DNA from: Gracilaria domingensis
Lineage: Eukaryota; Rhodophyta; Florideophyceae; Gracilariales; Gracilariaceae
Direction: 5' to 3'
Length of the DNA stretch: 64,000 nucleotides
Assembly: GCA_022539475.1 (NCBI GenBank)
Contig: VCMS01000179.1
Location: forward strand, 1-64,000
A program made the position numbers and the translations under genes. Below are positions 1 through 64,000 of the stretch, piece by piece (within the stretch, counting starts at the first letter, position 1; each line of letters begins with the position of its first letter). The notes beneath the pieces are model-generated. The model was not told where the DNA came from and did no database searches. It was given only the letters and a program-made list of their open reading frames with translations.

Positions 1-715
1 CATATCCTCTCATTCTCTCAATCCATCAAAATCGCCTTGACGGTAGATTCATCCAGGGGTTATTTCTAATGGCAGTCTGTTCCGAAACAGGAGAGCTCGC
101 TTCGAAGCAGTTACGACAACTTTGCATCTCGGCATATTGAACTGATTAATATTCCAGAAATTCGAGAGACTGTAGTCAGAGCCTAAGCACTGCATGAATC
201 ATCCATGTTTCTATTGCAGGTGCTTAGAAGAGGATGATCCGCGTCAGTTCATTTCGAACGATACGTACTCACAATCAGAACTTACAAACGCAAATGGTGG
301 ACTTCCATGCATGCAACTTTTTCTGTCAGAAGTTTGCTTTAGATTGTCCCGACGAAGGGCAAGGTTACTTGAATGGAACCTTCACCAAGGCAGATCTCCT
401 TTGAATGATGGAGGCCAAAGCATACAAAGACATTGACATATTTTCCTTTATGATGGAATTCTTTGAAATCTGATGGGGAGCGCAGGACACGGCCCCAATC
501 AGAAAAATTTTCTCTCAGTACTCGGACGTTGCTTGGAATAATTATAGGTGCATTAGTGGGCCATGATGTAATGAAAGCTCTATTTCGTCTCTTCGGTGGC
601 AGATTGAAGCCTCCAAATGCTGCTCGACAACGTAGTCGGCAGCAATTCATAGCTCTGGAAGTGGAACTCTGAAGTTTTATAACGGCTTCTTACAGAAGAA
701 GAACTAACACCTTTG
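1..715 (+). pseudogene. Decayed Plavaka/Tnp2-like transposase fragment
   Basis: This stretch is a diverged relic of the transposase found intact further right. Blocks such as the 'acaactttgcatctcggcat' region near 119, 'catttcgaacgatacg' near 249 and 'ttttctctcagta' near 507 line up in order with about 16,490-17,100 of element 1. The reading frame is destroyed by many indels and stops, and the short open stretch 463-672 corresponds to a non-coding frame of the intact gene. It is the oldest copy of this family in the window, or a related family, and its 5' part lies off the left edge. Confidence 0.7.
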
Positions 716-1760
716 GCAGCATTTTACGGTATCTCCACAACACGTCGATTTATATCTTCTCTTGTATTGTTGCTGACAGGCCTTGTTACCGAGAGGCGAA
801 GCGATAGGAGTTCAATATTGGAACTATTTGTCATGTGCTACAAGCCCAAGCATGCCGGGCTGAAGGGTTTTCATAACTACCATATGTTTTGCTTTCAACT
901 ACCACTCTGGTGCGTTTTTTCTTCCATAGATTTTTATACTGAATGAATTTAGCATATAGGAGCTGCTACAGCCCCGTTCTCTAAACCTGTGAGGATCTGT
1001 GTAGTTAGCTGATCAAAATCCATTTGGTTCTTTTTAGTGTTCCGCAGAGAATCCACTACCACTATAATTCAGGGATTCTATGATCGTTGAAGGCCTTCTG
1101 TGCTGTTTACCAGCCCGTCAGAACGAACCAATTAAATTTCGATATTAGCGTAAAAAGCCAGAGCCGATGGGCTCATGCTAGACGATATTACTCATCTACA
1201 TCATCGGTGAATTTGTATCTTCACCGAAAACAAGGTGGCGAGTATTTTAAGTAGCTACCTACTGTCATCACTCTGTTTATCTGCAGCTCATCCCGGCGCA
1301 TTACCACTTTCGTGCGTGAGAGTGTTGAGGCGCTTTCGTAGTTCGTCACCGTGCTGCTCTGAGCAGTGTAAATAGTGTAGTTTGTCAATAAGTACACAAC
1401 TTGTAGCAAACACATGGTCGTGAGTTTTTTTTACTAGATGAGCATCATTTGGATACGAAAACTAGTTGAGTCTTGTCTAATGAATGTATATTGTGCTTGC
1501 AACAAAAAAACTGTGAGTAATGCATCAAACTGTGTTTTGGGAGGTTTGGAAACGCTGCAAAACGGTTTAAAAATTTGTCTGTGAACAGGTGGTTGTAGTG
1601 GATTTAGACTTATGCCAGTAATCACTGCGCTCTCGAATTGTGCTTTTTAAGAGCTTATAATACTCGAGATATACTCTCATTGATGTATAGCCGGCGTTGT
1701 ATATACAGCTCTTTTACCTCCCGCCAATCCACGTGGCCAGCAGCGTTCACGTGTTGGCGG
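716..1760. other. Unassigned AT-rich stretch
   Basis: I see no convincing coding region, repeat or RNA gene here. It lies between the transposase relic and the first palindrome array and could be decayed interior of the same old element. Confidence 0.3.
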
Positions 1761-1782
1761 GCAGGTGCACCGTAATGAGTGC

Positions 1783-2190
1783 GGGAAGTGTGGAGGAAGG
1801 TGTTTTGGGAGGTCTCTGCATGGTGCCAAAATATGGCCAGAACGTGCGCGTGGGCGTGGGGGGGGGGGGTCGGTTGGGTTAGGGTGGCTACCCTAACACA
1901 ACCGGACCCCCCGTCCGCGGGCACGTTTTGGCCGGTTTTCTAAAAAATGTGCTTTTTTATGCCTGCGGGCGGGGGGGGTCGGTCGTGTCAGGGTAGGTAC
2001 CCTAACACGACCGGACCCCCCGCCCGCGGCACGTTTTGGCCGATTTTTTGAAAAATGTACGATTTTATGCCGCCGGCGGGGGGGTCCGGTCGTGTTAGGG
2101 TACCTACCCTAACACGACCGACCCATCCACCCGCGGGCACGTTTTCGCCTCATTCTGGTAGCGTCCACAGACCTCCTAAAACACACACCG
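1783..2190. repeat. Palindrome array A (3 units)
   Basis: Three successive palindromes are centred near 1,888, 1,996 and 2,102, each built from GTGTTAGGGT..ACCCTAACAC flanked by G-rich and C-rich arms. They are separated by a roughly 40-bp AT-rich spacer of the form CACGTTTTGGCCGATTTTTTG. The block is bounded by inverted versions of a GGAGGxxTGTTTTGGGAGGTCT motif (about 1,791-1,822 and 2,168-2,195). It is the same array type found in elements 1 and 2, but more diverged, with imperfect centres. It marks an old element copy here. Confidence 0.85.
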
Positions 2191-2589
2191 CACGCAACGC
2201 CAGCCAAAACGTAGCGCATGCTGTTCGAGCTGAAGCGCCTCGCTGACGCGCGCGAGGGCGCGCATTCCCGTGTGCGGCGCACTCCGCGCGCGGCTGTCTC
2301 GCGCCGCAGAGCTGTGCGTCGTCGATGTGACGTGGCGCGCGACGCCTTCCAATGTGCGCATGTTGCGCGCTTCAGTCATTTTATGCGCGCTGTACGTGCA
2401 GTACAATTGCGCTAGGCTCCTTCGCGCTCCACCCTTGCGTGCACTTCCGCGTGGGGATCGCTGCCGTTGCCCGTCATCACTGGCACCCCTGCCATACCGC
2501 CCGTAAACCACGCCCTCCGTTCGCTCACGGACCTCGCTTCCTGCCTCCCGAACTTTCGCGCGCGCCACTCGTTCACCGTCGCCGCCATC
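2191..2589. other. GC-rich stretch, no supported gene
   Basis: This is a very GC-rich segment with several overlapping open frames on both strands and no recognisable domain. It may be the promoter or 5' flank carried with the lectin relic that follows, since a signal-peptide-like hydrophobic run is encoded just downstream near 2,625-2,682. Confidence 0.3.
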
Positions 2590-2599
2590 CGCCGTGAGT

Positions 2600-4192
2600 C
2601 GTCGTCGACGCCGCGTCTCGCGCCGATTTGCGTGCTGCTACTGCTGGCTGCCAGAGCCCTCGCGTTGCCGTCGCTGCTGTAGTGACAGCAGCAAAACCCG
2701 CAGCTATTCCAGTTTCTCTACCTGGGCGCAGGAGGCCCGGACCTCTTCTTTCGGCACCCGAACGAGGCCCATCGCCGCCGGTGACCCCGTCTCCGACGGG
2801 TTTCAGCTGGGCACGACCATGATCACGCGCAGCCGCACCGGTCGCGACGTGGTCCTCATCATGTCGGCGAGCCAGTCAAATTAAGCGCTGTTCTACAACG
2901 ACATTGCCACCGATACGCAAAACTTCAACGGCTACTTCGACGTGGAGTTCGATACCGTGCGCGATTCGCATGACCCTGCCAATGGTATGGACTTCTTCTT
3001 TTTGTGGGACCGCCCGAGGTTAGGCTATGCCATGGGTATTGCGCATACATTTGTGGGGCTTGGCATCATTATCGACACCTTTTCCAACTCTCGAACGCGA
3101 AATGTGGCCCATATGTACGTTTATGTGTCGGACGGAACCAAGCAATGAAAGCCTGACACCGATGGCGCGGATACCGAGCTTTTCGAGGGCTGCTCGCTTG
3201 AGATGAACCACCCGATTCGCGTGTAAGTCCAGCTGCTCGGTGGCAATCTTCACGTGGGCGTCGCTATGAACCCACGCGCCCCACAACGCTGGCATACGTG
3301 CTTCAAGGTTTGGGGTGTGCAGCTGCCATTCTCTGGTGGTGGCTTCCTCGCACTCCCTGCTGAGACCGGCCATTTCTTTGCCAATCATGAGGTCCATGAC
3401 GCCGTCTTAATTCATGAATCCGCTCAGGTTGCCCACACTTATCGATCCGACTACTATTCGCAGCAGTATGGCGCCGGTTCTGCTTCCGGAACTACGGACC
3501 GACCACCGTGGTCTGTGACAGCAACAACAGCGGAAACAGCATCAACAACAGCAGCAGAGCGATAATTCGCGCGGCTACGTGCCGCCGGCTTTCAATGGTA
3601 GCTCCAGTGGTGTAGCAATGACAGCACCGCCCCTGCTCCGCCTCCGCATCGCACCGATCTGAACCCTACCACGCGCATGCACCGCAGAGAGGACGCCACC
3701 TCGTCGATCTCAGGCTCTTCAGACCTGCAGGTGTACGAGGTGTACAACTCTATGACGTCCATTTTCAAGGGCCTCGGCGACGAGAATGCGCAAGAAAGAA
3801 AGCTTCGACTGGAGGGTGTGCGCCAAATCATTGCGCAACTCATTCGCGAGATGGAGAAACAAAAGGGCGACATGTGGCAGTTGGTGGCCGTTTTGAAACC
3901 TCTTAAGGCTACTGCAGGCGACTTGTCGCGTGCTTCGGGCAGGTTTTCTAGCCAGTTGCAAGGCCTTCATAACTCGCGGCGTGCGCTTAAGTAGAAGACG
4001 CATAACATTTCTGATTCGCATGATGATCTGAACGAGGAGTTGGTGGATCATCACGAGAGCATCACCGAGCAGTCTCCTGGCGGAAGTGGTACCCTTATCA
4101 TGTTCGTAATCATTCAAGCGCTTTTGAGAGTTGGCGTATACCATGTCAATAAGATGTCGTTGGCCGTGCGGAAAGTGCATCGAATGGTCTAA
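2600..4192 (+). pseudogene. L-type lectin (ERGIC-53/VIP36-like) pseudogene
   Basis: Pieces of a legume-like cargo lectin of the early secretory pathway appear in order but in broken frames. A hydrophobic leader lies near 2,625-2,682. Carbohydrate-domain sequence runs about 2,730-3,148 and contains FHGL-like 'FVGLGIIIDTFSN' and 'YVYVSDGT'. The domain continues at 3,150-3,400 after stops, with 'LFEGC', 'W..CFKV' and 'LPAETG'. An alpha-helical coiled coil follows (3,677-3,994), and a last hydrophobic segment with a basic tail lies near 4,085-4,190, as expected for a type I ER-Golgi lectin with a luminal stalk. In-frame stops at about 2,882, 3,146, 3,222 and 3,992 and frame changes argue that it is non-functional. 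Introns could explain some of the breaks but not the stops inside conserved blocks. It sits between an element-type array and an element right end, so it may be captured cargo. Confidence 0.75.
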
Positions 4193-4198
4193 CACCAC

Positions 4199-4696
4199 GA
4201 GAAAATGTTACTGCCAGCCTTTGGGCGACATCATTGGCACGTCGAGGGAAGCAAGATTATCCTGAAAAGCCGTCACTGATGCACTCTATCGTCGTCATCA
4301 GAATGTGGTCGCCGGTTCCGAGTTCAGACCATTAGCTTTCTGTTCTTCTTTTATACACATGCACCCCGGGTGATGATGCAGAGTTAACGCGCTTTCATTC
4401 GGCATGAACAGATGGAACACATGCGTCTGGTGCTCACCCAAGGTCTCAAGCACAGCATCCCCCAACGAGTAACTACCGACGCGTACACCGCACGCATGTA
4501 AAGGCGATTACAACTAGCTTCAGTTGCGTTCAAAGCTTACTTGGATTACCTAGAATGAGCTAAAAGGGACCGCGCTTCCAAGTGAGTGGCGCGCGATTGA
4601 GTTATTCATAGTCGTTGGACGGTCACCAGGTAGATACGTAAACACACAGATTAGCCGAACCTCTTTGCCTAACTGCCTAAGCTCTACTTTTCAACC
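4199..4696. other. No gene seen
   Basis: This spacer lies between the convergent lectin and ECM29 relics. I find no supported coding sequence, repeat or RNA gene. Confidence 0.3.
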
Positions 4697-7600
4697 TCAA
4701 AAGCCCCAGCCTAAACTATGATCACGAAATGCCAACGCCGTGCATAGTTTAATTGCAACGGATCGCACCCAAGGCTCGGAATCTTCGTTCCGAGACCTCT
4801 GGATCGCAATTAGCGTGTCTTCTACAATCACACCCTTCATTGCCGTAGAATCCTTGGAAACGTTGACCAAGTGATCAAGAATTGTTAACCCACTATTTCT
4901 TAGCACTTTATACTTGGGTTCGTGAATGCCGTTTTTGCTGAGGTTTACTAATCGTTTAATCAATGCCTCAGTGCGCTCCAGGGAGTTTCTAAATTGCAGT
5001 TCATGTTTGGAGAAACGTTCGGACAACTTCTCAATGGCTTGAAGTACAGTTAGTCGAATGTCCCAATCGTTCTGCATTAATTCTTCAAACACACACAGCA
5101 AATTAAGTACGTGTTCTTCTAGCTTCTCAACGCCCGCCACCCTTGTGATTGAAGATTGCAGGCACTGAATCGCTGCTTTGCACAATAGCTTTTGCGACTT
5201 TCGCGTTTTGTTCCAAGCATCAACAGCATCTGCATCAGACCCAGTTTCCCACACCATCTGTGACACATTTGGTACGCTAGCGTTTACATCCGACGAGTTT
5301 GGAGACACGAGCTCTGACAAGTGGTCCCTGACTTTCTCGTACAGGCAAACGGTTTCTCGGGTGTTAACCAGCACCTTCCTCGCCGCATCAATTGCTGCAA
5401 TTCGATAATCCTTCTTCCCTCGATCAGATTCGGACAGCACAGGCTGCACAACAGCTACGCTCCCTCCGCACGACTCCCACAAAGATGCGCTTGAACAGAA
5501 ATCTGCCAAAGACCCAATGGCCTCAATTGCAACATGCTGTCCTTTCCAAATATGACCTGGAAGCACCGCTAACAACGTTTTTGCGCTTCGCGACATGTAC
5601 TGTACATCGACAATGTCATTTGAAGCGTTCGTGAGGTCCCCTAGCGTGGCTGCGGCGTTCCTTTTCACGCGGTACTGAGCAGAAGTAGATAGCCGTTGCT
5701 CACATATTTCAACAATCGCCTTTGCGTACAAACGAAGCCCGGCCTGAGTACTTGGCGCACCTTTATTCCAGGCGTCTTTCCAGTTCTTGCTGTCATCTCC
5801 TCCGTCGTCGTCTGTTTCAGGGCGCCCCATGTATGCGAAGGGCCGTATAGAGCTTGCGTGCTGCTGGGTCGTATCGGGCGCCATCCGACACAACCCAGCA
5901 GCGAGAGACGAGGCAAGCGCGCGATCCCGAGGATACTCCGATGTGGCCTTCTTGCTAATTTTGTTTGCAATACTTTGCAACTTCATCGACGCGACACAAC
6001 TTTGAACCTCTGCCAGCGGCCTTACACCATGCCTTTCGAAGCATTGCGTTGCGCTCCATGCCCGCAGCGCTTGCCGCTGAAAACTGCAGCTTTGCAGCAT
6101 ATGGTTCCATGACCACTGCTCTGGATTGCAGAACGCTCGACATCAACCTTGCCGTCGCTGCACGCGTAGGAATTCCCACTCCTACGCGAGCCAATCGTGC
6201 CAGATTCGGAACCACCTCCGCCGCGATTGTCTCGTCAACTTGCCCTATGAGCCTTTCAATCGACTCGATCAAAGAGGACGAGGACATACTCGATGCAGTG
6301 ACCAGAGCGTTTTGCAGCTCCTCCGGTGAGGCTACATGATACTCCGCGTAGTTTAAGATTTGCGGCTCGAGCTCTGTCGCAACGTCCAACAGATTCGCGA
6401 TCAAATCCGGCACAGACGACCGCAAGGCCGTTCCTCCATGTCGTGTGATCTCGGACAGAGTCTTTGACACGAGCGCTCTCACCTCCTCGGCTCTGTGTGT
6501 GAAGGACGTCATAAGCACAGACAGTACAACGTCAACGGCTTGAGCCGATTCCTCTTCACCCAAATAGTTTGGATTACGTAGATATATCGAAAGTTCCGAG
6601 AGTGCCCTTCCAGTGCCTTGAGCACTCTTTCGCACACTTTCCTTCATATCATCCATAGCCCTCAGTGTGTAGTACCAGAAATCCTTTAAAGAGTCCTTCA
6701 CCTCCTCCCATGTGCGGGAGGCAAGAACGTCGCGAAGCGCGGCGCACCCCGCTTCTCGCGAACGCCATTGCCGGGAAACGATTGACTTGATGCAGTGGTC
6801 CGTCACTGCAAGCAAGTTCGCCTTGATCGCCTCGGCCACTGAGCCGTGACCAGAAGTCTTGACCACCGCGGATATAATTGAGCGCATAGCAATGCGAACG
6901 CTCTATATCGGGTGATGGCAGTACACATACAAGCGCAGCAAAAGACTCTTCACGTGCAGTCGAAGCTGTTCGGCGGCGATATCATTATTCAAGAGGGAAC
7001 TGCCAATGCTGCGCGCTTGCGACTGTTCCAGGTTGACCCATGTCTTGAGCCGGACTACAGAGCTCCTCGTTGGTACCAGAGCGCGCGCCAGCCGTGTTGG
7101 ATTCCACTTCCACGCCGCTGAACTCGAGAAACACTCCTTGATTGCCCGGGACGATCACCGCAGCCCGCTCGCCGGCGGTCAGAGACCGGACGAGGTTTCC
7201 AACAATATCTTGCTGACCCTTGGGGGGAAGTATACGATATTGGAGAGCGCGTCGCAGCAGACGGCGACGAGAAGCGCACAAATACAACTCCCAAGGCAGA
7301 CTGGGGGGCAATGAGCGAGAACAAGTCTTGCAGCTCATGCCGTAGCGCGCGTGCCACCTGCTCGCCCAGCGAGGGCGCGTTCGAAGCCAGCAGCACCACC
7401 GCCAGCGCGGCTGCAGCAGCCGCTGCTGCGCGGTGCTCAGCGCGGCTCGCAGCGCGTGCAACGCGTCCGCGTCGGCGCGCAACAGCACGTGCAGATTGGC
7501 GGCGGGCAGCAGCTGCAACCGGCGTGCCGGCGCGAGCTGCTGCACTAGGCAGCGCAGCGCAAACAGCAGATATGCCGCCACGGAGCAGCTACGCGGCTAG

Positions 7601-8170
7601 TGGCGCTCGCAATGCGCTCCGTACACTGCGATAATGGGCGCAAGCGGCGGGGGTGGCTCCCGCGCGCTAGCGCGGCGTGGCGCGCGAGTTTGCGCCGGCG
7701 CATCCCGGCAGCGGCGAGTTGCATGACGCGTGGGCTGGCGTTGGAGGCGGCGAGGACTTCGATAAGGCGCGCGTGCGTGTCAGCTAAGGAGAAGATGTCT
7801 TCAGCCCAGTGTACGGCGGTGGCGCACGCCGGCTCTCACAGCGGGCGCGCGTCGAGCATGGCGGGCATGAGCGCGCCCAGCGCGGCGGCGCGAAATGGCG
7901 ACGAGTCGCGCGTGCTCAGCGACACGAAAAGCGACAGCGTGACCAGCGCCTACTCGGCGGCGGTGGGCACGGGCGGCGGGGGCGCCAGCGCGCTCGCGCT
8001 CGAGGAGAAGCGCGGGGCGGCTGTGGGGTCGGCCAGCAGCAGCGACGGGATGCGCAGCGCTAGGTAGAACAGCGCGGTGTAGCCGCTGGCGCACAGCGCG
8101 TCGCGGAGGAGCGGCGCGCCTTTGGTGCAGGCACCCACCGCACGCGGCAGCGGACGGCGTAGAGAGCGTT
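4697..8170 (-). pseudogene. ECM29: ECM29 proteasome adaptor, partial and frame-broken
   Basis: ECM29 is a HEAT-repeat scaffold that binds and stabilises the 26S proteasome. Several minus-strand frames together give its central and C-terminal part. About 8,140-7,600 holds a GC-rich helical region. About 7,581-6,985 ends in 'EELCSPAQDMGQP', matching the family's YKELCSLAxDxxQP block. About 6,887-5,990 contains 'QWRSREAGCAALRDVL', 'RAMDDMKESVR', 'LEPQILNY', 'VGVGIPTRAATARLMSS' and 'MEPYAAKL', all ECM29 hallmarks. About 5,990-4,697 is a 400-residue helical C-terminus. The shift from one frame to the next near 6,010 falls inside a conserved helix, so it looks like a real frameshift. The N-terminal several hundred residues of the usual roughly 1,800 are absent. 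The copy is therefore partial and probably dead; long conserved stretches suggest recent decay. Confidence 0.8.
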
Positions 8171-8529
8171 GTGACCAGCGCCGGTAGCAGGCGCGCCAGG
8201 ACGTGAGCTGAGAAGAGTAGCGATATAGAAATAAATGACGTGGAACTGGTCCAAATCATAATTGCGTTGTATGATCTGGGTCCAATGGAGACCATATTTC
8301 GTCATCATTATCTCTGCTGCTACATTTTGTACCAATAACGATCCATAGAATACAATACGGCAAGGCATCCAAATGGCCACTGTACTGTACACGCCCATTA
8401 TACGGCCAATTAAATCTATTTTGGAAATAATTACGGCCACTAATCGGCCATTTATAGCCCTAAATTGATGTTCATATGGGCGAAGTCTTGAAGAGAGCTA
8501 AGGAGCGCGCATGATGCCCCCTTGGTTGG
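8171..8529. other. No gene seen
   Basis: This AT-rich spacer lies between the head ends of the ECM29 and LCB2 relics. No coding or RNA feature is supported. Confidence 0.3.
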
Positions 8530-9812
8530 TTGGTTCATCCAGCGTACACGCCCATTCAGGCCGATGTCACTCCCGCGGCCGAGCATTCTTCCATGTCTCC
8601 GGACCCTACTGCCAGGGTTACGAGGTTTCGTAACTTGGGCAGGTGCAATTACCTGGGGTATGCTGAGGTTCTTGGAAGTGTTCACTCGTACGTCACCGAT
8701 GTCTTAGATCAGTGTGGTGTCGCTTCGTGCAATGTGTCTGTGTCTACGGGGCGCTCTGAGCTTGTACGCAAGCTGGAGCGCACGGTCGCCAAAGATTTTG
8801 GTAAGAAAGATGCCATCGTGGTTGGCACCGTCCTTACCACCAACTGGCAGATCATCCCAGCTATTGTGGGTAGGGGCGATCTCGCCATCTCCGGCCTGAT
8901 GAATGACGCGTCTGTCATGGTCGACGGTCGCTCATTCGGCGCCAGGATTCGCGTGTTTGAACATAATTTGGCAGAATCGTAGGAAAGTAATATTCTTGTT
9001 GGCATTGCTACGGGATACCCTGACAAGAGCCCTCTGTGGAAACGAATCATGACGGTTGTCGAGAGTATGTACTCAGTGGAAGGTCAGATGTGCAATCTTT
9101 GCCAGGTTGTCGCAGTCAAAAATAAGAATGATGCCTGCTTATACGTGGATGAGGCGCATTCCATTGGCGCCCTTGGACCGACCAAACGAGGTGTTTCGGG
9201 GCATCATCACTGTGATAGTGTAGATACGCGTAGTATTGATATTATGATACGTACCTTCACTAAATCGTTCAGGACCGTTGGAGGTTACTTCTCTTCCGAA
9301 GGTGCTCTAACTGAACGTATTTTCGCGCTTTCTCCAGCTTCTCTCTATGCGTCGGCATCGTGTCCTCCGAAATCGTTGCAGCAGGTGCATTCGAAAAGGT
9401 TAGGACTGAAATAAAGGACGAAAGTGGATCTGTATCATTCGGGAAGATGAAGGAAGCGTTCCCAAGCTTCTGTGGTGGATGCCGTGCGGATGTTTACGGG
9501 GTAACCGACACGGGAGTGATGACTGCGTACATCGCGCGATGGAGCAACTGCGAGTTGGTGGCAATGAAGCTGAGCCTGACGCTGCTGCGGGAACAGTACC
9601 GACACGAAAGGCATCATCTCCAACAGGGCTAGTTTGGCGAGAGGATGAAACTGTTCTGGGGTGTGATGAGCGCGCTGCCAATGGTTGTGGTGTCCAACGC
9701 GCGGGAGGCGGAGGGCGCGAAGACGGCACCGGCGATGTGCCGTGAGTACATGGTCGGGCTGTACCTGGAAGCGGCGGGACGCACGACGAAATCGGTAGGC
9801 GACAGCGAGTGA
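8530..9812 (+). pseudogene. LCB2: Serine palmitoyltransferase LCB2-like pseudogene
   Basis: The translated pieces match the PLP-dependent LCB2 subunit, which condenses serine with palmitoyl-CoA in the first step of sphingolipid synthesis at the ER. Visible blocks in order are 'NYLGYAEVLGS', a divergent glycine-rich segment, 'TNWQIIPAIVGRGDLAIS', 'GARIRVFEHN', then an in-frame TAG at about 8,980. Further blocks are 'VVESMYSVEGQMCNL', 'DEAHSIGALGPTKRGV' and 'TFTKSFRTVGGYF', which retains the PLP-binding lysine of the TFTKS motif. After about 9,410 the frame is lost and the C-terminal region is scrambled. The N-terminal membrane segment is missing. Stops and substitutions at usually invariant positions make this a pseudogene. 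Confidence 0.8.
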
Positions 9813-9879
9813 TAGGTGCAGTCGGCGGGTCTCTTCTCGCGGCAAAGAGCGCAAAGTAAATAAAATTTGCTTCTAGAAT

Positions 9880-10228
9880 TCTAAGGTGGGGAGCCATGAT
9901 AGATGAGAATGAATAGCAGGGTGGTTGACATGAGATGAGTTGCGACTTGCATCGCCACTTGGGAGAAAATGGAAACGCAAACTAGCACGAGCGCAGATTT
10001 GAGAGAGGGTCGGGGAAAAGAGTGGATGGGGTGGTGCGGCGAAGTAGAACCTCTACAAAAACTAAGAGACCCAAGAATTAAACTGCGCGAGATGGAATTC
10101 AATATTCCAAAATTTCTTAATTTTTTGAGTGCCAGCCTCTGCCACCCGCTCGCGCGCCCCAAATAGCCCAAAAACTAGCTTAGTTTCTAAAGCGAACAGA
10201 CTATATTCCACTTTGCAGAACACAGACG
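9880..10228 (+). mobile_element. Solo right end of the CGTCTGT-type transposon (relic)
   Basis: This segment aligns with the last 350 bp of element 1 (35,330-35,654), element 2 and element 3. It contains the shared blocks 'gggagaaaatgga', 'cctctacaaaaactaa', 'tttcttaattttttgagtgc' and the terminal TGCAGAACACAGACG at 10,214-10,228. The sequence diverges from all other copies immediately after 10,228, which supports that position as the terminus. With the transposase relic and array A to its left, it can be read as the right edge of an old element copy whose interior now holds three host-type gene relics. Confidence 0.8.
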
Positions 10229-10240
10229 AGAAGGATCATT

Positions 10241-10951
10241 TTATCTCTTTTCGATAACGTTCACCCATTCATCGACAGGTTTCTTCTTTCTATCCAGATC
10301 CGATCTCTTCGTTATAGTTTGTGATGCTCTGATATAGGCCGGACGACATTCCGGATCATCGCGGATTAACAACATCAAACGCGTAAATTCCGACAAAGTA
10401 AACGGCTTCTGCTTAACTGATTTTGCTTTCGGTTTTGCGTCTTCTTCTACGGTCAGGTCGACTGCAGTCGATTTCGAAATTCGACTTTTCTTCTCTGGAG
10501 TACTCCTACTTCTCGCTGGATTCTCCGCTTTGCGCTTCGAGCTGCTACGCATTACAAGCTCGGGAAATCTTTTCACTTTCTCTACTACTTCAGACGGTTG
10601 GCACGAAGAGATTTCGCGCAAGGCGGGTATAATGGGAAGCGGTGGATCTCGGTAAACCAATGCCCATTTCTTCTCAAATGTGGGATAATTCCATTCTTGT
10701 CCTTCGAGAACGGCGCGTATGGTTGAAAGACCTCTTTCGACGCAGTTATCGTAAATAAAAACGGTCAGGTGAGCTATAAGTATTGGCTTACCATTTGGGG
10801 TTTGTTTGAAGTGTTTGCCGACTTCCCAGAACTTGTAGATTTCTCTTAAGTTTTCTACTGACAGACTGCAGAGGAAAACATACGCCTTGTGCATCTCACT
10901 GTCTTTGCATACTGCGGCGAGGACCGTCGGCGTAGGTTGTGGGGAACCCAT
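10241..10951 (-). CDS. Uncharacterised basic protein with nuclear-targeting-like tract
   Basis: This is an intact minus-strand frame of about 236 residues from the methionine at 10,951; the frame stays open to 11,191, but the upstream part looks like 5' flank. The N-terminal 120 residues look globular and hydrophobic-patterned ('YVFLCSLSVENLREIYKFWEVG', with F/W-rich segments). The middle is a basic, S/T-rich linker with 'SSSKRKAE' and 'PEKKSRISK' clusters that resemble nuclear localisation signals. I do not recognise a family. Its stop codon lies only 12 bp from the relic right terminus at 10,228, so the old element inserted just beyond its 3' end, or the gene belongs to another transposon. 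Confidence 0.5.
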   Translation of the reverse strand: MGSPQPTPTVLAAVCKDSEMHKAYVFLCSLSVENLREIYKFWEVGKHFKQTPNGKPILIAHLTVFIYDNCVERGLSTIRAVLEGQEWNYPTFEKKWALVYRDPPLPIIPALREISSCQPSEVVEKVKRFPELVMRSSSKRKAENPARSRSTPEKKSRISKSTAVDLTVEEDAKPKAKSVKQKPFTLSEFTRLMLLIRDDPECRPAYIRASQTITKRSDLDRKKKPVDEWVNVIEKR

Positions 10952-11667
10952 ACTTGCATGTAGGCCGATGGATTGCGACAAGATTCGGATGGCAACGAAA
11001 AAGAGTATGCGAGAACGAGCCGTCCGAGTATGCGAGAACGAGCCGTCCCAAGTGAGAGTGCTGGAGAGTCCGTGGAGAGTCGTGGTGGTGCGCTCCAAAA
11101 GTAAGCGAAGCAGCTGCAAAAAAACTGCATTCTGACTCCTATGCCACGTACGCATGGAGCCTGAATGCCGTGACAGGCGGTTCTTTGTCACTGCGATCCC
11201 CTAGGATTGAATCAAAGGAAAAGTCACATAGCTTTTAAGTTTTGCGAAATATGTCTCTATTCTCGTGATAACGAGCAAAAAGTTCAAATACATGAACCCC
11301 CTTTTGCATCGTGCAAACAGCACAGGCAAGAGTCGGAGACAGCCCTTTAGCGGCTCATACCTTCCTGGGCAGGGCAATCTGGAACATCGCCTAATTTGGA
11401 ACAGCGGGCCAGTGGAGCCCAATACTGCCCCTTATAGGCCGTAGTAGCCCCCCAATTGACTTTGAGAGAAGGGCGACAGTAGTCTAGACTTCTTCAGAGA
11501 TGCGTAGAAAGTTCAAACGAAAAAGCGCGCACTTCCGTCAATGACGCTGTATTCTCTTCTACGCGTCTTCAGCAACAATCGTTGCTCTTCTTTACGGTAA
11601 ACGATACGCAATTCAAACAAAAACGTGCTAAAATGAGTGTCCCAACGAACAACCCTCAGCGTATACA
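10952..11667. other. No gene seen
   Basis: I see no supported gene. A short direct repeat 'gtatgcgagaacgagccgtcc' type sequence occurs twice near 11,008-11,050. Confidence 0.3.
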
Positions 11668-12510
11668 TTGCAGCTAACACGATCTGTCTACAATATACAC
11701 CGTCGTCACAAATTGGCAAAGATAGCCACTGAATCAATGCGACGCCAAAGTCTAAAAGTCAAACGAGCCGCAAAGACAATCAAACCCATACAAGCACAGA
11801 GAGAGAAAGCCATAAAGCAAATGAAAGTCAACAAACCCATACAAAAAGTCGCAAGACTTTATCAGCTCTCCAACGACACTGTTTTTTGCTTACAACAAAA
11901 GGTAATGGAGAGCATTCGAGAAAAAAAATATGACGACTCCAACCACCATCCCCAAGCTGGACAAAAAGCTGTCCTTACATATCTTGAGAAGCGCACAGTC
12001 GTCTCAGAATGCGAGAGAAAGCGGATCACGGCTTTGCTTGGGGGACCGAGAGACTGAAGTTCATCACCGCTAAGCTTGCCGATGACGGCAGAGAAACGTT
12101 TCTCAATGGATAGCCGTCAGATGACTCGATACGTAGTCTTCGTGCGAGACACAAAGATGTCACATATAGGAAAATTGAAAGCCAAAAGAGATCAAACATT
12201 GCCGCACAGAACCTAGAACACGTCGAAGCATTGGTTACAGGCATGAAACTTTGCCAAAAGCTGAACCCTGGAATCACCGACGACTTGAAAACTGTATGGA
12301 ACATGGACCAAAAGTAAGTTACTATCAATTTGACAGAAACGGAGAAGAGATTCGTTATTTCGTCCGCCAACCACGAAGGTCTCAAAACGAAATGTGATAG
12401 AGATACAAAACACCTTACTGCTGTGTGGTATACCTGGTCGGTGCGAGCTGTGATTGGGAAGCCCTGCGTGGGCTCGACCTTGCGGAGGAATGAAACGCGT
12501 GACACCTAAT
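11668..12510 (+). pseudogene. Decayed pogo/Tc1-like DDE transposase
   Basis: The first open segment (11,668-12,057) encodes a lysine-rich helix-turn-helix-like region ('KQMKVNKPIQKVARLYQLSNDTV') followed by '...LTYLEKRTVVSECE'. This layout resembles the N-terminal DNA-binding and CENPB-type region of pogo-like transposases. After a frame change, 'LKTVWNMDQK' near 12,285-12,315 resembles the 'xWNMDE' segment that carries the first catalytic aspartate. 'LTAVWYTWSVRAVIGKP' near 12,415-12,465 resembles the following beta-strand region. Stops and frameshifts separate these pieces. The family call is moderate and rests on motif order only. Confidence 0.45.
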
Positions 12511-12659
12511 AGGTCGGCAGCACCTGCCGTTTCTTATAGTGCTCGGTGACCAAGTGGTAAATATGCCTGCACTGGTGTGCGGCAGGCACGTATCACCCTC
12601 AAGGTCAGCAAGACTAATAGACAACTACTAGACTTACCAATTGGTGACTGTAGAACCGA

Positions 12660-12735
12660 ACTGGGGTCGAGTTAGCCTAGTTGGTGCTTGACTTTACCAT
12701 TTAGTGTGGGAGGTTGGAGTCTCGGGGGTTTAGTA
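12660..12735 (+). repeat. tRNA-like / SINE-head candidate
   Basis: TAGCCTAGTTGG at 12,673-12,684 resembles a pol III A box, and GGTTGGAGTCT at 12,712-12,722 resembles a B box, with typical spacing of about 38 bp. This could be a decayed tRNA or the head of a tRNA-derived SINE. I could not fold a full cloverleaf by eye, so confidence is low. Confidence 0.3.
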
Positions 12736-12771
12736 CACCCGAGCGCCCCTCCGGCTCTCACGGGTCTAGTG

Positions 12772-12786
12772 CGTCTGTCTCTTGCA
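12772..12786 (+). repeat. Left terminal inverted repeat of element 1
   Basis: CGTCTGTCTCTTGCA is inverted relative to the right terminus at 35,640-35,654 with three mismatches. It is identical in element 2 at 46,805-46,819. Confidence 0.8.
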
Positions 12787-12804
12787 GATGCTAGTTTTTG
12801 GCGA

Positions 12805-12904
12805 GGGTCGTCCAGAAATTGGCAAGGGTCGTCCAGTAAATTTTTTGAAGAAATATCGAGATCAATTATTTCAAAATTTGCAGATAATTGCTTGGGTCGT
12901 CCAG
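12805..12904 (+). repeat. Subterminal GGGTCGTCCAG motifs (x3)
   Basis: The 11-mer GGGTCGTCCAG occurs at 12,805, 12,826 and 12,894 in direct orientation just inside the left end. All three are kept in element 2. Closely spaced subterminal repeats are commonly transposase-binding sites in CACTA-type elements; that role is inferred here. Confidence 0.6.
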
Positions 12905-13189
12905 AATCGCTGTGCAGTAAATACTGGTGGGTTTTCCACTCATGCTAGTTCTTTAGTTGAGGGCTACCTGAACGGTATTTCGCGAAGTCTAGGTTCAGTT
13001 TCCATTAAGGTGCACATTACACGATACCTTCTGCGGAATGATACCCTGCAACGCATGGAATACTAGTGCTAGTACAGATGATGCCCATTATGAAATCATA
13101 CCGTTTTATTCGTATCTATTCTTCTATCGACCGCTTTTGCTAACCACTACTTTGCTATATTACATGTACCATTTCCCCATGATGGAGCG

Positions 13190-13365
13190 GGTGTAGGCGC
13201 AATCTGCGGCAGATGCCGCAGACTGCACCTCCTCCATAGTGCTGTATCGGTAGAACAAATACGCACTCCGAGAGGATGAGGCGCGAAGCGCGTCATCCTC
13301 TCCGTTCCTCATGTAGGGAACCATGCCCAGATGCATGGTTCCCTACTTGAGGAACCTGCACCTGC
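13190..13365. repeat. Cluster of perfect hairpins in left subterminal region
   Basis: Successive inverted repeats can be read: TCTGCGGCAGATGCCGCAGA near 13,202; GAGAGGATGAGGCGC..GCGxCATCCTCTC near 13,270-13,303; and GTAGGGAACCATG..CATGGTTCCCTAC near 13,313-13,347. They are conserved in element 2 (about 47,228-47,380), including a compensating change in the second stem (GCGCGTCATCC versus GCGCCTCATCC). Confidence 0.65.
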
Positions 13366-13400
13366 AACTCGTGAGATACGTCCGCATCAAAAGTCATTTA

Positions 13401-14290
13401 CCTGTATACGCAAGCAGAAAGTATCCATAAGTTAGTCAATTCTCCGTTGGATGCATTTGAAATGCGATGGAACCTACCATTGATAAAACAAAACAGAAAC
13501 GTTGAGCTAGAAAAGTCGAGGGACCTAGTAACTCGCAAAGGGAAGAAGAAGAAGGAAAGAGATCGGTTAGATTACCAGCCTACCATCATCGTAAAGCGCG
13601 AAAGGTGTCGAAGCGAGAACTCACAACCAAGGACACCAAGAATGCCCATGCAACAAGCATACCTCAAGATGCGATAAACGAAAGAGCAGCCTATGTCCCA
13701 ACCAAGCACCAGAATCGCCTATCCCGAACAGCCAGAGATCGATCTTGAGAGACGAAATGAAATTGGTCGTTTACCTGTATACGCAAGCAGAAAGTATCCA
13801 TAAGTTAGTCAATGCTCCGTTGGATACATTTGAAATGCGATGGAACGTACCATTGATAAACCAAAACAGAAACGTTGAGCTAGAAAAGTCGAGGGACCTA
13901 GTAACTCGCAAAAGGAAAAAGAAGAAGGAAAGGGATCGGTTAGATTACCAGCCCACCATCATCGTAAAGCGCGAAAGGTGTCGAAGCGAGAACTCACAAC
14001 CAAGGACACCAAGAATGCCCATGCAGCAAACATACCGCAAGATGCGATAAACGAAAGAGCAGCCTATGTCCCAACCAAGCACCAGAATCGCCTATCCCGA
14101 ACAGTCAGACATCGATCTTAAGAGACGAAATGAAATTGGTCGTTTACCTGTATACGCAAGCAGAAAGTATCCATAAGTTAGTCAATGCTCCGTTAGATAC
14201 ATTTGAAATGCGATGGAACGTACCATTGATAAACCAAAACAGAAACGTTGCGCTGGAAAAGTCGAGGGACCTAGTAACTCGCAAAAGTAA
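13401..14290 (+). repeat. 373-bp tandem repeat, about 2.4 copies
   Basis: Units start at CCTGTATACGCAAGC at 13,401, 13,774 and 14,147; the third is truncated at about 14,290. Each unit keeps a lysine/arginine-rich open frame of about 100 residues (for example 13,745-14,050). No family is recognised, and the frame may simply reflect repeat composition. Element 2 carries one unit fewer. Confidence 0.85.
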
Positions 14291-14477
14291 CCCAAAGCCC
14301 TTTTCCTGCCGTTTACATGTCGCAGAGCGCGAAGAGACGTGGTGAGGATTGGTTAGTTTAGAACAAAGATACGTAGAAGGATATGAAAGCACGTACGAAA
14401 AGACTGCACGGAAAGACTGCACGGAATACATCCGTGAGATACGGATGCTGTCCGCTTTATGGAGGCGTCCGACGAGG

Positions 14478-14600
14478 GCGGAGAAAGAGAATGAGGTACG
14501 CTTCATGTCCGCTTAATGGAATCCATTAAGCAGAGATGAAGCGTACTTCATTCTCTTTTTCCGCACGCTACTTCGTAGCGAGTGCGAGGGCGGAAAAACG
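14478..14600. repeat. Long inverted repeat upstream of transposase
   Basis: The segment GAGAATGAGGTACGCTTCAT (14,487-14,506) is mirrored by ATGAAGCGTACTTCATTCTC (14,536-14,555) around a small AT centre near 14,521, giving a stem of about 40 bp. Next to it, CGCTACTTCGTAGCG adds a second hairpin. Element 2 has a rearranged version with a longer palindrome centred near 48,235. Confidence 0.7.
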
Positions 14601-14877
14601 TACGACGGAGCGGAGTAGAACGCGAGGATGGCACGGATCACGACGGTAACAGAAGGTCGGACGTCGGACGGGCGGCGGCGGCGGCGGAGGGAAGAAATTT
14701 ATTTTTCTGTGCGAGATTGGACAAGTGTACAGCCTACAACGTTGCGAACCCACAGGTTTATAACCGGTGGTAGATAATACGAGAAGTACACCCTTGTGTT
14801 GAGGTCGACGTGTACCTACGTTCCTTTTTGAACGAAAGCACGTGATTTAAACTCAAAATATATTCTCCGTTCTCAGC

Positions 14878-17800
14878 ATGACGTCGATCTTGACTGTCTC
14901 TCGACCTCCTTCTCCCTTCTTACAACCTTCCCTTGCAGTCTTTGCCGTCGTTTCTCGTTCATTTCTTCTTCCCATGGTCTACTACTGTACACATAAGAAG
15001 CGTGGGTGCCCGTTCGTTACTCGCCGAGGAGTGCTATCTCTTCAACAGCATGTCAACCATTGCCCGTTTCGTCTGAAAGCAGCGCTGGAAGACGACAATA
15101 GCCGGCCCATTCGGAGAAGCAAGCGTCTCAAGCTTTCCGCACCCGCGCCCTCATCTTCCGAAACGGTCACTGCCCCTTGTCGCCTTCCCGAGCATCCGGT
15201 GTCCGAGGACATCGTCGACCCCACTCCGTGCGCCCCTCCCATTCCGGACACTTCGCATTGTCTCTCTCCTTCCCAGGGTCCCGCGTCATTAGAGCGAGAA
15301 CACGGAAGCAGTTCCCGCCCAGTGCCTTCTGAGGAGACCCTCGGTGATTTGCATAAGGATTATCTCACGGTTTGTCTGGCTTCAGTAGCTTCCGACCTTG
15401 GTCATCGTGAGGCTGACGAGCTAATTGGGCTACTTCGGGACCCGCGATTCTCGCAAAAGCGATTCAACGAGACCATAACAAGTTCCAAGCGCTGTACAGA
15501 ACTGAAGAACGCCATTTTCGAACGATACGCCTCAAAGGACGGTTTCAATCGAAGAACTGTCTCGCCAGAAGGATGTAAGTTCAGCGCCACCCTCTACACG
15601 AGAGACCCCGTTCAGACACTTGTGAAACAGCTCCAGTTGGCTAACAACGAAAACACATTCTTCCACCCTATACCTCAGACCCACTCCACGAAAATATCTC
15701 ACCCCATGTCCGGCTCTCTCGCAAGAGACGCCACCTCAAAACTTAAGGAAGTGGTCATGGGCTCTTTGGATAGTAGAATAGTGTGGTACTCCCAAGAAAT
15801 AAGTTACAGTGAATCTTTCGTAGGTCTTCTGCAGGTATACACCGATAAGTCTTCAACAACTCTAAAGCAAACATCGGTTACCGCCTATCCTCTTCACCTC
15901 ATATTTCTCAACTTCTCCGACGAGCTTCGCCGTAAGTGTATCCGTGATGACCTCATAGTAGTGGCATACTTCCCTACCACACTGATCGAGGTTTCTGCAT
16001 CTGAAGCAGACGCAATGCCATTCGTTTCTAGCAAGTCTCTACGCGAGTCCAGAATGCAAATCCTTCAAGAATCTCTTCGTCAAGTCCTGGAGCCCATTCT
16101 AAATCTCACGCAGAAAGGTTTTCAGTTCATCGGCGAAGACAAACTAAGTCGAGTGTGCCATCCTCTGCTTGCAAGTTATTGTGCGGATATTCCTGAGGCT
16201 AAGGACATTCTGTCCATTCTTCATGGGACCAAAACGGAAAGCCCGTGTCATAGATGCAAAGCCCCTCGCTCATCTTTATGCAGTCCTATTCCCACCTCAT
16301 TCAACGGACGTTCTCAAAAGCACACGAAAAGCATCCGAAAGACATACAAAGCTATCTTGCAACATGCACAAAAAGACGAGGCGGAAAGACGTCCACGTCG
16401 TGCGAGGGAGAGGAGATCTCAAGCGGATACTCTGATGCGTTCAAATTCCATATCTCTCATTCCTTCGTTCCTCGAAACTTCCGTAAGCCTTGGAATGATC
16501 CCGGGATTGTCTCCATACAGTCTGTTCTCATTCGAACCATTACACAACTTGCATCTCGGCATCTCAAAGTTGATAAAAACGGCCACAATCGAGAGACTGC
16601 AGTCAGACACCCTGTGCACCACAATAGGAACATCTGCATCGCGTTCATTTCGAACGATACGCACCCAACTCCTCAACCATGCAAACGCAATTCTAGCTGC
16701 CATAGAACGCGATTCTCCTGCCAAAGGTTTACATATCGATTTCTCCACGCAGGAGAAAGACAAATCCTTGAATGGTATCTTCACGAAAGACGGTCTCCGT
16801 GGAATGCTGGAGGCCAAAAACTACAAAGCACTTGACATGGTCTTTCCCTTCATAGGAGCATTCTTTGACATATGCTGTGGAGAACAGGACGTTGCCCCAA
16901 TCACAACCGTTTTCTCTCAGTATTCGGACTTGCTCTCGACCTTATTCAGATACAATCGTGACCCGTATTGGACTGAAAGCTGTCTCCTGTGTCTTAGTTC
17001 GGAGATTGAAGCCTTCAAGCGTTCCGCAACAAAGACTCTGGCGGATTTTCATCCCTCCAGACTGGGAACTCTGAAGTTTCATCTTCTCGATCATCTCGTG
17101 GACGATATTCGCCGTCTGGGAAGTATCAAGTACTACGACGCAGGCATATACGAACATGCACACCTGCTATTTAAAAGACACTACAAAAAGACGTCCAGAA
17201 GAACAGCAACGGCTGTGGAGGAGACTATTCGCTCCATTGAGCACGGACATGTTAGAAAGCAATGGAATGGAAATACTCCTTACCAGCGTAATCCAGGTTT
17301 ACCAGGAACTTCCACACAGCTTCCTCGGTTTGCAATGAGAGGGCGTTCTTTCACTTTACGAGCTCTTCAACCTTGTGTTTCAAGTATGTCCAGTTCAAAA
17401 ACATGGACTGCTGTTAGAGAGATGTTCTCAAGTAGGGACACAAGGTCTATTCTTGATCAAATGGGTGAACAGGCCCTTCCTCCTTTCCTCAGTCTCGTGA
17501 AAGAAACACTGGATGAGCACTCTATTACATATTTCCCAGAAAAGACAAGGATAACTCTGGTGAATGCGGCCCTCGTGAAAGGCGGTTTCGTTCCGACTCT
17601 TGAACACTTCGATTCGTCTTCTAAGGCACTTCAGCTGGGACGACCCAAATACCCCATCATCCAACCTGTCTTCGCTTCTCCAGCATTTGATCCCAGTAGA
17701 AAGCCAAAGCTTTCCACTGTATTGGTAAGCGGAGAAGATTCAGAGACTTGAGTTGCCCAGGTAGTCGCTCTGATTCGAATATCTCTCCTTGATTCTGCAC

Positions 17801-18153
17801 TTACCGCACCAGAGGTGGCATTCGTCCGTTATTTCGAGGTTTTACCCCCCGCAACAAACATCGACCACATATTGAAATGCATATCTTTACGGTGGGCTAC
17901 AAACGATGAAAAGAACCACACTCTTCCGTTCCCTTGTCATTCCAAAGCGGGGACTATCGTAGAGTTAACTCCTTGGTACGGGATAGTTCCGGCTTCTGCA
18001 CTACAGGGAACTGTCCATGTTGTTGGATCAAACTACCCTGCTCCACCTTTTTGTCCTCCACTTCAATGGTTTCAACACCGATTCTACATCAATCGATTCT
18101 ATCATGATTCAGATGAAGGACCAACTGAGCACGTTGATCTTGTACAGCCTTAA
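14878..18153 (+). pseudogene. Plavaka/Tnp2-like (CACTA superfamily) transposase, one premature stop
   Basis: The frame runs from 14,878 to 18,153 in one phase, interrupted only by TGA at 17,749-17,751, where element 2 has TGG. The likely start is the methionine at 14,974, because element 2 has lost the upstream ATG but keeps this one. That start gives about 1,060 residues. Right after it is a C2HC finger-like segment (C-x6-C..H-x3-C, residues about 5-30). A basic, serine/proline-rich linker follows. The core has 'IVWYSQEISYSESFVGLLQVYTDK', 'PLHLIFLNFSDELRRK', 'VVAYFP', 'LASYCADIPEAKDILSILHG' and 'CHRCKAP..SLC', then 'PLHNLHLGI'. These match the order of the D/C-rich core of Plavaka and Tnp2 transposases. 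It is the only transposase in the element and presumably acts on the CGTCTGT ends. The single stop suggests very recent inactivation, or readthrough or stop reassignment, which is less likely. Confidence 0.75.
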
Positions 18154-20546
18154 ACATTAAGGGCTCCATCCTCTACATGTTCACCTTGTGGTGCCTTTTC
18201 TTGTGATCCTGTGTTACTTCCGAAATCGTTCATGTCCATTTCCTTGAACTCCATATCCCCTTCCTCGCATTCACCAACGAAGCAATCGCTAATAGACCCC
18301 AATCTTCGGCTCACACTGTCAATAAAAAATTGTTCTTTCACAGTGAGGTAAAGTCTTCCGTTCGACGGCATTCGATATCCAAATGTAGCCTCTCTCATGT
18401 CATTACCAAGAACCTTAGTCCAATCTTCCGTTGTCGTTCCAAAATTATGAAACTCGCTGGAATTGGTCCTCAAGACACGTTGCCTAACATCCCCCAGAAC
18501 ATTCTTTAAACACAGAGGTAGCAGTTCGGCAAACTTCTTTGTAAACAGTTTCTGTCTCTGGCCACCCCTTGACACATCCGTACTTAGAAGGCTCACAACC
18601 GTCAACACCCAAGCGTCCAAACGTGCGAGCAACAGTATTGTGCCATCTAAAAAGGTGCCCGTATCCTTGTCTTCCACATCATACCCAATAAACTCCTTCA
18701 GCACTTGTACCCCGACACGGTTTCGGAAGAACAAGTCTTGATCTTCCGTCGGCATATCCTCGACATTGTCCGCATTGGAGTACTTTAGACGAACAAATGG
18801 GGCTTTTCTCCACCATGAAGTGTTCGGTACACCATTTTCGTCAAGACGCAGTATGTTCTCCTGCGCTTCCTTCAACTGCATTGTGAGTTCGTCAGCATTC
18901 TCTTCTACCAGCTTTGTTCTTCTCCAAATCAGATCGTACCCCAGGAGCAGAAATAGTTTATCCCTCGTATTTCTCTTACGAACGCCCACGACGTCACTCA
19001 TGGTCTGCCGCATTCTCTGCCTAAGGCAAATATCTGCACAAAGTTCCAGTATACACCTGTCGGTAAGAGATGCTTTTCTAATACCTTCCCAGCTCAACTC
19101 CTTCAACTCGCTTTCAACCATTTTCTTCAGCAAAGCATCTGGCCCCCCCTCTACCGACGGTTTGAACATACCAAAACTGCCCAAGAGCTCCACGGGGTTT
19201 TTAGAAACCATGTATGAACCACCTTCCTCCGGCCCAATAAGCCCTTCTCCACTCTCAGTTGCGTCTTCCACCTTCTCGGCACGGTTACCCCAATTTCGGG
19301 TGAGCGACTCAGCTTCGAGCCATAGCTCACTTGTTTCTCTCCTTGCCCACGTCAGCATGTTGTGATACACTGCTCGAGCAACCCCTCGAAACTCGTCGCA
19401 CACCTCAATTTTATGCTTCTTTCGACCTGTCTGCCCAGGTTCACCAGCACGTGTACTCCTATCTCCCTCCTGTTTCAGTGCCCCTCTTAGCCCTTCAATG
19501 ACTAGATCCTTCTCTTCAAGCCTCTTTTTCAAAGCCGTACTCTGCTCTTGGGCGACCTTCACTAGAATTCCCCGAACCATCAAGTCCTCTTGTAGCGTCT
19601 TAACCTTTTCTTTCAAGCAATTCAGTTCATTTAAAAGATCAGGTCTGTTCATAGAGCTTGAATTCACACCAGTTTGGATATCTTCCGTTATTTCCCTAGC
19701 TTCTTCGGCGACAGGCCCCGGTAATGCCGCAGGATTCGGTGTTATTTCGTTATCGGAACTATCCTCATGTGCCATAGCCTTAGACACGAGAGGCTGCAAG
19801 CGTTCTGTGTCCACCCTTGGCACGGCTCCGGGCTCCAACTCCCGTGTCTGTCCTCCTCCATGGCATGGTATATCAGATGAATTGGGCCTCGTACGAGCTG
19901 CAACGGTCCCCGTTCTGGAAAGAGGGGAAGGTCGAGGAGTAACTCGTCTATCAGTTGTCTCTCGATTTCTTATTGTCTTTCTCCCTTGTCCGGACCCATT
20001 GCGAGGCATGATACGATTCATAGCGGCCCCAGTTCTAGAAGACAGGGATGGACGTGACGATCTTAATATACTAGGGCTCTCACGACTTCTCGTCATTGTC
20101 CCTTGTTGTCCAGATCCACTGGGCGGCGTAACCCGCGCCCCAGTAGCTCCGTTCTTCGATATCGGCCGGGGACATGAAGGTTTTGGTGTCATACGAACCT
20201 CTTCGGTTCCAGTTGTCATGCCCTCCTGTCCTGACCGGCTGGGCCGAGTTACCTCATCTTCTTGAGGAGCAGAGACAGATGCACGATTTGCATTATCGGT
20301 AGTTGACGGCACGACATCGTTCGCTGATCCACGAATTCTTGACGCAATCCCGGAAGACGCTCGGCTGCAAGATGGGCGAGAGAGTCCTGTAGAAGGACGC
20401 CCACTCACTCTCTCCTTCGTCGAGGACGACTTCCGTTTAGGAAGTGCGGTGCTTGTAGCCTGATTCGTATCATCCGATGCTCTTCTCTTCTTCTGTCCAC
20501 TCTTGTTCCGCTGCGTACTATTTCGCTTTCTCGGCGTTATACCCAT
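18150..20546 (-). CDS. Basic/coiled-coil element protein, unknown function
   Basis: This is an intact minus-strand frame of about 798 residues from the methionine at 20,546; an upstream methionine at 20,615 would add 23 proline-rich residues that look like leader. Residues 1-270 are extremely basic and S/T/R-rich. They hold imperfect repeats of about 38 residues built on 'SGSGQ.G', 'R.T..RP' and 'SRTGA', a likely nucleic-acid-binding tail. About residues 305-375 form a leucine-heptad coiled coil ('LNELNCLKEKVKTLQEDL', 'LKKRLEEKDLVIEGL'). The remainder is globular and unrecognised. The stop codon overlaps the transposase stop by 4 bp, tail to tail. The gene is completely deleted in element 2. 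It may be the TnpA-like accessory protein of the element; that is inference from position and composition. Confidence 0.6.
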   Translation of the reverse strand: MGITPRKRNSTQRNKSGQKKRRASDDTNQATSTALPKRKSSSTKERVSGRPSTGLSRPSCSRASSGIASRIRGSANDVVPSTTDNANRASVSAPQEDEVTRPSRSGQEGMTTGTEEVRMTPKPSCPRPISKNGATGARVTPPSGSGQQGTMTRSRESPSILRSSRPSLSSRTGAAMNRIMPRNGSGQGRKTIRNRETTDRRVTPRPSPLSRTGTVAARTRPNSSDIPCHGGGQTRELEPGAVPRVDTERLQPLVSKAMAHEDSSDNEITPNPAALPGPVAEEAREITEDIQTGVNSSSMNRPDLLNELNCLKEKVKTLQEDLMVRGILVKVAQEQSTALKKRLEEKDLVIEGLRGALKQEGDRSTRAGEPGQTGRKKHKIEVCDEFRGVARAVYHNMLTWARRETSELWLEAESLTRNWGNRAEKVEDATESGEGLIGPEEGGSYMVSKNPVELLGSFGMFKPSVEGGPDALLKKMVESELKELSWEGIRKASLTDRCILELCADICLRQRMRQTMSDVVGVRKRNTRDKLFLLLGYDLIWRRTKLVEENADELTMQLKEAQENILRLDENGVPNTSWWRKAPFVRLKYSNADNVEDMPTEDQDLFFRNRVGVQVLKEFIGYDVEDKDTGTFLDGTILLLARLDAWVLTVVSLLSTDVSRGGQRQKLFTKKFAELLPLCLKNVLGDVRQRVLRTNSSEFHNFGTTTEDWTKVLGNDMREATFGYRMPSNGRLYLTVKEQFFIDSVSRRLGSISDCFVGECEEGDMEFKEMDMNDFGSNTGSQEKAPQGEHVEDGALNV

Positions 20547-20793
20547 GTTGTGGAGATAAACAGGGTAATGAAACGAAATTGTTGGGGAGGGGGGGAGGGG
20601 ATGGGGGGGGTGCATGGTTCAGATATTCCGGGAGACTCCGCAGTTCCTGCTTTTTAGGAATTTGAGGTGCCCAATGGGTCGCAAATATCGCCGTTACAGA
20701 TGAAGAGCTCCAGTGTACATGTACAACAACGCGTATTGCAGGCAGCTGCAACACTCACAAGCATATTTACTTTCTATTCGGTACTGAACTCAT

Positions 20794-21312
20794 CTATTGC
20801 TCCAATGTCAGAGCCCAGTCCCAGGCGTACTGCTCTCCGTAGTTGAAATACAACTCTTCGCCCCTCTCAATATCTCTTACTGCTCTACAACGAAGTAGAG
20901 CATAGTTAGAAAGGTCTGACTTAAACTGTATCACGGACTTCGCTTCCACCACCTGCACATTGGCACTTCGAGTCCTGTTTGACCGGGGCTCCGATAAATC
21001 GGGATCCCCGGCATGATGTCCGGCGTCGTTAATGTAGCCCCCGATACAAAAAGGCGCCGGGACAATGTAGACTTCGCTCTCCTTTCTATCCTGAGCCTGT
21101 CCTGGTCTGTTCCTCAGGTGCAGAAACTCCGTACTAGTCACAGTGACTATCATAGAAAACAACTTGTACCGCACTGGAGTTGCTCCGAGACAGCCACTTC
21201 CATACGTTAAGTGTCTTTCCTTCCGGTTCGTCAGATCCGTGTATGCCAAAGTTCCATAGAAATGACAGATAGTTTCCCCAGCCAATATCTTATGTTCCCT
21301 GAACACCCCCAT
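20794..21312 (-). CDS. SET-domain lysine methyltransferase ORF
   Basis: A short frame of 172 residues encodes most of a SET fold. It begins 'MGVFREHKILAGETICHFYG', matching the G-x-G-V-F..I..G..I..Y.G opening strand. The middle holds 'GGYINDAGHHAGDPD', replacing the usual NHSCxPN. The end is 'YALLRCRAVRDIERGEELYFNYGEQYAWDW', matching the A..DI..GEEL...YG..Y close. SET enzymes methylate lysines, usually on histones. The conserved 'HPRAG' immediately before the methionine continues the domain upstream in this frame until a TGA. The true coding unit is therefore probably longer: either joined to the overlapping methyltransferase (82 bp overlap, shifted frame) by splicing or frameshift, or broken by mutation. 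Catalytic competence is uncertain. Confidence 0.7.
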   Translation of the reverse strand: MGVFREHKILAGETICHFYGTLAYTDLTNRKERHLTYGSGCLGATPVRYKLFSMIVTVTSTEFLHLRNRPGQAQDRKESEVYIVPAPFCIGGYINDAGHHAGDPDLSEPRSNRTRSANVQVVEAKSVIQFKSDLSNYALLRCRAVRDIERGEELYFNYGEQYAWDWALTLEQ

Positions 21313-23621
21313 ACCAGCACGGGGATGTCATTCTTCCCCCCGCGAATAACTTCGGCCATAAGAGTCGTTAGATGGTGCTTCGCATGGCTGAAACATGGCC
21401 TATTCTTCTCGCACCCCAAGAACTTCCTATGCTTTGTCAGCGGTATGCACGCCATACCCGTAGAAAAAGTTCCCGCGAACATGTCCATGACAAGATCACC
21501 CGGTCTTGTGAAGCGACATATCAACTCCTTCATCAACTCCCTCGACTTCTGCTCCGGTCTTATGTACTGCCCACCTGGTACTGAACTACCTGGCTCATGT
21601 ACCTTCCATGTCAACCACTCCCCCGCTCTCGGTTTTGGCACCCGGTCAATTACATTCCTGTTAGCCGGGAAAGTAGAAGGAATGAAATTGTTCTCCTCAA
21701 ATGGAGTAAGACTGGCTTCCTCCGATGGTCGCAATCCACGCTTCACCCCATGAACGGCGTACTCCGTTACGGGCTGTATCCCAAACTTCCGTGGATTCCC
21801 TCCAACATTACTGCGATCCCGGATGAACACCAATGGATTCGCATCCACTTTAAACGAAGGCATGAGTTCTGGTTTACCTTCGCTTCCAGCTTCATCTTTC
21901 GTACTCGCCGTTTCCGAAACTATCCTGTGCCAAACATGAAACTGTGCCATGGCACAGAATATAATGAAGTGCCCACCTGACCGAAGCGCGGAACTTATTA
22001 AGTCAGCCGTACGGATCATGTCTTCCTCACAGAAGACATCATGACCACTATTCCGTTTGTTCCTCTTCCTTCGAGTGTTAAAGGGAGGGTCTGTTAGGAC
22101 AAGCTGTGCCTCACCCCATAAAATCTCACTCTGATTCACAAACGTTTCGTGTGTGTGCCTCAGGTCCGTCATGTCACAGTTGTACGCTACAAAGTGTGAC
22201 TTTCTCATCCCCTTCCACACCTTGTCCATATTCATTCGAAGGAGACTGGATATCCCCTTCATGGGCGGCTCAATACCAGTCTTTTGGATGTTGTAACCGG
22301 CAACCCGAGATTCATGCTCCGCAAGATTCACCGGCTTCTCGAACTCGTCGCTATCGGAGCTCACGAGGTTCATATACTCTCGACGAGGTGGGGGTGGGGC
22401 AGACTTGGTCGAAGAAGGTTCGGCATTACCGGAAGTTTTAGGGGTTTTCGTCAGTTCAATATCAGGTTTCGCGTGAATGCCGACATGGAACTCTGCCGCA
22501 TGACGCATATCCTGTATCGGTTTCCATAGCAACTCCGAAAACTTCTGAAATCGAGCAGGCAACTCACCGGAGTCAGAACCAGATACGGTATCCATCCGTA
22601 TCTCCGAAAACTCTATCCAGTTCCTCATCTGATCAGCCCGTAAGCTATAGAGGCTATCGTGGGTGCATACGGTTTCGAGGTCTGTCAAAAATTCCTTAGC
22701 CAGTATTCGGAGGTTTGTATCGCATTCATCACTCAAGGTCTCCACTGATCCACTAGTACTGCTCTGTGGCACATCCTTTGTGTTGAATCGAGTACTCTGG
22801 CTCGGCGGGGCATAACCAGACTCCCGTGTCTCTAGCGCCGTATACTTCAACGTCTGCCTATTCATGTAAATGTATGGTTTCACCATATGCTGAACGTTGG
22901 TGTATCCAAGATGAGCCGCAAAACAACTCCATGCCCATACGACCTCACTGATAGCGAATCCCAGTCGATCACAGTTGTCTTTGGAGAACGACGTAAAAGT
23001 GGGTATGTACACAGATGGTGCATGGTTCACTTTTCGTTTCTTTTTCGGTTGTTTCTTCTTCATCATTCGGATGTTGTCGTTCTCTCCCATTATGTGGCCG
23101 AGGTATGATAAGTATATAACGACCTCAAATGGGTTCACAGCTGTTGGTGGGATGAACACTGTCGTCTTCAGAACCTGCTTTCTCCTGGTCATGAAATAAC
23201 CAACCAGGCATCGCACCGGTAGGTATATACCCATATCCATAGAGAGAAGGAAAAAATCGCGCAGTCTCTGGTCCTCATCCCCGTCCTTCTCGTCAAGAAG
23301 CTTCGTTACAAGATATCGTTGTTCCACAGGTTTGTTATTCACAACACTCTTTCGCAGCTGTTGCAGTGTCAAGTTCTGCAGGTTCTTGGAGTTAGTGGCC
23401 TCCTCAAACATCTTCCTTGCCTCCGGAATATCCTTATAGTTCTCGGCGCAGAACTCTATTAACCCTCTAAACCCCACGTCCCGTTGGCGATCAGGGCCTC
23501 CATCGCTGTTTGCCAAAGCATCGCGAAGAACCAAGAAAAGTCTGACATATGCATGGAACGCCGGAGGCGGAGCACTCATGTCGATAGGATGTATCTCCTC
23601 TCCAACATCGGTGGAATCCAT
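21231..23621 (-). CDS. Beta-class DNA amino-methyltransferase (N6-adenine or N4-cytosine)
   Basis: This intact 796-residue frame starts at the ATG at 23,621, 30 bp below a TTTAAA box. Residues 1-190 are helical and unrecognised, and 192-198 read PKKKRKV, a classic nuclear localisation signal. A linker follows, and the catalytic domain occupies about 470-760. The catalytic motif IV is 'LVLTDPPF' (D511-F514). The AdoMet site 'DMFAGTFSTG' (713-722) lies C-terminal to it, followed by 'KFLGCEKN'. That order (catalytic, specificity region, FxGxG) defines the beta class that includes CcrM, a bacterial-type amino-methyltransferase that methylates DNA bases. DPPF/DPPY favours N6-adenine over N4-cytosine, but either is possible. 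The stretch between the motifs (about 575-690) would be the target-recognition region. It is deleted in element 2. An enzyme of this kind on a eukaryotic transposon is unusual. Confidence 0.8.
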   Translation of the reverse strand: MDSTDVGEEIHPIDMSAPPPAFHAYVRLFLVLRDALANSDGGPDRQRDVGFRGLIEFCAENYKDIPEARKMFEEATNSKNLQNLTLQQLRKSVVNNKPVEQRYLVTKLLDEKDGDEDQRLRDFFLLSMDMGIYLPVRCLVGYFMTRRKQVLKTTVFIPPTAVNPFEVVIYLSYLGHIMGENDNIRMMKKKQPKKKRKVNHAPSVYIPTFTSFSKDNCDRLGFAISEVVWAWSCFAAHLGYTNVQHMVKPYIYMNRQTLKYTALETRESGYAPPSQSTRFNTKDVPQSSTSGSVETLSDECDTNLRILAKEFLTDLETVCTHDSLYSLRADQMRNWIEFSEIRMDTVSGSDSGELPARFQKFSELLWKPIQDMRHAAEFHVGIHAKPDIELTKTPKTSGNAEPSSTKSAPPPPRREYMNLVSSDSDEFEKPVNLAEHESRVAGYNIQKTGIEPPMKGISSLLRMNMDKVWKGMRKSHFVAYNCDMTDLRHTHETFVNQSEILWGEAQLVLTDPPFNTRRKRNKRNSGHDVFCEEDMIRTADLISSALRSGGHFIIFCAMAQFHVWHRIVSETASTKDEAGSEGKPELMPSFKVDANPLVFIRDRSNVGGNPRKFGIQPVTEYAVHGVKRGLRPSEEASLTPFEENNFIPSTFPANRNVIDRVPKPRAGEWLTWKVHEPGSSVPGGQYIRPEQKSRELMKELICRFTRPGDLVMDMFAGTFSTGMACIPLTKHRKFLGCEKNRPCFSHAKHHLTTLMAEVIRGGKNDIPVLVWGCSGNIRYWLGKLSVISMELWHTRI

Positions 23622-23632
23622 CGCTTCAGCGC

Positions 23633-23737
23633 AAACAACGGAGGCGAGCCTTTAAATGGCGACTTACGCTGGGCACCCCCGCTTTCGGCAGCTCCTCCCA
23701 GCGCACTGCCAGTCTCGTCCGTGTCCGTGTCTGCTCG
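23633..23737 (-). promoter_or_regulatory. Leftward copy of a shared inverted promoter
   Basis: About 105 bp immediately upstream of the methyltransferase ATG are an inverted copy of 25,094-25,202, upstream of the ParB-like gene. Shared landmarks are TTTAAA (23,651-23,656), 'CTTTCGGCAGCTCCTCCCAG' and a GTCCGTGTCCGTGTC run. Non-coding conservation in opposite orientation next to two divergent start codons indicates a duplicated promoter. Confidence 0.7.
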
Positions 23738-23885
23738 AAGCGATAGCGTTGCGTGTCGGCCACGTCGCGATTCGGAGCTATTGCAACGGCCCGTATTGTG
23801 CTAAAAGTCGCGGATCAAGTGGGTGTGAAGCTCTAGTTTTCTCTAGTTTGATATATGTGCACGGCGTGTGCAGCGAAATCACTGC

Positions 23886-24892
23886 CGGAAGTGCCGGGAG
23901 GAGTGTTTTGGGAGGTCTCCGGAGGGTGTCAAAAAATCGTCCAAAACGTGCCCGCGGGCGGCGGGGGGGTCGGTCGTGTTAGGGTAGCTACCCTAACACG
24001 ACCGGATCCCCACGCCCGCGGGCATAAAATCGCACATTTTTCAAAAATTCGTCGAAAACGTGCCCGCGGGTGGGGGGGGTCGGTCGTGTTAGGGTAGCTA
24101 CCCTAACACGACCGGACCCACCCGCCCGCCGGCATAAAATCGCACAATTTTCAAAAAATCGCCCAAAACGTGCCCGCGGCCGGGGGGCGGGGTCGGTCGT
24201 GTTAGGGTAGCTACCCTAACACGACCGACCCCTCCCCCCCCCTGCCCGCGGGCACGTTTTGGACGATTTTTTGACACCCTCCGGAGACCTCCCAAAACAC
24301 TCCTCCCGGCACTTCCTGTACCCACTGCGTCACCTCAGTGCACCATCCCGGAAATTAGGGAATGTCTGGAGGGTGGAGAAGACGGGATGGTCACCTCAGT
24401 GCGCCATCCCGGAAATTAGGGAGTGTCTGGAGGGTGAAGATGACGGGATGGTGCACTAAGGTGACGCAGTGGGTACAGGAAGTGCCGGGAGGAGTGTTTT
24501 GGGAGGTCTCCGGAGGGTGCCAAAATGTGGCCAGAACGTGCCCGCGGGCGGGGGGGTGGGTCGTGTTAGGGTGGGGTAGGTACCCTAACACGACCGACCC
24601 CCCCCCCGCCCGCGGGCACGTTCTGGGCGATTTTTTGAAAAATGTGCGATTTTATGCCCGCGGGCGGGGGGGTCCGGTCGTGTTAGGGTAGCTACCCTAA
24701 CACGACCGGACCCCCCCGCCCGCGGGCACGTTTTGGACGATTTTTTGAAAAATGTGCGATTTTATGCCCGCGGGCGGGGGGTCCGGTCGTGTTAGGGTAG
24801 CTACCCTAACACGACCGACCCCCCCGCCCGGGCACGTTCTGGCCACATTCCGGTGCCTTCCCGGGACCTCGCAAAACACGTCGCCGCGCAGT
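23886..24892. repeat. Palindrome array B (6 units in two modules)
   Basis: Six palindromes are centred near 23,988, 24,108, 24,211, 24,573, 24,691 and 24,802. The core is GTGTTAGGGTAGCTACCC plus its complement, extended by CGGTC/GACCG and CCCGCGGGCGGGGG arms, so the stems reach about 34 bp per arm. They alternate with a 40-bp AT-rich spacer (CACGTTTTGGACGATTTTTT, then GAAAAATGTGCGATTTTATG). Two modules (23,886-24,323 and 24,474-24,892) are each bounded by inverted copies of a GGAGGAGTGTTTTGGGAGG motif. Between them is an inverted repeat of about 75 bp around two 61-bp direct repeats (24,331 and 24,392). The array sits exactly between the divergent promoters. Confidence 0.9.
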
Positions 24893-25093
24893 GATTTCGC
24901 TACACCCGGCCGCCGGTACGTTGGCGCCGCTGTCCACCTGTATTTGCGGGAGTAGGCTGTACATGGAAGTGAATGAGTGTACTCTTGACTACTATGCAAA
25001 GCATTTGAAGAGCATGATTAGAGAACGTGACCATTGCTCGCGTGAGTCATCATTGCGCGAACTCCACGACTCTAAAGCGTACAATCAGTGTGC

Positions 25094-25202
25094 GAGCGGC
25101 CACGGACAGGACACGGACAAGACTGGCAGTGCGCTGGGAGGAGCTGCCGAAAGCGGGGGTGCCCAGCGTAAGTCGCCATTTAAAGGCTCGCCTCCGTTGT
25201 TG
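25094..25202 (+). promoter_or_regulatory. Rightward copy of the shared inverted promoter
   Basis: This is the mirror of 23,633-23,737, with TTTAAA at 25,179-25,184, 76 bp before the ATG at 25,260. It is also present in element 2 (about 52,553-52,664). Confidence 0.7.
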
Positions 25203-25259
25203 TATCGTCCAGAGCGAGCGTATTGTTGATATACACCTTCACTGCAATAGCTGTTCAAG

Positions 25260-27269
25260 ATGAAGCCAACTCGTGTTCGAAAGCGTACGCAAAGCGTGAC
25301 TCCTCGCACTCGGCGGAGCACTCGATTATTGCAAGGTGGAATGCGGGTTTCTCTGCAGATGGATATTGAGGATGAAGGAAAGGTGATAGTCGGGGAAGCG
25401 TTGTTGCATGAATTGTAAGTGTTCTACGCCGCGAGTTGCACGGAAGCAATTGGACCCAGGTCTGTGGTGGTTCATAATATTCTCATCAGTCGAAGCGGTC
25501 AGACGTTCTACCCTTACCGGCGGAGGGCCTAGATCTTCCACAATATATCCAGGATCTCCGGACGGCCGCTCCTTGGATGAGAAAATGATGGAACCGGTGG
25601 CAGCCAGCATTCCGGCGTCGAAGCAGGAACGGTGAGCGCTATGAGTGAGGTGATGACGCCGACAAGCCGCACGGAGCCAATTCGAAGTTCATCAACACCG
25701 AGAGGTAGCGCATCAGTACCACCTCCGCGGGCAGGTCCGTCGTCTGTTACGAACGGTCTATGGAGACGAGAGCGTCCCCAGCTACGAAGCGACAGGTCAA
25801 ACAAAGTCTACCTCCGCCACGAAGCCCACTGCGTCGAAAAGGCTTTTCCTGCGATGAATCAGACCGTCGACACAACGGATCTTCTGCGTCGAAACAGACG
25901 GTTCAGCAGGGACCGCCGTGCAAGAGGAGGAAGATGAGATCATGAAAGTCCCCTTCCAGACGCGATGCGCAATCCGCGCAAGGAGCTGGTCCATCTGTAC
26001 CCCAAACTGCACCAGAAACTGCGGAGCAGTAGGACGATGACGTTGTGTTTCTGTCCGCAAGAATGGCACGTTCAAGTGTTTCTGGCGACGGTCTGGAACA
26101 CAAGGACACCTACTCGGAGCAAGACTACAGACGAATTCGTCAGAAGTACCAAAGATGAACCTCAATCAGTACCGGATGGTTGTTGTTACTGTTGACATCA
26201 CCTGTGAACACTCCGCCCAATTTACTCCGTGGAGTAAGTAAACGCCACGTTGAAGCCCTTGTGAAGAGTATGGAGGAGCGGGGATATTGCAGTCGATGGT
26301 TCTCCAGTGTAGCCTTACAAGATCTACTACGGGAGAGAGGATACTGACAAGGGACGCCTAACGAAGAAGTGCTTCATTGTAGATGGTTTGCATCGTCTGA
26401 AAGCTATACAATATTTGGCAGCGACTGATGCACCGAAGTGGAAGCGATTAGCCAAGTTTTGGCGTTGCCAATCTGCTGATACGAAGAGATGGGAGGGGCC
26501 CATTGGATGAAGGAATGTTAGTGTTGCCCTTAGTACCCTCATGATCGACGATACCATGCGAAGGATGCATGTTTGCAGACAAGATACACTCATAGTTAGT
26601 TGTGTCGCCCATTCTAATGAAGATGTTGAGGGGGTGACGCCGGCAGACCGTGGATCCTGCCCGAAGACAGAAGTNGTCGACAAGTACCATGCTAAGTTAT
26701 GATGTTGCAACAGATACACTCTATATTAGTGGTCGCCATTCTTAATTGAAGATGTTGAGGGGTGACGCCGGCAGACGTGGATCCTGCAAAGTGACAGAAG
26801 TGTTGAAGGAGAGCCAACTGATTGGGACTGTGCAAGAGCGTCAGTATCTGAGATATGCCAATGTCGCCCTGCAACTCATGTCTCGTGAGGGAATGCTGGC
26901 CCATTTCGAGGATATATGTGAGACTGTGAGTGACATAGGTCTCACACATCTGTCCCATACTCCGCTATATGTTTTGGATGCCGAGGAGTTTTCCTTCATT
27001 CTTGATTGTCTTCAGATGTTTCTATTGAAGGGCAAGTCGACGAAGACAAAGCAATGGAAAGCTTTGAGGAGGTTCGAGGTTTCTTTTATGAAAGAGCAGT
27101 GTCTCTGTTCCGCGCGGCTAGAGCAGTGAGGAATGAACTGAACGAGGAAGAGTCCATGGAAGTGTTCCTGAAACGCGAAGTCAGTCTTTCTGCTCCATCG
27201 AATGAAGATGACGTTGAAGACCCAGACAACAACGCAGCTGTGTATCAGTTCCTTTGGGACAAGTTGTGA
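25260..27269 (+). pseudogene. ParB-like (ParB/sulfiredoxin fold) protein, frame-broken
   Basis: The ATG at 25,260 opens a very basic start ('MKPTRVRKRTQS'). Comparison with element 2 shows that the original protein ran on without the stop at about 25,414. A lysine/serine/threonine-rich linker continues to about 26,150. A ParB N-terminal-domain signature follows: 'LLRGVSKRHVEALVKSMEERGY' near 26,220-26,290 and 'KKCFIVDGLHRLKAIQYL' near 26,368-26,420. These correspond to the 'S..xGxxxP' and 'GxxRxxA' boxes. A helical C-terminus reaches 27,269. ParB-fold proteins bind DNA partition sites or act as nucleases or CTPases. Many single-base indels break the frame relative to element 2, and an N plus a local duplication occur at 26,570-26,810, so part of the damage may be sequence error. 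Confidence 0.6.
26570..26810. other. Suspicious local duplication with ambiguous base
   Basis: About 26,571-26,695 and 26,700-26,800 are near-copies ('agatacactc..tagt..gtcgcc..' through 'gacgccggcagac.gtggatcctgc') with scattered indels, and position 26,674 is N. This looks like two error-prone read ends joined in assembly rather than biology. Confidence 0.6.
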
Positions 27270-29276
27270 ACTTCAACACATTGCCGCGTGTTCGGAGCAG
27301 GACGAACTCAATTAGAACTGCCGCGACTTCCGTTCAGAATCGATTGCGGACGATGCTCAAGGTAATTCCGCCCCCCGCACCAGTGAAGCAGTCCGTGACG
27401 AAGAGGAGCACTCCCGCTGCTGCTGCTGCAACATCTGCCAGTGAAGAAGGGGAGCCGCGAAGAAGTGCACGAGAACGGGCGCAGGTGAGTTATAGGGAAA
27501 TCGAGCACGGCCGAAATCGAGGTGCCATAGAAGTTCTGGATAGCTCTGAAGAAGAACAGCGGGCTCCGCCGAGGAAGAAACGGAGAAAGACTTTCACACA
27601 ACAGATGAGATCTACTCTGAACAGCATGACACCGGATGACCTGATGTCTCAACTAAATGAACATGTGCTGAGAGGAAGGTCGATGAAGGTTCAGTTCGTG
27701 GCATTGGGAGAGGGAGCGAATGCAGAGAACGCAGGCAGTTCTGCATTTGTGGATGACGATGAGCTTCTTTCTGTGACAGTTCCACGGGTTGTCACCGTCG
27801 AGAAAGATGCTGCGCCAGACGATCAGCAAGAGACAGGTGGGGGGTCATTTGATGACGAATTACCTACAGCTCTTCCAGAATCTGAGGAGCACGGACTTGT
27901 TCGAGGTGACCCATATGATGGCCCACCGAACCCATCATGGTGCGGGTATGCCAGGCTGAGACCGCAGGAATGGCAAGGGAAGAACGTAATTGAGCACAAG
28001 GACGCCTGGCTCAGAGTCATTCACTTGCCGAAGGGACATAGGTCGGAGCTGCTAAGTGTCTCGAATCTCAGAGATGTACACCATCTTGTGTTTTGGCACG
28101 CTGCAAGGTCTGAACATCGCCTACGGGCGGAGACATTTGGTATGCAGTATCCTCGTACTCGACCGACAGGTATGGATGATGAAGAGGTGCTGTGGGTTGC
28201 TGCGAAGGAGCATGACGAATTTGGGCAAATGTTCTTCGCCCGAATGCAAGCTGAGCTAAGGCAGAATGGATATTGCGTGCTTGATGGCTTTGCGACGGAT
28301 AATGCTGTCCCTAAATGGGAGGAGTTGGAAGAAGTTCGGGAGTTCGGAGATGTGTCGGGGAAGTTGGTGGACTTCTTCGAGAATGAGTATGGAGCGATGC
28401 CGGATATACGGAAAGGAGAGGAACAGAAGTCGTTTGTTCAAATAATCAACGATGATGAAGGATGGAAGGACGGTAGCGATGGACCATTTGAGGGGAGAGT
28501 GATGTCGACACGTTGGGGTACGGTGGAGAAGCCGGAGGATAATGAGGAGCTCAGGTGGGTTGTAAGGTCGCGTGCTTTACTTGATGTTCGAATGGGTACA
28601 ATTGCTGCGGCTTTGGGACTATGGGACAATGAAAGGGAAGCTGTGAAGATGTACACTCCGAAAACTGGTGGTCGATTTCTGTGGACCACGAAGAAGTGCA
28701 AGCGCCAGACGCTGCACAGCGACTTCACTGGTCTGGTTACGAAGGAACAATGAATACTGGTAACACCGGATACTTTGTAATGGCCTCTGCGAAAGAGGGC
28801 TTCCCTCTCTGGGTGAGCGCTGGAAGCCATCAACTGGTGGGGATGAACAACCAACAGTTGCGAATGATGTCGGAGGTGTATCCAGCGAAGAAGATAATCA
28901 TCCCATCGTACTCTGTATTCGTGGGCCGTGGTGATGAGACACATGCTGGAGCAAGTGGGAAGGAAAAGGGGGATAGGCCCGAGTCTATGGATTTGCTGGT
29001 TAGATACCACATGTACATGGTACCAGAGGGCTACGCACTACCTGATGCTGTTCATCGGGTGCGGGATTCCGACCCACGTTTGTCAATGGTGACGAGGAGG
29101 AGGAGGCGGAGGATAAACTGTTGTCCGATAAGGAGGGTGGGGCGGTTGACATGGACGAAGACCAAGTGGTCGTGGAGATTGGTGTGGAAGCGGACGCCGG
29201 TAGAACCGAAGTGCTCGAGAGTAGTAGTGATGACGATTTGCCAATAATGAGGCTGCGAGCGCCTCGAAGTGGATGA
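27254..29276 (+). pseudogene. 2-oxoglutarate/Fe(II) dioxygenase-like protein, two frameshifts
   Basis: The first 130 residues are low-complexity and basic with 'PPRKKRRK', a nuclear localisation-like tract. A double-stranded beta-helix domain follows. The 'QTLHSDF' segment (CAC at 28,715, GAC at 28,721) supplies the HxD iron-binding pair. After a frameshift between about 28,724 and 28,750 the protein resumes 'NTGYFVMASAKEGFPLWV'. 'GDETHAGA' (second histidine near 28,942) and 'VRYHMY' (2OG-binding arginine near 29,002) complete the H-x-D..H..R set. A second shift near 29,065 leads into an acidic tail ending at 29,276. Enzymes of this fold include TET/JBP and AlkB nucleic-acid demethylases and protein hydroxylases; the exact subfamily is not determinable by eye. 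It starts 16 bp before the ParB-like frame ends, so the two could be one spliced protein. It is absent from element 2. Confidence 0.6.
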
Positions 29277-29540
29277 GAATGAGATGATTAGTAAACTATG
29301 TGTGTCTTGCGAGTATTAAGAGTAGTATACTATTACAAGGCTATACATATGAACATAGAAAAGGTGCGGCAGGCTGGTAATTGAACAAATGTCAAACGTC
29401 TTTGGTCCAGTTGCGTCTAATTGCAACATGCGAAATGCTCGGTATCGTTAACATCATTGGTGGCACCAGTCAATTCGCAATTGAACATGTAGCGTCCTAA
29501 CATTTCTGAAACTGCACTTAAGGTTGCTTTTAAGAGAAGT

Positions 29541-30451
29541 ATGAAACTGAGAAGTCTATACAGTTCCTGTCTATGCGGTACTTGTGGCAGTATGGTGACT
29601 GTATCAGGAAAAATGGCAGAGGAACAGAGAGACTTGGCGGAAATTTCACCAAATACCTTGTCTAAGTTCATATATGCCAATGGTTACGGTATATTAAGTT
29701 CCGTTGATGGAACGTTGAGAAGAGAAGGAGAGTCAATTCCAGAAGAAGTTGTGAAGTGTATGAAGTTCATTGACGAACGTGTTGGTTTCGGACTTGTCAC
29801 AGGGGGTGATGTGGGCGACGTGGAGGGGAAAATGGAAGGACTCGAGACTATAAGTTTGGTGTCTCGGCGAATCATGGAGCTTTCCTGCGTTTCTCTGACG
29901 AGAGGGAAATTAAGGGTGCATTCAATGATCACACCCTTGACCACACTGTTGACGGACTACTGTTCCTGGCAAGGGATTTGAATAGGAGGCATGGTATTGT
30001 GAATGATGATGACAAGGGGTTCGTGGAGACCAGAAGTGATAGTGGCCTTCCCAATTTCGTGTACAACAAACTGTGGCAGTGGAAAGAAGAAGTGGATTCT
30101 GCTATTGGGGACCTGTTGCAGAAGATGGATGCGTTTGTTATCTATCCCGGCGATAAAAGTTGCGAAATTGTGGACAAGCGATACACAAAAGGAAGCGGAG
30201 GAGAAAATCTTGTGGATAATGAACCGAGATTTATTGATACGGATGATGTCGTGACGTTCGGAAGTGCTTTGAGCGACGGGCCTTTGCATGAGGTAGGCGT
30301 GTACGGCGTTCACGTCAAAGAAGACTGTATCCCGGGTGGAGTACACAACCTGTTCGAAAGCTTGGAGGATGTACATTCGACAATTATGTTGGTGGCTCTG
30401 TTGTACGGCTACGAGGAAAAGCAGCACGATAAAAACCACCATGAATCATAA
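29541..30451 (+). pseudogene. HAD-superfamily phosphatase-like protein (copy 1), frameshifted
   Basis: The segment 'YGILSSVDGTL' resembles HAD motif I (DxDGT), but the first, nucleophilic aspartate is replaced by serine. 'GFGLVTGGD' matches the ATGR-type motif II region. After a frameshift near 29,850, 'KFGVSANHGAFLRF' matches the GNHGA segment of trehalose-phosphate-phosphatase-like HAD enzymes. The rest reads through to 30,451 with 'DTDDVVTFGSALSDGPL' near the usual GDDxxD region. It is a paralogue of the facing gene at 30,506-31,453. Loss of the nucleophile suggests an inactive enzyme even before the frameshift. Element 2 keeps only about 120 bp of it, at 53,650-53,776. Confidence 0.6.
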
Positions 30452-30505
30452 AAGGGTATTGAGATATATACGACACTTTTATTACTGAGATCTCATATCA
30501 TAGCT

Positions 30506-31453
30506 AAGTATTACAGGCATCGTAGCACTTGAAACAAATTCCAAGAGCATTTCTAAACCATTGACACTTGCATTTTCTGTACCCGTACAGTTCTGCCACC
30601 CTTCTGATGGTCTCATGCACGTCCTCCTACCCATCAACAAGATGTGTTACCGCTGCTGGATGGTCTTCTCCCTTCACATGAACTGCCAGGGTTGCCATTT
30701 CATATAGAGGGCCATCATTGGAAGCATTCCCGAAAGCAACGATTAAATGTGTGTCGAACTGGGGGTCGTTTTCAACCAAGGCTAGCGCCCCACTATTTTT
30801 CGTGAAACGAATGTCCCCTATGTCACAGTTTTCATCTTGAGGGTACGCAACCAGGTTCGAAAGGATGTCAACACTTTTGAAATACCGGAGTTAACTTCTG
30901 TTTTCCACTTCGACAGTCCATTGTACGTGAAGTTAGGGAGTCCACTGTCTTTTCTAGTGCTCACCACTGCTTGTTGACGCTCTTCGTGAAGTCCGTGCGA
31001 TTCATTTAATGAGAGTGCAAGTCTCTCAAGTTCGGCTGCACATCTTTCGTAGCCTTCCCTGTCAAGGTCCTGATCAATTTCGGTACCATTGGATAATCTC
31101 ACCCGTGCGCCTTGGTTTCCAGAGATGCCAAAAGTGTAGCCACCCAGGTGCTCCATGAAACTCTCGGCATCCTCTATATCTCGCCCAGTAGCAATTCCGA
31201 AACCAACGAGTGCGTTGATGTACTTCATGCATTTGACTGTTTCGGCAGGAATGTTCTCCCCAGCTCTTTCCAGAGTACCGTCAACATCACTAATCACGGC
31301 GTAGCCATTTTCGAATATTTCGTTAGCCAGCTGCTGAGAAGTTACTTCTTGGGCTCTAACTTCTGAGTTATACATGTTTTGAAAGCTTTCGAAAGGGTTC
31401 GTTTCGCAAATGGGTGTGGGTATACGAATGAGAAGGATGTGATTGATGTTCAC
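30506..31453 (-). pseudogene. HAD-superfamily phosphatase-like protein (copy 2), frameshift and stop
   Basis: 'YAVISDVDGTL' is an intact HAD motif I with both aspartates. 'GFGIATGRD' matches motif II, and 'YTFGISGNQGARVRL' the GNHGA-like segment; the overall layout is that of Cof/trehalose-phosphate-phosphatase-type HAD enzymes. The open frame stops at 30,818, but homology to copy 1 continues in another frame ('LVENDPQFDTHLIVAFGNASNDGPLYEM', then after a TAG near 30,627 'EDVHETIRRVAELYGY') to about 30,506. There are therefore one frameshift near 30,850 and one stop. The genes face each other tail to tail, 55 bp apart. Confidence 0.65.
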
Positions 31454-32002
31454 AAGGTGTTTCGTAGTATAAAAAGAGTCTAAGAACGACCATATACGGG
31501 TATTGTAGTACTGTTTTAAAACGTTACTAGGAGGAGAAGTTTTTGCATCGATTTGAAGTAAAGAAAGGATGATTTAGTCATAAATTATATGTACGGGTTC
31601 AAGTGGGTAAAGAAAACTGTAAATATCTTTAACATGAGCTTAGAAATCAAGAAGAGTAAAACAACCTCCATTACGGTTTGAAACCCATAAAAGGTTTACC
31701 TTACTTTATACGGGTGCCCCAAGTAATGCAAACGCTTAGTTCTTCAGAAATATCACAATTTTTGTACTTGTTTCGTTACTAGTATCGTGCACTTTAATGA
31801 TATGGAATGACCATTTTCTATCTAGCAAAATCTTAGCGAAGTATTAGTGATAACGGATGTAGGATTTAAAGGGGCATATTTGAACCACAGAAGGACGAAC
31901 AATATAAGTAATGTAATAGGAACAGGTCATTTCGATAAAGTAACTTTTATGTTTAACTATCTCTAAAAGGTTTACAACACCGAAAAGTCATGTGTTCTAA
32001 CC
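31454..32002. other. AT-rich spacer
   Basis: No gene is supported. Positions 30,940-31,920 are missing from element 2. Confidence 0.3.
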
Positions 32003-32905
32003 TCAAAGCTGGGGGAATGGGGAGGGGTATAACTCTTCCTTAACAACGTTGACGTAGTTTGTATGAAAAGGAGCGGGGTCACCCCCTACGATGTTTCTTT
32101 CTTGGCGGGAAAAGTCGTAGAAGTACGCGTTCCTAAACTGAAAGTCGGAGAAAGAAGTAGGGAAGCCAACGAGAGTTTTCCCATATGCAAGAAGTCGCCC
32201 AACCGTTTCTTCCAGGTTGAAAGTAGTACCTGTCTTAAGCGAAACTATCTTCAACAGCTCTTTCATTATTGTGAACACAACCGTACTGTACTCCGTAGCG
32301 ACTACGTCCATAGGAATGAAACCTCTTGAGGCCCCGACGATGTTGAACGCTGATAGCCACACGAGCTTCTCATAATAGCTTACGAGAAATGTGTCTTCGT
32401 CGACAACCCCGCAAGTGAGACCCATAGACCTAAACCTGTCTGCAACGTTGGAGGCCCACTTTCCTGTTGCGACAGTGAGACCATCCGAACTTTGAGGAGT
32501 GACACCATCCTGCGGAGCTGCGTTTCTTGAGGGGACACCAACGTATAGGACAACTTTTGAACATTTGTCCACACCGAGCTTCGAAACCAATGGTATGATG
32601 TCTCCATTCTGGAAGAAAACGAGATTCTCTCTAAGCGAATAAGGGCAAGCCTGAATTACGGTCTCCAGGGTGTTCGTTCTTCCACAAACTAGTATCGGTA
32701 CATCAGAAAGATGAGAGGTAGCAGCCATGCTGCAGAATTCGTGTGCGGAAATGACCGTATCTTCTTCGTTCGCCAGCATGGTACCTATACGTCCCCTTCC
32801 AACAATAACGGCCCGAGTCCTTCGGGCGGGAGATGAGGCCTGAGGGACGTCAGAGTATCTGGGACTCGGAGGCGGAGTGGGAGGCATGTCGTACTGGGAG
32901 TTCAT
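32003..32905 (-). CDS. Ketopantoate-reductase-like NAD(P)-dependent oxidoreductase
   Basis: The frame is about 300 residues from the methionine at 32,905, which matches the start kept in element 2; the frame is open further upstream to 33,106 but with non-protein-like composition. A proline-rich N-terminus is followed by a Rossmann start 'TRAVIVGRGRIGTML' (GxGxxG-like, residues about 25-40). The C-terminal helical half contains 'YYEKLVWLSAFNIVGA' and 'IMKELLKIVSLKTG', matching the PanE/ApbA C-terminal domain with its conserved lysine and glutamate. PanE reduces ketopantoate in pantothenate synthesis; in eukaryotes related proteins have unknown substrates. The frame is intact here and nearly identical in element 2, which has one premature stop. 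Its presence inside a transposon suggests capture from the host. Confidence 0.6.
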   Translation of the reverse strand: MNSQYDMPPTPPPSPRYSDVPQASSPARRTRAVIVGRGRIGTMLANEEDTVISAHEFCSMAATSHLSDVPILVCGRTNTLETVIQACPYSLRENLVFFQNGDIIPLVSKLGVDKCSKVVLYVGVPSRNAAPQDGVTPQSSDGLTVATGKWASNVADRFRSMGLTCGVVDEDTFLVSYYEKLVWLSAFNIVGASRGFIPMDVVATEYSTVVFTIMKELLKIVSLKTGTTFNLEETVGRLLAYGKTLVGFPTSFSDFQFRNAYFYDFSRQERNIVGGDPAPFHTNYVNVVKEELYPSPFPQL

Positions 32906-33307
32906 TACAAGTGTTCGAATGTTTTTGTGTGACGATAGAAATGGAAGATGGGGCGGAGAACTGCTGGGGTAAAGAGTGATACTTAAGTAAAAACGGTTGG
33001 GAAGCGCAGAACGGGAACATGGTTCACTTTGTGAAAGTGAGCGAAATGTATGATATGTGATTGTACTGAATGAATGATAGGGCTTGTATGAGACGACAAG
33101 CCACAAAGTGTGATGATGTTTTATGAAAGGTAGGTGGAAGAGTAGAAAGTGTGCAATGAATGAAACTGATTTCGAACCTGAGTTGTAAAGTAGTTGTAAA
33201 GTACGAGTTACGGGGAGCTTGAATACAGGATGAAAGGAGCCATTTTGGCTTCATAAATGACGTGAACGGGTTCTATAGCTTCACTTGGATTGCTATAATT
33301 AAAAGGA

Positions 33308-33623
33308 TGGAGTTGGATTGCGCCCGAATACGTCTATAAAGGTCGTAGAAGCACTTATGAAGGAAGGAGTTGTAGACATGTTATTGTTGATGACGGTGGA
33401 GCCAGGGTTTGGAGGACAGGCGTTTATGGAGGGTGTTCTTGATAAGGTGCGACATGCAAGGGAGTTGTACCCAAGAATAGGGATACAGGTGGATGGAGGT
33501 ATTGGACTGAGTACTGTGAAAGCAGTAGTGAAGGCCGGTGCAAACATTTCAGTTGCAGGATCTGCCATCTTTGGCGCGAGTAACCCAGCTCATGTCATAG
33601 CTGGTTTTCGAAAGGTTTGTTAG
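33308..33623 (+). pseudogene. RPE: Ribulose-phosphate 3-epimerase C-terminal fragment
   Basis: About 105 residues match the last half of the RPE TIM barrel: 'LRPNTSIKVVEALM', 'VDMLLLMTVEPGFGGQAF', 'DKVRHARELYP', 'IQVDGGIGLSTVKAVVKAGANISVAGSAIFG'. These include the MxVxPGFGGQ loop and the catalytic aspartate in VDGG. The N-terminal half, including the first metal-binding residues, is missing; upstream sequence is promoter-like for the divergent reductase. The fragment cannot be an active epimerase alone. It is preserved as an open frame in element 2. It is best explained as a gene fragment captured by the element, or as an exon whose partner exons lie elsewhere. Confidence 0.8.
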
Positions 33624-33699
33624 AGATAGTAGCATAAATTTATTGTTTATTACATTGTTACCTTTACGTGTTATCACGACTATATTCTCCGTCTCCATT

Positions 33700-34020
33700 G
33701 GAGATCTATTTCTCCTGTATCACAACCGGGAAAGGATGTGAGAGAACATAAATATATCCCCAGTGGAAGCTGAGAGGGAGGGTGAACTACTCTACGTGCT
33801 ACCATTGTTACCCATCCGGTGTCGAGTGGTGACATATTCTTTTTCTGTCACAACCCACAAAGGATGTGAGGGAAGAAGAACATGCCCGCAGTCGAGACAG
33901 AGGGTGAGCAACTCTAAGTACAATCACTAGTCCCTAGCTTGCCTCCACTGGCAATATCTTCCTGTTTTGCTATAACCATCGAGTGAGGTTATGGTGGAAG
34001 AGAAAAATATCGCCGGTCGA
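33700..34020 (+). repeat. Three imperfect repeats of about 125 bp
   Basis: Segments near 33,708, 33,835 and 33,953 share 'tcctgt.tcacaac...aaggatgtgag' followed by 'gagaa..ata...cc.c..tcga..g.gaggGtg'. They precede the coiled-coil gene and are retained in element 2. They may be promoter repeats; the function is unknown. Confidence 0.45.
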
Positions 34021-34256
34021 GGCGAGGTGGGTGGGGACTATGTGAAGAGGGGACAGAGAGATGGCGCTTAAATAGTGGAAGGTGCGGAGGTGTACAGTAG
34101 ATGTTTTGGCGGGAAATGGGATGAGGGAAACAGGGACAATCATGGTGCTGGATATAGCCCGTGTGGTTGGACAGTGGGGGTGGACAGCACAGTTTAGCTC
34201 GATTGCACTGTATCGCAGCGGAAACTTCGATCCAACTACTACTTCTTCTTCTGAAG

Positions 34257-35186
34257 ATGTCGAACGGATACGTGAAAGATGAGGAGCTGTTGGCGCTGTT
34301 GGAGGGGGAGGAGGTACCGCAGACGCCGTCACCAAAGCGGGAAGAGGACGTGATTACGGCGGCTGGTCGGATGTTGCAGAAGAAGGAAGCGGCCGATGAA
34401 GGAAAGAAGTGTGAGGCGAGGAGAGGGGATGGTGATGAGGTGGAGAAGGGGGTAGAATTGGAGGTGGAGGGGGTCGCAATGGAGAGAAGGGGTGCGGTGC
34501 ATCTGAGTCAGTTAGAGGTTGGAGACCAGATAGAGAGTGGGGGCGGAGAGGGTGACAGAGAGATGCGGTTTGTAAGGGAGATGAAGGCGAGAGTGGGGAT
34601 GTTGGGGTTGGTGATGAAGGAGCAACTGGACGATGGAATGGTGGAGATTGTAACGGAAATGGGCGGTGTGGTGCTGAGTGGGGGTGGTAGTGGTGTTTCG
34701 GTTGAGGCGATTTCGAGCCTGCGGAATTCGTTGTCGGTATTGGGAGTGGAGATGAGAAATCATGTGTATGGGATAGTGGAGTGTGCGGGAAGGGAGGTTG
34801 GAGAGTTGCGGGAGGAGAATAGGGTTCTGAACGAGAGGTTGGACGTGCTGGAGAAGGAGGTGAAGGAGCTGGGCAAGAGGCAAAGATTGGTGGAAGAGGA
34901 GACGGTGAAAGGACGTGTGGAGGGAAAGACGGAGAAGGGAAGTGTGGGAAGGGTGGCGGTGCAGAAGGGGTCTCCTGTGACACCGAAGACAAAGGTTGGT
35001 GGGGTTGGGGATGGGAAGAGCCGTCTGAAGAAGAGGCGTAAGGAGATGAAGAAGGTGGTGGAGGAGGTGCGGCGCGAGGGAGTCGGAGCTCCGGTGGTGA
35101 CTGGGTTTAGGAGTGCGGCGGAGGTAGCGCGGACTGCGAAGGGGATTCTGAGGGGACAGGAGGAGAGAAGGATGGGAGGGATTTGA
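34257..35186 (+). CDS. Acidic coiled-coil element protein
   Basis: This is an intact frame of 309 residues from the ATG at 34,257. The sense strand is strikingly purine-rich (G/A), giving a Glu/Lys/Gly/Val-rich protein. Residues about 175-235 form a clear heptad coiled coil ('VGELREENRVLNERLDVLEKEVKELGKRQRLVEE'). The C-terminus is basic ('GKSRLKKRRKEMKKVVEE') with 'KGILRGQEERRMGGI' at the end. No family is recognised. Near-identical copies exist in elements 2 and 3, all open, so it is the best-preserved gene of the family here. It ends 470 bp from the right terminus. It is possibly a DNA-end-binding or multimerising accessory factor; this is inference. Confidence 0.65.
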   Translation: MSNGYVKDEELLALLEGEEVPQTPSPKREEDVITAAGRMLQKKEAADEGKKCEARRGDGDEVEKGVELEVEGVAMERRGAVHLSQLEVGDQIESGGGEGDREMRFVREMKARVGMLGLVMKEQLDDGMVEIVTEMGGVVLSGGGSGVSVEAISSLRNSLSVLGVEMRNHVYGIVECAGREVGELREENRVLNERLDVLEKEVKELGKRQRLVEEETVKGRVEGKTEKGSVGRVAVQKGSPVTPKTKVGGVGDGKSRLKKRRKEMKKVVEEVRREGVGAPVVTGFRSAAEVARTAKGILRGQEERRMGGI

Positions 35187-35329
35187 AGCCGTTTTGGGGC
35201 GAGGCGGGTATACGAGAAGGGGGAGGGTTGTACACCTGACTTCTACAAAATGACGTTTGCGGAGACGGAGAGAGAGGATGCGAACGCGTGGTGGGCGAGA
35301 AATGGGTAAATAGCGGGGGTGGTGTGGAC

Positions 35330-35654
35330 TGGGAAGAAGCGATGGGATGATTGAGGTGGGATGAGTTGCGATTGGCATTGCAACATGGGAGAAAATGGAA
35401 AGGCAAACTAGCACGAGTGCAGTTTTGAGAGAGGGTCGCGGAAAAGAGTGAATGGGGTGGTGCGGCGAAGTAGAACCTCTACAAAAACTAGGGGACCCAA
35501 GAACTAAACTGCGCGAAATGGAATTTAATATTCCAAAATTTCTTAATTTTTTGAGTGCCAGCCTCTGCTACCCCCTCGCGCGCCCAAAATAGCCCCAAAA
35601 CTAGCTTAGTTTCTAAAGCGAACAGACTATATTCCACTTTGCAGAACACAGACG
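35330..35654 (+). repeat. Conserved right end of element 1 with terminal inverted repeat
   Basis: The last 325 bp are shared by all four right ends in the window. They include GGAATTTAATATTCC (35,520-35,534), a perfect palindrome, 'ACTAGCTTAGT' (35,601-35,611) and the terminus TGCAGAACACAGACG (35,640-35,654). Confidence 0.8.
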
Positions 35655-36460
35655 CTACTCGACGCCTCGACAACACCGCAATGCTTGGAAATCATGCCTC
35701 GCCGAGATGTTGCAGAAAGCGCGTGCTGCCATGGAGAAGGCGCAAGCTACTTTTAAGCGCAACTTTGATAAGATCATCCGCCAACCCTTACCTCAACTAT
35801 CCAGGTGATCATTTAGATGGTTTACGTACGGTGCATGTCTGATATCGGGGCTCAAGTTTCTACGATGTGCCTGGTTCGGCACTGTATTGTGTGTAACTCG
35901 TATCTTTGTCAAACGTGTGCGTTATTGGTGACTAATTTATCGCTGATGATTGCGGATGTAACGGAAAAAGAACGTAATTTTTTGAGATTGGCACTGTGCC
36001 TGTTGTGTGCAAATAACACGGATAAACGAGCCATGCGTACGTCTTTGATGCGAAAAAGATACGGCATACATCAGATTTTGTTCTAAAACAGGCACAGAGT
36101 AGACAAATGAGCCTTTTCAACAGGCTCAGACACTACATAGACCGTGCAAATGTTCGCCAGGGTTACGGGTGGACGATCACGTATTCATTCGCAAATATTA
36201 CTATAATTCCTGAAAAGAAAGGTCGTCACAAGCTTTCGCACATCACGATTGGAACCTTCCGGGTGGTATCTCTTACAACAGACAGGGTGGTGTTGGACAT
36301 TGATAATAACACGAACGGATATCACACGACCGCGTTTGCAAAGCCCCCACGCTGTTACCGGCTTTTGCTCGTTCTTCAGTATCCTTCCAGGGTGACACGC
36401 TTCAGAAGGCTTCGCGCCGGGCAATTCTCCCTACGCGAGAGCGTGGGTTAACCGATCTAC
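35655..36460 (+). pseudogene. Ty3/gypsy integrase C-terminal fragments
   Basis: Directly outside element 1, 'QHRNAWKSCLAEMLQKARAAMEKAQATFKRNFDKIIRQPLPQL' (about 35,665-35,800) resembles the helical tail of a Ty3/gypsy integrase core. At about 36,140-36,330, 'KKGRHKLSHITIGTFRVVSLTTDRVVLDID' resembles its GPY/F small barrel. About 300 bp of unrelated sequence and several stops separate them. Together with the chromodomain at 37,839 they look like the 3' part of a decayed chromovirus on the plus strand, cut on the left by element 1. Confidence 0.6.
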
Positions 36461-37838
36461 TGGATACGTCGACCCTTGCACCCCTTCGGCTCGCTACCGT
36501 TTCACGGATCCATGCCGTACTCTCTCTCCTAGCAATAACGTCACCCGACGTGGCCACACGACTCCTGGCGGCAATGACTACGGAGGGGGAGAATGCTGGC
36601 AACACCACTTCGATTTCTTCGGCGTTGCCGCCCAATCCAGTCATGGATAAAGCGGCTGTTGGTGAGACATCACAACCGCGCTGTAGGGAGAGCACCACTG
36701 CTGTGGTAGCGCCGCGCGCGTTATCGCCACACACTGCAACCAGTTTGCATGTCAGTAAAAATTCAGAAACCTCCATGGGAAAGAAACCATGAAGTTTCGG
36801 GAAACGCCGTCCCCACCGCCGCCCGGAAGGCTCAAGATACGCAAAGACGCCACGTGCGTCCTCTCGGGTGCTAAGCAGGTCTCAATTGATCCTTACCTGC
36901 TGGCTAAAGCCCCGTAGGCGAGAGAAGACGCGGCAGACCAATCGAATTTTCAAAGAGTGTAGAAATATAGAAGAAGCAACACTGTAAACGTGTCGCACCT
37001 CCTGGAAGGCCCAGGAGGAACTATCTCTCATTAGCTTTTCAATCCGATTTCTATATGTGCCAATTTTTTTTAGTACTCTAATATCTTTTCAATGGCAATT
37101 ACATGTCAAATTTTTTGGCTTGCCATCTCTCAATAGAAATTATATGTTACTGTTTTCTTCAATCAACAGAGTTCCGAAAGTATTCTTCTTGAAACGTGAA
37201 TGAAATCTTAATGACAGAAGCACTCCAGTATTTCCCCTTTGGAAGGACTGGGGTATATGAAACCGAAGTGGTGACTGATGTGCAAGCTGGCTTACCTCAG
37301 AATTACACTTGAAAGTGTGTGGCGCACGCAATCGGCACTTGCGGAAAAATCCCACAATGTTTCGAGAAATTGAAGGCACAAACGTTGCTGCAAAACACCC
37401 GCCTCTTAAGATACTGCCACGGGGACCGTTTCATAACCATTCAAAATTGATAGGGCTCTGCGGCACGCGCGACGCATGCGATCTTACCCTCGCTCAATTG
37501 GATTCCAACCATCTCATCTAACATGCCGCCATGCGTACGGCGCGTAACTGTGTGACAACCGCGTCGTAACGGCCTACACTCGGAGCTGGAAAGTGGAGCT
37601 CAATCGCGGCCCGGTCCAACTTTTCTGGAACACCTCGCGAAATACATTAAACTCCTTAAGACGAACGTTTCCAAACGACACAACTCTCGTAGAGTTTGGA
37701 TAGTAACCCGCAAAGTTGACGCACCTCCGCATCGGCGGATTTTTGCAAAGCTCTCATCGGGTGAACACCCATCTAGGGTAACTTCACATCGATCCGCGTC
37801 GGAAAGAATACCCGGACGGTCACCGCAATTAATCCCCA
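36461..37838. other. Unassigned; possible Ty3/gypsy remnant
   Basis: No clear gene is seen. About 37,600-37,838 has an open plus-strand reading ('LEHLAKYIKLLKTNVSKRH...') leading into the chromodomain frame and may be linker polyprotein sequence. Confidence 0.3.
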
Positions 37839-38087
37839 ATGGAGGAGGAGAGCAGCCACGCCACAAAGAAAACTGACACCTATCCACATGAATTTGTGGA
37901 GGAACGCCTATTGCATTACGTATATATTCCCAAGAAGGAGATCATGTATCAAGTAAGATGGTATGGATACACGCCCGAGAACACCTGCGAGCCTGTGTCA
38001 CATCTCCCGAGTTCTAAGATATTATCCTACCATATGAGAACGAAGACCACTCCCTCGGGGAACCTAGACGAAGCCAAGGTAGGATGA
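37839..38087 (+). pseudogene. Chromodomain of a Ty3/gypsy chromovirus (fragment)
   Basis: The open frame encodes 'HEFVEERLLHYVYIPKKEIMYQVRWYGYTPENTCEPVSHLPSSKIL'. This is a chromodomain with the YxVRWxGY core, the T-x-EP-x-x-L signature and a following helix. Chromodomains at integrase C-termini steer chromoviruses to heterochromatin marks. It is preceded at 35.7-36.4 kb by integrase pieces in the same direction. It is probably a remnant, as no flanking intact polyprotein is present. Confidence 0.7.
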
Positions 38088-38900
38088 TCTGGGTCAGGAC
38101 ATTGGAGAGCCACCCCCATGGCTGGATTGGATATCTCTCAGAGGTTACCTTGAGGTGCAGAACCCCGACGTGAGGGGTACAGCACAGCATATCACTGAAT
38201 TACGGTTTGACACCGGTTTCCGGTTTAATTTTCCACCGACACACGGTTTCAAGATACTAAGCCGAGTAAAGAAGGAAAAGAAGTCAAAAAAAGCTCCCAC
38301 CAGGAAGTAGACGAAGAAGAATACCGAGGCAAAACTCGTTAAAGGAAAACTAAAAGGGTTTTCAGTATACTTGCAGACAAGATGAGTGGTGTAGTAAGGT
38401 AATATGACCAATGTCATTGAAAAATAAGTAAGTTTTTTTCTCACTGACATTTCCATGAGTGTGATTTTTTGAAAAAATTAAATTCCTCAAAAGTGCCCTT
38501 ACATTTTATTGAAAGGCATCAATTTCATTTACCGCGGCATGATGATTCAATGAAAATGGGTTTTGCTAGGGAATAGCTCAAGAGAAAGTGCGAAATACCA
38601 TGGCAAGAAGGGATGAATTCAGAAATTACCATTAGTTGGTGTTGATTTCTAATACTTATATGCAGGGGTCATCCCTTGCGAGTATTGTATTACTGCGGTT
38701 TCTAGAACTACGTCAACTACCCCTGGAGGGGTCAGCACCACGAGAGGTTCCCTGCCCGAGTGGGAGCTGGCCAACCGCAAGCGCTCCCATCTGGGGTGGG
38801 TCCGTCACTCCTGGAGGAACATGGACCACCAAAGCCAGCAAGCTTTCGTGAATAGCCTCCACGCGCTGAGGGTACGGTACCCCCGGCCCAGACGTTACCT
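38088..38900. other. No gene seen
   Basis: This is mixed AT-rich sequence with no supported feature. Confidence 0.3.
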
Positions 38901-38901
38901 G

Positions 38902-39540
38902 CTAGGCTACAAGCCTTATCTGCCAACCTTCCGGTGCCGCTGCTGGTGCGTTTTTCACGCTGGAAGTTGCTGCCACCGATGGCTGACCCATTCCGTGGTC
39001 GTCCACCTCTTTCAAATCCCACTCCTGATCATCCCAAGCAACGGAAGCCTCGAAATCGGCTCTGAACACAAACCCAGTAAGGTGCCTCATCGGAACCATT
39101 CGAATGGTATTCGACAGCACGAAAGGGTGCTCTTTCGTAAGAGGGACACCCTCGCGCTGGTCGTAGCACACGGAGTTTTCGCCAGACGGATACATACTTC
39201 CAGGAGAATAGTTGTAGGCGCGAGCCCGTTACTGCTGCTTGGGCTGATTCTAGTACGGGACCTGTTTCCAGTTGACCAAATCCAGGACCCCCAGTAGAAC
39301 GTTCCACTCGGCGGCGTTCCGCTTAGATCCAAGGAGGATGTACCAATCCAATCGTGTCATGACGTTCCTCAACAGAGGAAGGATATACTACCGACGGTGA
39401 TTGTCGTACACCTTTCGAAGCAGGTGCGCCGCCACAAGCGCTGCACATTCGGCAAGAAAGAGGGACCAATACCCCGACTGGGTGTTCTTGAATAATTTGA
39501 AGATTTGTAACGGGAGCACACAGAGATGGCACACTGAACG
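38902..39540 (-). pseudogene. Unrecognised minus-strand ORF relic (retroelement-like?)
   Basis: A minus-strand reading continues through stops: 'NVMTRLDWYILLGSKRNAAEWNVLLGVLDLVNWKQVPY' (about 39,368-39,250), then 'YNYSPGSMYPSGENSVCYDQREGVPL', then a frame to 38,902 with 'WDDQEWDLKEVDDHGM'. The composition is protein-like, but I cannot assign a family; a gag-type polyprotein is one possibility. Confidence 0.3.
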
Positions 39541-39548
39541 GATTTCGT

Positions 39549-39733
39549 GTAACGGGTTCTATACATCGAAAAACTGCTTTTATTGGTCTATTAGCTATTC
39601 TACTACACGTTTTGGCCTTATGATCTACTTAGAGCCAGTATAGAAGTTTCAGTGCTGATCTCGAACGTCAAAAAGTCTATATAAGCGGTTTCTTCTCGCG
39701 GAGCCGCTTCTCACTTCTGTCTTCGGAGTCAAC
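39549..39733 (+). repeat. Possible solo LTR
   Basis: The segment begins TGTAACGGG, a common LTR start, contains a TATATAAG box near 39,677 and ends ..GTCAACA. No target duplication or partner LTR was found, so this is only a candidate. Confidence 0.25.
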
Positions 39734-39804
39734 ACACCTACGTCTAAGTCTACTAGAGTATACGGTAAATAGTAGAGAAATAACACTAGATAGAAGTAAA
39801 TTAG

Positions 39805-40952
39805 AACACATTGCAAACAAACCAAAACCAAAGTCCAAACAAAACAGTTCGTATAGCATTACCGTTCACAAGTTAATCCAAAATTTCAAACATTGTCATA
39901 AACGTACAGTACCTACCAGAACAAGTGGTAGCATCGATAACCAGTGTTCACAGTGTCAGAATCTACAACAGGCTCCAAGCAACTGAGAGTTAGTGAGCCG
40001 GAAAACACTACTGCCCCGCCGAAATTTAATTCAGTGAGGATCGAGAAAATTGGGGAACAAAAGAAGGGCTCAAGCAGTAAATCAAATTAGAAGGGAAGGA
40101 AACGGTCATATACCAGTGGATCAAGGAGCAGTGACTCAGTGTCGATAACCAAGGGCAAAACGTCTTCAAAAACAGTATCTTCATCCGTGGTAGTAACAAC
40201 CCAGAAGTCGTGGTCAGCTGCGAAAACGAAATTATCTTCGGACAAATCTGTCCCTTCCAGCAGCAATTCCAAATTGCCGGCTAAACCATCTTCCCCCAAT
40301 AGAAAATACATAAAACACCCCCTTTGCCCATGGATAAAGACCCCGCTACTACAAGTCATCAACGATCTACCGCCGTTGCCGAAACCTATTCGCCATCGTA
40401 CGTCGCGTATTACTCGCAAGACGAAGGCTCCGGCGAACGGCATTTCCCAACCGGACTTCGAGGCGTATCTCACGATCACCAACAAATATCTGTCGTCACT
40501 CGAAGATCTGCGCAGGCCACTACCGCCACTTCATACTCGGGACGAAAGGACGATCTAGGGTAGCAATTACTTTCAGCGCCAGAGTTCCAATCAGAGAGAA
40601 GTTCAAGATCGCCCGGAGCGCTTACTTGGTCAAATACGGTACTCGAACGCTCATGGTAAGCCAATTGGTCGTAGGAGCCTACCATCGCTTAGTCAACTCC
40701 GGTCGTTGCTAACAACCGCTGTTCCGTGTACCACTCCGAGAAAACTCTAACTACATCGTAGGAGGATCATAATTGTTCCGAAAACCATATCAGTAACTTG
40801 ATTACAGGGAAAGGGTTCAAAGAAGCTGGAAGGGACATACTCCGTCTTTACGCCGAGCAACTGAAGGATAATTGTCCAATGTGCAATCTCTGGTGTTCAG
40901 ATTCGCTTTTATACCGACAGCACTTCTATACCGCCGAGCACCGAACCCGAAT
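39805..40952 (+). repeat. Left arm of 1.1 kb inverted duplication
   Basis: About 1.14 kb is repeated almost exactly in inverted orientation at about 41,258-42,395, with a spacer of about 305 bp. The arm encodes a 139-residue open frame (40,139-40,558), basic and S/T-rich at the start. A later frame encodes a C2H2-like segment ('CPMCNLWCSDSLLYRQHFYTAEH', near 40,878-40,945). One extra stop and a few substitutions distinguish the arms. Confidence 0.9.
40139..40558 (+). CDS. 139-residue ORF in inverted duplication (left)
   Basis: This open frame is identical at protein level to the minus-strand frame at 41,647-42,066. Residues 1-60 are Ser/Thr/Lys-rich. Residues 75-139 are Pro/Arg-rich, with 'FEAYLTITNKYLSSLEDLRRPLPPL'. 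It is not recognised. It may be part of a gag-like or accessory product of the adjacent Ty3/gypsy element, whose coding direction on the right arm leads into it. Confidence 0.35.
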   Translation: MSITKGKTSSKTVSSSVVVTTQKSWSAAKTKLSSDKSVPSSSNSKLPAKPSSPNRKYIKHPLCPWIKTPLLQVINDLPPLPKPIRHRTSRITRKTKAPANGISQPDFEAYLTITNKYLSSLEDLRRPLPPLHTRDERTI

Positions 40953-41257
40953 CAATTCCTTCTTATAGTTCGCAGAAGCATTGGGCTGGCTGAATGAAAG
41001 CCACTTCATTCTGTCGCGAAGAAACTAAAAGAGAATTGAGCTTCTATTAGTAGGGTGGTGCGTACTCTGAAAGGCACACAGCGAAAAAGATTGTAGAGGA
41101 TCTTTGAATATAGAATAGTGACATCGTTGAGTGCATTGAGTATCAACAAAAACAAAACAAGGAAAAGCAAAGAATGGTAGTGAATTGAGATAAAGTTTGA
41201 ATTTTCGTTCTTGTCCAAAATTAAAGAAATGAATTCAGAAACACCTGAAGTCCATAT

Positions 41258-42395
41258 GGTTCTGTGCTCGGCGGTATAGAGGTGGTGTCGGTATAAAAGC
41301 GAATCTGAACACCAGAGATTGCACATTGGACAATTATCCTTCAGTTGCTCGGCGTAAAGACGGAGTATGTCCCTTCCAGCTTCTTTGAACCCTTTCCCTG
41401 TAATCAAGTTACTGATATGGTTTTCGGAACAATTATGATCCTCCTACGATGTAGTTAGAGTTTTCTCGGAGTGGTACACGGAACAGCGGTTGTTAGCAAC
41501 GACCGGAGTTGACTAAGCGATGGTAGGCTCCTACGACCAATTGGCTTACCATGAGCGTTCGAGTACCGTATTTGAGCAAGTAAGCGCTCCGGGCGATCTT
41601 GAACTTCTCTCTGATTGGAACTCTGGCGCTGAAAGTAATTGCTACCCTAGATCGTCCTTTCGTCCCGAGTATGAAGTGGCGGTAGAGGCCTGCGCAGATC
41701 TTCGAGTGACGACAGATATTTGTTGGTGATCGTGAGATACGCCTCGAAGTCCGGTTGGGAAATGCCGTTCGCCGGAGCCTTCGTCTTGCGAGTAATACGC
41801 GACGTACGATGGCGAATAGGTTTTGGCAACGGCGGTAGATCGTTGATGACTTGTAGTAGCGGGGTCTTTATCCATGGGCAAAGGGGGTGTTTTATGTATT
41901 TTCTATTGGGGGAAGATGGTTTAGCCGGCAATTTGGAATTGCTGCTGGAAGGGACAGATTTGTCCGAAGATAATTTCGTTTTCGCAGCTGACCACGACTT
42001 CTGGGTTGTTACTACCACGGATGAAGATACTGTTTTTGAAGACGTTTTGCCCTTGGTTATCGACACTGAGTCACTGCTCCTTGATTCACTGGTATATGAC
42101 CGTTTCCTTCCCTTCTAATTTGATTTACTGCTTGAGCCCTTCTTTTGTTCCCCAATTTTCTCAATCCTCACTGATTTAAATTTCGGCGGGGCAGTAGTGT
42201 TTTCCGGCTCACTAATGCTCAGTTGCTTGGAGCCTGTTGTAGATTCTGACACTGTGAACACTGGTTATCGATGCTACCACTTGTTCTGGTAGGTACTGTA
42301 CGTTTATGACAATGTTTGAAACTTTGGATTAACTTGTGAACGGTAATGCTATGCTAACTGTTGTGTTTGGATTTTGGTTTTGGTTTGTATACAAT
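41258..42395 (-). repeat. Right arm of 1.1 kb inverted duplication
   Basis: This is the inverted copy of 39,805-40,952. It contains the 139-residue frame at 41,647-42,066 (-) and the finger-like frame reaching 41,006-41,407 (-), here 'CPMCNLWCSDSLLYRHHLYTAEH'. It directly follows the integrase end of the minus-strand Ty3/gypsy relic, so it is probably that element's 3' region. Confidence 0.9.
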
Positions 42396-44525
42396 TTGTT
42401 TTTAATTCGTATGACCTTCCTTTTGCAAATTTACTTAATACTTCGAAAGGTCCAATAAAATGTGGGGCAAATTTCTTTACTCGACCAGGCCTCAATTTCA
42501 TTCTTTTTTGTAGAGAGCATAACGTGATCTCCAAGCTCGACATTTGTATCCCGTCGCGTAGGGTCTAAGCGATGTATTGCATATTGATTCGCAGCATTTA
42601 TTGAGTCACGAGCAATATCTGTAGCATATTTTATATCTTTTACAAATTTTTCCGAAGCATCAGTGCTTATTACATATTCATCTGACAAAAGAATATCTGC
42701 AATATTTAAAGGATGTTGCCCATATGCGAGATAAGAAAGAGTTTGAGATGTTGCTTCGTTAATGTGATTATCATCAGCGAGTTCCAGTCCCGGGAAGTAT
42801 TTAATCCCATCTTTTTGTGAATAGCCCACGAAACAACGAAGCATTTCTTCCAATGTGCGAAAAGCTCTTTCTGATTTTTCATCCGTTTGCGGGTGATATG
42901 CAGTTGATATATTTAACTCTACTTTTAAGATCTTCATAAGTTCCGTTCAAACATTCCCAGTAAATCTAGAATGTCGATCTGATATTATCTTTCTTGGTAT
43001 TCCATAATGTTTATATATTTCTCTATAAATAATTTAGCGGTTTTTCTAGCATTTACACTGTCCGTCAGTGGAACGAAATGTGTTCTTTTTGATAACTTAT
43101 CCACAACGACTAATATGCCTGAATATCCTTCTGCTGTCTTTGGTAGTTTTAATACATATATATAATCCATTGATACTATTTCCCATTTCTTGGTTGGTCG
43201 TGGATGAGAACGAAGTAATCATAATGGTTTTTGATTTGAGCTCTTAGCTCTTTGACATTTGTGGCACTTTCCAACAAGCATTTCAATTTCCTTATTCATC
43301 TTTGGCCAATAGCAATATCGCTTAGTTAACTGTTTTGTTCTTTGAATTCCGCGATGAGCTCCTTGTAACGATTCGTGACTGTCTTCAATAATACGATTTC
43401 CTATGCTTCCGTTCGGTATACCCAATTCTCGTTAAGATATATTCTCATTCCTCTTTTTTTCGAATGAATTTATTGGTTCTTGATAGTTACTTTTAAAGAA
43501 TTCATCCTTATCGTATTCGTCTTCTAGCTTCTTCAAAGTTTTATCATGTACCTGAATTGTTTTTATGTCCATTAAATCTTTAATTGTACTAGTTGGTACA
43601 TTTTGCACTTCTTTTTCTTTTCTTGAGAGATCATTAGAAACTTTATTAAGTTTTCCCTTAATATGCTTAATTTCATAGTCCAAATCTTGCATGAATTCAA
43701 CCCATCGTGCTTGTTTTCTTGATAGTAATTTTTGAATTTTCAAGTACTTAAGAGGATGGTGATCTGTGTATATTACGAATTTTGAGCTATGTAGAGATGG
43801 TCTTCATATTTCTAAAGAAAATATTATTGCCAGTAGTTTTCTTTCATGTGTTGAATATTTTTGTTCAGCAGGATTTAATTTTCCAGATGCATAAACTACA
43901 GGACGACTGCCTGTTTCCTCTGTTTGTGTTAAGACTGCACCTATGTCCGTTCCTGAAGCATCATATGTTAATTCATATGCAAGTGAGGCATCAGCACATC
44001 TAAGTAAAGGTGTGTTGCTTAACTCTTTTTCCAATCTCTCAAATGCGTTTTGTTCATTTTCTTCCCATTGAAGTTGTTCACATTTCTTCGTCAACTCCGT
44101 TAATGGTGCACCAATCTTCGCAAAGTCTTTAACAAACCTTCTATAATAGTTACATATTCCTAGGAAGCTTTTTACTTCCGTAACATTAGCCAGTTTTTCC
44201 CAATTTCGAATAGCTATTGTTTTCTTTGGATCAACGTTTATGTCATTAGTTGTGATGACCTGTTCTAAATATTCTGTTGATTGTTTTTAAAATTTGCAGC
44301 TTGAAAGCTTTCGATAACAACGTATTCTCTCTTAATATTTGGAAAACGTTTTCCAATTGTTTCATATATTCTTCCTTTGTTTTGCTACATATTAGTCTAT
44401 CATCCAGGTATACTAGTATAAAGGTATCTAGATACTTACGGAATATGATGCATATCAATGTCTGGAAGCATCCTGAGCCCCCTGTTAAGCCAAATGGTGT
44501 TACCATATATTCGAACTGGACATAG
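42349..44525 (-). pseudogene. Ty3/gypsy polyprotein relic (RT-RNaseH-integrase)
   Basis: The order on the minus strand is a reverse transcriptase end (44,506-44,246; 'YLDDRLICSKTKEEY', with the catalytic YxDD as YLDD), RNase H (44,094-43,432; 'YELTYDASGTDIGAVLTQ', 'YSTHERKLLAII') and the H2C2 integrase finger (43,425-43,219; 'HRGIQRTKQLTKRYCYWPKM..C..C'). The integrase core follows (43,170-42,985; 'DYIYVLKLPKTAEGYSGILVVVDKLSKRTHFVPL', then 42,937-42,431; 'STAYHPQTDEKSERAFRTLEEMLR'). The C-terminal barrel ends it (42,543-42,349; 'FIGPFEVLSKFAKGRSYEL'). Multiple stops and shifts separate the pieces. The gag, protease and most of the RT are missing at the right. Domain order RT-RH-INT places it in Ty3/gypsy. 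Confidence 0.9.
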
Positions 44526-46804
44526 CCCGTTTAGAACGCTGTTTTTTCTGCATGAGAGAGATGCCCTGCGAATAAGGAATGAACTTGGAAATAAAGAAAA
44601 TTGGAAAAGAGACTACGTAACGCGAAACAAATAGAGGAGAAAAATAATTACATCGAGGAAGCTGTTAGGGTCTTTGGAAGCAGAGGAAAGTGCAAGCAGG
44701 GATCAGCTCTGAAAGAAGGTGATGTAAAAGAAGAGAGGCGAATTAGAATGGAGATAACGCTTTGAATTCGAAAAAAGTGAACGAGGAGGCACCGGACAGT
44801 GCGAGAAAGAACGTTATTGTAAATGCGCTTCACGAAGCAGATGGATCAAGGAAACTTCGTACAGGAGCTCGACAGATGGAAAAAAACGAAGGTGACACAG
44901 GAGTCACTAACCATTGGAGCTGACTACTTCTATCAATCTATGTCCTTTATCTTCATCATTTTTGACGCTGAAGAACGAAACATGCGATGTGTTGGTATCG
45001 GAGCCAGGATACCAGAAATGGTACTACCTGTCTATGTGGTACACTGAAGTGACCTTTGTAGAAACCACAGTACTATCAGTGGTAAACTCGTCGGTACCCA
45101 TTATCGGCCTCTCTTCGTGTGGATCAGATTGGAGTATCAAAAATACCGAATCAGAACAGCTCGAACCTTTGGAGGAATCATTTGATACTGAAGACGGGGA
45201 CGAAGAAACTTCGCGAGTGGATTCCTGTCAGGATGATTAGCTAGAAATTTAAATACTTGTAGAATGAACACTCTTACACATTGAAGAAGGACCAATGTCC
45301 TCGCAAACACTAGATTTCTTTCCATTTTTCTTGCTGTAGCCGGCGCTTGCAAGGGCACGTTCTCGTTCCCTGTTCTGCGATTTTTATCTGTATTTTTGCT
45401 TTCTCGCAGCTTCTTTGGCCCTTGAACTCGATTGCAGCATTGAAGGTACAAATTTTCCCTTTCTCGGCGAAGTAATGCCCAAGGGGGTGCTGTAACTGGT
45501 TGACCAACAAAGTGCTCGGTTTCCTTGTACAAGGATCCTGTCTTTTCTTTCTCGACTATACAAATGAACTTCGCAGAATTTGGCACCACACTTGAGAGCA
45601 GACCAGCAGTACGCAGCCCAAAATTATTGTGAACTAAGTGTACTACTTGACGATGAGCAGTGTTGATAGAGTATTATATTTCCTGAGGCACCGAGATGCC
45701 GATGTTTTATGCCACCCGAACTTACTTCAGTGTCCGGTGATGCCATTGGATTCGGGCATGGCTCGATACTTTGCGATGGAGAGGAACATGGGAGGGCCTC
45801 TAAATCGGACGCTGCAGTAATATCGATTCCAGAATTCGGTTCGGTACTCAAACGATCGTTTGTATTTAGTGACGTGATGGTATTGGGGACAACTTTCGCA
45901 TCCGGTTTTGCTGTGGTATTTGGAGTGCAGTCAGCATCCGCTAATAGATTCCATTTGGTATTTGCATTGCGCATGATTTCTGTTCGGTACCTTCCTGTGC
46001 TTTTCTAGGCTAGCACACCATTTCTTGCTTCCAAGCTTGACGAAGACGCTTGAGGTCGACACCAAAATATCTGATTTTTGCAACGGGTGTGCTCCGTCCG
46101 ACGAAAAATTCTTTTCCTAACACGGAGCCAATGAAATGCAATTTTTCAAATACTTCTGTCCAGTTGATAACCAATGAGAGTCAATTTTGACCGTGTGGAT
46201 TCATGATCCCATCTGCAGCTTGCCAAAAGAGTTGGAAAGCCACAACGATCGTCACTATGAGATCGATTTCCTCGATTGCAATGCATCAATCTCACTTGCT
46301 CCAAACTGGTCAGAGCACTAATTTATTGATCATTAAATTGCAGTGTTACGAAGATTAGAACAAGAAGCCAATAGAAAAAGCAATGTCTGAAGCTTCACTC
46401 AGATGGCAGCGACAATACTCTGGTGGCCCCGGAGCATGTTACGATATGGTGCTCTGTCTATTTGCGCCTCTACCGTACGTGTTGCTGTTTCCTCTAAACG
46501 GTGGTTAATTGGTGAAACGTCTGGATGTCTTCATCAATACGGCAAGGTGTACCCTGAATTCTGTTGTTCACTTCGGATCTGTTTCAAATATCACATTTGA
46601 GATTGAAATGACGGATCTCTTCTAGCACACGCGTATGAAAACTGCGTTCGACGCAATACACTGAGAAACTGTAACATGGATTTTACTATCTGCCAATCGC
46701 ACGAAGACATACCTTGAAGAACACCTTTTAACGCAGACAAATGCCGCCTTTATGCAATCCGTCAGGTTTGTTTCGCAGTGAAGCATGTGATCTATATTGT
46801 CATT
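44526..46804. other. Unassigned region left of element 2
   Basis: Several short open frames occur on both strands (for example 44,914-45,240 plus, 45,137-45,589 minus, 45,624-45,974 minus) without recognisable domains or mutual continuity. I see no RNA gene or clear repeat. Confidence 0.3.
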
Positions 46805-47432
46805 CGTCTGTCTCTTGCAGATGCTAGTTTTTGGCGAGGGTCGTCCAGAAATTGGCAAGGGTCGTCCAGTAAATTTTTTGAAAAAATATCGAGATCAATT
46901 ATTTCAAAATCTGCAGATAATTGCTTGGGTCGTCCAGAATCGCTGTGCAGTAAATACTGGTGGGTTTTCCACTCGTGCTAGTTCTTTAGTCGAGGGCTAC
47001 CTGAACTGTATTTCGCGAAGTCTAGGTTCAGTTTCCATTAAGGTGCACATTACACGATACCTTCTGCGGAATGATACCCTGCAACGCATAGAATACTAGT
47101 GCTAGTACAGATGATGCCCATTATGAAATCATACCGTTTTATTCGTATCTATTCTTCTATCGACCGCTTTTGCTAACGACTACTTCGCTATATTACATGT
47201 ACCACATCCCCATGATGGAGCGGGTGTAGGCGCAATCTGCGGCAGATGCCGCAGACTGCACGTCCACCATCGGCTGTATCGGTAGAACAAATACGCACTC
47301 CGAGAGGATGAGGCGCGAAGCGCCTCATCCTCTCCGTTCGTCATGTAGAGAACCATGCCCAGATGCATGGTTCCCTACTTGAGGAACCTGCACCTGCAAC
47401 TCGTGAGCTACGTACGCATCAAAAGTCATTTA

Positions 47433-47938
47433 CCTGTATACGCAAGCGGAAAGTATCCATAAGTTAGTCAATGATCCGTTGGATACATTTGAAATGCGAT
47501 GGAACGTACCATTGATAAAGCAAAACAGAAACGTTGCGCTAGAAAAGTCGAGGGACCTAGTAACTCGCAAAATGAAAAAGAAGAAGGAAAGGGATCGGTT
47601 AGATTACCAGCCCACTAAAGCGCGAAAGGTGTCGAAGCGAGAACTCACAACCAAGAACACCAAGAATGCCCATGCAGCAAACATACCTCAAGATGCGATA
47701 AACGAAAGAGCAGCCTATGTCCCAACCAAGTACCAGAATCGCCTATCCCGAACAGCCAGAGATCGATCTTGAGAGACGAAATGAAATTGGTCGTTTTCCT
47801 GTATACGCAAGCAGAAAGTATCCATAAGTTAGTCAATGCTCCGTTGGATACAGTTGAAATGCGATAGAACGTACCATTTATAAGAGCAAAACAGAAACGT
47901 TGCGCTAGAAAAGTCGAGGGACCTAGTAACTCGCAAAA
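47433..47938 (+). repeat. 366-bp tandem repeat, about 1.4 copies
   Basis: Units begin CCTGTATACGCAAGC-like at 47,433 and 47,799. This is the counterpart of 13,401-14,290 in element 1, with one unit fewer. Confidence 0.8.
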
Positions 47939-48189
47939 GTAACCCAAAGCCTTTTTCCTGCCGTTTACATGTCGCAGAGCGCGAAGAGACGTGGTGAGGA
48001 TTGGTTAGTTTAGAACAAAGATACGTAGAAGGAAATGGAAGCCCGTACGAAAAGACTGCACGGAAAGACTGCACGGAATACATCCGTGAGATACGGATGC
48101 TGTCCGCTTTATGGAGGCGTCCGACGAGGGCGGAGAAAGAGAATAAGGTACGCTTCATGTCCGCTTAATGGAATCTATTCTCAGCACGC

Positions 48190-48275
48190 TACTTCGTAAT
48201 CCGTCGTACTTTTTTCCGCCCTCGCACTTCGTAGCGAGTGCGAGGGCGGAAAAACGTACGACGGAGCGGAGTAGA
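48190..48275. repeat. Long palindrome upstream of transposase (element 2)
   Basis: CCGTCGTAC..TTTTTTCCGCC..CTCGCACTTCGTAGCG is followed by its complement (GTGCGAGGGCGGAAAAACGT..), centred near 48,235. Only the right half exists in element 1, so one copy has lost or gained an arm. Confidence 0.7.
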
Positions 48276-48629
48276 ACGCGAGGATGGCACGGATCACGAC
48301 GGTAACAAAAGATTGGACGTCGGACGGGCGGGGGCGGCGGCGGAGGGAAGAGATTTATTTTTCTGTGCGAGATTGGACAAGTGTACAGCGTACAACGTTG
48401 GGAAACCAGAGGTTTATAACCAGTGGTAGATAATACGAGAAGTACACCCTTGTGTTGAGGTCGACGTGTACCTACGTTCCTTTTTGAACGAAAGCACGTG
48501 ATTTAAACTCAAAATATATTCTCCGTTCTGAGCAACACGTCGATATTGACTGTCGCTCGACTTCCTTCTCCCTTCGGACGCCCTTCCCTTGCAGTCTTTG
48601 TCGTCGTTTCTCGTTCATTTCTTCTTCCC

Positions 48630-51430
48630 ATGGTCTACTACTGTACACATAAGAAGCGTGGGTGCCCCTCCGGTACTCGCCGAGGAGTCTTATCTCTTCA
48701 ACAGCATGTCAACCATTGCCCGTTTCGTCTGAAAGCAGCGCTGGAAGACGACAATAGCCGGGCCATTCGGAGAAGCAAGCGTCTCAAGCTTTCCGCGCCC
48801 GCGCCCGCATCTTCCGAAACGGTCACTGCCCCTTGTCGCCTTCCCGAGCCTCCAGTGTCCAAGGACATCGTCGACCCCACTCCGTGCGCCCCTCCCATTC
48901 GGGACACTTCGCATTGTGTTTCTCCTTCTACGGGTCCCGCGTCATTAGAGCGAGAACACGGAAGCAGTTCCCGCCCAGTGCCTTCTGAGGAGGCCCTTGG
49001 TGATTTGCATATGGATTATCTCACGGTTTTTCTGGCTTCAGTAGCTTCCAACCTTGGTCATCGTGAGGCGGAAGAGCTAATTGGGCTACTTCGGGACCCG
49101 CGATTCTCGCAAAAGCGATTCAACGAGACCATAACAAGTTCCAAGCGCTGTACAGAACTGAAGAACGCCATTTTCGAATGATACGCCTCAAAGGACGGTT
49201 TCAATCGCAGAACTGTCTCGCCAGAAGGATGTAAGTTCAGCGCCACCCTCTACACGAGAGACCCCCTTCAGACACTTGTGAAACAGCTCCAGTTGGCTAA
49301 CAACGAAAACACATTCTTCCACCCTATACCTCAGACCCACTCCACGAAAATATCTCACCCCATGTCCGGCTCTCTCGCAAGAGACGCCACCTCAAAACTT
49401 AAGGAAATGGTCATAGGCTCTTTGGATAGTAGAATAGTGTGGTACTCCCAAGAAATAAGTTACAGTGAATCTTTCGTAGGTCTTCTGCAGGTATACAAGG
49501 ATAAGTCTTCAACAACTCTAAAGCAAACATCGGTTACCGCCTATCCTCTTCACCTCATATTTCTCAACTTCTCCGACGAGCTTCGCCGTAAGTGTATCCG
49601 TGATGACCTCACAGTAGTGGCATACTTCCCTACCACACTGATCGAGGTTTCCGCATCTGAAGCAGACGCAATGCCATTTGTTTCTAGCAAGTCTCTACGC
49701 GAGTCCAGGATGCAAATCCTTCAAGAATCTCTTCGTCAAGTCCTGGAGCCCATTCTAAATCTCACGCAGAAAGGTTTTCAGTTCATCGGCGAAGACAAAC
49801 TAAGTCGAGTGTGCCATCCTCTGCTTGCAAGTTATTGTGCGGATATTCCTGAGGCTAAGGACATTCTGTCCATTCTTCATGGGACCAAAACGGAAAGCCC
49901 GTGTCATAGATGCAAAGCCCCTCGCTCATCTTTATGCAGTCCTATTCCCACCTCATTCAACGGACGTTCTCAAAATCACACGAAAAGCATCCGAAAGACA
50001 TACACAGCTATCTTGAAACATGCACAAAAAGATGAGTCGCAAAGACGTCCACGTCGTGCGAGGGAGAGGAGATCTCAAGCGGATACTCTGATGCGTTCAA
50101 ATTCCATATCTCTCATTCCTTCGTTCCTCGAAACTTCCGTAAGCCTTGGAATGATCCCGGGATTGTCTCCATACAGTCTGTTCTCATTCGAACCATTACA
50201 CAACTTGCATCTCGGCATCTCAAAGTTGATAAAAACGGCCACAATCGAGAGATTGCAGTCAGACACCCTGTGCACCACAATAGGAACATCTGCATCGCGT
50301 TCATTTCGAACGATACGCACCCAACTCCTCAACCATGCAAACGCAATTCTAGCTGCCATAGAACGCGATTCTCCTGCCAAAGGTTTACATATCGATTTCT
50401 CCACGCAGGAGAAAGGCAAATCTTTGAATGGTATCTTCACGAAAGACGGTCTCCGTGGAATGCTGGAGGCCAAAAACTACAAAGCACTTGACATGGTCTT
50501 TCCCTTCATAGGAGCATTCTTTGACATATGCTGTGGAGAACAGGACGTTGCCCCAATCACAACCGTTTTCTCTCAGTATTCGGACTTGCTCTCGACCTTA
50601 TTCAGATACAATCGTGACCCGTATTGGACTGAAAGCTGTCTCCTGTGTCTTAGTTCGGAGATTGAAGCCTTCAAGCGTTCCGCAACAAAGACTTTGGCGG
50701 ATTTTCATCCCTCCAGATTGGGAACTCTGAAGTTTCATCTTCTCGATCATCTCGTGGACGATATTCGCCGTCTGGGAAGTATCAAGTACTACGACGCAGG
50801 CATATACGAACATGCACACCTGCTATTTAAGAGACACTACAAAAAGACGTCCAGAAGAACAGCAACGGCTGTGGAGGAGACTATTCGCTCCATTGAGCAC
50901 GGACATGTTAGAAAGCAATGGAATGGCAATACTCCTTACCAGCGTAATCCAGGTTTACCAGGAACTTCCACACAGCTTCCTCGGTTTGCAATGAGAGGGC
51001 GTTCTTTCACTTTACGAGCTCTTCAACATTGTGTTTCAAGTATGTACAGTTCAAAAACATGGACTGCTGTTAGAGAGATGTTCTCAAGTACGGACACAAG
51101 GTCGATTCTTGATCAGATTGGTGAACAGGCCCTTCCTCCTTTCCTCAGTCTCGTGAAAGAAACACTGGATGAGCACTCTATTACATACTTCCCAGAAAAG
51201 ACAAGGATAACTCTGGTGAATTCGGCCCTCGTGAAAGGCGGTTTCGTTCCGACTCTTGAACACTTCGATTCGTCTTCTAAGGCACTTAAGCTGGGACGAC
51301 CCAAATACCCCATCATCCAACGTGTCTTCGCTTCTCCAGCATTTGGTCCCAGTAGAAAGCCAAAGTTTTCCACTGTATTGGTAAGCGGAGAAGATTCAGA
51401 GACTTGGGTTGCCCAGGTAGTCGATCTGAT
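48630..51430 (+). pseudogene. Transposase of element 2: nonsense mutation and C-terminal deletion
   Basis: The frame is 95% or more like the element 1 transposase. The upstream ATG used at 14,878 is lost (agcATG became caacac-type sequence), supporting the start at 48,630. TGA at 49,179-49,181 replaces the CGA of element 1 (15,523). The frame then continues open to the deletion junction at 51,430/51,431. Beyond that it reads into promoter/array-side sequence to 51,656, so about 125 C-terminal residues are replaced. At 51,405-51,407 it retains TGG where element 1 has its stop. Confidence 0.85.
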
Positions 51431-51557
51431 GTCGGCCACGTCGCGATTCGGAGCTATTGCAAAGGTCGCGTATTGTGCTAAAAGTCGCGGATCAAGTGGG
51501 TGTGAAGCGCTAGTTTTCTCTAGTTTGATATGTGTGCACGGCGTGTGCAGCGAAATC

Positions 51558-52352
51558 ACTGCCAGAAGAGCCGGGAGGAGTGCTTTCGAAGGTCTCCGGA
51601 GGGTGCCAAAATGTGGCCAGAACGTGCCCGCGGGCGGAGGGGGTCGGTCGTGTTAGGGTAGCTACCCTACCACGACCGGACCCCCCCGCCCGCGGGCACG
51701 TTTTGGGCGATGTCTTGAAAAATGTGCGATATTATGCCCGCGGGCGGAGGGGGGTCGGTCGTGTTAGGGTAGCTACCCTAACACGACCGGACCCCCCCGC
51801 CCGCGCGCACGTTTTGGACGATTTCTTCAAAAATGTGCGATTTTATGCCCGCGGGCGGGGGGGGGTCAGTCGTGTTAGGGTAGCTACCCTAACACGACCG
51901 GACCCCCCCGCCCGCGAGCACGTTTTGAATGATTTTTTGAAAAATGTGCGATTTTATGCCCGCGGGCGGGGGGGTCGGTCGTGTTAGAGTAGCTACCCTA
52001 ACACGACCGTACCCCCCCACCCGCTGGCACGTTTTGGACGATTTTTTGAAAAATGTGCGATTTTATGCCCGCGGGCGCGGGGGTTCGGTCGTGTTAGGGT
52101 AGCTACCCTAACACGACCGGACCCCCCCGCCCGCGGGCACATTTTGGACGATTTTTTGAAAAATGTGCGATTTTATGCCCGCGGGCACGTTTTGGACGAT
52201 TTTTTGAAAAATGTGCGATTTTATGCCCGCGGGCGGGGGGGTCCGGTCGTGTTAGGGTAGCTACCCTAACACGACCGACCTCTCCCCGCTCGCGGGCACG
52301 TTTTGGCCACATTTCGGCGCCTTCCCGGGACCTCCCAAAACACGCCGCCCCG
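51558..52352. repeat. Palindrome array C (6 units, one module)
   Basis: Palindromes are centred near 51,663, 51,775, 51,887, 51,995, 52,106 and 52,261 with the same GTGTTAGGGTAGCTACCC core and AT-rich spacer. It is bounded by inverted GGAGGAGTG..GGAGGTCTCCGG-type motifs. Point differences inside stems (for example TTAGAG at about 51,989 and CTACCACG at about 51,668) show independent decay of units. Confidence 0.9.
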
Positions 52353-52552
52353 CAGTGATTTCGGTACACCCGGCCGCCGGTACGTTGGCGCCGCTGTCCA
52401 CGTGTATTCGCGGGAGTAGGCTGTACATGGAAGTAAATGAGTGTTCTCTTGACTACTATGCAAATCATTTGAAGAGCATGATTAGAGAGCGCGACCATTG
52501 CTCGCGTGAGTCATCATTGCGCGAACTCCACGACTCTAAAGCGTACAATCAG

Positions 52553-52664
52553 CGTGCGAGCGGCCACGGACAGGACACGGACGAGACTGGCAGTGCGCTG
52601 GGAGGAGCTGCCGAAAGCGGGGGTGCCCAGCGTAAGTCGCCATTTAAAAGGCTCGCATCCGTTC
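52553..52664 (+). promoter_or_regulatory. Promoter of the ParB-like gene, element 2
   Basis: This is the counterpart of 25,094-25,202 with the TTTAAA box. The divergent partner promoter is missing because the deletion ends at the equivalent of 23,754, just beyond it. Confidence 0.6.
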
Positions 52665-52725
52665 TTGTATCGTCCAGAGCGAACGTATTGTTGATATACA
52701 CCTTTCACTGCAATAGCTGTTCAAC

Positions 52726-53844
52726 ATGAAGCCAACTCGTGTTCGAAAGCGTACGCAAAGCGTGACTCCTCGCACTCGGCGGAGCACTCGATTATTGCAA
52801 GGTGGAATGCGGGTTTCTCTGCAGATGGATATTGAGAATGAAGGAAAGGTGATAGTGGAGTAAGCGTTTTTGCATGGAATTGGAAGTGTTCTACGCCGCG
52901 AGTTGCTCGGGAAGCAATTGGACCCAGGTCTTGTGATGGTTCATAATATTCTCATCATTCGAAGCGGTCAGACGTTCTACCCTTACCGGGCGGAGGGCCT
53001 GGATCTTCCACAATATATCCAGGATCTCCGGACGGCCGCTCCTTGGGATGGGAAAATGATGGAACCGGTGGCAGCCAGCATTCCGGCGTCCAAGCGAGGA
53101 ACGGTGAGCGCTATGAGTGAGGTGATGACGCCGACAAGCCACACGGAGCCAATTCGAAGTTCATCAACACCGAGAGGTAGCGCATCAGTAGCACCTCCAC
53201 GGGCAGGTCCGTCGTCTGTTACGAAGCGGTCTATGAAGACGAGAGCATCCCCAGCTACGAAGCGGACAGGTCAAACAAAGTCTACCTCCGTTACGAAGCC
53301 CACTGCGTCGAAAAGGGCTTCTCCTGCGATGAATCAAACCGTCGACACAAGGGGATCTTCTGCGTCGAAACAGACGGTTCAGCAGGGGACGGCTATGCAA
53401 GAGGAGGAAGATGAGATCATAAAAGGTCCCCTTCCAGACGCGGATGCGCAATCCGCACAAGGAGCTGGTCCATCTGTACCCCAAACTGCACCAGAAACTG
53501 CGGAGCAGCAGGACGATGACGTTGTGCTTCTGTCCGCAAGAATGGCACGTTCAAGTGTTTCTGGCGAGCGGTCTGGAACACAAGGGAAACCTACTCGGAG
53601 CAAGACGTACAGACGAATTCGTCAGAAGGTACCAAAGGTGAACCTCAATTCCAATTTCGTGTACAACAAACTGTGGCAGTGGAGAGAAGAAGTGGATTCT
53701 GCTATTGGAGACCTGTTGCAGAAGATAGATGCGTTTGTTATCTATCCCGGCGATAAAAGTTGCGAAATTGTGGATAACTTCCGGTTTTCACTTCGACAGT
53801 CCATTGTACGCGAAGTTAGGGAACAGGTCATTTCGATAAAGTAA
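52726..53844 (+). pseudogene. N-terminal half of the ParB-like gene, element 2
   Basis: It starts MKPTRVRKRTQS at 52,726. A TAA appears at about 52,861, then the frame is open 52,870-53,844 ('HGIGSVLRRELLGKQLDPGLVMVHNIL..' and a long K/S/T/P-rich linker with repeated 'SVTKR' and 'SPATKR' steps). At about 53,647 it is fused by deletion to a HAD gene fragment ('NFVYNKLWQW'), then to part of HAD copy 2 read antisense. The ParB-fold motifs are deleted. It is useful because it shows the uninterrupted frame of the region that is full of indels in element 1. Confidence 0.7.
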
Positions 53845-53903
53845 CTTTTATGTTTAACTATCTCTAAAAGGTTTACAACACCGAAAAGGCATGTTTTCTA
53901 ACC

Positions 53904-54806
53904 TCAAAGCTGGGGGAATGGGGAGGGGGATAACTTTTCCTTAACAACGTTGACGTAGTTTGTATGAAAAGGAGCGGGGTCACCCCCTACAATGTTTCTT
54001 TCTTGGCGGGAAAAGTCGTAAAAGTACGCGTTCCTCAACTGAAAGTCGGAGAAAGAAGTAGGGAAGCCAACGAGAGTTTTCCCATATGCAAGAAGTCGCC
54101 CAACGGTCTCTTCCAGGTTGAAAGTAGTACCTGTCTTAAGCGAAACTATCTTCAACAGCTCTTTCATTATTGTGAGCACAACCGTACTGCACTCCGTAGC
54201 GACTACGTCCATAGGAATGAAACCTCTTGAGGCCCCGACGATGTTGAACGATGATAGCCACACGAGCTTCTCATAATAGCTTACGAGAAATGTATCTTCG
54301 TCGACAACCCCGCAAGTGAGACCCATAGACCTAAACCTGTCTGCAACGTTGGAGGCCCACTTTCCTGTTACAACAGTGAGACCATCCGGACTTTGAGGAG
54401 TGACACCATCCTGCGGAGCTGCGTTTCTTGAGGGGACACCAACGTATAAGACAACTTTTGAACATTTGTCCACACCGAGCTTCGAAAACAATGGTATGAT
54501 GTCTCCATTCTGGAAGAAAACGAGATTCTCTCTGAGCGAATAAGGTCAAGCCTGAATTACGGTCTCCAGGGTGTTCGTTCTTCCACAAACTAGTATCGGT
54601 ACATCAGAAAGATGAGAGGTAGCAGCCATGCTGCAGAATTCGAGTGCGGAAATGACCGTATCTTCTTCGTTCGCCAGCATGGTACCTATACGCCCCCTTC
54701 CAACAATAACGGCCCGAGTCCTTCGGGCGGGAGATGAGGCCTGAGGGACGTCAGAGTATCTGGGACTCGGAGGCGGAGTGGGAGGCATGTCGGACTGGGA
54801 GTTCAT
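53904..54806 (-). pseudogene. Ketopantoate-reductase-like gene with premature stop (element 2)
   Basis: This is nearly identical to 32,003-32,905. A TGA at about 54,546-54,548 replaces the TGC of the 'QACPYSL' stretch; otherwise the frame is the same length and phase. See the element 1 copy for domains. Confidence 0.7.
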
Positions 54807-55208
54807 TGCAAGTGTTTGATTGTTTTTGTGTGACGATAGAAATGGAAGATGGGGCGGAGAACTGCTGGGGTAAAGAGTGATACTTAAGTACAAACGGTTC
54901 GGAAGCGCAGAACGGGAACATGGTTCACTTTGTGAAAGTGAGCGAAATGTATGATATGTGATTGTACTGAATGAATGATAGGGCTTGTATGAGACGACAG
55001 GCCACAAAGTGTGATGATGTTTTATGAAAGGTAGGTGGAAGAGTAGAAAGTGTGCAATGAATGAAACTGATTTCGAACCTGAGTTGTAAAGTAGTTGTAA
55101 AGTACGAGTTACGGGGAGCTTGAATACAGGATGAAAGGAGCCATTTTGGCTTCATAAATGACGTGAACGGGTTCTATAGCTTCACTTGGATTGCCATAAT
55201 TAAAAGGA

Positions 55209-55524
55209 TGGAGTTGGATTGCGCCCGAATACGTCTATAAAGGTCGTAGAAGCACTTATGAACGAAGGAGTTGTAGACATGTTATTGTTGATGACGGTGG
55301 AGCCAGGGTTTGCAGGACAGGCGTTTATGGAGGGTGTTCTTGACAAGGTGCGACATGCAAGGGAGTTGTACCCAAGAATAGGGATACAGGTGGATGGGGG
55401 TATTGGACTGAGTACTTTGAAAGGAGTAGTGAAGGCCGGTGCAAACATTTCAGTTGCAGGATCTGCCATCTTTGGCTCGAGTAACCCAGCTCATGTCATA
55501 GCTGGTTTTCGAAAGGTTGGTTAG
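55209..55524 (+). pseudogene. RPE: Ribulose-phosphate 3-epimerase C-terminal fragment (element 2)
   Basis: This is the same fragment as in element 1. Its frame is open and it carries several replacements, including PGFGGQ to PGFAGQ in the phosphate/substrate loop. The N-terminal half is again missing, so truncation happened before the two copies separated. Confidence 0.75.
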
Positions 55525-56161
55525 AGATAGTAGCATAAATTTATTGTTTATTACATTGTTACCTTTACGTGTTATCACGACTACATTCTCCGTCTCCATT
55601 GGAGATGTATTTCTCTTGTATTACAACCGGGAAAGGATGTGAGAGAACATAAATATATCCCCAGTGGACGCTGAGAGGGAGGATGAACTACTCTACGTGC
55701 TATCATTGTTACCCATCCGGTGTCGAGTGGTGACATATTCTCTTTTTGTCAAAACCCACACAGGATGTGACGGAAGAAGATGCCCCCAGTCGAGACAGAG
55801 GGTCAGCTACTCTAAGTACAATCACTAGTCCCTAGCTTGCCTCCACTGGCAATATCTTCCTGTTTTGCTATAACTATCGAGTGAGGCTATGGTGGAAGAG
55901 AAAAATATCGCCGGTCGAGGCGAGGTGGGTGGGGATTATGTGAGCGCGAAAGAGGAGACAGAGAGGTGGCGCTTAAATAGTGGAAGGTGCGGGGGTGTAC
56001 AGTAGATGTTTTGCCGGGAAATGGGATGAGGGAAACAGGGACAATCATGGTGCTGGATATAGCCCGTGTGGTTGGACAGTGGGGGTGGACAGCACAGTTT
56101 AGCTCGATTGCACTGTATCGCAGCGGAAACTTCGATCCAACTACTACTTCTTTTTCTGAAG

Positions 56162-57091
56162 ATGTCGAACGGATACGTGAAGGATGAGGAGCTGTTGGCG
56201 CTGTTGGAGGGGGAGGAGGTACCGCAGACGCCGTCACCAAAGCGGGAAGAGGACGTGATTACCGCGGCTGGTCGGATGTCGCAGAAGAAGGAAGTGGCCG
56301 ATGAAGGAAAGAAGTGTGAGGCGAGGAGAGGGGATGGTGATGAGGTGGAGAAGGGGGTAGAATTGGAGGTGGAGGGGGTCGCAATGGAGAGAAGGGGTGC
56401 GGTGCATCTGAGTCAGTTAGAGGTTGGAGACCAGATAGAGAGTGGGGGCGGAGAGGGTGACAGGGAGATGCGGTTTGTGGGGGAGATGAAGGCGAGGGTG
56501 GGGATGTTGGGGTTGGTGATGAAGGAGCAACTGGACGATGGAATTGTGGAGATTGTAACGGAAATGGGCGGTGTGGTGCTGAGTGGGGGTGGTAGTGGTG
56601 TTTCGGTTGAGGCGATTTCGAGCCTGCGGAATTCGTTGTCGGTATTGGGAGTGGAGATGAGAAATCATGTGTATGGGATAGTGGAGTGTGCGGGAAGGGA
56701 GGTTGGAGAGTTGCGGGAGGAGAATAGGGTTCTGAACGAGAGGTTGGACGTGCTGGAGAAGGAGGTGAAGGAGCTGGGCAAGAGGCAAAGATTGGTCGAA
56801 GAGGAGACGGTGAAAGGAGGTGTGGAGGGAAAGACGGAGAAGGGAAGTGTGGGAAGGGTGGCGGTGCAGAAGGGGTCTCCTGTGACACCGAAGACAAAGG
56901 GTGGTGGGGTTGGGGATGGGAAGAGCCGTCTGAAGAAGAGGCGTAAGGAGATGAAGAAGGTGGTGGAGGAGGTGCCGCGGGAGGGAGTGGGAGCTCCGGT
57001 GGTGACTGGGTTTAGGAGTGCGGCGGAGGTAGCGCGGACTGCGAAGGGGATTCTGAGGGGACAGGAGGAGAGAAGGATGGGAGGGATTTGA
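56162..57091 (+). CDS. Acidic coiled-coil element protein (element 2)
   Basis: An intact frame of 309 residues differs at few positions from 34,257-35,186 and has the same coiled coil and basic C-terminus. Its openness in a deleted, non-autonomous copy could mean recent origin or selection. Confidence 0.65.
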   Translation: MSNGYVKDEELLALLEGEEVPQTPSPKREEDVITAAGRMSQKKEVADEGKKCEARRGDGDEVEKGVELEVEGVAMERRGAVHLSQLEVGDQIESGGGEGDREMRFVGEMKARVGMLGLVMKEQLDDGIVEIVTEMGGVVLSGGGSGVSVEAISSLRNSLSVLGVEMRNHVYGIVECAGREVGELREENRVLNERLDVLEKEVKELGKRQRLVEEETVKGGVEGKTEKGSVGRVAVQKGSPVTPKTKGGGVGDGKSRLKKRRKEMKKVVEEVPREGVGAPVVTGFRSAAEVARTAKGILRGQEERRMGGI

Positions 57092-57529
57092 AGCCGTTTT
57101 GGGGCGAGGCGGGTATACGAGAAGGGGGAGAGTTGTGCACCTGACTTCTACAAAATGAACGCGTGATGGGCGAGAAATGGGTAAATAGCGGGGGTGGTGT
57201 GGACTGGGAAGAAGTGATGGGATGATTGAGGTGGGATGAGTTGCGATTGGCATTGCAACATGGGAGAAAATGGAAACGCAAACTAGCACGAGTGCAGTTT
57301 TGAGAGAGGGTCGCGGAAAAGAGTGAATGGGACCATGCGGCGAAGTAGAACCTCTACAAAAACTAGGGGACCCAAAAACTAAACTGCGCGAGATGGAATT
57401 TAATATTCCAAAATTTCTTGATTTTTTGAGTGCCAGCCTCTGCTACCCCCTCGCGCGCCCCAAATAGACCCAAAACTAGCTTAGTTTCCAAAGCGAACAG
57501 ACTATATTCCACTTTGCAGAACACAGACG

Positions 57530-57974
57530 TTCCACTGAACAGACACCAACCACTTCGTTCAGAAGTGGGTGAGCTTCTATGGCCTTTTTTTCAATCCTAT
57601 CAGGGAACGAAGTGTGAACAAGATATATCATGGCATTACTAACGAAAAATGAGAGCTTTCGATGTAAACATTTATGCTTTTGCTTTACATGCACTCCATC
57701 AAACTAGTTTACGATTTCGGCTTAGTAACGAATGAGGAACAGTCTGAACAATCGTAGCTTCATGGAAAACAAGTTGCCCTTAGCCTATTTTTCCGAGGTG
57801 CTCTGTATGAACGAATCAAAGTCGCCGTTCTTTGGTAATCAGGAAGATACTATACGGCTCTGAGACCTGTAATTATCATCGTTTCTAACGTTACTATCAT
57901 TTTCGTCTTTCTTGTGTGCAAGATATTGGTACGGGGTCTAACATGAAGATGGCTATGTACGAATCGTGTTTTAT
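57530..57974. other. Unassigned flank of element 2
   Basis: I see no gene or repeat in this AT-rich stretch. Confidence 0.3.
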
Positions 57975-58412
57975 TCATCTCACTCGGGAAATGAGTAGTT
58001 GAAACTCATACGAGTAGAGTTGAACCAAGTGTACGTGAACAAAGTAGAGATGGAAAAACCTGCAAAAACACATTCTCCGGTCATGGAAGGCAAGCATGCA
58101 GGAGCACTTAACAGGACTCTCGTCTACATGATGGGTATCTCGTTTACTACTAGTGGTCAGAAGACTTTTCAACCGTTCGAACTGCTTGCAACCGTTTCGG
58201 AATTTGCTTACCCTTCGTTCTCGAAGCGTTGGTATCTCCATCGTCTTTTTACGTTGCTTGGAGTCCTTCTTATCTCCTATCCCCAGACCTTTCAGCACGT
58301 TTTCTCTCTTCTTACAAGGGTTGACAGCGGTACCCTTCTGCTCATCCCTGTTGCCCAGAGTACCAGATCTGGACAGACTCGCGGGTTTGAACAGCTCGTC
58401 GTTCACAGCCAT
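57975..58412 (-). CDS. Basic ORF, unrecognised
   Basis: This is a minus-strand frame of 145 residues. The N-terminal 90 are Lys/Arg-rich ('KKDSKQRKKTMEIPTLRERRVSKFRNG'), and the C-terminal part is cysteine/histidine- and phenylalanine-rich, possibly non-coding flank. It lies downstream of, and in the same direction as, 58,566-59,544. It could be the tail of that gene. Confidence 0.3.
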   Translation of the reverse strand: MAVNDELFKPASLSRSGTLGNRDEQKGTAVNPCKKRENVLKGLGIGDKKDSKQRKKTMEIPTLRERRVSKFRNGCKQFERLKSLLTTSSKRDTHHVDESPVKCSCMLAFHDRRMCFCRFFHLYFVHVHLVQLYSYEFQLLISRVR

Positions 58413-58565
58413 AATCTTTCTTTTCTTGTGCTGCTTCAGTTTGCAACTCGAAACTCGTTTGTTCTTGACATATGAATAAGGTGCTTGAGATGCTCTGCAC
58501 TGCTTGATCGGCTCAATACCGCGCTGATCTTCTGTATCTTTATGCTCAGATTGGACATAATCTAT

Positions 58566-59544
58566 TTAATCTGAAATGCTTACTACATTTCGTATAGAGT
58601 CTTCGCTCGATGACGTGCCCATATTCTTTTCCGCAGCAATCGTGTCATACTCGTTTACCTCTCTTTGTACATCATTTTCGGAAATCGTGTTTGATCTATA
58701 TGGCGCCACTGAAACCCGTTTTGTATAGGAAACTTTCCTTTGCTTCTTCTCCTTCTTCATTGGGACCAAACCTCTCTTCTTACATTGTCTCCGACTCAAC
58801 GCCACTGATGATTCGCAAGAGACTGAGAAACTGCCACATACTTTGGATGTCAGCGTTCCGTCTTGACCATTGATAACATTGCCAAACGGCTCAATTGTAC
58901 TACTCCGCTGGGCCCCATCTTTCCAATCAGATCTTTGGGCAGAAGAGTATTGCAACGAAATTTCGTCAGCGGGCTTTAAACTCTTATACTTGATGGACTT
59001 CTTCTGCTTTCCAGCCCTCATTTTCTCTGCTTTGATCTTGTTCAAATCCATTTTCCTAATTTCTTCGCGTGATCTTTGCAATACGAGGCCCATTGAAGCG
59101 GCCTTCTTCTCTCTCTTTCTGAGTCGTTTAGCCTTCTTGTCTGCCTTACGATTAATTAGCTTTGCTTTGATGGCCTCATGGGCACTCCAAAGATTTTTTT
59201 GTCGCAGCTACATGCTCGAAGTTACGAGCTACCTCGGTCATTATGAGCCGCAGCTCCGTCTGAAACTCAAATCTTCTTTTAGAAAATTTTGATTCCATCT
59301 CTTGGAGAGTAAGCCGGCGATAGTACTGGTGAAACGAGCTTGATGCTTCGAATTCACCTCCAACGAATTTCATAATCAGTCTCGAGTACGGCTTTGTAGT
59401 GCATGGTAAGGGATGCAACTTCTCATCAACCTCGGACACCGCAGAGTTATAGCTCTTCATTGCGAGCTCCAAATTTTGAGGCACATACAACTTTACATGG
59501 ATGGGGATGTTTCTGGGATGGAAAAGAACGCCTTTCTTCATCAC
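58566..59544 (-). pseudogene. Divergent partner ORF of the Tnp2-type element, frameshifted
   Basis: Two minus-strand frames belong together. 59,544-59,176 encodes a globular start ('MMKKGVLFHPRNIPIHVKLYVPQNLELAMKSYN') ending in a coiled-coil-like helix. The protein then continues in a second frame ('AHEAIKAKLINRKADKKAKRLRKREKK') into 59,093-58,566. The shift occurs near a run of seven A (minus strand GACAAAAAAATC, about 59,198), typical of a homopolymer slip. The middle is extremely Lys/Arg-rich, suggesting nucleic-acid binding. No family is recognised. It starts about 300 bp from the divergent Tnp2-type gene, the usual arrangement for a two-gene transposon. Confidence 0.45.
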
Positions 59545-59842
59545 ACCGTAGACGTTTCAGCAGAAGCGATATGGGATAACTAAGTAGCAACTTCAGAAGG
59601 CAGCATGTGAAATCGGAGTTTGAAGTTGGTGAAGCAGATACGGAAGATGCGTCAGGCTGGGATAAAAAGAAAACTGCGCACGAAATACAGTGAAGTCTTC
59701 CCCATTTCGTTTCATCTTCCAGAGAAGTTCAAATAATTATGTACTGTTCAATGAACGCGGAGAGCACGCATTCGATATCTGAGGGACGACTAATAACGGC
59801 CCCACTTCTATCACTACAAGATAAGGTCTAAACTTCAGGATT

Positions 59843-62667
59843 TTGCTTCTGATTGAATTTATGGGAGATTATCGGTGCTCGCCTGTTAGTAGATGTCCCT
59901 GTTTCCCACGAAGGGTGATCAGCTGCTTGACTGCCTTTAGACATTATAGAGAAGCCCTCAAACTCGAGAAACGTCTTTATATAAAACTGCCACAAATAAT
60001 CCCGCCTCCGACGGAGCTACAAAATGAACTTAGCAGTACATCAACGGAAGGTTCGACATCGAAAGAGGCAACTCCGAAACAATCTTGCATCCCGATTGTC
60101 GGTAGAGCATCCAACTCATCTGGTTGCCATGATGGAAACAGACAGGATCAAAACATTTTTGGAACCTCTTATTCCTATGAGCGTGCAAACACTGCCAAAT
60201 TAGGTGCTGCGAGCTCATTCGAAACCGGTGAGTACTCATATAAACCCGCATTCATTGCTGAATCTGATCATCACCCAATTGCTCATGACATATCTGATCC
60301 AAGAGGAGTTCCGTGTAACAATGACAAGGAAAACCTTCACTTTGAGTCGGATACTCCGCATTATACAGGACGAAACACAGAAAGCAGACCTATCGCTGGT
60401 GCAGTCAAACGAGAGCCAGCAGCGTTTGAGGCTGTTTGGAGATGATAGTGGCGAAACTGAAGCTTTTGACTTAAATCTCATTCGACCGTCTGACGAAGCA
60501 GAATTTAATACATCGTGTAGTGAAGAGAACTGTTCAGCTTTTGCATTTCACGATTTCATGAGAGATCACGGCTTCATCATATCTTTCGCCCTCAAACATG
60601 GTCAGGTAACCACTGAGATAATGAAAGACCTCCTATCGGAACGGGATGCCACTTACCGATCTTGGGTTGGAGTTCGGAAGGCCCTTTTTCGTGAGTCAAA
60701 ACTTCCCTATCAACTCTTTCCATATTGCTCCAAAGGCCATATGTTGCTAGTGTTCCAAGAACTCGAGAGCATAGAGTGCTGCACGCATCAGAGTTGTAGC
60801 CCAACATCAGCTCCATTCTCCCTGTTCGGCTACATATCTTTAGAGGGGCGTCTCCGAGCAAGATTTGGGAGCAAAATCATCGGTTCTTCTCTATATGAAT
60901 ACTATTGGTCGTCTGCGACAGTGCTATTCTGAGAATGACGAACAAAGATACTTTGACTTCATGTCAGGGAGTATATTTCACAGTGTCGTACAGCGCCTTG
61001 GTGGGATCCAAAAAGTCAAGAATGACATCTTTCTCGAGCTCTCTACGGATGAAGTTAACGCATTCAAGAAGAAGGAGCACAGCAATTGTCCAATTATTCT
61101 AATGATTTTGAACACAGATACTTCTGAAAGGTTTAAGGTGAATAGTATGCTTCCGGTATCAATAATTCCGGGCCCACGTGCTCCGACTATTCTCAATTTG
61201 TTTCTTACTTCTCTGCTTCATGAAGTAAAGAAACTTCGTTCAGGTATCAATGTTAAAAATGTGGGACGATAAAACTCGTAGAGTTCGAATTTATCTCATA
61301 TACGTAATGCGTGATCTTGGGAAGAAACTCACAAATCTCAACGGTTACAATGCCCTCGTTCCTTGTCGGTTTCGTCTTATCAAAGGCTACTATGTTCTAG
61401 GTAAAAGCTATTTTTACTATCCATTTTATGTGAAGGAAGCGCAACGAACTAGGACGACTACTCGGAAATTGTGGAATCCAAACAATCTGCAACTTCGTAC
61501 CCCAGAAGGCTTCAAGAATTCTATTCATCATCTTCAGGAATGCGAGAATTCCTTTATAGCGGCAGAAATGTCGAACAAATGCGAAGAAATTGGATTCAAA
61601 ACTCCACGCATTTGTGCCCTTGCGAACGCGATGTAGTTTCTTGAACCATTCCACGGATTCTGCATTGAGTTAATGCACCTTTTGTTCTAAGATATTGCTC
61701 CTGACGTCTTAGCTATTTGGTGTGGTGACTGTGACCAGTTTGAGTAATTAACTTCTCTCCAACCGAGGCTTGTACAAGCTGAAGCTTGTACACGATTGCA
61801 AAAGGCCGGAAAGCTTTTCAATGACAGAATCAGAAGACCGCGAGATCTAAAGAGACGAAATAGATGGAAAGCTCCTGAATGAAAGGCGTTCATGATGGAT
61901 CTTAGCCTGGGCGTCTTGGATGGAATTCTCCCTGCAAATCTCCTTTCTGGATGGAGCTATTTTGTTCAGCTGTGCTGTTTTCTCTCAGAATGGGAGTTGC
62001 TTGAATCAGATGTATGCGAAATTGGTTCCCTTCCCAAATGCTTCTATACTCCTTTCGTGACCACATACTACAAAGGTATTCCGGAGCGCATTCATCTCTG
62101 AAATCATGTGTACCATCTGCTTCTGCATCTCTAGTAGTCAGTTAGGTGCTGTGGACCACTCTTATATTTTCTCAATGGTCTGTTAAAAATTTTGTGGGTA
62201 CTCATAAGCGTAAGTTTAATTCTATCTGTAGATTCGGTGAGTCTGTTCTAGAGGAGATCAAGTTTCTGGATTCAGTCAAGATGTACTCTGTACTGAACAA
62301 CATTTACTTGCCCTTACAAGATGAAGAAATTCTACGAAACCGGACCTCGGTAGTTCAGAGCAGTTCCAAGCCATCATTAGAAGGATATAGCTTTCGACAC
62401 CCGAGAAGAGTTCGTACAGTTCTGGATATCTCGGATGCAGTCGGGCGCGATTCTAACGTGCTCCTCAAGATTTACTTCTCTCGTGCGTCTCTATCTGAGC
62501 AGACCTCGGCACCTCCGGAAGAGAGGCAACTGGTAACTTTGGGCATATGGAAGATGAAAAAGCAGACGACAGTTACTAAACCACTTATTTCTCTCCCTTT
62601 TTTAAACAAGAGGAACAAAGCACAAGGGCGTCATGCTATGTTGTGGGCAAGTATCACGGGAGTTCCG
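59843..62667 (+). pseudogene. Second Tnp2-type (CACTA superfamily) transposase, decayed
   Basis: Plus-strand frames shift several times, but the order is that of Tnp2/Transposase_21. The N-terminal linker runs 59,843-60,445. 'AFHDFMRDHGFIISFALKHGQVTTEIMKDLL' lies near 60,540-60,625. 'CPIILMILNTDTSERFKVNSMLPVSIIPGPRAPTILNLFLTSLLHEVKKLRSG' lies near 61,090-61,247, with 'VRIYLIYVMRDLGKKLTNLNGY' next. 'FHGFCIELMHLLF' lies near 61,650, where the family has D..H, then 'RRPRDLKRRNRWKAPE*KAF' and 'LDGILPANLLSGWSYFVQLCCFL' to 62,100. A C-terminal block is open to 62,667, where element 3 interrupts it. It is clearly different from the element 1 transposase. Confidence 0.7.
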
Positions 62668-64000
62668 CGTCTGTGTTCTGCAAAGTGGAATATAGTCTGT
62701 TCGCTTTGGAAACTAAGCTAGTTTTGGGGCTTTTTGGTGCGCGCGAGCGGGTAGCAGAGGCTGGCACTCAAAAAATTAAGAAATTTTGGAATATTAAATT
62801 CCATTTCGCGCAGTTTAGTTCTTGGGTCCCCTAGTTTTTGTAGAGGTTCTACTTCGCCGCACCACCCCATTCACTCTTTTCCGCGACCCTCTCTCAAAAC
62901 TGCACTCGTGCTAGTTTGCCTTTCCATTTTCTCCCATGTTGCAATGCCAATCGCAACTCATCCCACCTCAATCATCCCATCGCTTCTTCCCAGTCCACAC
63001 CACCCCCGCTATTTACCCATTTCTCGCCCATCACGCGTTCGCATCCTCTCTCTCCGTCTCCGCAAACGTCATTTTGTAGAAGTCAGGTGTACAACTCTCC
63101 CCCTTCTCGTATACCCGCCTCGCCCCAAAACGGCTTCAAATCCCTCCCATCCTTCTCTCCTCCTGTCCCCTCAGAATCCCCTTCGCAGTCCGCGCTACCT
63201 CCGCCGCACTCCTAAACCCAGTCACCACCGGAGCTCCGACTCCCTCCCGCCGCACCTCCTCCACCACCTTCTTCATCTCCTTACGCCTCTTCTTCAGACG
63301 GCTCTTCCCATCCCCAACCCCACCAACCTTTGTCTTCGGTGTCACAGGAGATCCCTTCTGCACCGCCACCCTTCCCACACTTCCCTTCTCCGTCTTTCCC
63401 TCCACACCTCCTTTCACCCTCTCCTCTTCCACCAATCTTTGCCTCTTGCCCAGCTCCTTCACCTCCTTCTCCAGCACGTCCAACCTCTCGTTCAGAACCC
63501 TATTCTCCTCCCGCAACTCTCCAACCTCCCTTCCCGCACACTCCACTATCCCATACACATGATTTCTCATCTCCACTCCCAATACCGACAACGAATTCCG
63601 CAGGCTCGAAATCGCCTCAACCGAAACACCACTACCACCCCCACTCAGCACCACACCGCCCATTTCCGTTACAATCTCCACCATTCCATCTTCCAGTTGC
63701 TCCTTCATCACCAACCCCAACATCCCCACTCTCGCCTTCATCTCCCTTACAAACCGCATCTCTCTGTCACCCTCTCCGCCCCAACTTTCTATCTGGTCTC
63801 CAACCTCTAACTGACTCAGATGCACCGCACCCCTTCTCTCCATTGCGACCCCCTCCACCTCCAATTCTACACCCTTCTCCACCTCATCACCATCCCCTCT
63901 CCTCGCCTCACACTCCTTTCCTTCATCGGCCACTTCCTTATTCTGCAACATCCGACCAGCCGCCGTAATCACGTCCTCTTCCCGCTTTGGTGACGGCGTC
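62668..64000 (-). mobile_element. Element 3: inverted copy, right end only
   Basis: The right terminus (read in reverse) is CGTCTGTGTTCTGCA at 62,668-62,682. The sequence then follows element 1's right end and coiled-coil gene inverted to the window edge. It is inserted into the C-terminal region of the Tnp2-type gene. The left end lies outside the window. Confidence 0.9.
63136..64000 (-). CDS. Acidic coiled-coil element protein (element 3, 5' end beyond window)
   Basis: This is the third copy of the 309-residue protein, open to the right edge ('TPSPKREEDVITAAGRML' at the edge), so only about the first 20 residues are missing. The coiled coil and basic C-terminus are identical in layout to the copies at 34,257 and 56,162. 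Confidence 0.65.
   Translation of the reverse strand, partial: TPSPKREEDVITAAGRMLQNKEVADEGKECEARRGDGDEVEKGVELEVEGVAMERRGAVHLSQLEVGDQIESWGGEGDREMRFVREMKARVGMLGLVMKEQLEDGMVEIVTEMGGVVLSGGGSGVSVEAISSLRNSLSVLGVEMRNHVYGIVECAGREVGELREENRVLNERLDVLEKEVKELGKRQRLVEEERVKGGVEGKTEKGSVGRVAVQKGSPVTPKTKVGGVGDGKSRLKKRRKEMKKVVEEVRREGVGAPVVTGFRSAAEVARTAKGILRGQEERRMGGI

Follow-up and report, generated by a model that had tools for sequence, protein, structure and literature searches.

The window, as we call the whole stretch of 64,000 nucleotides that was analyzed, contains a giant Plavaka-type DNA transposon with a large cargo of genes. We show that the cargo travels with the transposon and that the chromatin-marking module belongs to the element. 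Our tentative proposal, plausible without being probable, is that this giant cargo-carrying element, probably of a red alga, encodes its own chromatin-marking module as a self-contained switch of expression or movement. An earlier note on this DNA had described a self-encoded kit of writers and an eraser; its observation was partly confirmed and its interpretation partly supported. See Table 1 for the features of the window.

Table 1. Features of the Plavaka-type element and related sequences, in window coordinates
Feature	Position	Strand	Evidence and remarks
Isolated right end of another copy	9856..10228	+	Direct and inverted repeat matches; terminal sequence
Copy A, full-length element	12772..35654	+	22,883 bp; ends common to copy B and many genome copies
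Left terminal inverted repeat, CGTCTGTCTCTTGCAGA	12772..12788	+	13/17 bases equal the inverted right end
Three subterminal direct repeats, period 373 bp	13393..14438	+	Repeat search; third weaker, 60%
Plavaka transposase, 957 aa	14878..17751	+	PF18759 E 4.5e-19, 69.3 bits against a cut-off of 26.3
822-aa protein	18150..20618	-	No Pfam match up to E 1; N-terminal tail looks basic on inspection
SET domain, C-terminal part of MTase-SET	20794..21327	-	PF00856 E 2.5e-7
Beta-class DNA N6/N4 methyltransferase, N-terminal and central MTase-SET	21231..23651	-	PF01555 E 8.7e-15; phrog_67 E 3.6e-22
GC-rich palindrome array, core GTGTTAGGGTAGCTACCCTAACAC	23953..24842	.	Between two divergent genes; spacings 110, 113, 481, 109 bp
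ParB-like + 2OG-Fe(II)-dioxygenase-like gene, frame broken in A	25251..29273	+	Aligns to intact C296:12485-16408
HAD/phosphomannomutase-like fragments	29493..30451	+	By-eye likeness to adjoining HAD ORF
HAD-IIB hydrolase-like ORF	30818..31573	-	PF08282 E 4.2e-9; TIGR00099 E 6.6e-8, below its cut-off
415-aa ORF, possibly NAD(P)-binding	32003..33250	-	At least 111 genome matches (111/567 candidates scored)
342-aa charged ORF, coiled-coil-like by eye	34158..35186	+	No Pfam match; present in copy B too
Right terminal inverted repeat	35638..35654	-	Last 200 bp: at least 40 genome matches (40/646 candidates scored)
Copy B, internal-deletion derivative	46805..57529	+	blastn of A against B
Right end of a further copy, inverted, leaving the window	62668..64000	-	Inverted repeat, 99% over 1334 nt

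Copies A and B, for which exact inverted-repeat ends had been claimed, do have identical ends, CGTCTGT...ACAGACG, but these form short, imperfect inverted repeats. Alignment shows that another copy, C57:63645-86477, is colinear with copy A over its entire length. Using blastn, copy B matches A at 12772-17777, 23754-26166, and 31919-35654, with a fragment at A 30051-30177. It has lost the 822-aa gene, the methyltransferase-SET (MTase-SET) gene, and the 2OG part, and it keeps the ends, the palindrome array, the right-hand genes, and a truncated start of the ParB-2OG gene; its transposase frame is also retained, with one in-frame stop. The earlier note had considered that other copies with these ends might be free of the cargo, the gene block being a chance nested insertion; B does lack those genes, but as an internal deletion that still holds fragments of what it lost. 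None of the four copies whose left and right ends were both read (A, B, C57, and C23) showed a target-site duplication, 2-3 bp long in Plavaka elements. The two flanks of copy A are unlike a single target, so recombination or misassembly is possible. The left flank of copy A sits within a repeat, and nested repeats are abundant in the window. The ParB-2OG frame of copy A is broken: aligned to C57 between 24539 and 29852, A shows 48 single-base gaps, of which 33 fall in homopolymers, against 8 in C57, a pattern that looks like unpolished assembly. Among the copies seen, none combined two complete ends with a full set of intact genes; A and C57 are each broken in several genes.

The transposase noted earlier is present and is a Plavaka transposase, of the CMC/EnSpm group. 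Plavaka was the sole Pfam transposase match at E up to 1, and a KDZ transposon (Kyakuja/Dileera/Zisupton) was rejected on that basis. The genome holds at least 48 matches to it (48 of 1680 candidates scored), which are 96-100% identical, and a 1100-aa frame is present in 34 of the 48. The termini of the element are unlike both fungal Plavaka subtypes, which end in TGT..ACA or CATCA..TGATG according to the available text of PMC12730594. Therefore, we class the element as Plavaka by its transposase and place it in neither PlavakaA nor PlavakaB.

A whole-genome search for the ends and the gene set, as the earlier note had suggested, covered the 77.9 Mb assembly. It returned at least 40 matches to the right end. 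Four cargo genes were searched, and every one of them lies in at least 55 places at 88-100% identity, many with the expected spacing and strand. The MTase was found in at least 56 places (from 1149 candidates) and the 822-aa gene has at least 55 matches (55 of 911 candidates scored). Clusters of parts with the spacing and strand predicted from the element numbered 87, compared with a permuted mean of 12.2 and a maximum of 21. The cargo is thus not confined to this locus, as the earlier note had allowed it might be: the four genes recur and C57 is colinear. Among the remaining cargo, both frames of the HAD/phosphomannomutase-like fragments were blank in Pfam, and the 415-aa ORF had no Pfam match, its best PDB match being at E 0.37 over 33 residues.

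In undamaged copies such as L010, the methyltransferase and SET domain form one 1055-aa protein, with Pfam matches to PF01555 at residues 516-753 and to PF00856 at 883-1042 (E 1.8e-7 for SET). The two domains had been read earlier as separate ORFs; the domains stand, but intact copies have one fused ORF, and in copy A a deletion of ~0.3 kb separates the parts that are fused in L010. Among the matches listed, a stop-free MTase-SET frame is found in 9 of 57 rows (56 places). The 1055-aa frame has the motif order of the beta class, with LVLTDPPFNT from residue 517 and PGDLVMDMFAGTFSTGMAC from residue 717, which we take to be motifs IV and I, respectively. DPPF is kept in 26 of 27 copies, preceding FAGTFST in copy A, and from it we presume that the product is probably 6mA. 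The SET motifs are also well kept: among copies within the six commonest forms, the GxG motif reads GMGVF in 22/24 and the terminal tyrosine motif reads ELYF[ND]YG in 17/19. A PDB search with the SET domain indicates weak similarity to MLL1 (best E 0.012). Four of the 20 MTase loci retrieved (L016, L017, L018, and L020) have a common MTase frame that stops before SET. Together with the gene loss in B, this indicates that copies without an intact fusion spread too.

Selection on the two genes differs. For MTase-SET, variants common to at least two of 20 copies (versus L010) include 18 nonsynonymous changes against 29.6 expected, and none of 500 simulations was as low. The omega-like ratio was 0.46-0.65 in every one of the six lower-scoring copies, and no more than 11 of 300 simulations fell to that level. 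This shows that MTase-SET is under purifying selection. For SET alone, the ratio is below 1 in four of the six lower-scoring copies, C208 and C96 being unconstrained, and just three common variants are available in the 20-copy set. The ParB-2OG gene has a ratio of 0.81 overall (73/500 simulations) and 0.89 for variants common to copies (222/500), with 1.05 and 0.87 in two lower-scoring copies. It has no clear selection signal and little purifying selection.

The ParB-like and 2OG-like parts, previously described as separate proteins, are one ORF of ~1308 aa in intact copies; their motifs and one weak ParB profile match were confirmed, and their separateness was not. The ParB-like part has a VDGLHR motif (DGLHR in 8 of 10 copies) and a weak match to phrog_3264 at E 0.0083; a search of the genome with Pfam ParB_N found nothing, with the control positive in 10/14. 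In the 2OG-like part of copy A, the candidate HxD...H metal triad has its HxD codons at 28715-28723 and its distal H codon at 28942, and HxD, GSH, and THAG are each present in all 14 readable copies. Neither a 995-aa frame (E<=5) nor a 1286-aa frame (E<=10) matched any Pfam family, 2OG and TET/JBP profiles included, in a search where HMMER filters drop most weak matches, and no 2OG chain was matched in PDB; a short 2OG piece that was also searched ends ahead of the distal H. As the two long frames had no Tet_JBP domain match in Pfam, the protein is not classed as a TET/JBP dioxygenase, though a distant relative may have been missed. We name the second part 2OG-like, a putative dioxygenase, from its motifs alone, and the first part ParB-like from its motifs and the one weak profile match. 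Of the kit that the earlier note had envisaged, the cargo does belong to the element and a single protein takes the place of the two writers, while the putative eraser has no 2OG/TET/JBP profile match.

MTase-SET and ParB-2OG are transcribed divergently from the palindrome array, which sits between them in each of the six copies inspected (A, C57, C128, C155, C296, and C465, the second gene being partial in C465). Copy A has five exact palindrome cores, with no matches expected by chance in the window. Genome-wide, there are 272 exact 30-mer palindromes and none in the reversed control. Arrays are present also in C57, C465, C128, C155, C296, and B, and copy B retains its array though both flanking genes are lost or cut.

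A genome search for a C5-cytosine methylase domain gave 0 candidates, with the control positive in 10 of 14 genomes. Erasure of 5mC is therefore an unlikely role for the element. According to the available part of PMC8566409, methylation is on record for the red seaweed Gracilariopsis, whereas the search of this genome gave no C5 methylase domain, so the question of which enzyme makes the marks in such algae deserves attention.

In the reading that we prefer, MTase-SET would add an amino-methyl mark, probably 6mA judging by DPPF, to element DNA, and the same binding event would place a lysine methyl mark on adjacent histones. The ParB-like protein may recognize the palindromes and carry an oxidizing activity to the promoter common to both genes, where that activity would remove or alter a mark. 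The two genes would form a switch timing element expression or movement in a host without a detected C5 methylase. Bacterial ParB spreads from parS, and in a bolder and improbable version, a portable transposon system replaces the missing host 5mC, with a one-polypeptide writer of DNA and histone marks and a ParB-like clamp that spreads an oxidizing domain from parS-like palindromes over the element. Such a system, if real, would amount to a ParB/parS-guided chromatin editor in a eukaryote.

It is possible, though rather doubtful, that the module serves protection and not timing, with SET and 2OG disrupting host histone silencing such as H3K27me3 and DNA methylation repelling silencing factors. 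H3K27me3 lies on repeats of the unicellular red alga Cyanidioschyzon (available part of PMC8566409), the TET/JBP dioxygenases of fungal Plavaka, Kyakuja, and other elements are regarded as anti-silencing (available text of PMC12730594), and the SET ratio is below 1 in most lower-scoring copies. However, SET domains write marks and no demethylase profile was recognized, the 2OG part is weakly or not constrained, and the genome search gave no 5mC writer that a TET-like enzyme could counteract.

Dam methylation controls bacterial Tn10, and on that model a mark on the ends or transposase sites would couple movement to replication or limit copy number. An amino-MTase that is itself under constraint and is carried on a transposon fits this, with the subterminal repeats and palindrome array as candidate sites, but SET and 2OG are left unexplained and we consider it unlikely. 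Just as unlikely is that the captured genes are passengers of no help to the element, with transposase from any copy acting in trans. The near-neutral ParB-2OG in the copies compared, the MTase frames that stop before SET, and the 4 of 22 palindrome arrays listed that sit 1.7-1.9 kb from the gene located at 32 kb, with a B-like spacing, are consistent with passengers; the deficit of nonsynonymous changes across the whole MTase-SET in all six lower-scoring copies is unlike neutral passengers. Finally, chance nesting of unrelated host genes or transposons in one copy, for which the nested repeats and the repeat at the left flank of copy A leave some room, is extremely improbable and is refuted by the colinearity of C57, the recurrence of the four cargo genes, the excess of clusters, and the fragments kept in B, barring simultaneous misassembly of many contigs.

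Several components of the switch that we prefer have precedents. The giant elements of Bostrychia moritziana in Petroll et al. 2025 are said to be Plavaka. As far as they are described in the available text, they too are red-algal DNA transposons of giant size that carry several accessory genes. PMC12477816, in its available portion, cites Petroll et al. 2025 (doi 10.1016/j.cub.2025.04.044) for giant EnSpm elements in red algae. That portion also presents Sola1-1_Ec32 (Ectocarpus, 21.5 kb), which encodes, opposite to its transposase, a 1104-aa ParB + amino-MTase protein that is predicted to write 4mC or 6mA and suggested to bind the element that encodes it and to mark it. The protein is about the same size as MTase-SET, and the MTase is opposite to the transposase in both elements. 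However, it combines ParB and MTase, whereas here MTase-SET and ParB-like/2OG-like are two divergent genes, and its transposase superfamily differs from Plavaka. The ParB-MTase accessory protein class was rejected for our element, as the ParB-like and MTase parts lie on separate divergent genes. Since algal transposons with ParB and amino-MTase are in print (PMC12477816, available portion), the earlier claim of "no described family" is too strong for the idea.

Fungal TET/JBP transposons, including PlavakaB (available text of PMC12730594), are comparable as Plavaka-type elements with a putative DNA-mark 2OG oxygenase. Unlike them, our element has no TET/JBP profile match, was found in a genome without a detected C5 methylase, and also carries a DNA methylase. 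The earlier analogy to TET/JBP transposons is a poor fit, as a comparison with 5mC erasure does not suit a genome without a detected C5 methylase. Thus, giant red-algal elements, ParB-methylases on algal transposons, and TET/JBP on fungal Plavaka are already in print, within the available text of these sources. No DNA-methylase-SET fusion on a transposon was found in the literature among the matches listed, a comparison that covered sources other than the gene content of the Bostrychia moritziana elements. The rotifer N4CMT and SETDB1 system also links a bacterial-type amino-MTase to histone lysine methylation without C5 methyltransferases, but it is a host silencing circuit of separate proteins with a chromodomain reader, whereas here one polypeptide is encoded on a transposon (available sections of PMC8885841). 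Other eukaryotes join the DNA and histone layers via readers and partner proteins; a DNA methylase and SET in one protein would link these two epigenetic layers directly. A high-copy element in a genome without a detected C5 methylase also makes it possible to test whether a mobile element brings along its own epigenetic marks. The Plavaka giant repeats of Amoebidium differ from our element, as many of their genes are tyrosine recombinases and the host uses 5mC; some of their genes match only distant lineages, including dinoflagellates and red algae (available text of PMC11244446).

The window holds two copies of one giant DNA transposon with a Plavaka transposase (copies A and B; see table). 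A further copy, at 63645-86477 of contig C57, is colinear with copy A from end to end in a single order and orientation, and on contig C23 the two ends of a copy are separated by 22,819 bp. Together with the fusion gene described below, we regard the element itself as secure. The assembly whose contig C179 contains the window totals 77.9 Mb in 680 contigs; PMC10388701 puts the genome of G. domingensis at 78 Mb. A profile search found 14 phycobilisome linker domain matches on nine contigs of this genome and, among 14 control genomes, matched only a cyanobacterium. This points to a eukaryotic host with phycobilisomes, in the simplest case a red alga.

Copies of the transposon and two of its genes in the window
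Feature	Position	Strand	Remarks
Copy A	12772-35654		Ends CGTCTGT...ACAGACG, a short imperfect inverted repeat
Copy B	46805-57529		Same CGTCTGT...ACAGACG ends as copy A
822-aa gene	18150-20618	-	
32 kb gene	32003-33250	-	415-aa ORF

No target-site duplication was seen in any of the four copies for which both ends were read. CG as a target duplication is unsupported, as the repeat around the left flank of copy A reads CC at the site in the three copies read, and so does the left end of the C57 copy. Because that flanking repeat does not continue beyond the right end of copy A, copy A is possibly a recombinant or a misjoin; C57 nevertheless confirms the order inside it. The flank itself (12424-12771, with fetched loci L050-L052) belongs to another high-copy repeat, several listed copies of which are paired about 11 kb apart, an arrangement that LTRs could give. 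Pairwise alignment of copy A with C57 over 24539-29852 shows 48 single-base gaps in copy A (33 in homopolymers) and 8 in C57, versus one in each over 13766-21335. The former stretch looks like a poorly polished patch of the assembly, and the frame breaks of copy A within it are possibly assembly errors. The frames of the C57 copy are also broken, and none of the copies examined has both ends and every gene intact. Fragments resembling HAD/phosphomannomutase lie in both orientations within copy A (29493-31573), perhaps a decayed duplication.

Next, we asked whether the cargo travels with the transposon. Only the best candidates were scored, so the genome place counts are lower bounds: at least 48 for the transposase (of 1680 candidates), 55 for the 822-aa gene (of 911), 56 for the methyltransferase (from 1149), 86 for the dioxygenase-like part (of 734), 111 for the gene at 32.0-33.1 kb (of 567), and 40 for each of the left and right ends (of 611 and 646, respectively). 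Mapped onto the element, the 436 scored hits form 87 clusters in which at least two different parts have the expected strand and roughly the expected spacing (tolerance 2.5 kb); 200 permutations averaged 12.2 and reached 21 at most. These clusters take in 18/48 transposase, 30/55 822-aa gene, 31/56 methyltransferase, 45/86 dioxygenase-like and 41/111 32 kb gene hits. Hits outside them are partly expected, since the listing covers only top hits and rearranged or shortened copies are common, the copy on contig C465 being a rearranged example. Next to that copy, locus L031 (C465:34758-43000) holds a 1522-aa open frame.

The earlier note had proposed that the cargo is part of the transposon, and both the C57 colinearity and the clusters bear this out. 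It also named two contrary readings: cargo genes confined to this locus and otherwise ordinary host genes, or a gene block nested by chance and lacking from other copies with the same ends. Copy B has these ends and lacks much of the cargo, but it matches copy A at 12772-17777, 23754-26166, a fragment near 30051-30177, and 31919-35654, in that order, having kept the palindromes and the start of the gene for the ParB-like and dioxygenase-like parts and lost the methyltransferase-SET gene. By this pattern, copy B is evidently a deletion product. Its retained pieces of the deleted stretch also argue against later insertion of cargo into a small element and, with the C57 colinearity and the cluster excess, lead us to reject chance nesting and host genes.

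The methyltransferase and SET ORFs noticed previously are both real domains but not two genes. In five of the 20 methyltransferase loci fetched (L010, L013, L014, L023 and L024), a single 1055-aa frame contains both (MTase-SET), with Pfam placing N6_N4_Mtase at residues 516-753 and SET at 883-1042 of the L010 protein. This frame is free of in-frame stops in 9 of the 57 rows listed. In copy A, roughly 0.3 kb of the sequence that separates the domains is missing, so that they look like separate ORFs there; in C57, both lie in one 594-aa frame. We consider the fusion as secure as the element. Four other loci of the 20 (L016, L017, L018 and L020) share a methyltransferase frame that ends before SET, a subfamily that has multiplied nonetheless. 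A viral or bacterial origin of the methyltransferase was rejected: scans of viral contigs and of genome contigs confirmed no relative, and a phage tblastn gave only distant methyltransferases, at no more than 28.9% identity among the 10 of 236 records listed. A second scan of viral contigs, with the dioxygenase-like part, likewise confirmed no relative.

The divergent neighboring gene (ParB-2OG) shows the motifs of both proteins reported earlier, ParB-like and 2OG-Fe(II) dioxygenase-like, but contig C296 (12485-16408) carries them in one 1308-aa frame. A ParB-like segment with VDGLHR is followed by LHTDF, GSH and GDVTHAG, which we take to be the motifs expected of a 2OG-Fe(II) dioxygenase. Frames of at least 1290 aa without a stop in the match occur at 7 of the 86 places listed. 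For the ParB-like part, a single profile matched weakly (E 0.0083), and a Pfam search of the genome gave no ParB match; judged by motifs, this assignment is probable. Motifs are also the support for the 2OG-like assignment, which we rate marginally higher, as quite probable. PDB searches with either part returned nothing useful.

To analyze selection, every observed difference was moved to random sites of equal base and CpG state. Twenty MTase copies were compared with L010, 19 of them from the loci scoring best against the window protein. Variants present in at least two of the 20 copies comprise 18 nonsynonymous and 23 synonymous changes versus 29.6 and 10.1 expected (0/500 simulations as low); singletons are nearer neutral (66/500). 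Such a choice biases the comparison toward low nonsynonymous counts, and a further six copies with lower scores were therefore compared; their whole-protein ratios are 0.46, 0.51, 0.55, 0.65, 0.61 and 0.49. For SET alone, the same six give 0.30, 0.60, 0.42, 1.20, 1.12 and 0.37, a span that makes the SET signal mixed. For pairwise dN/dS, 3 of 21 copies (L012, L015 and L026) were dropped for coverage below 90%. By the simulation test, MTase-SET is maintained. The same test does not show maintenance of ParB-2OG: 12 copies against C296 give 0.81 (73/500), their shared variants 0.89 (222/500), and two copies with lower scores 1.05 and 0.87. For the 2OG part alone, the values are 0.54 (15/300) on contig C155 and 0.91 on contig C128.

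GC-rich palindromes with the core GTGTTAGGGTAGCTACCCTAACAC, mostly about 110 bp apart, separate the two genes at their 5' ends. The array occupies this position in each of six copies inspected (A, C57, C128, C155, C296 and C465, the second gene being partial in C465), and copy B also carries it. A 30-base form occurs exactly 272 times in the genome, versus 0 for the reversed control. Of these places, 50 were listed and grouped into 22 arrays; for 12 of these, a part of the element is listed no more than 12.5 kb away (random positions 2.4, maximum 7), and for 10 none is listed. We infer that the array may act as a shared promoter of the two genes, and it is possibly a binding site for the ParB-like domain. 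The palindrome halves TTAGGGT...ACCCTAA (23976-24812 and the 272 genome places) resemble telomere repeats facing each other.

A 5mC-erasing, TET-like role for ParB-2OG is disfavored, because the TET/JBP profile had no match in the frames searched and a profile search of the genome gave no candidate of the C5 methylase family PF00145. That profile matched 10 of 14 control genomes, those 10 being prokaryotes, and a C5 methylase gene was possibly missed through introns or an assembly gap. The absence sits awkwardly with the roughly 8%, mostly non-CG, methylation reported for Gracilariopsis chorda in a review (PMC8566409). The model in which MTase-SET and ParB-2OG form a self-contained mark-setting switch on the element is our leading candidate explanation, at slightly less than even odds. 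The nearest published idea (PMC12477816) is a ParB plus amino-methyltransferase protein on an Ectocarpus Sola element, which that paper describes as having relatives on transposons of green and red algae. The literature matches listed, among them PMC11244446, PMC8885841, PMC12502185, PMC12459048, PMC10538959, PMC12344493 and PMC12730594, include, in the portions available, no DNA-methyltransferase-SET fusion on a transposon. Outside that set, such a fusion may already be described in Petroll et al. 2025 or in Iyer et al. 2011, the latter being a reference for ParB plus amino-methyltransferase proteins.

Scanning the window for Rfam families and tRNA genes gave no match. At 39798-42407, an inverted repeat whose 1150-nt arms match at 98% and are separated by 310 nt adjoins a retrotransposon RNase H (43.8-44.3 kb).
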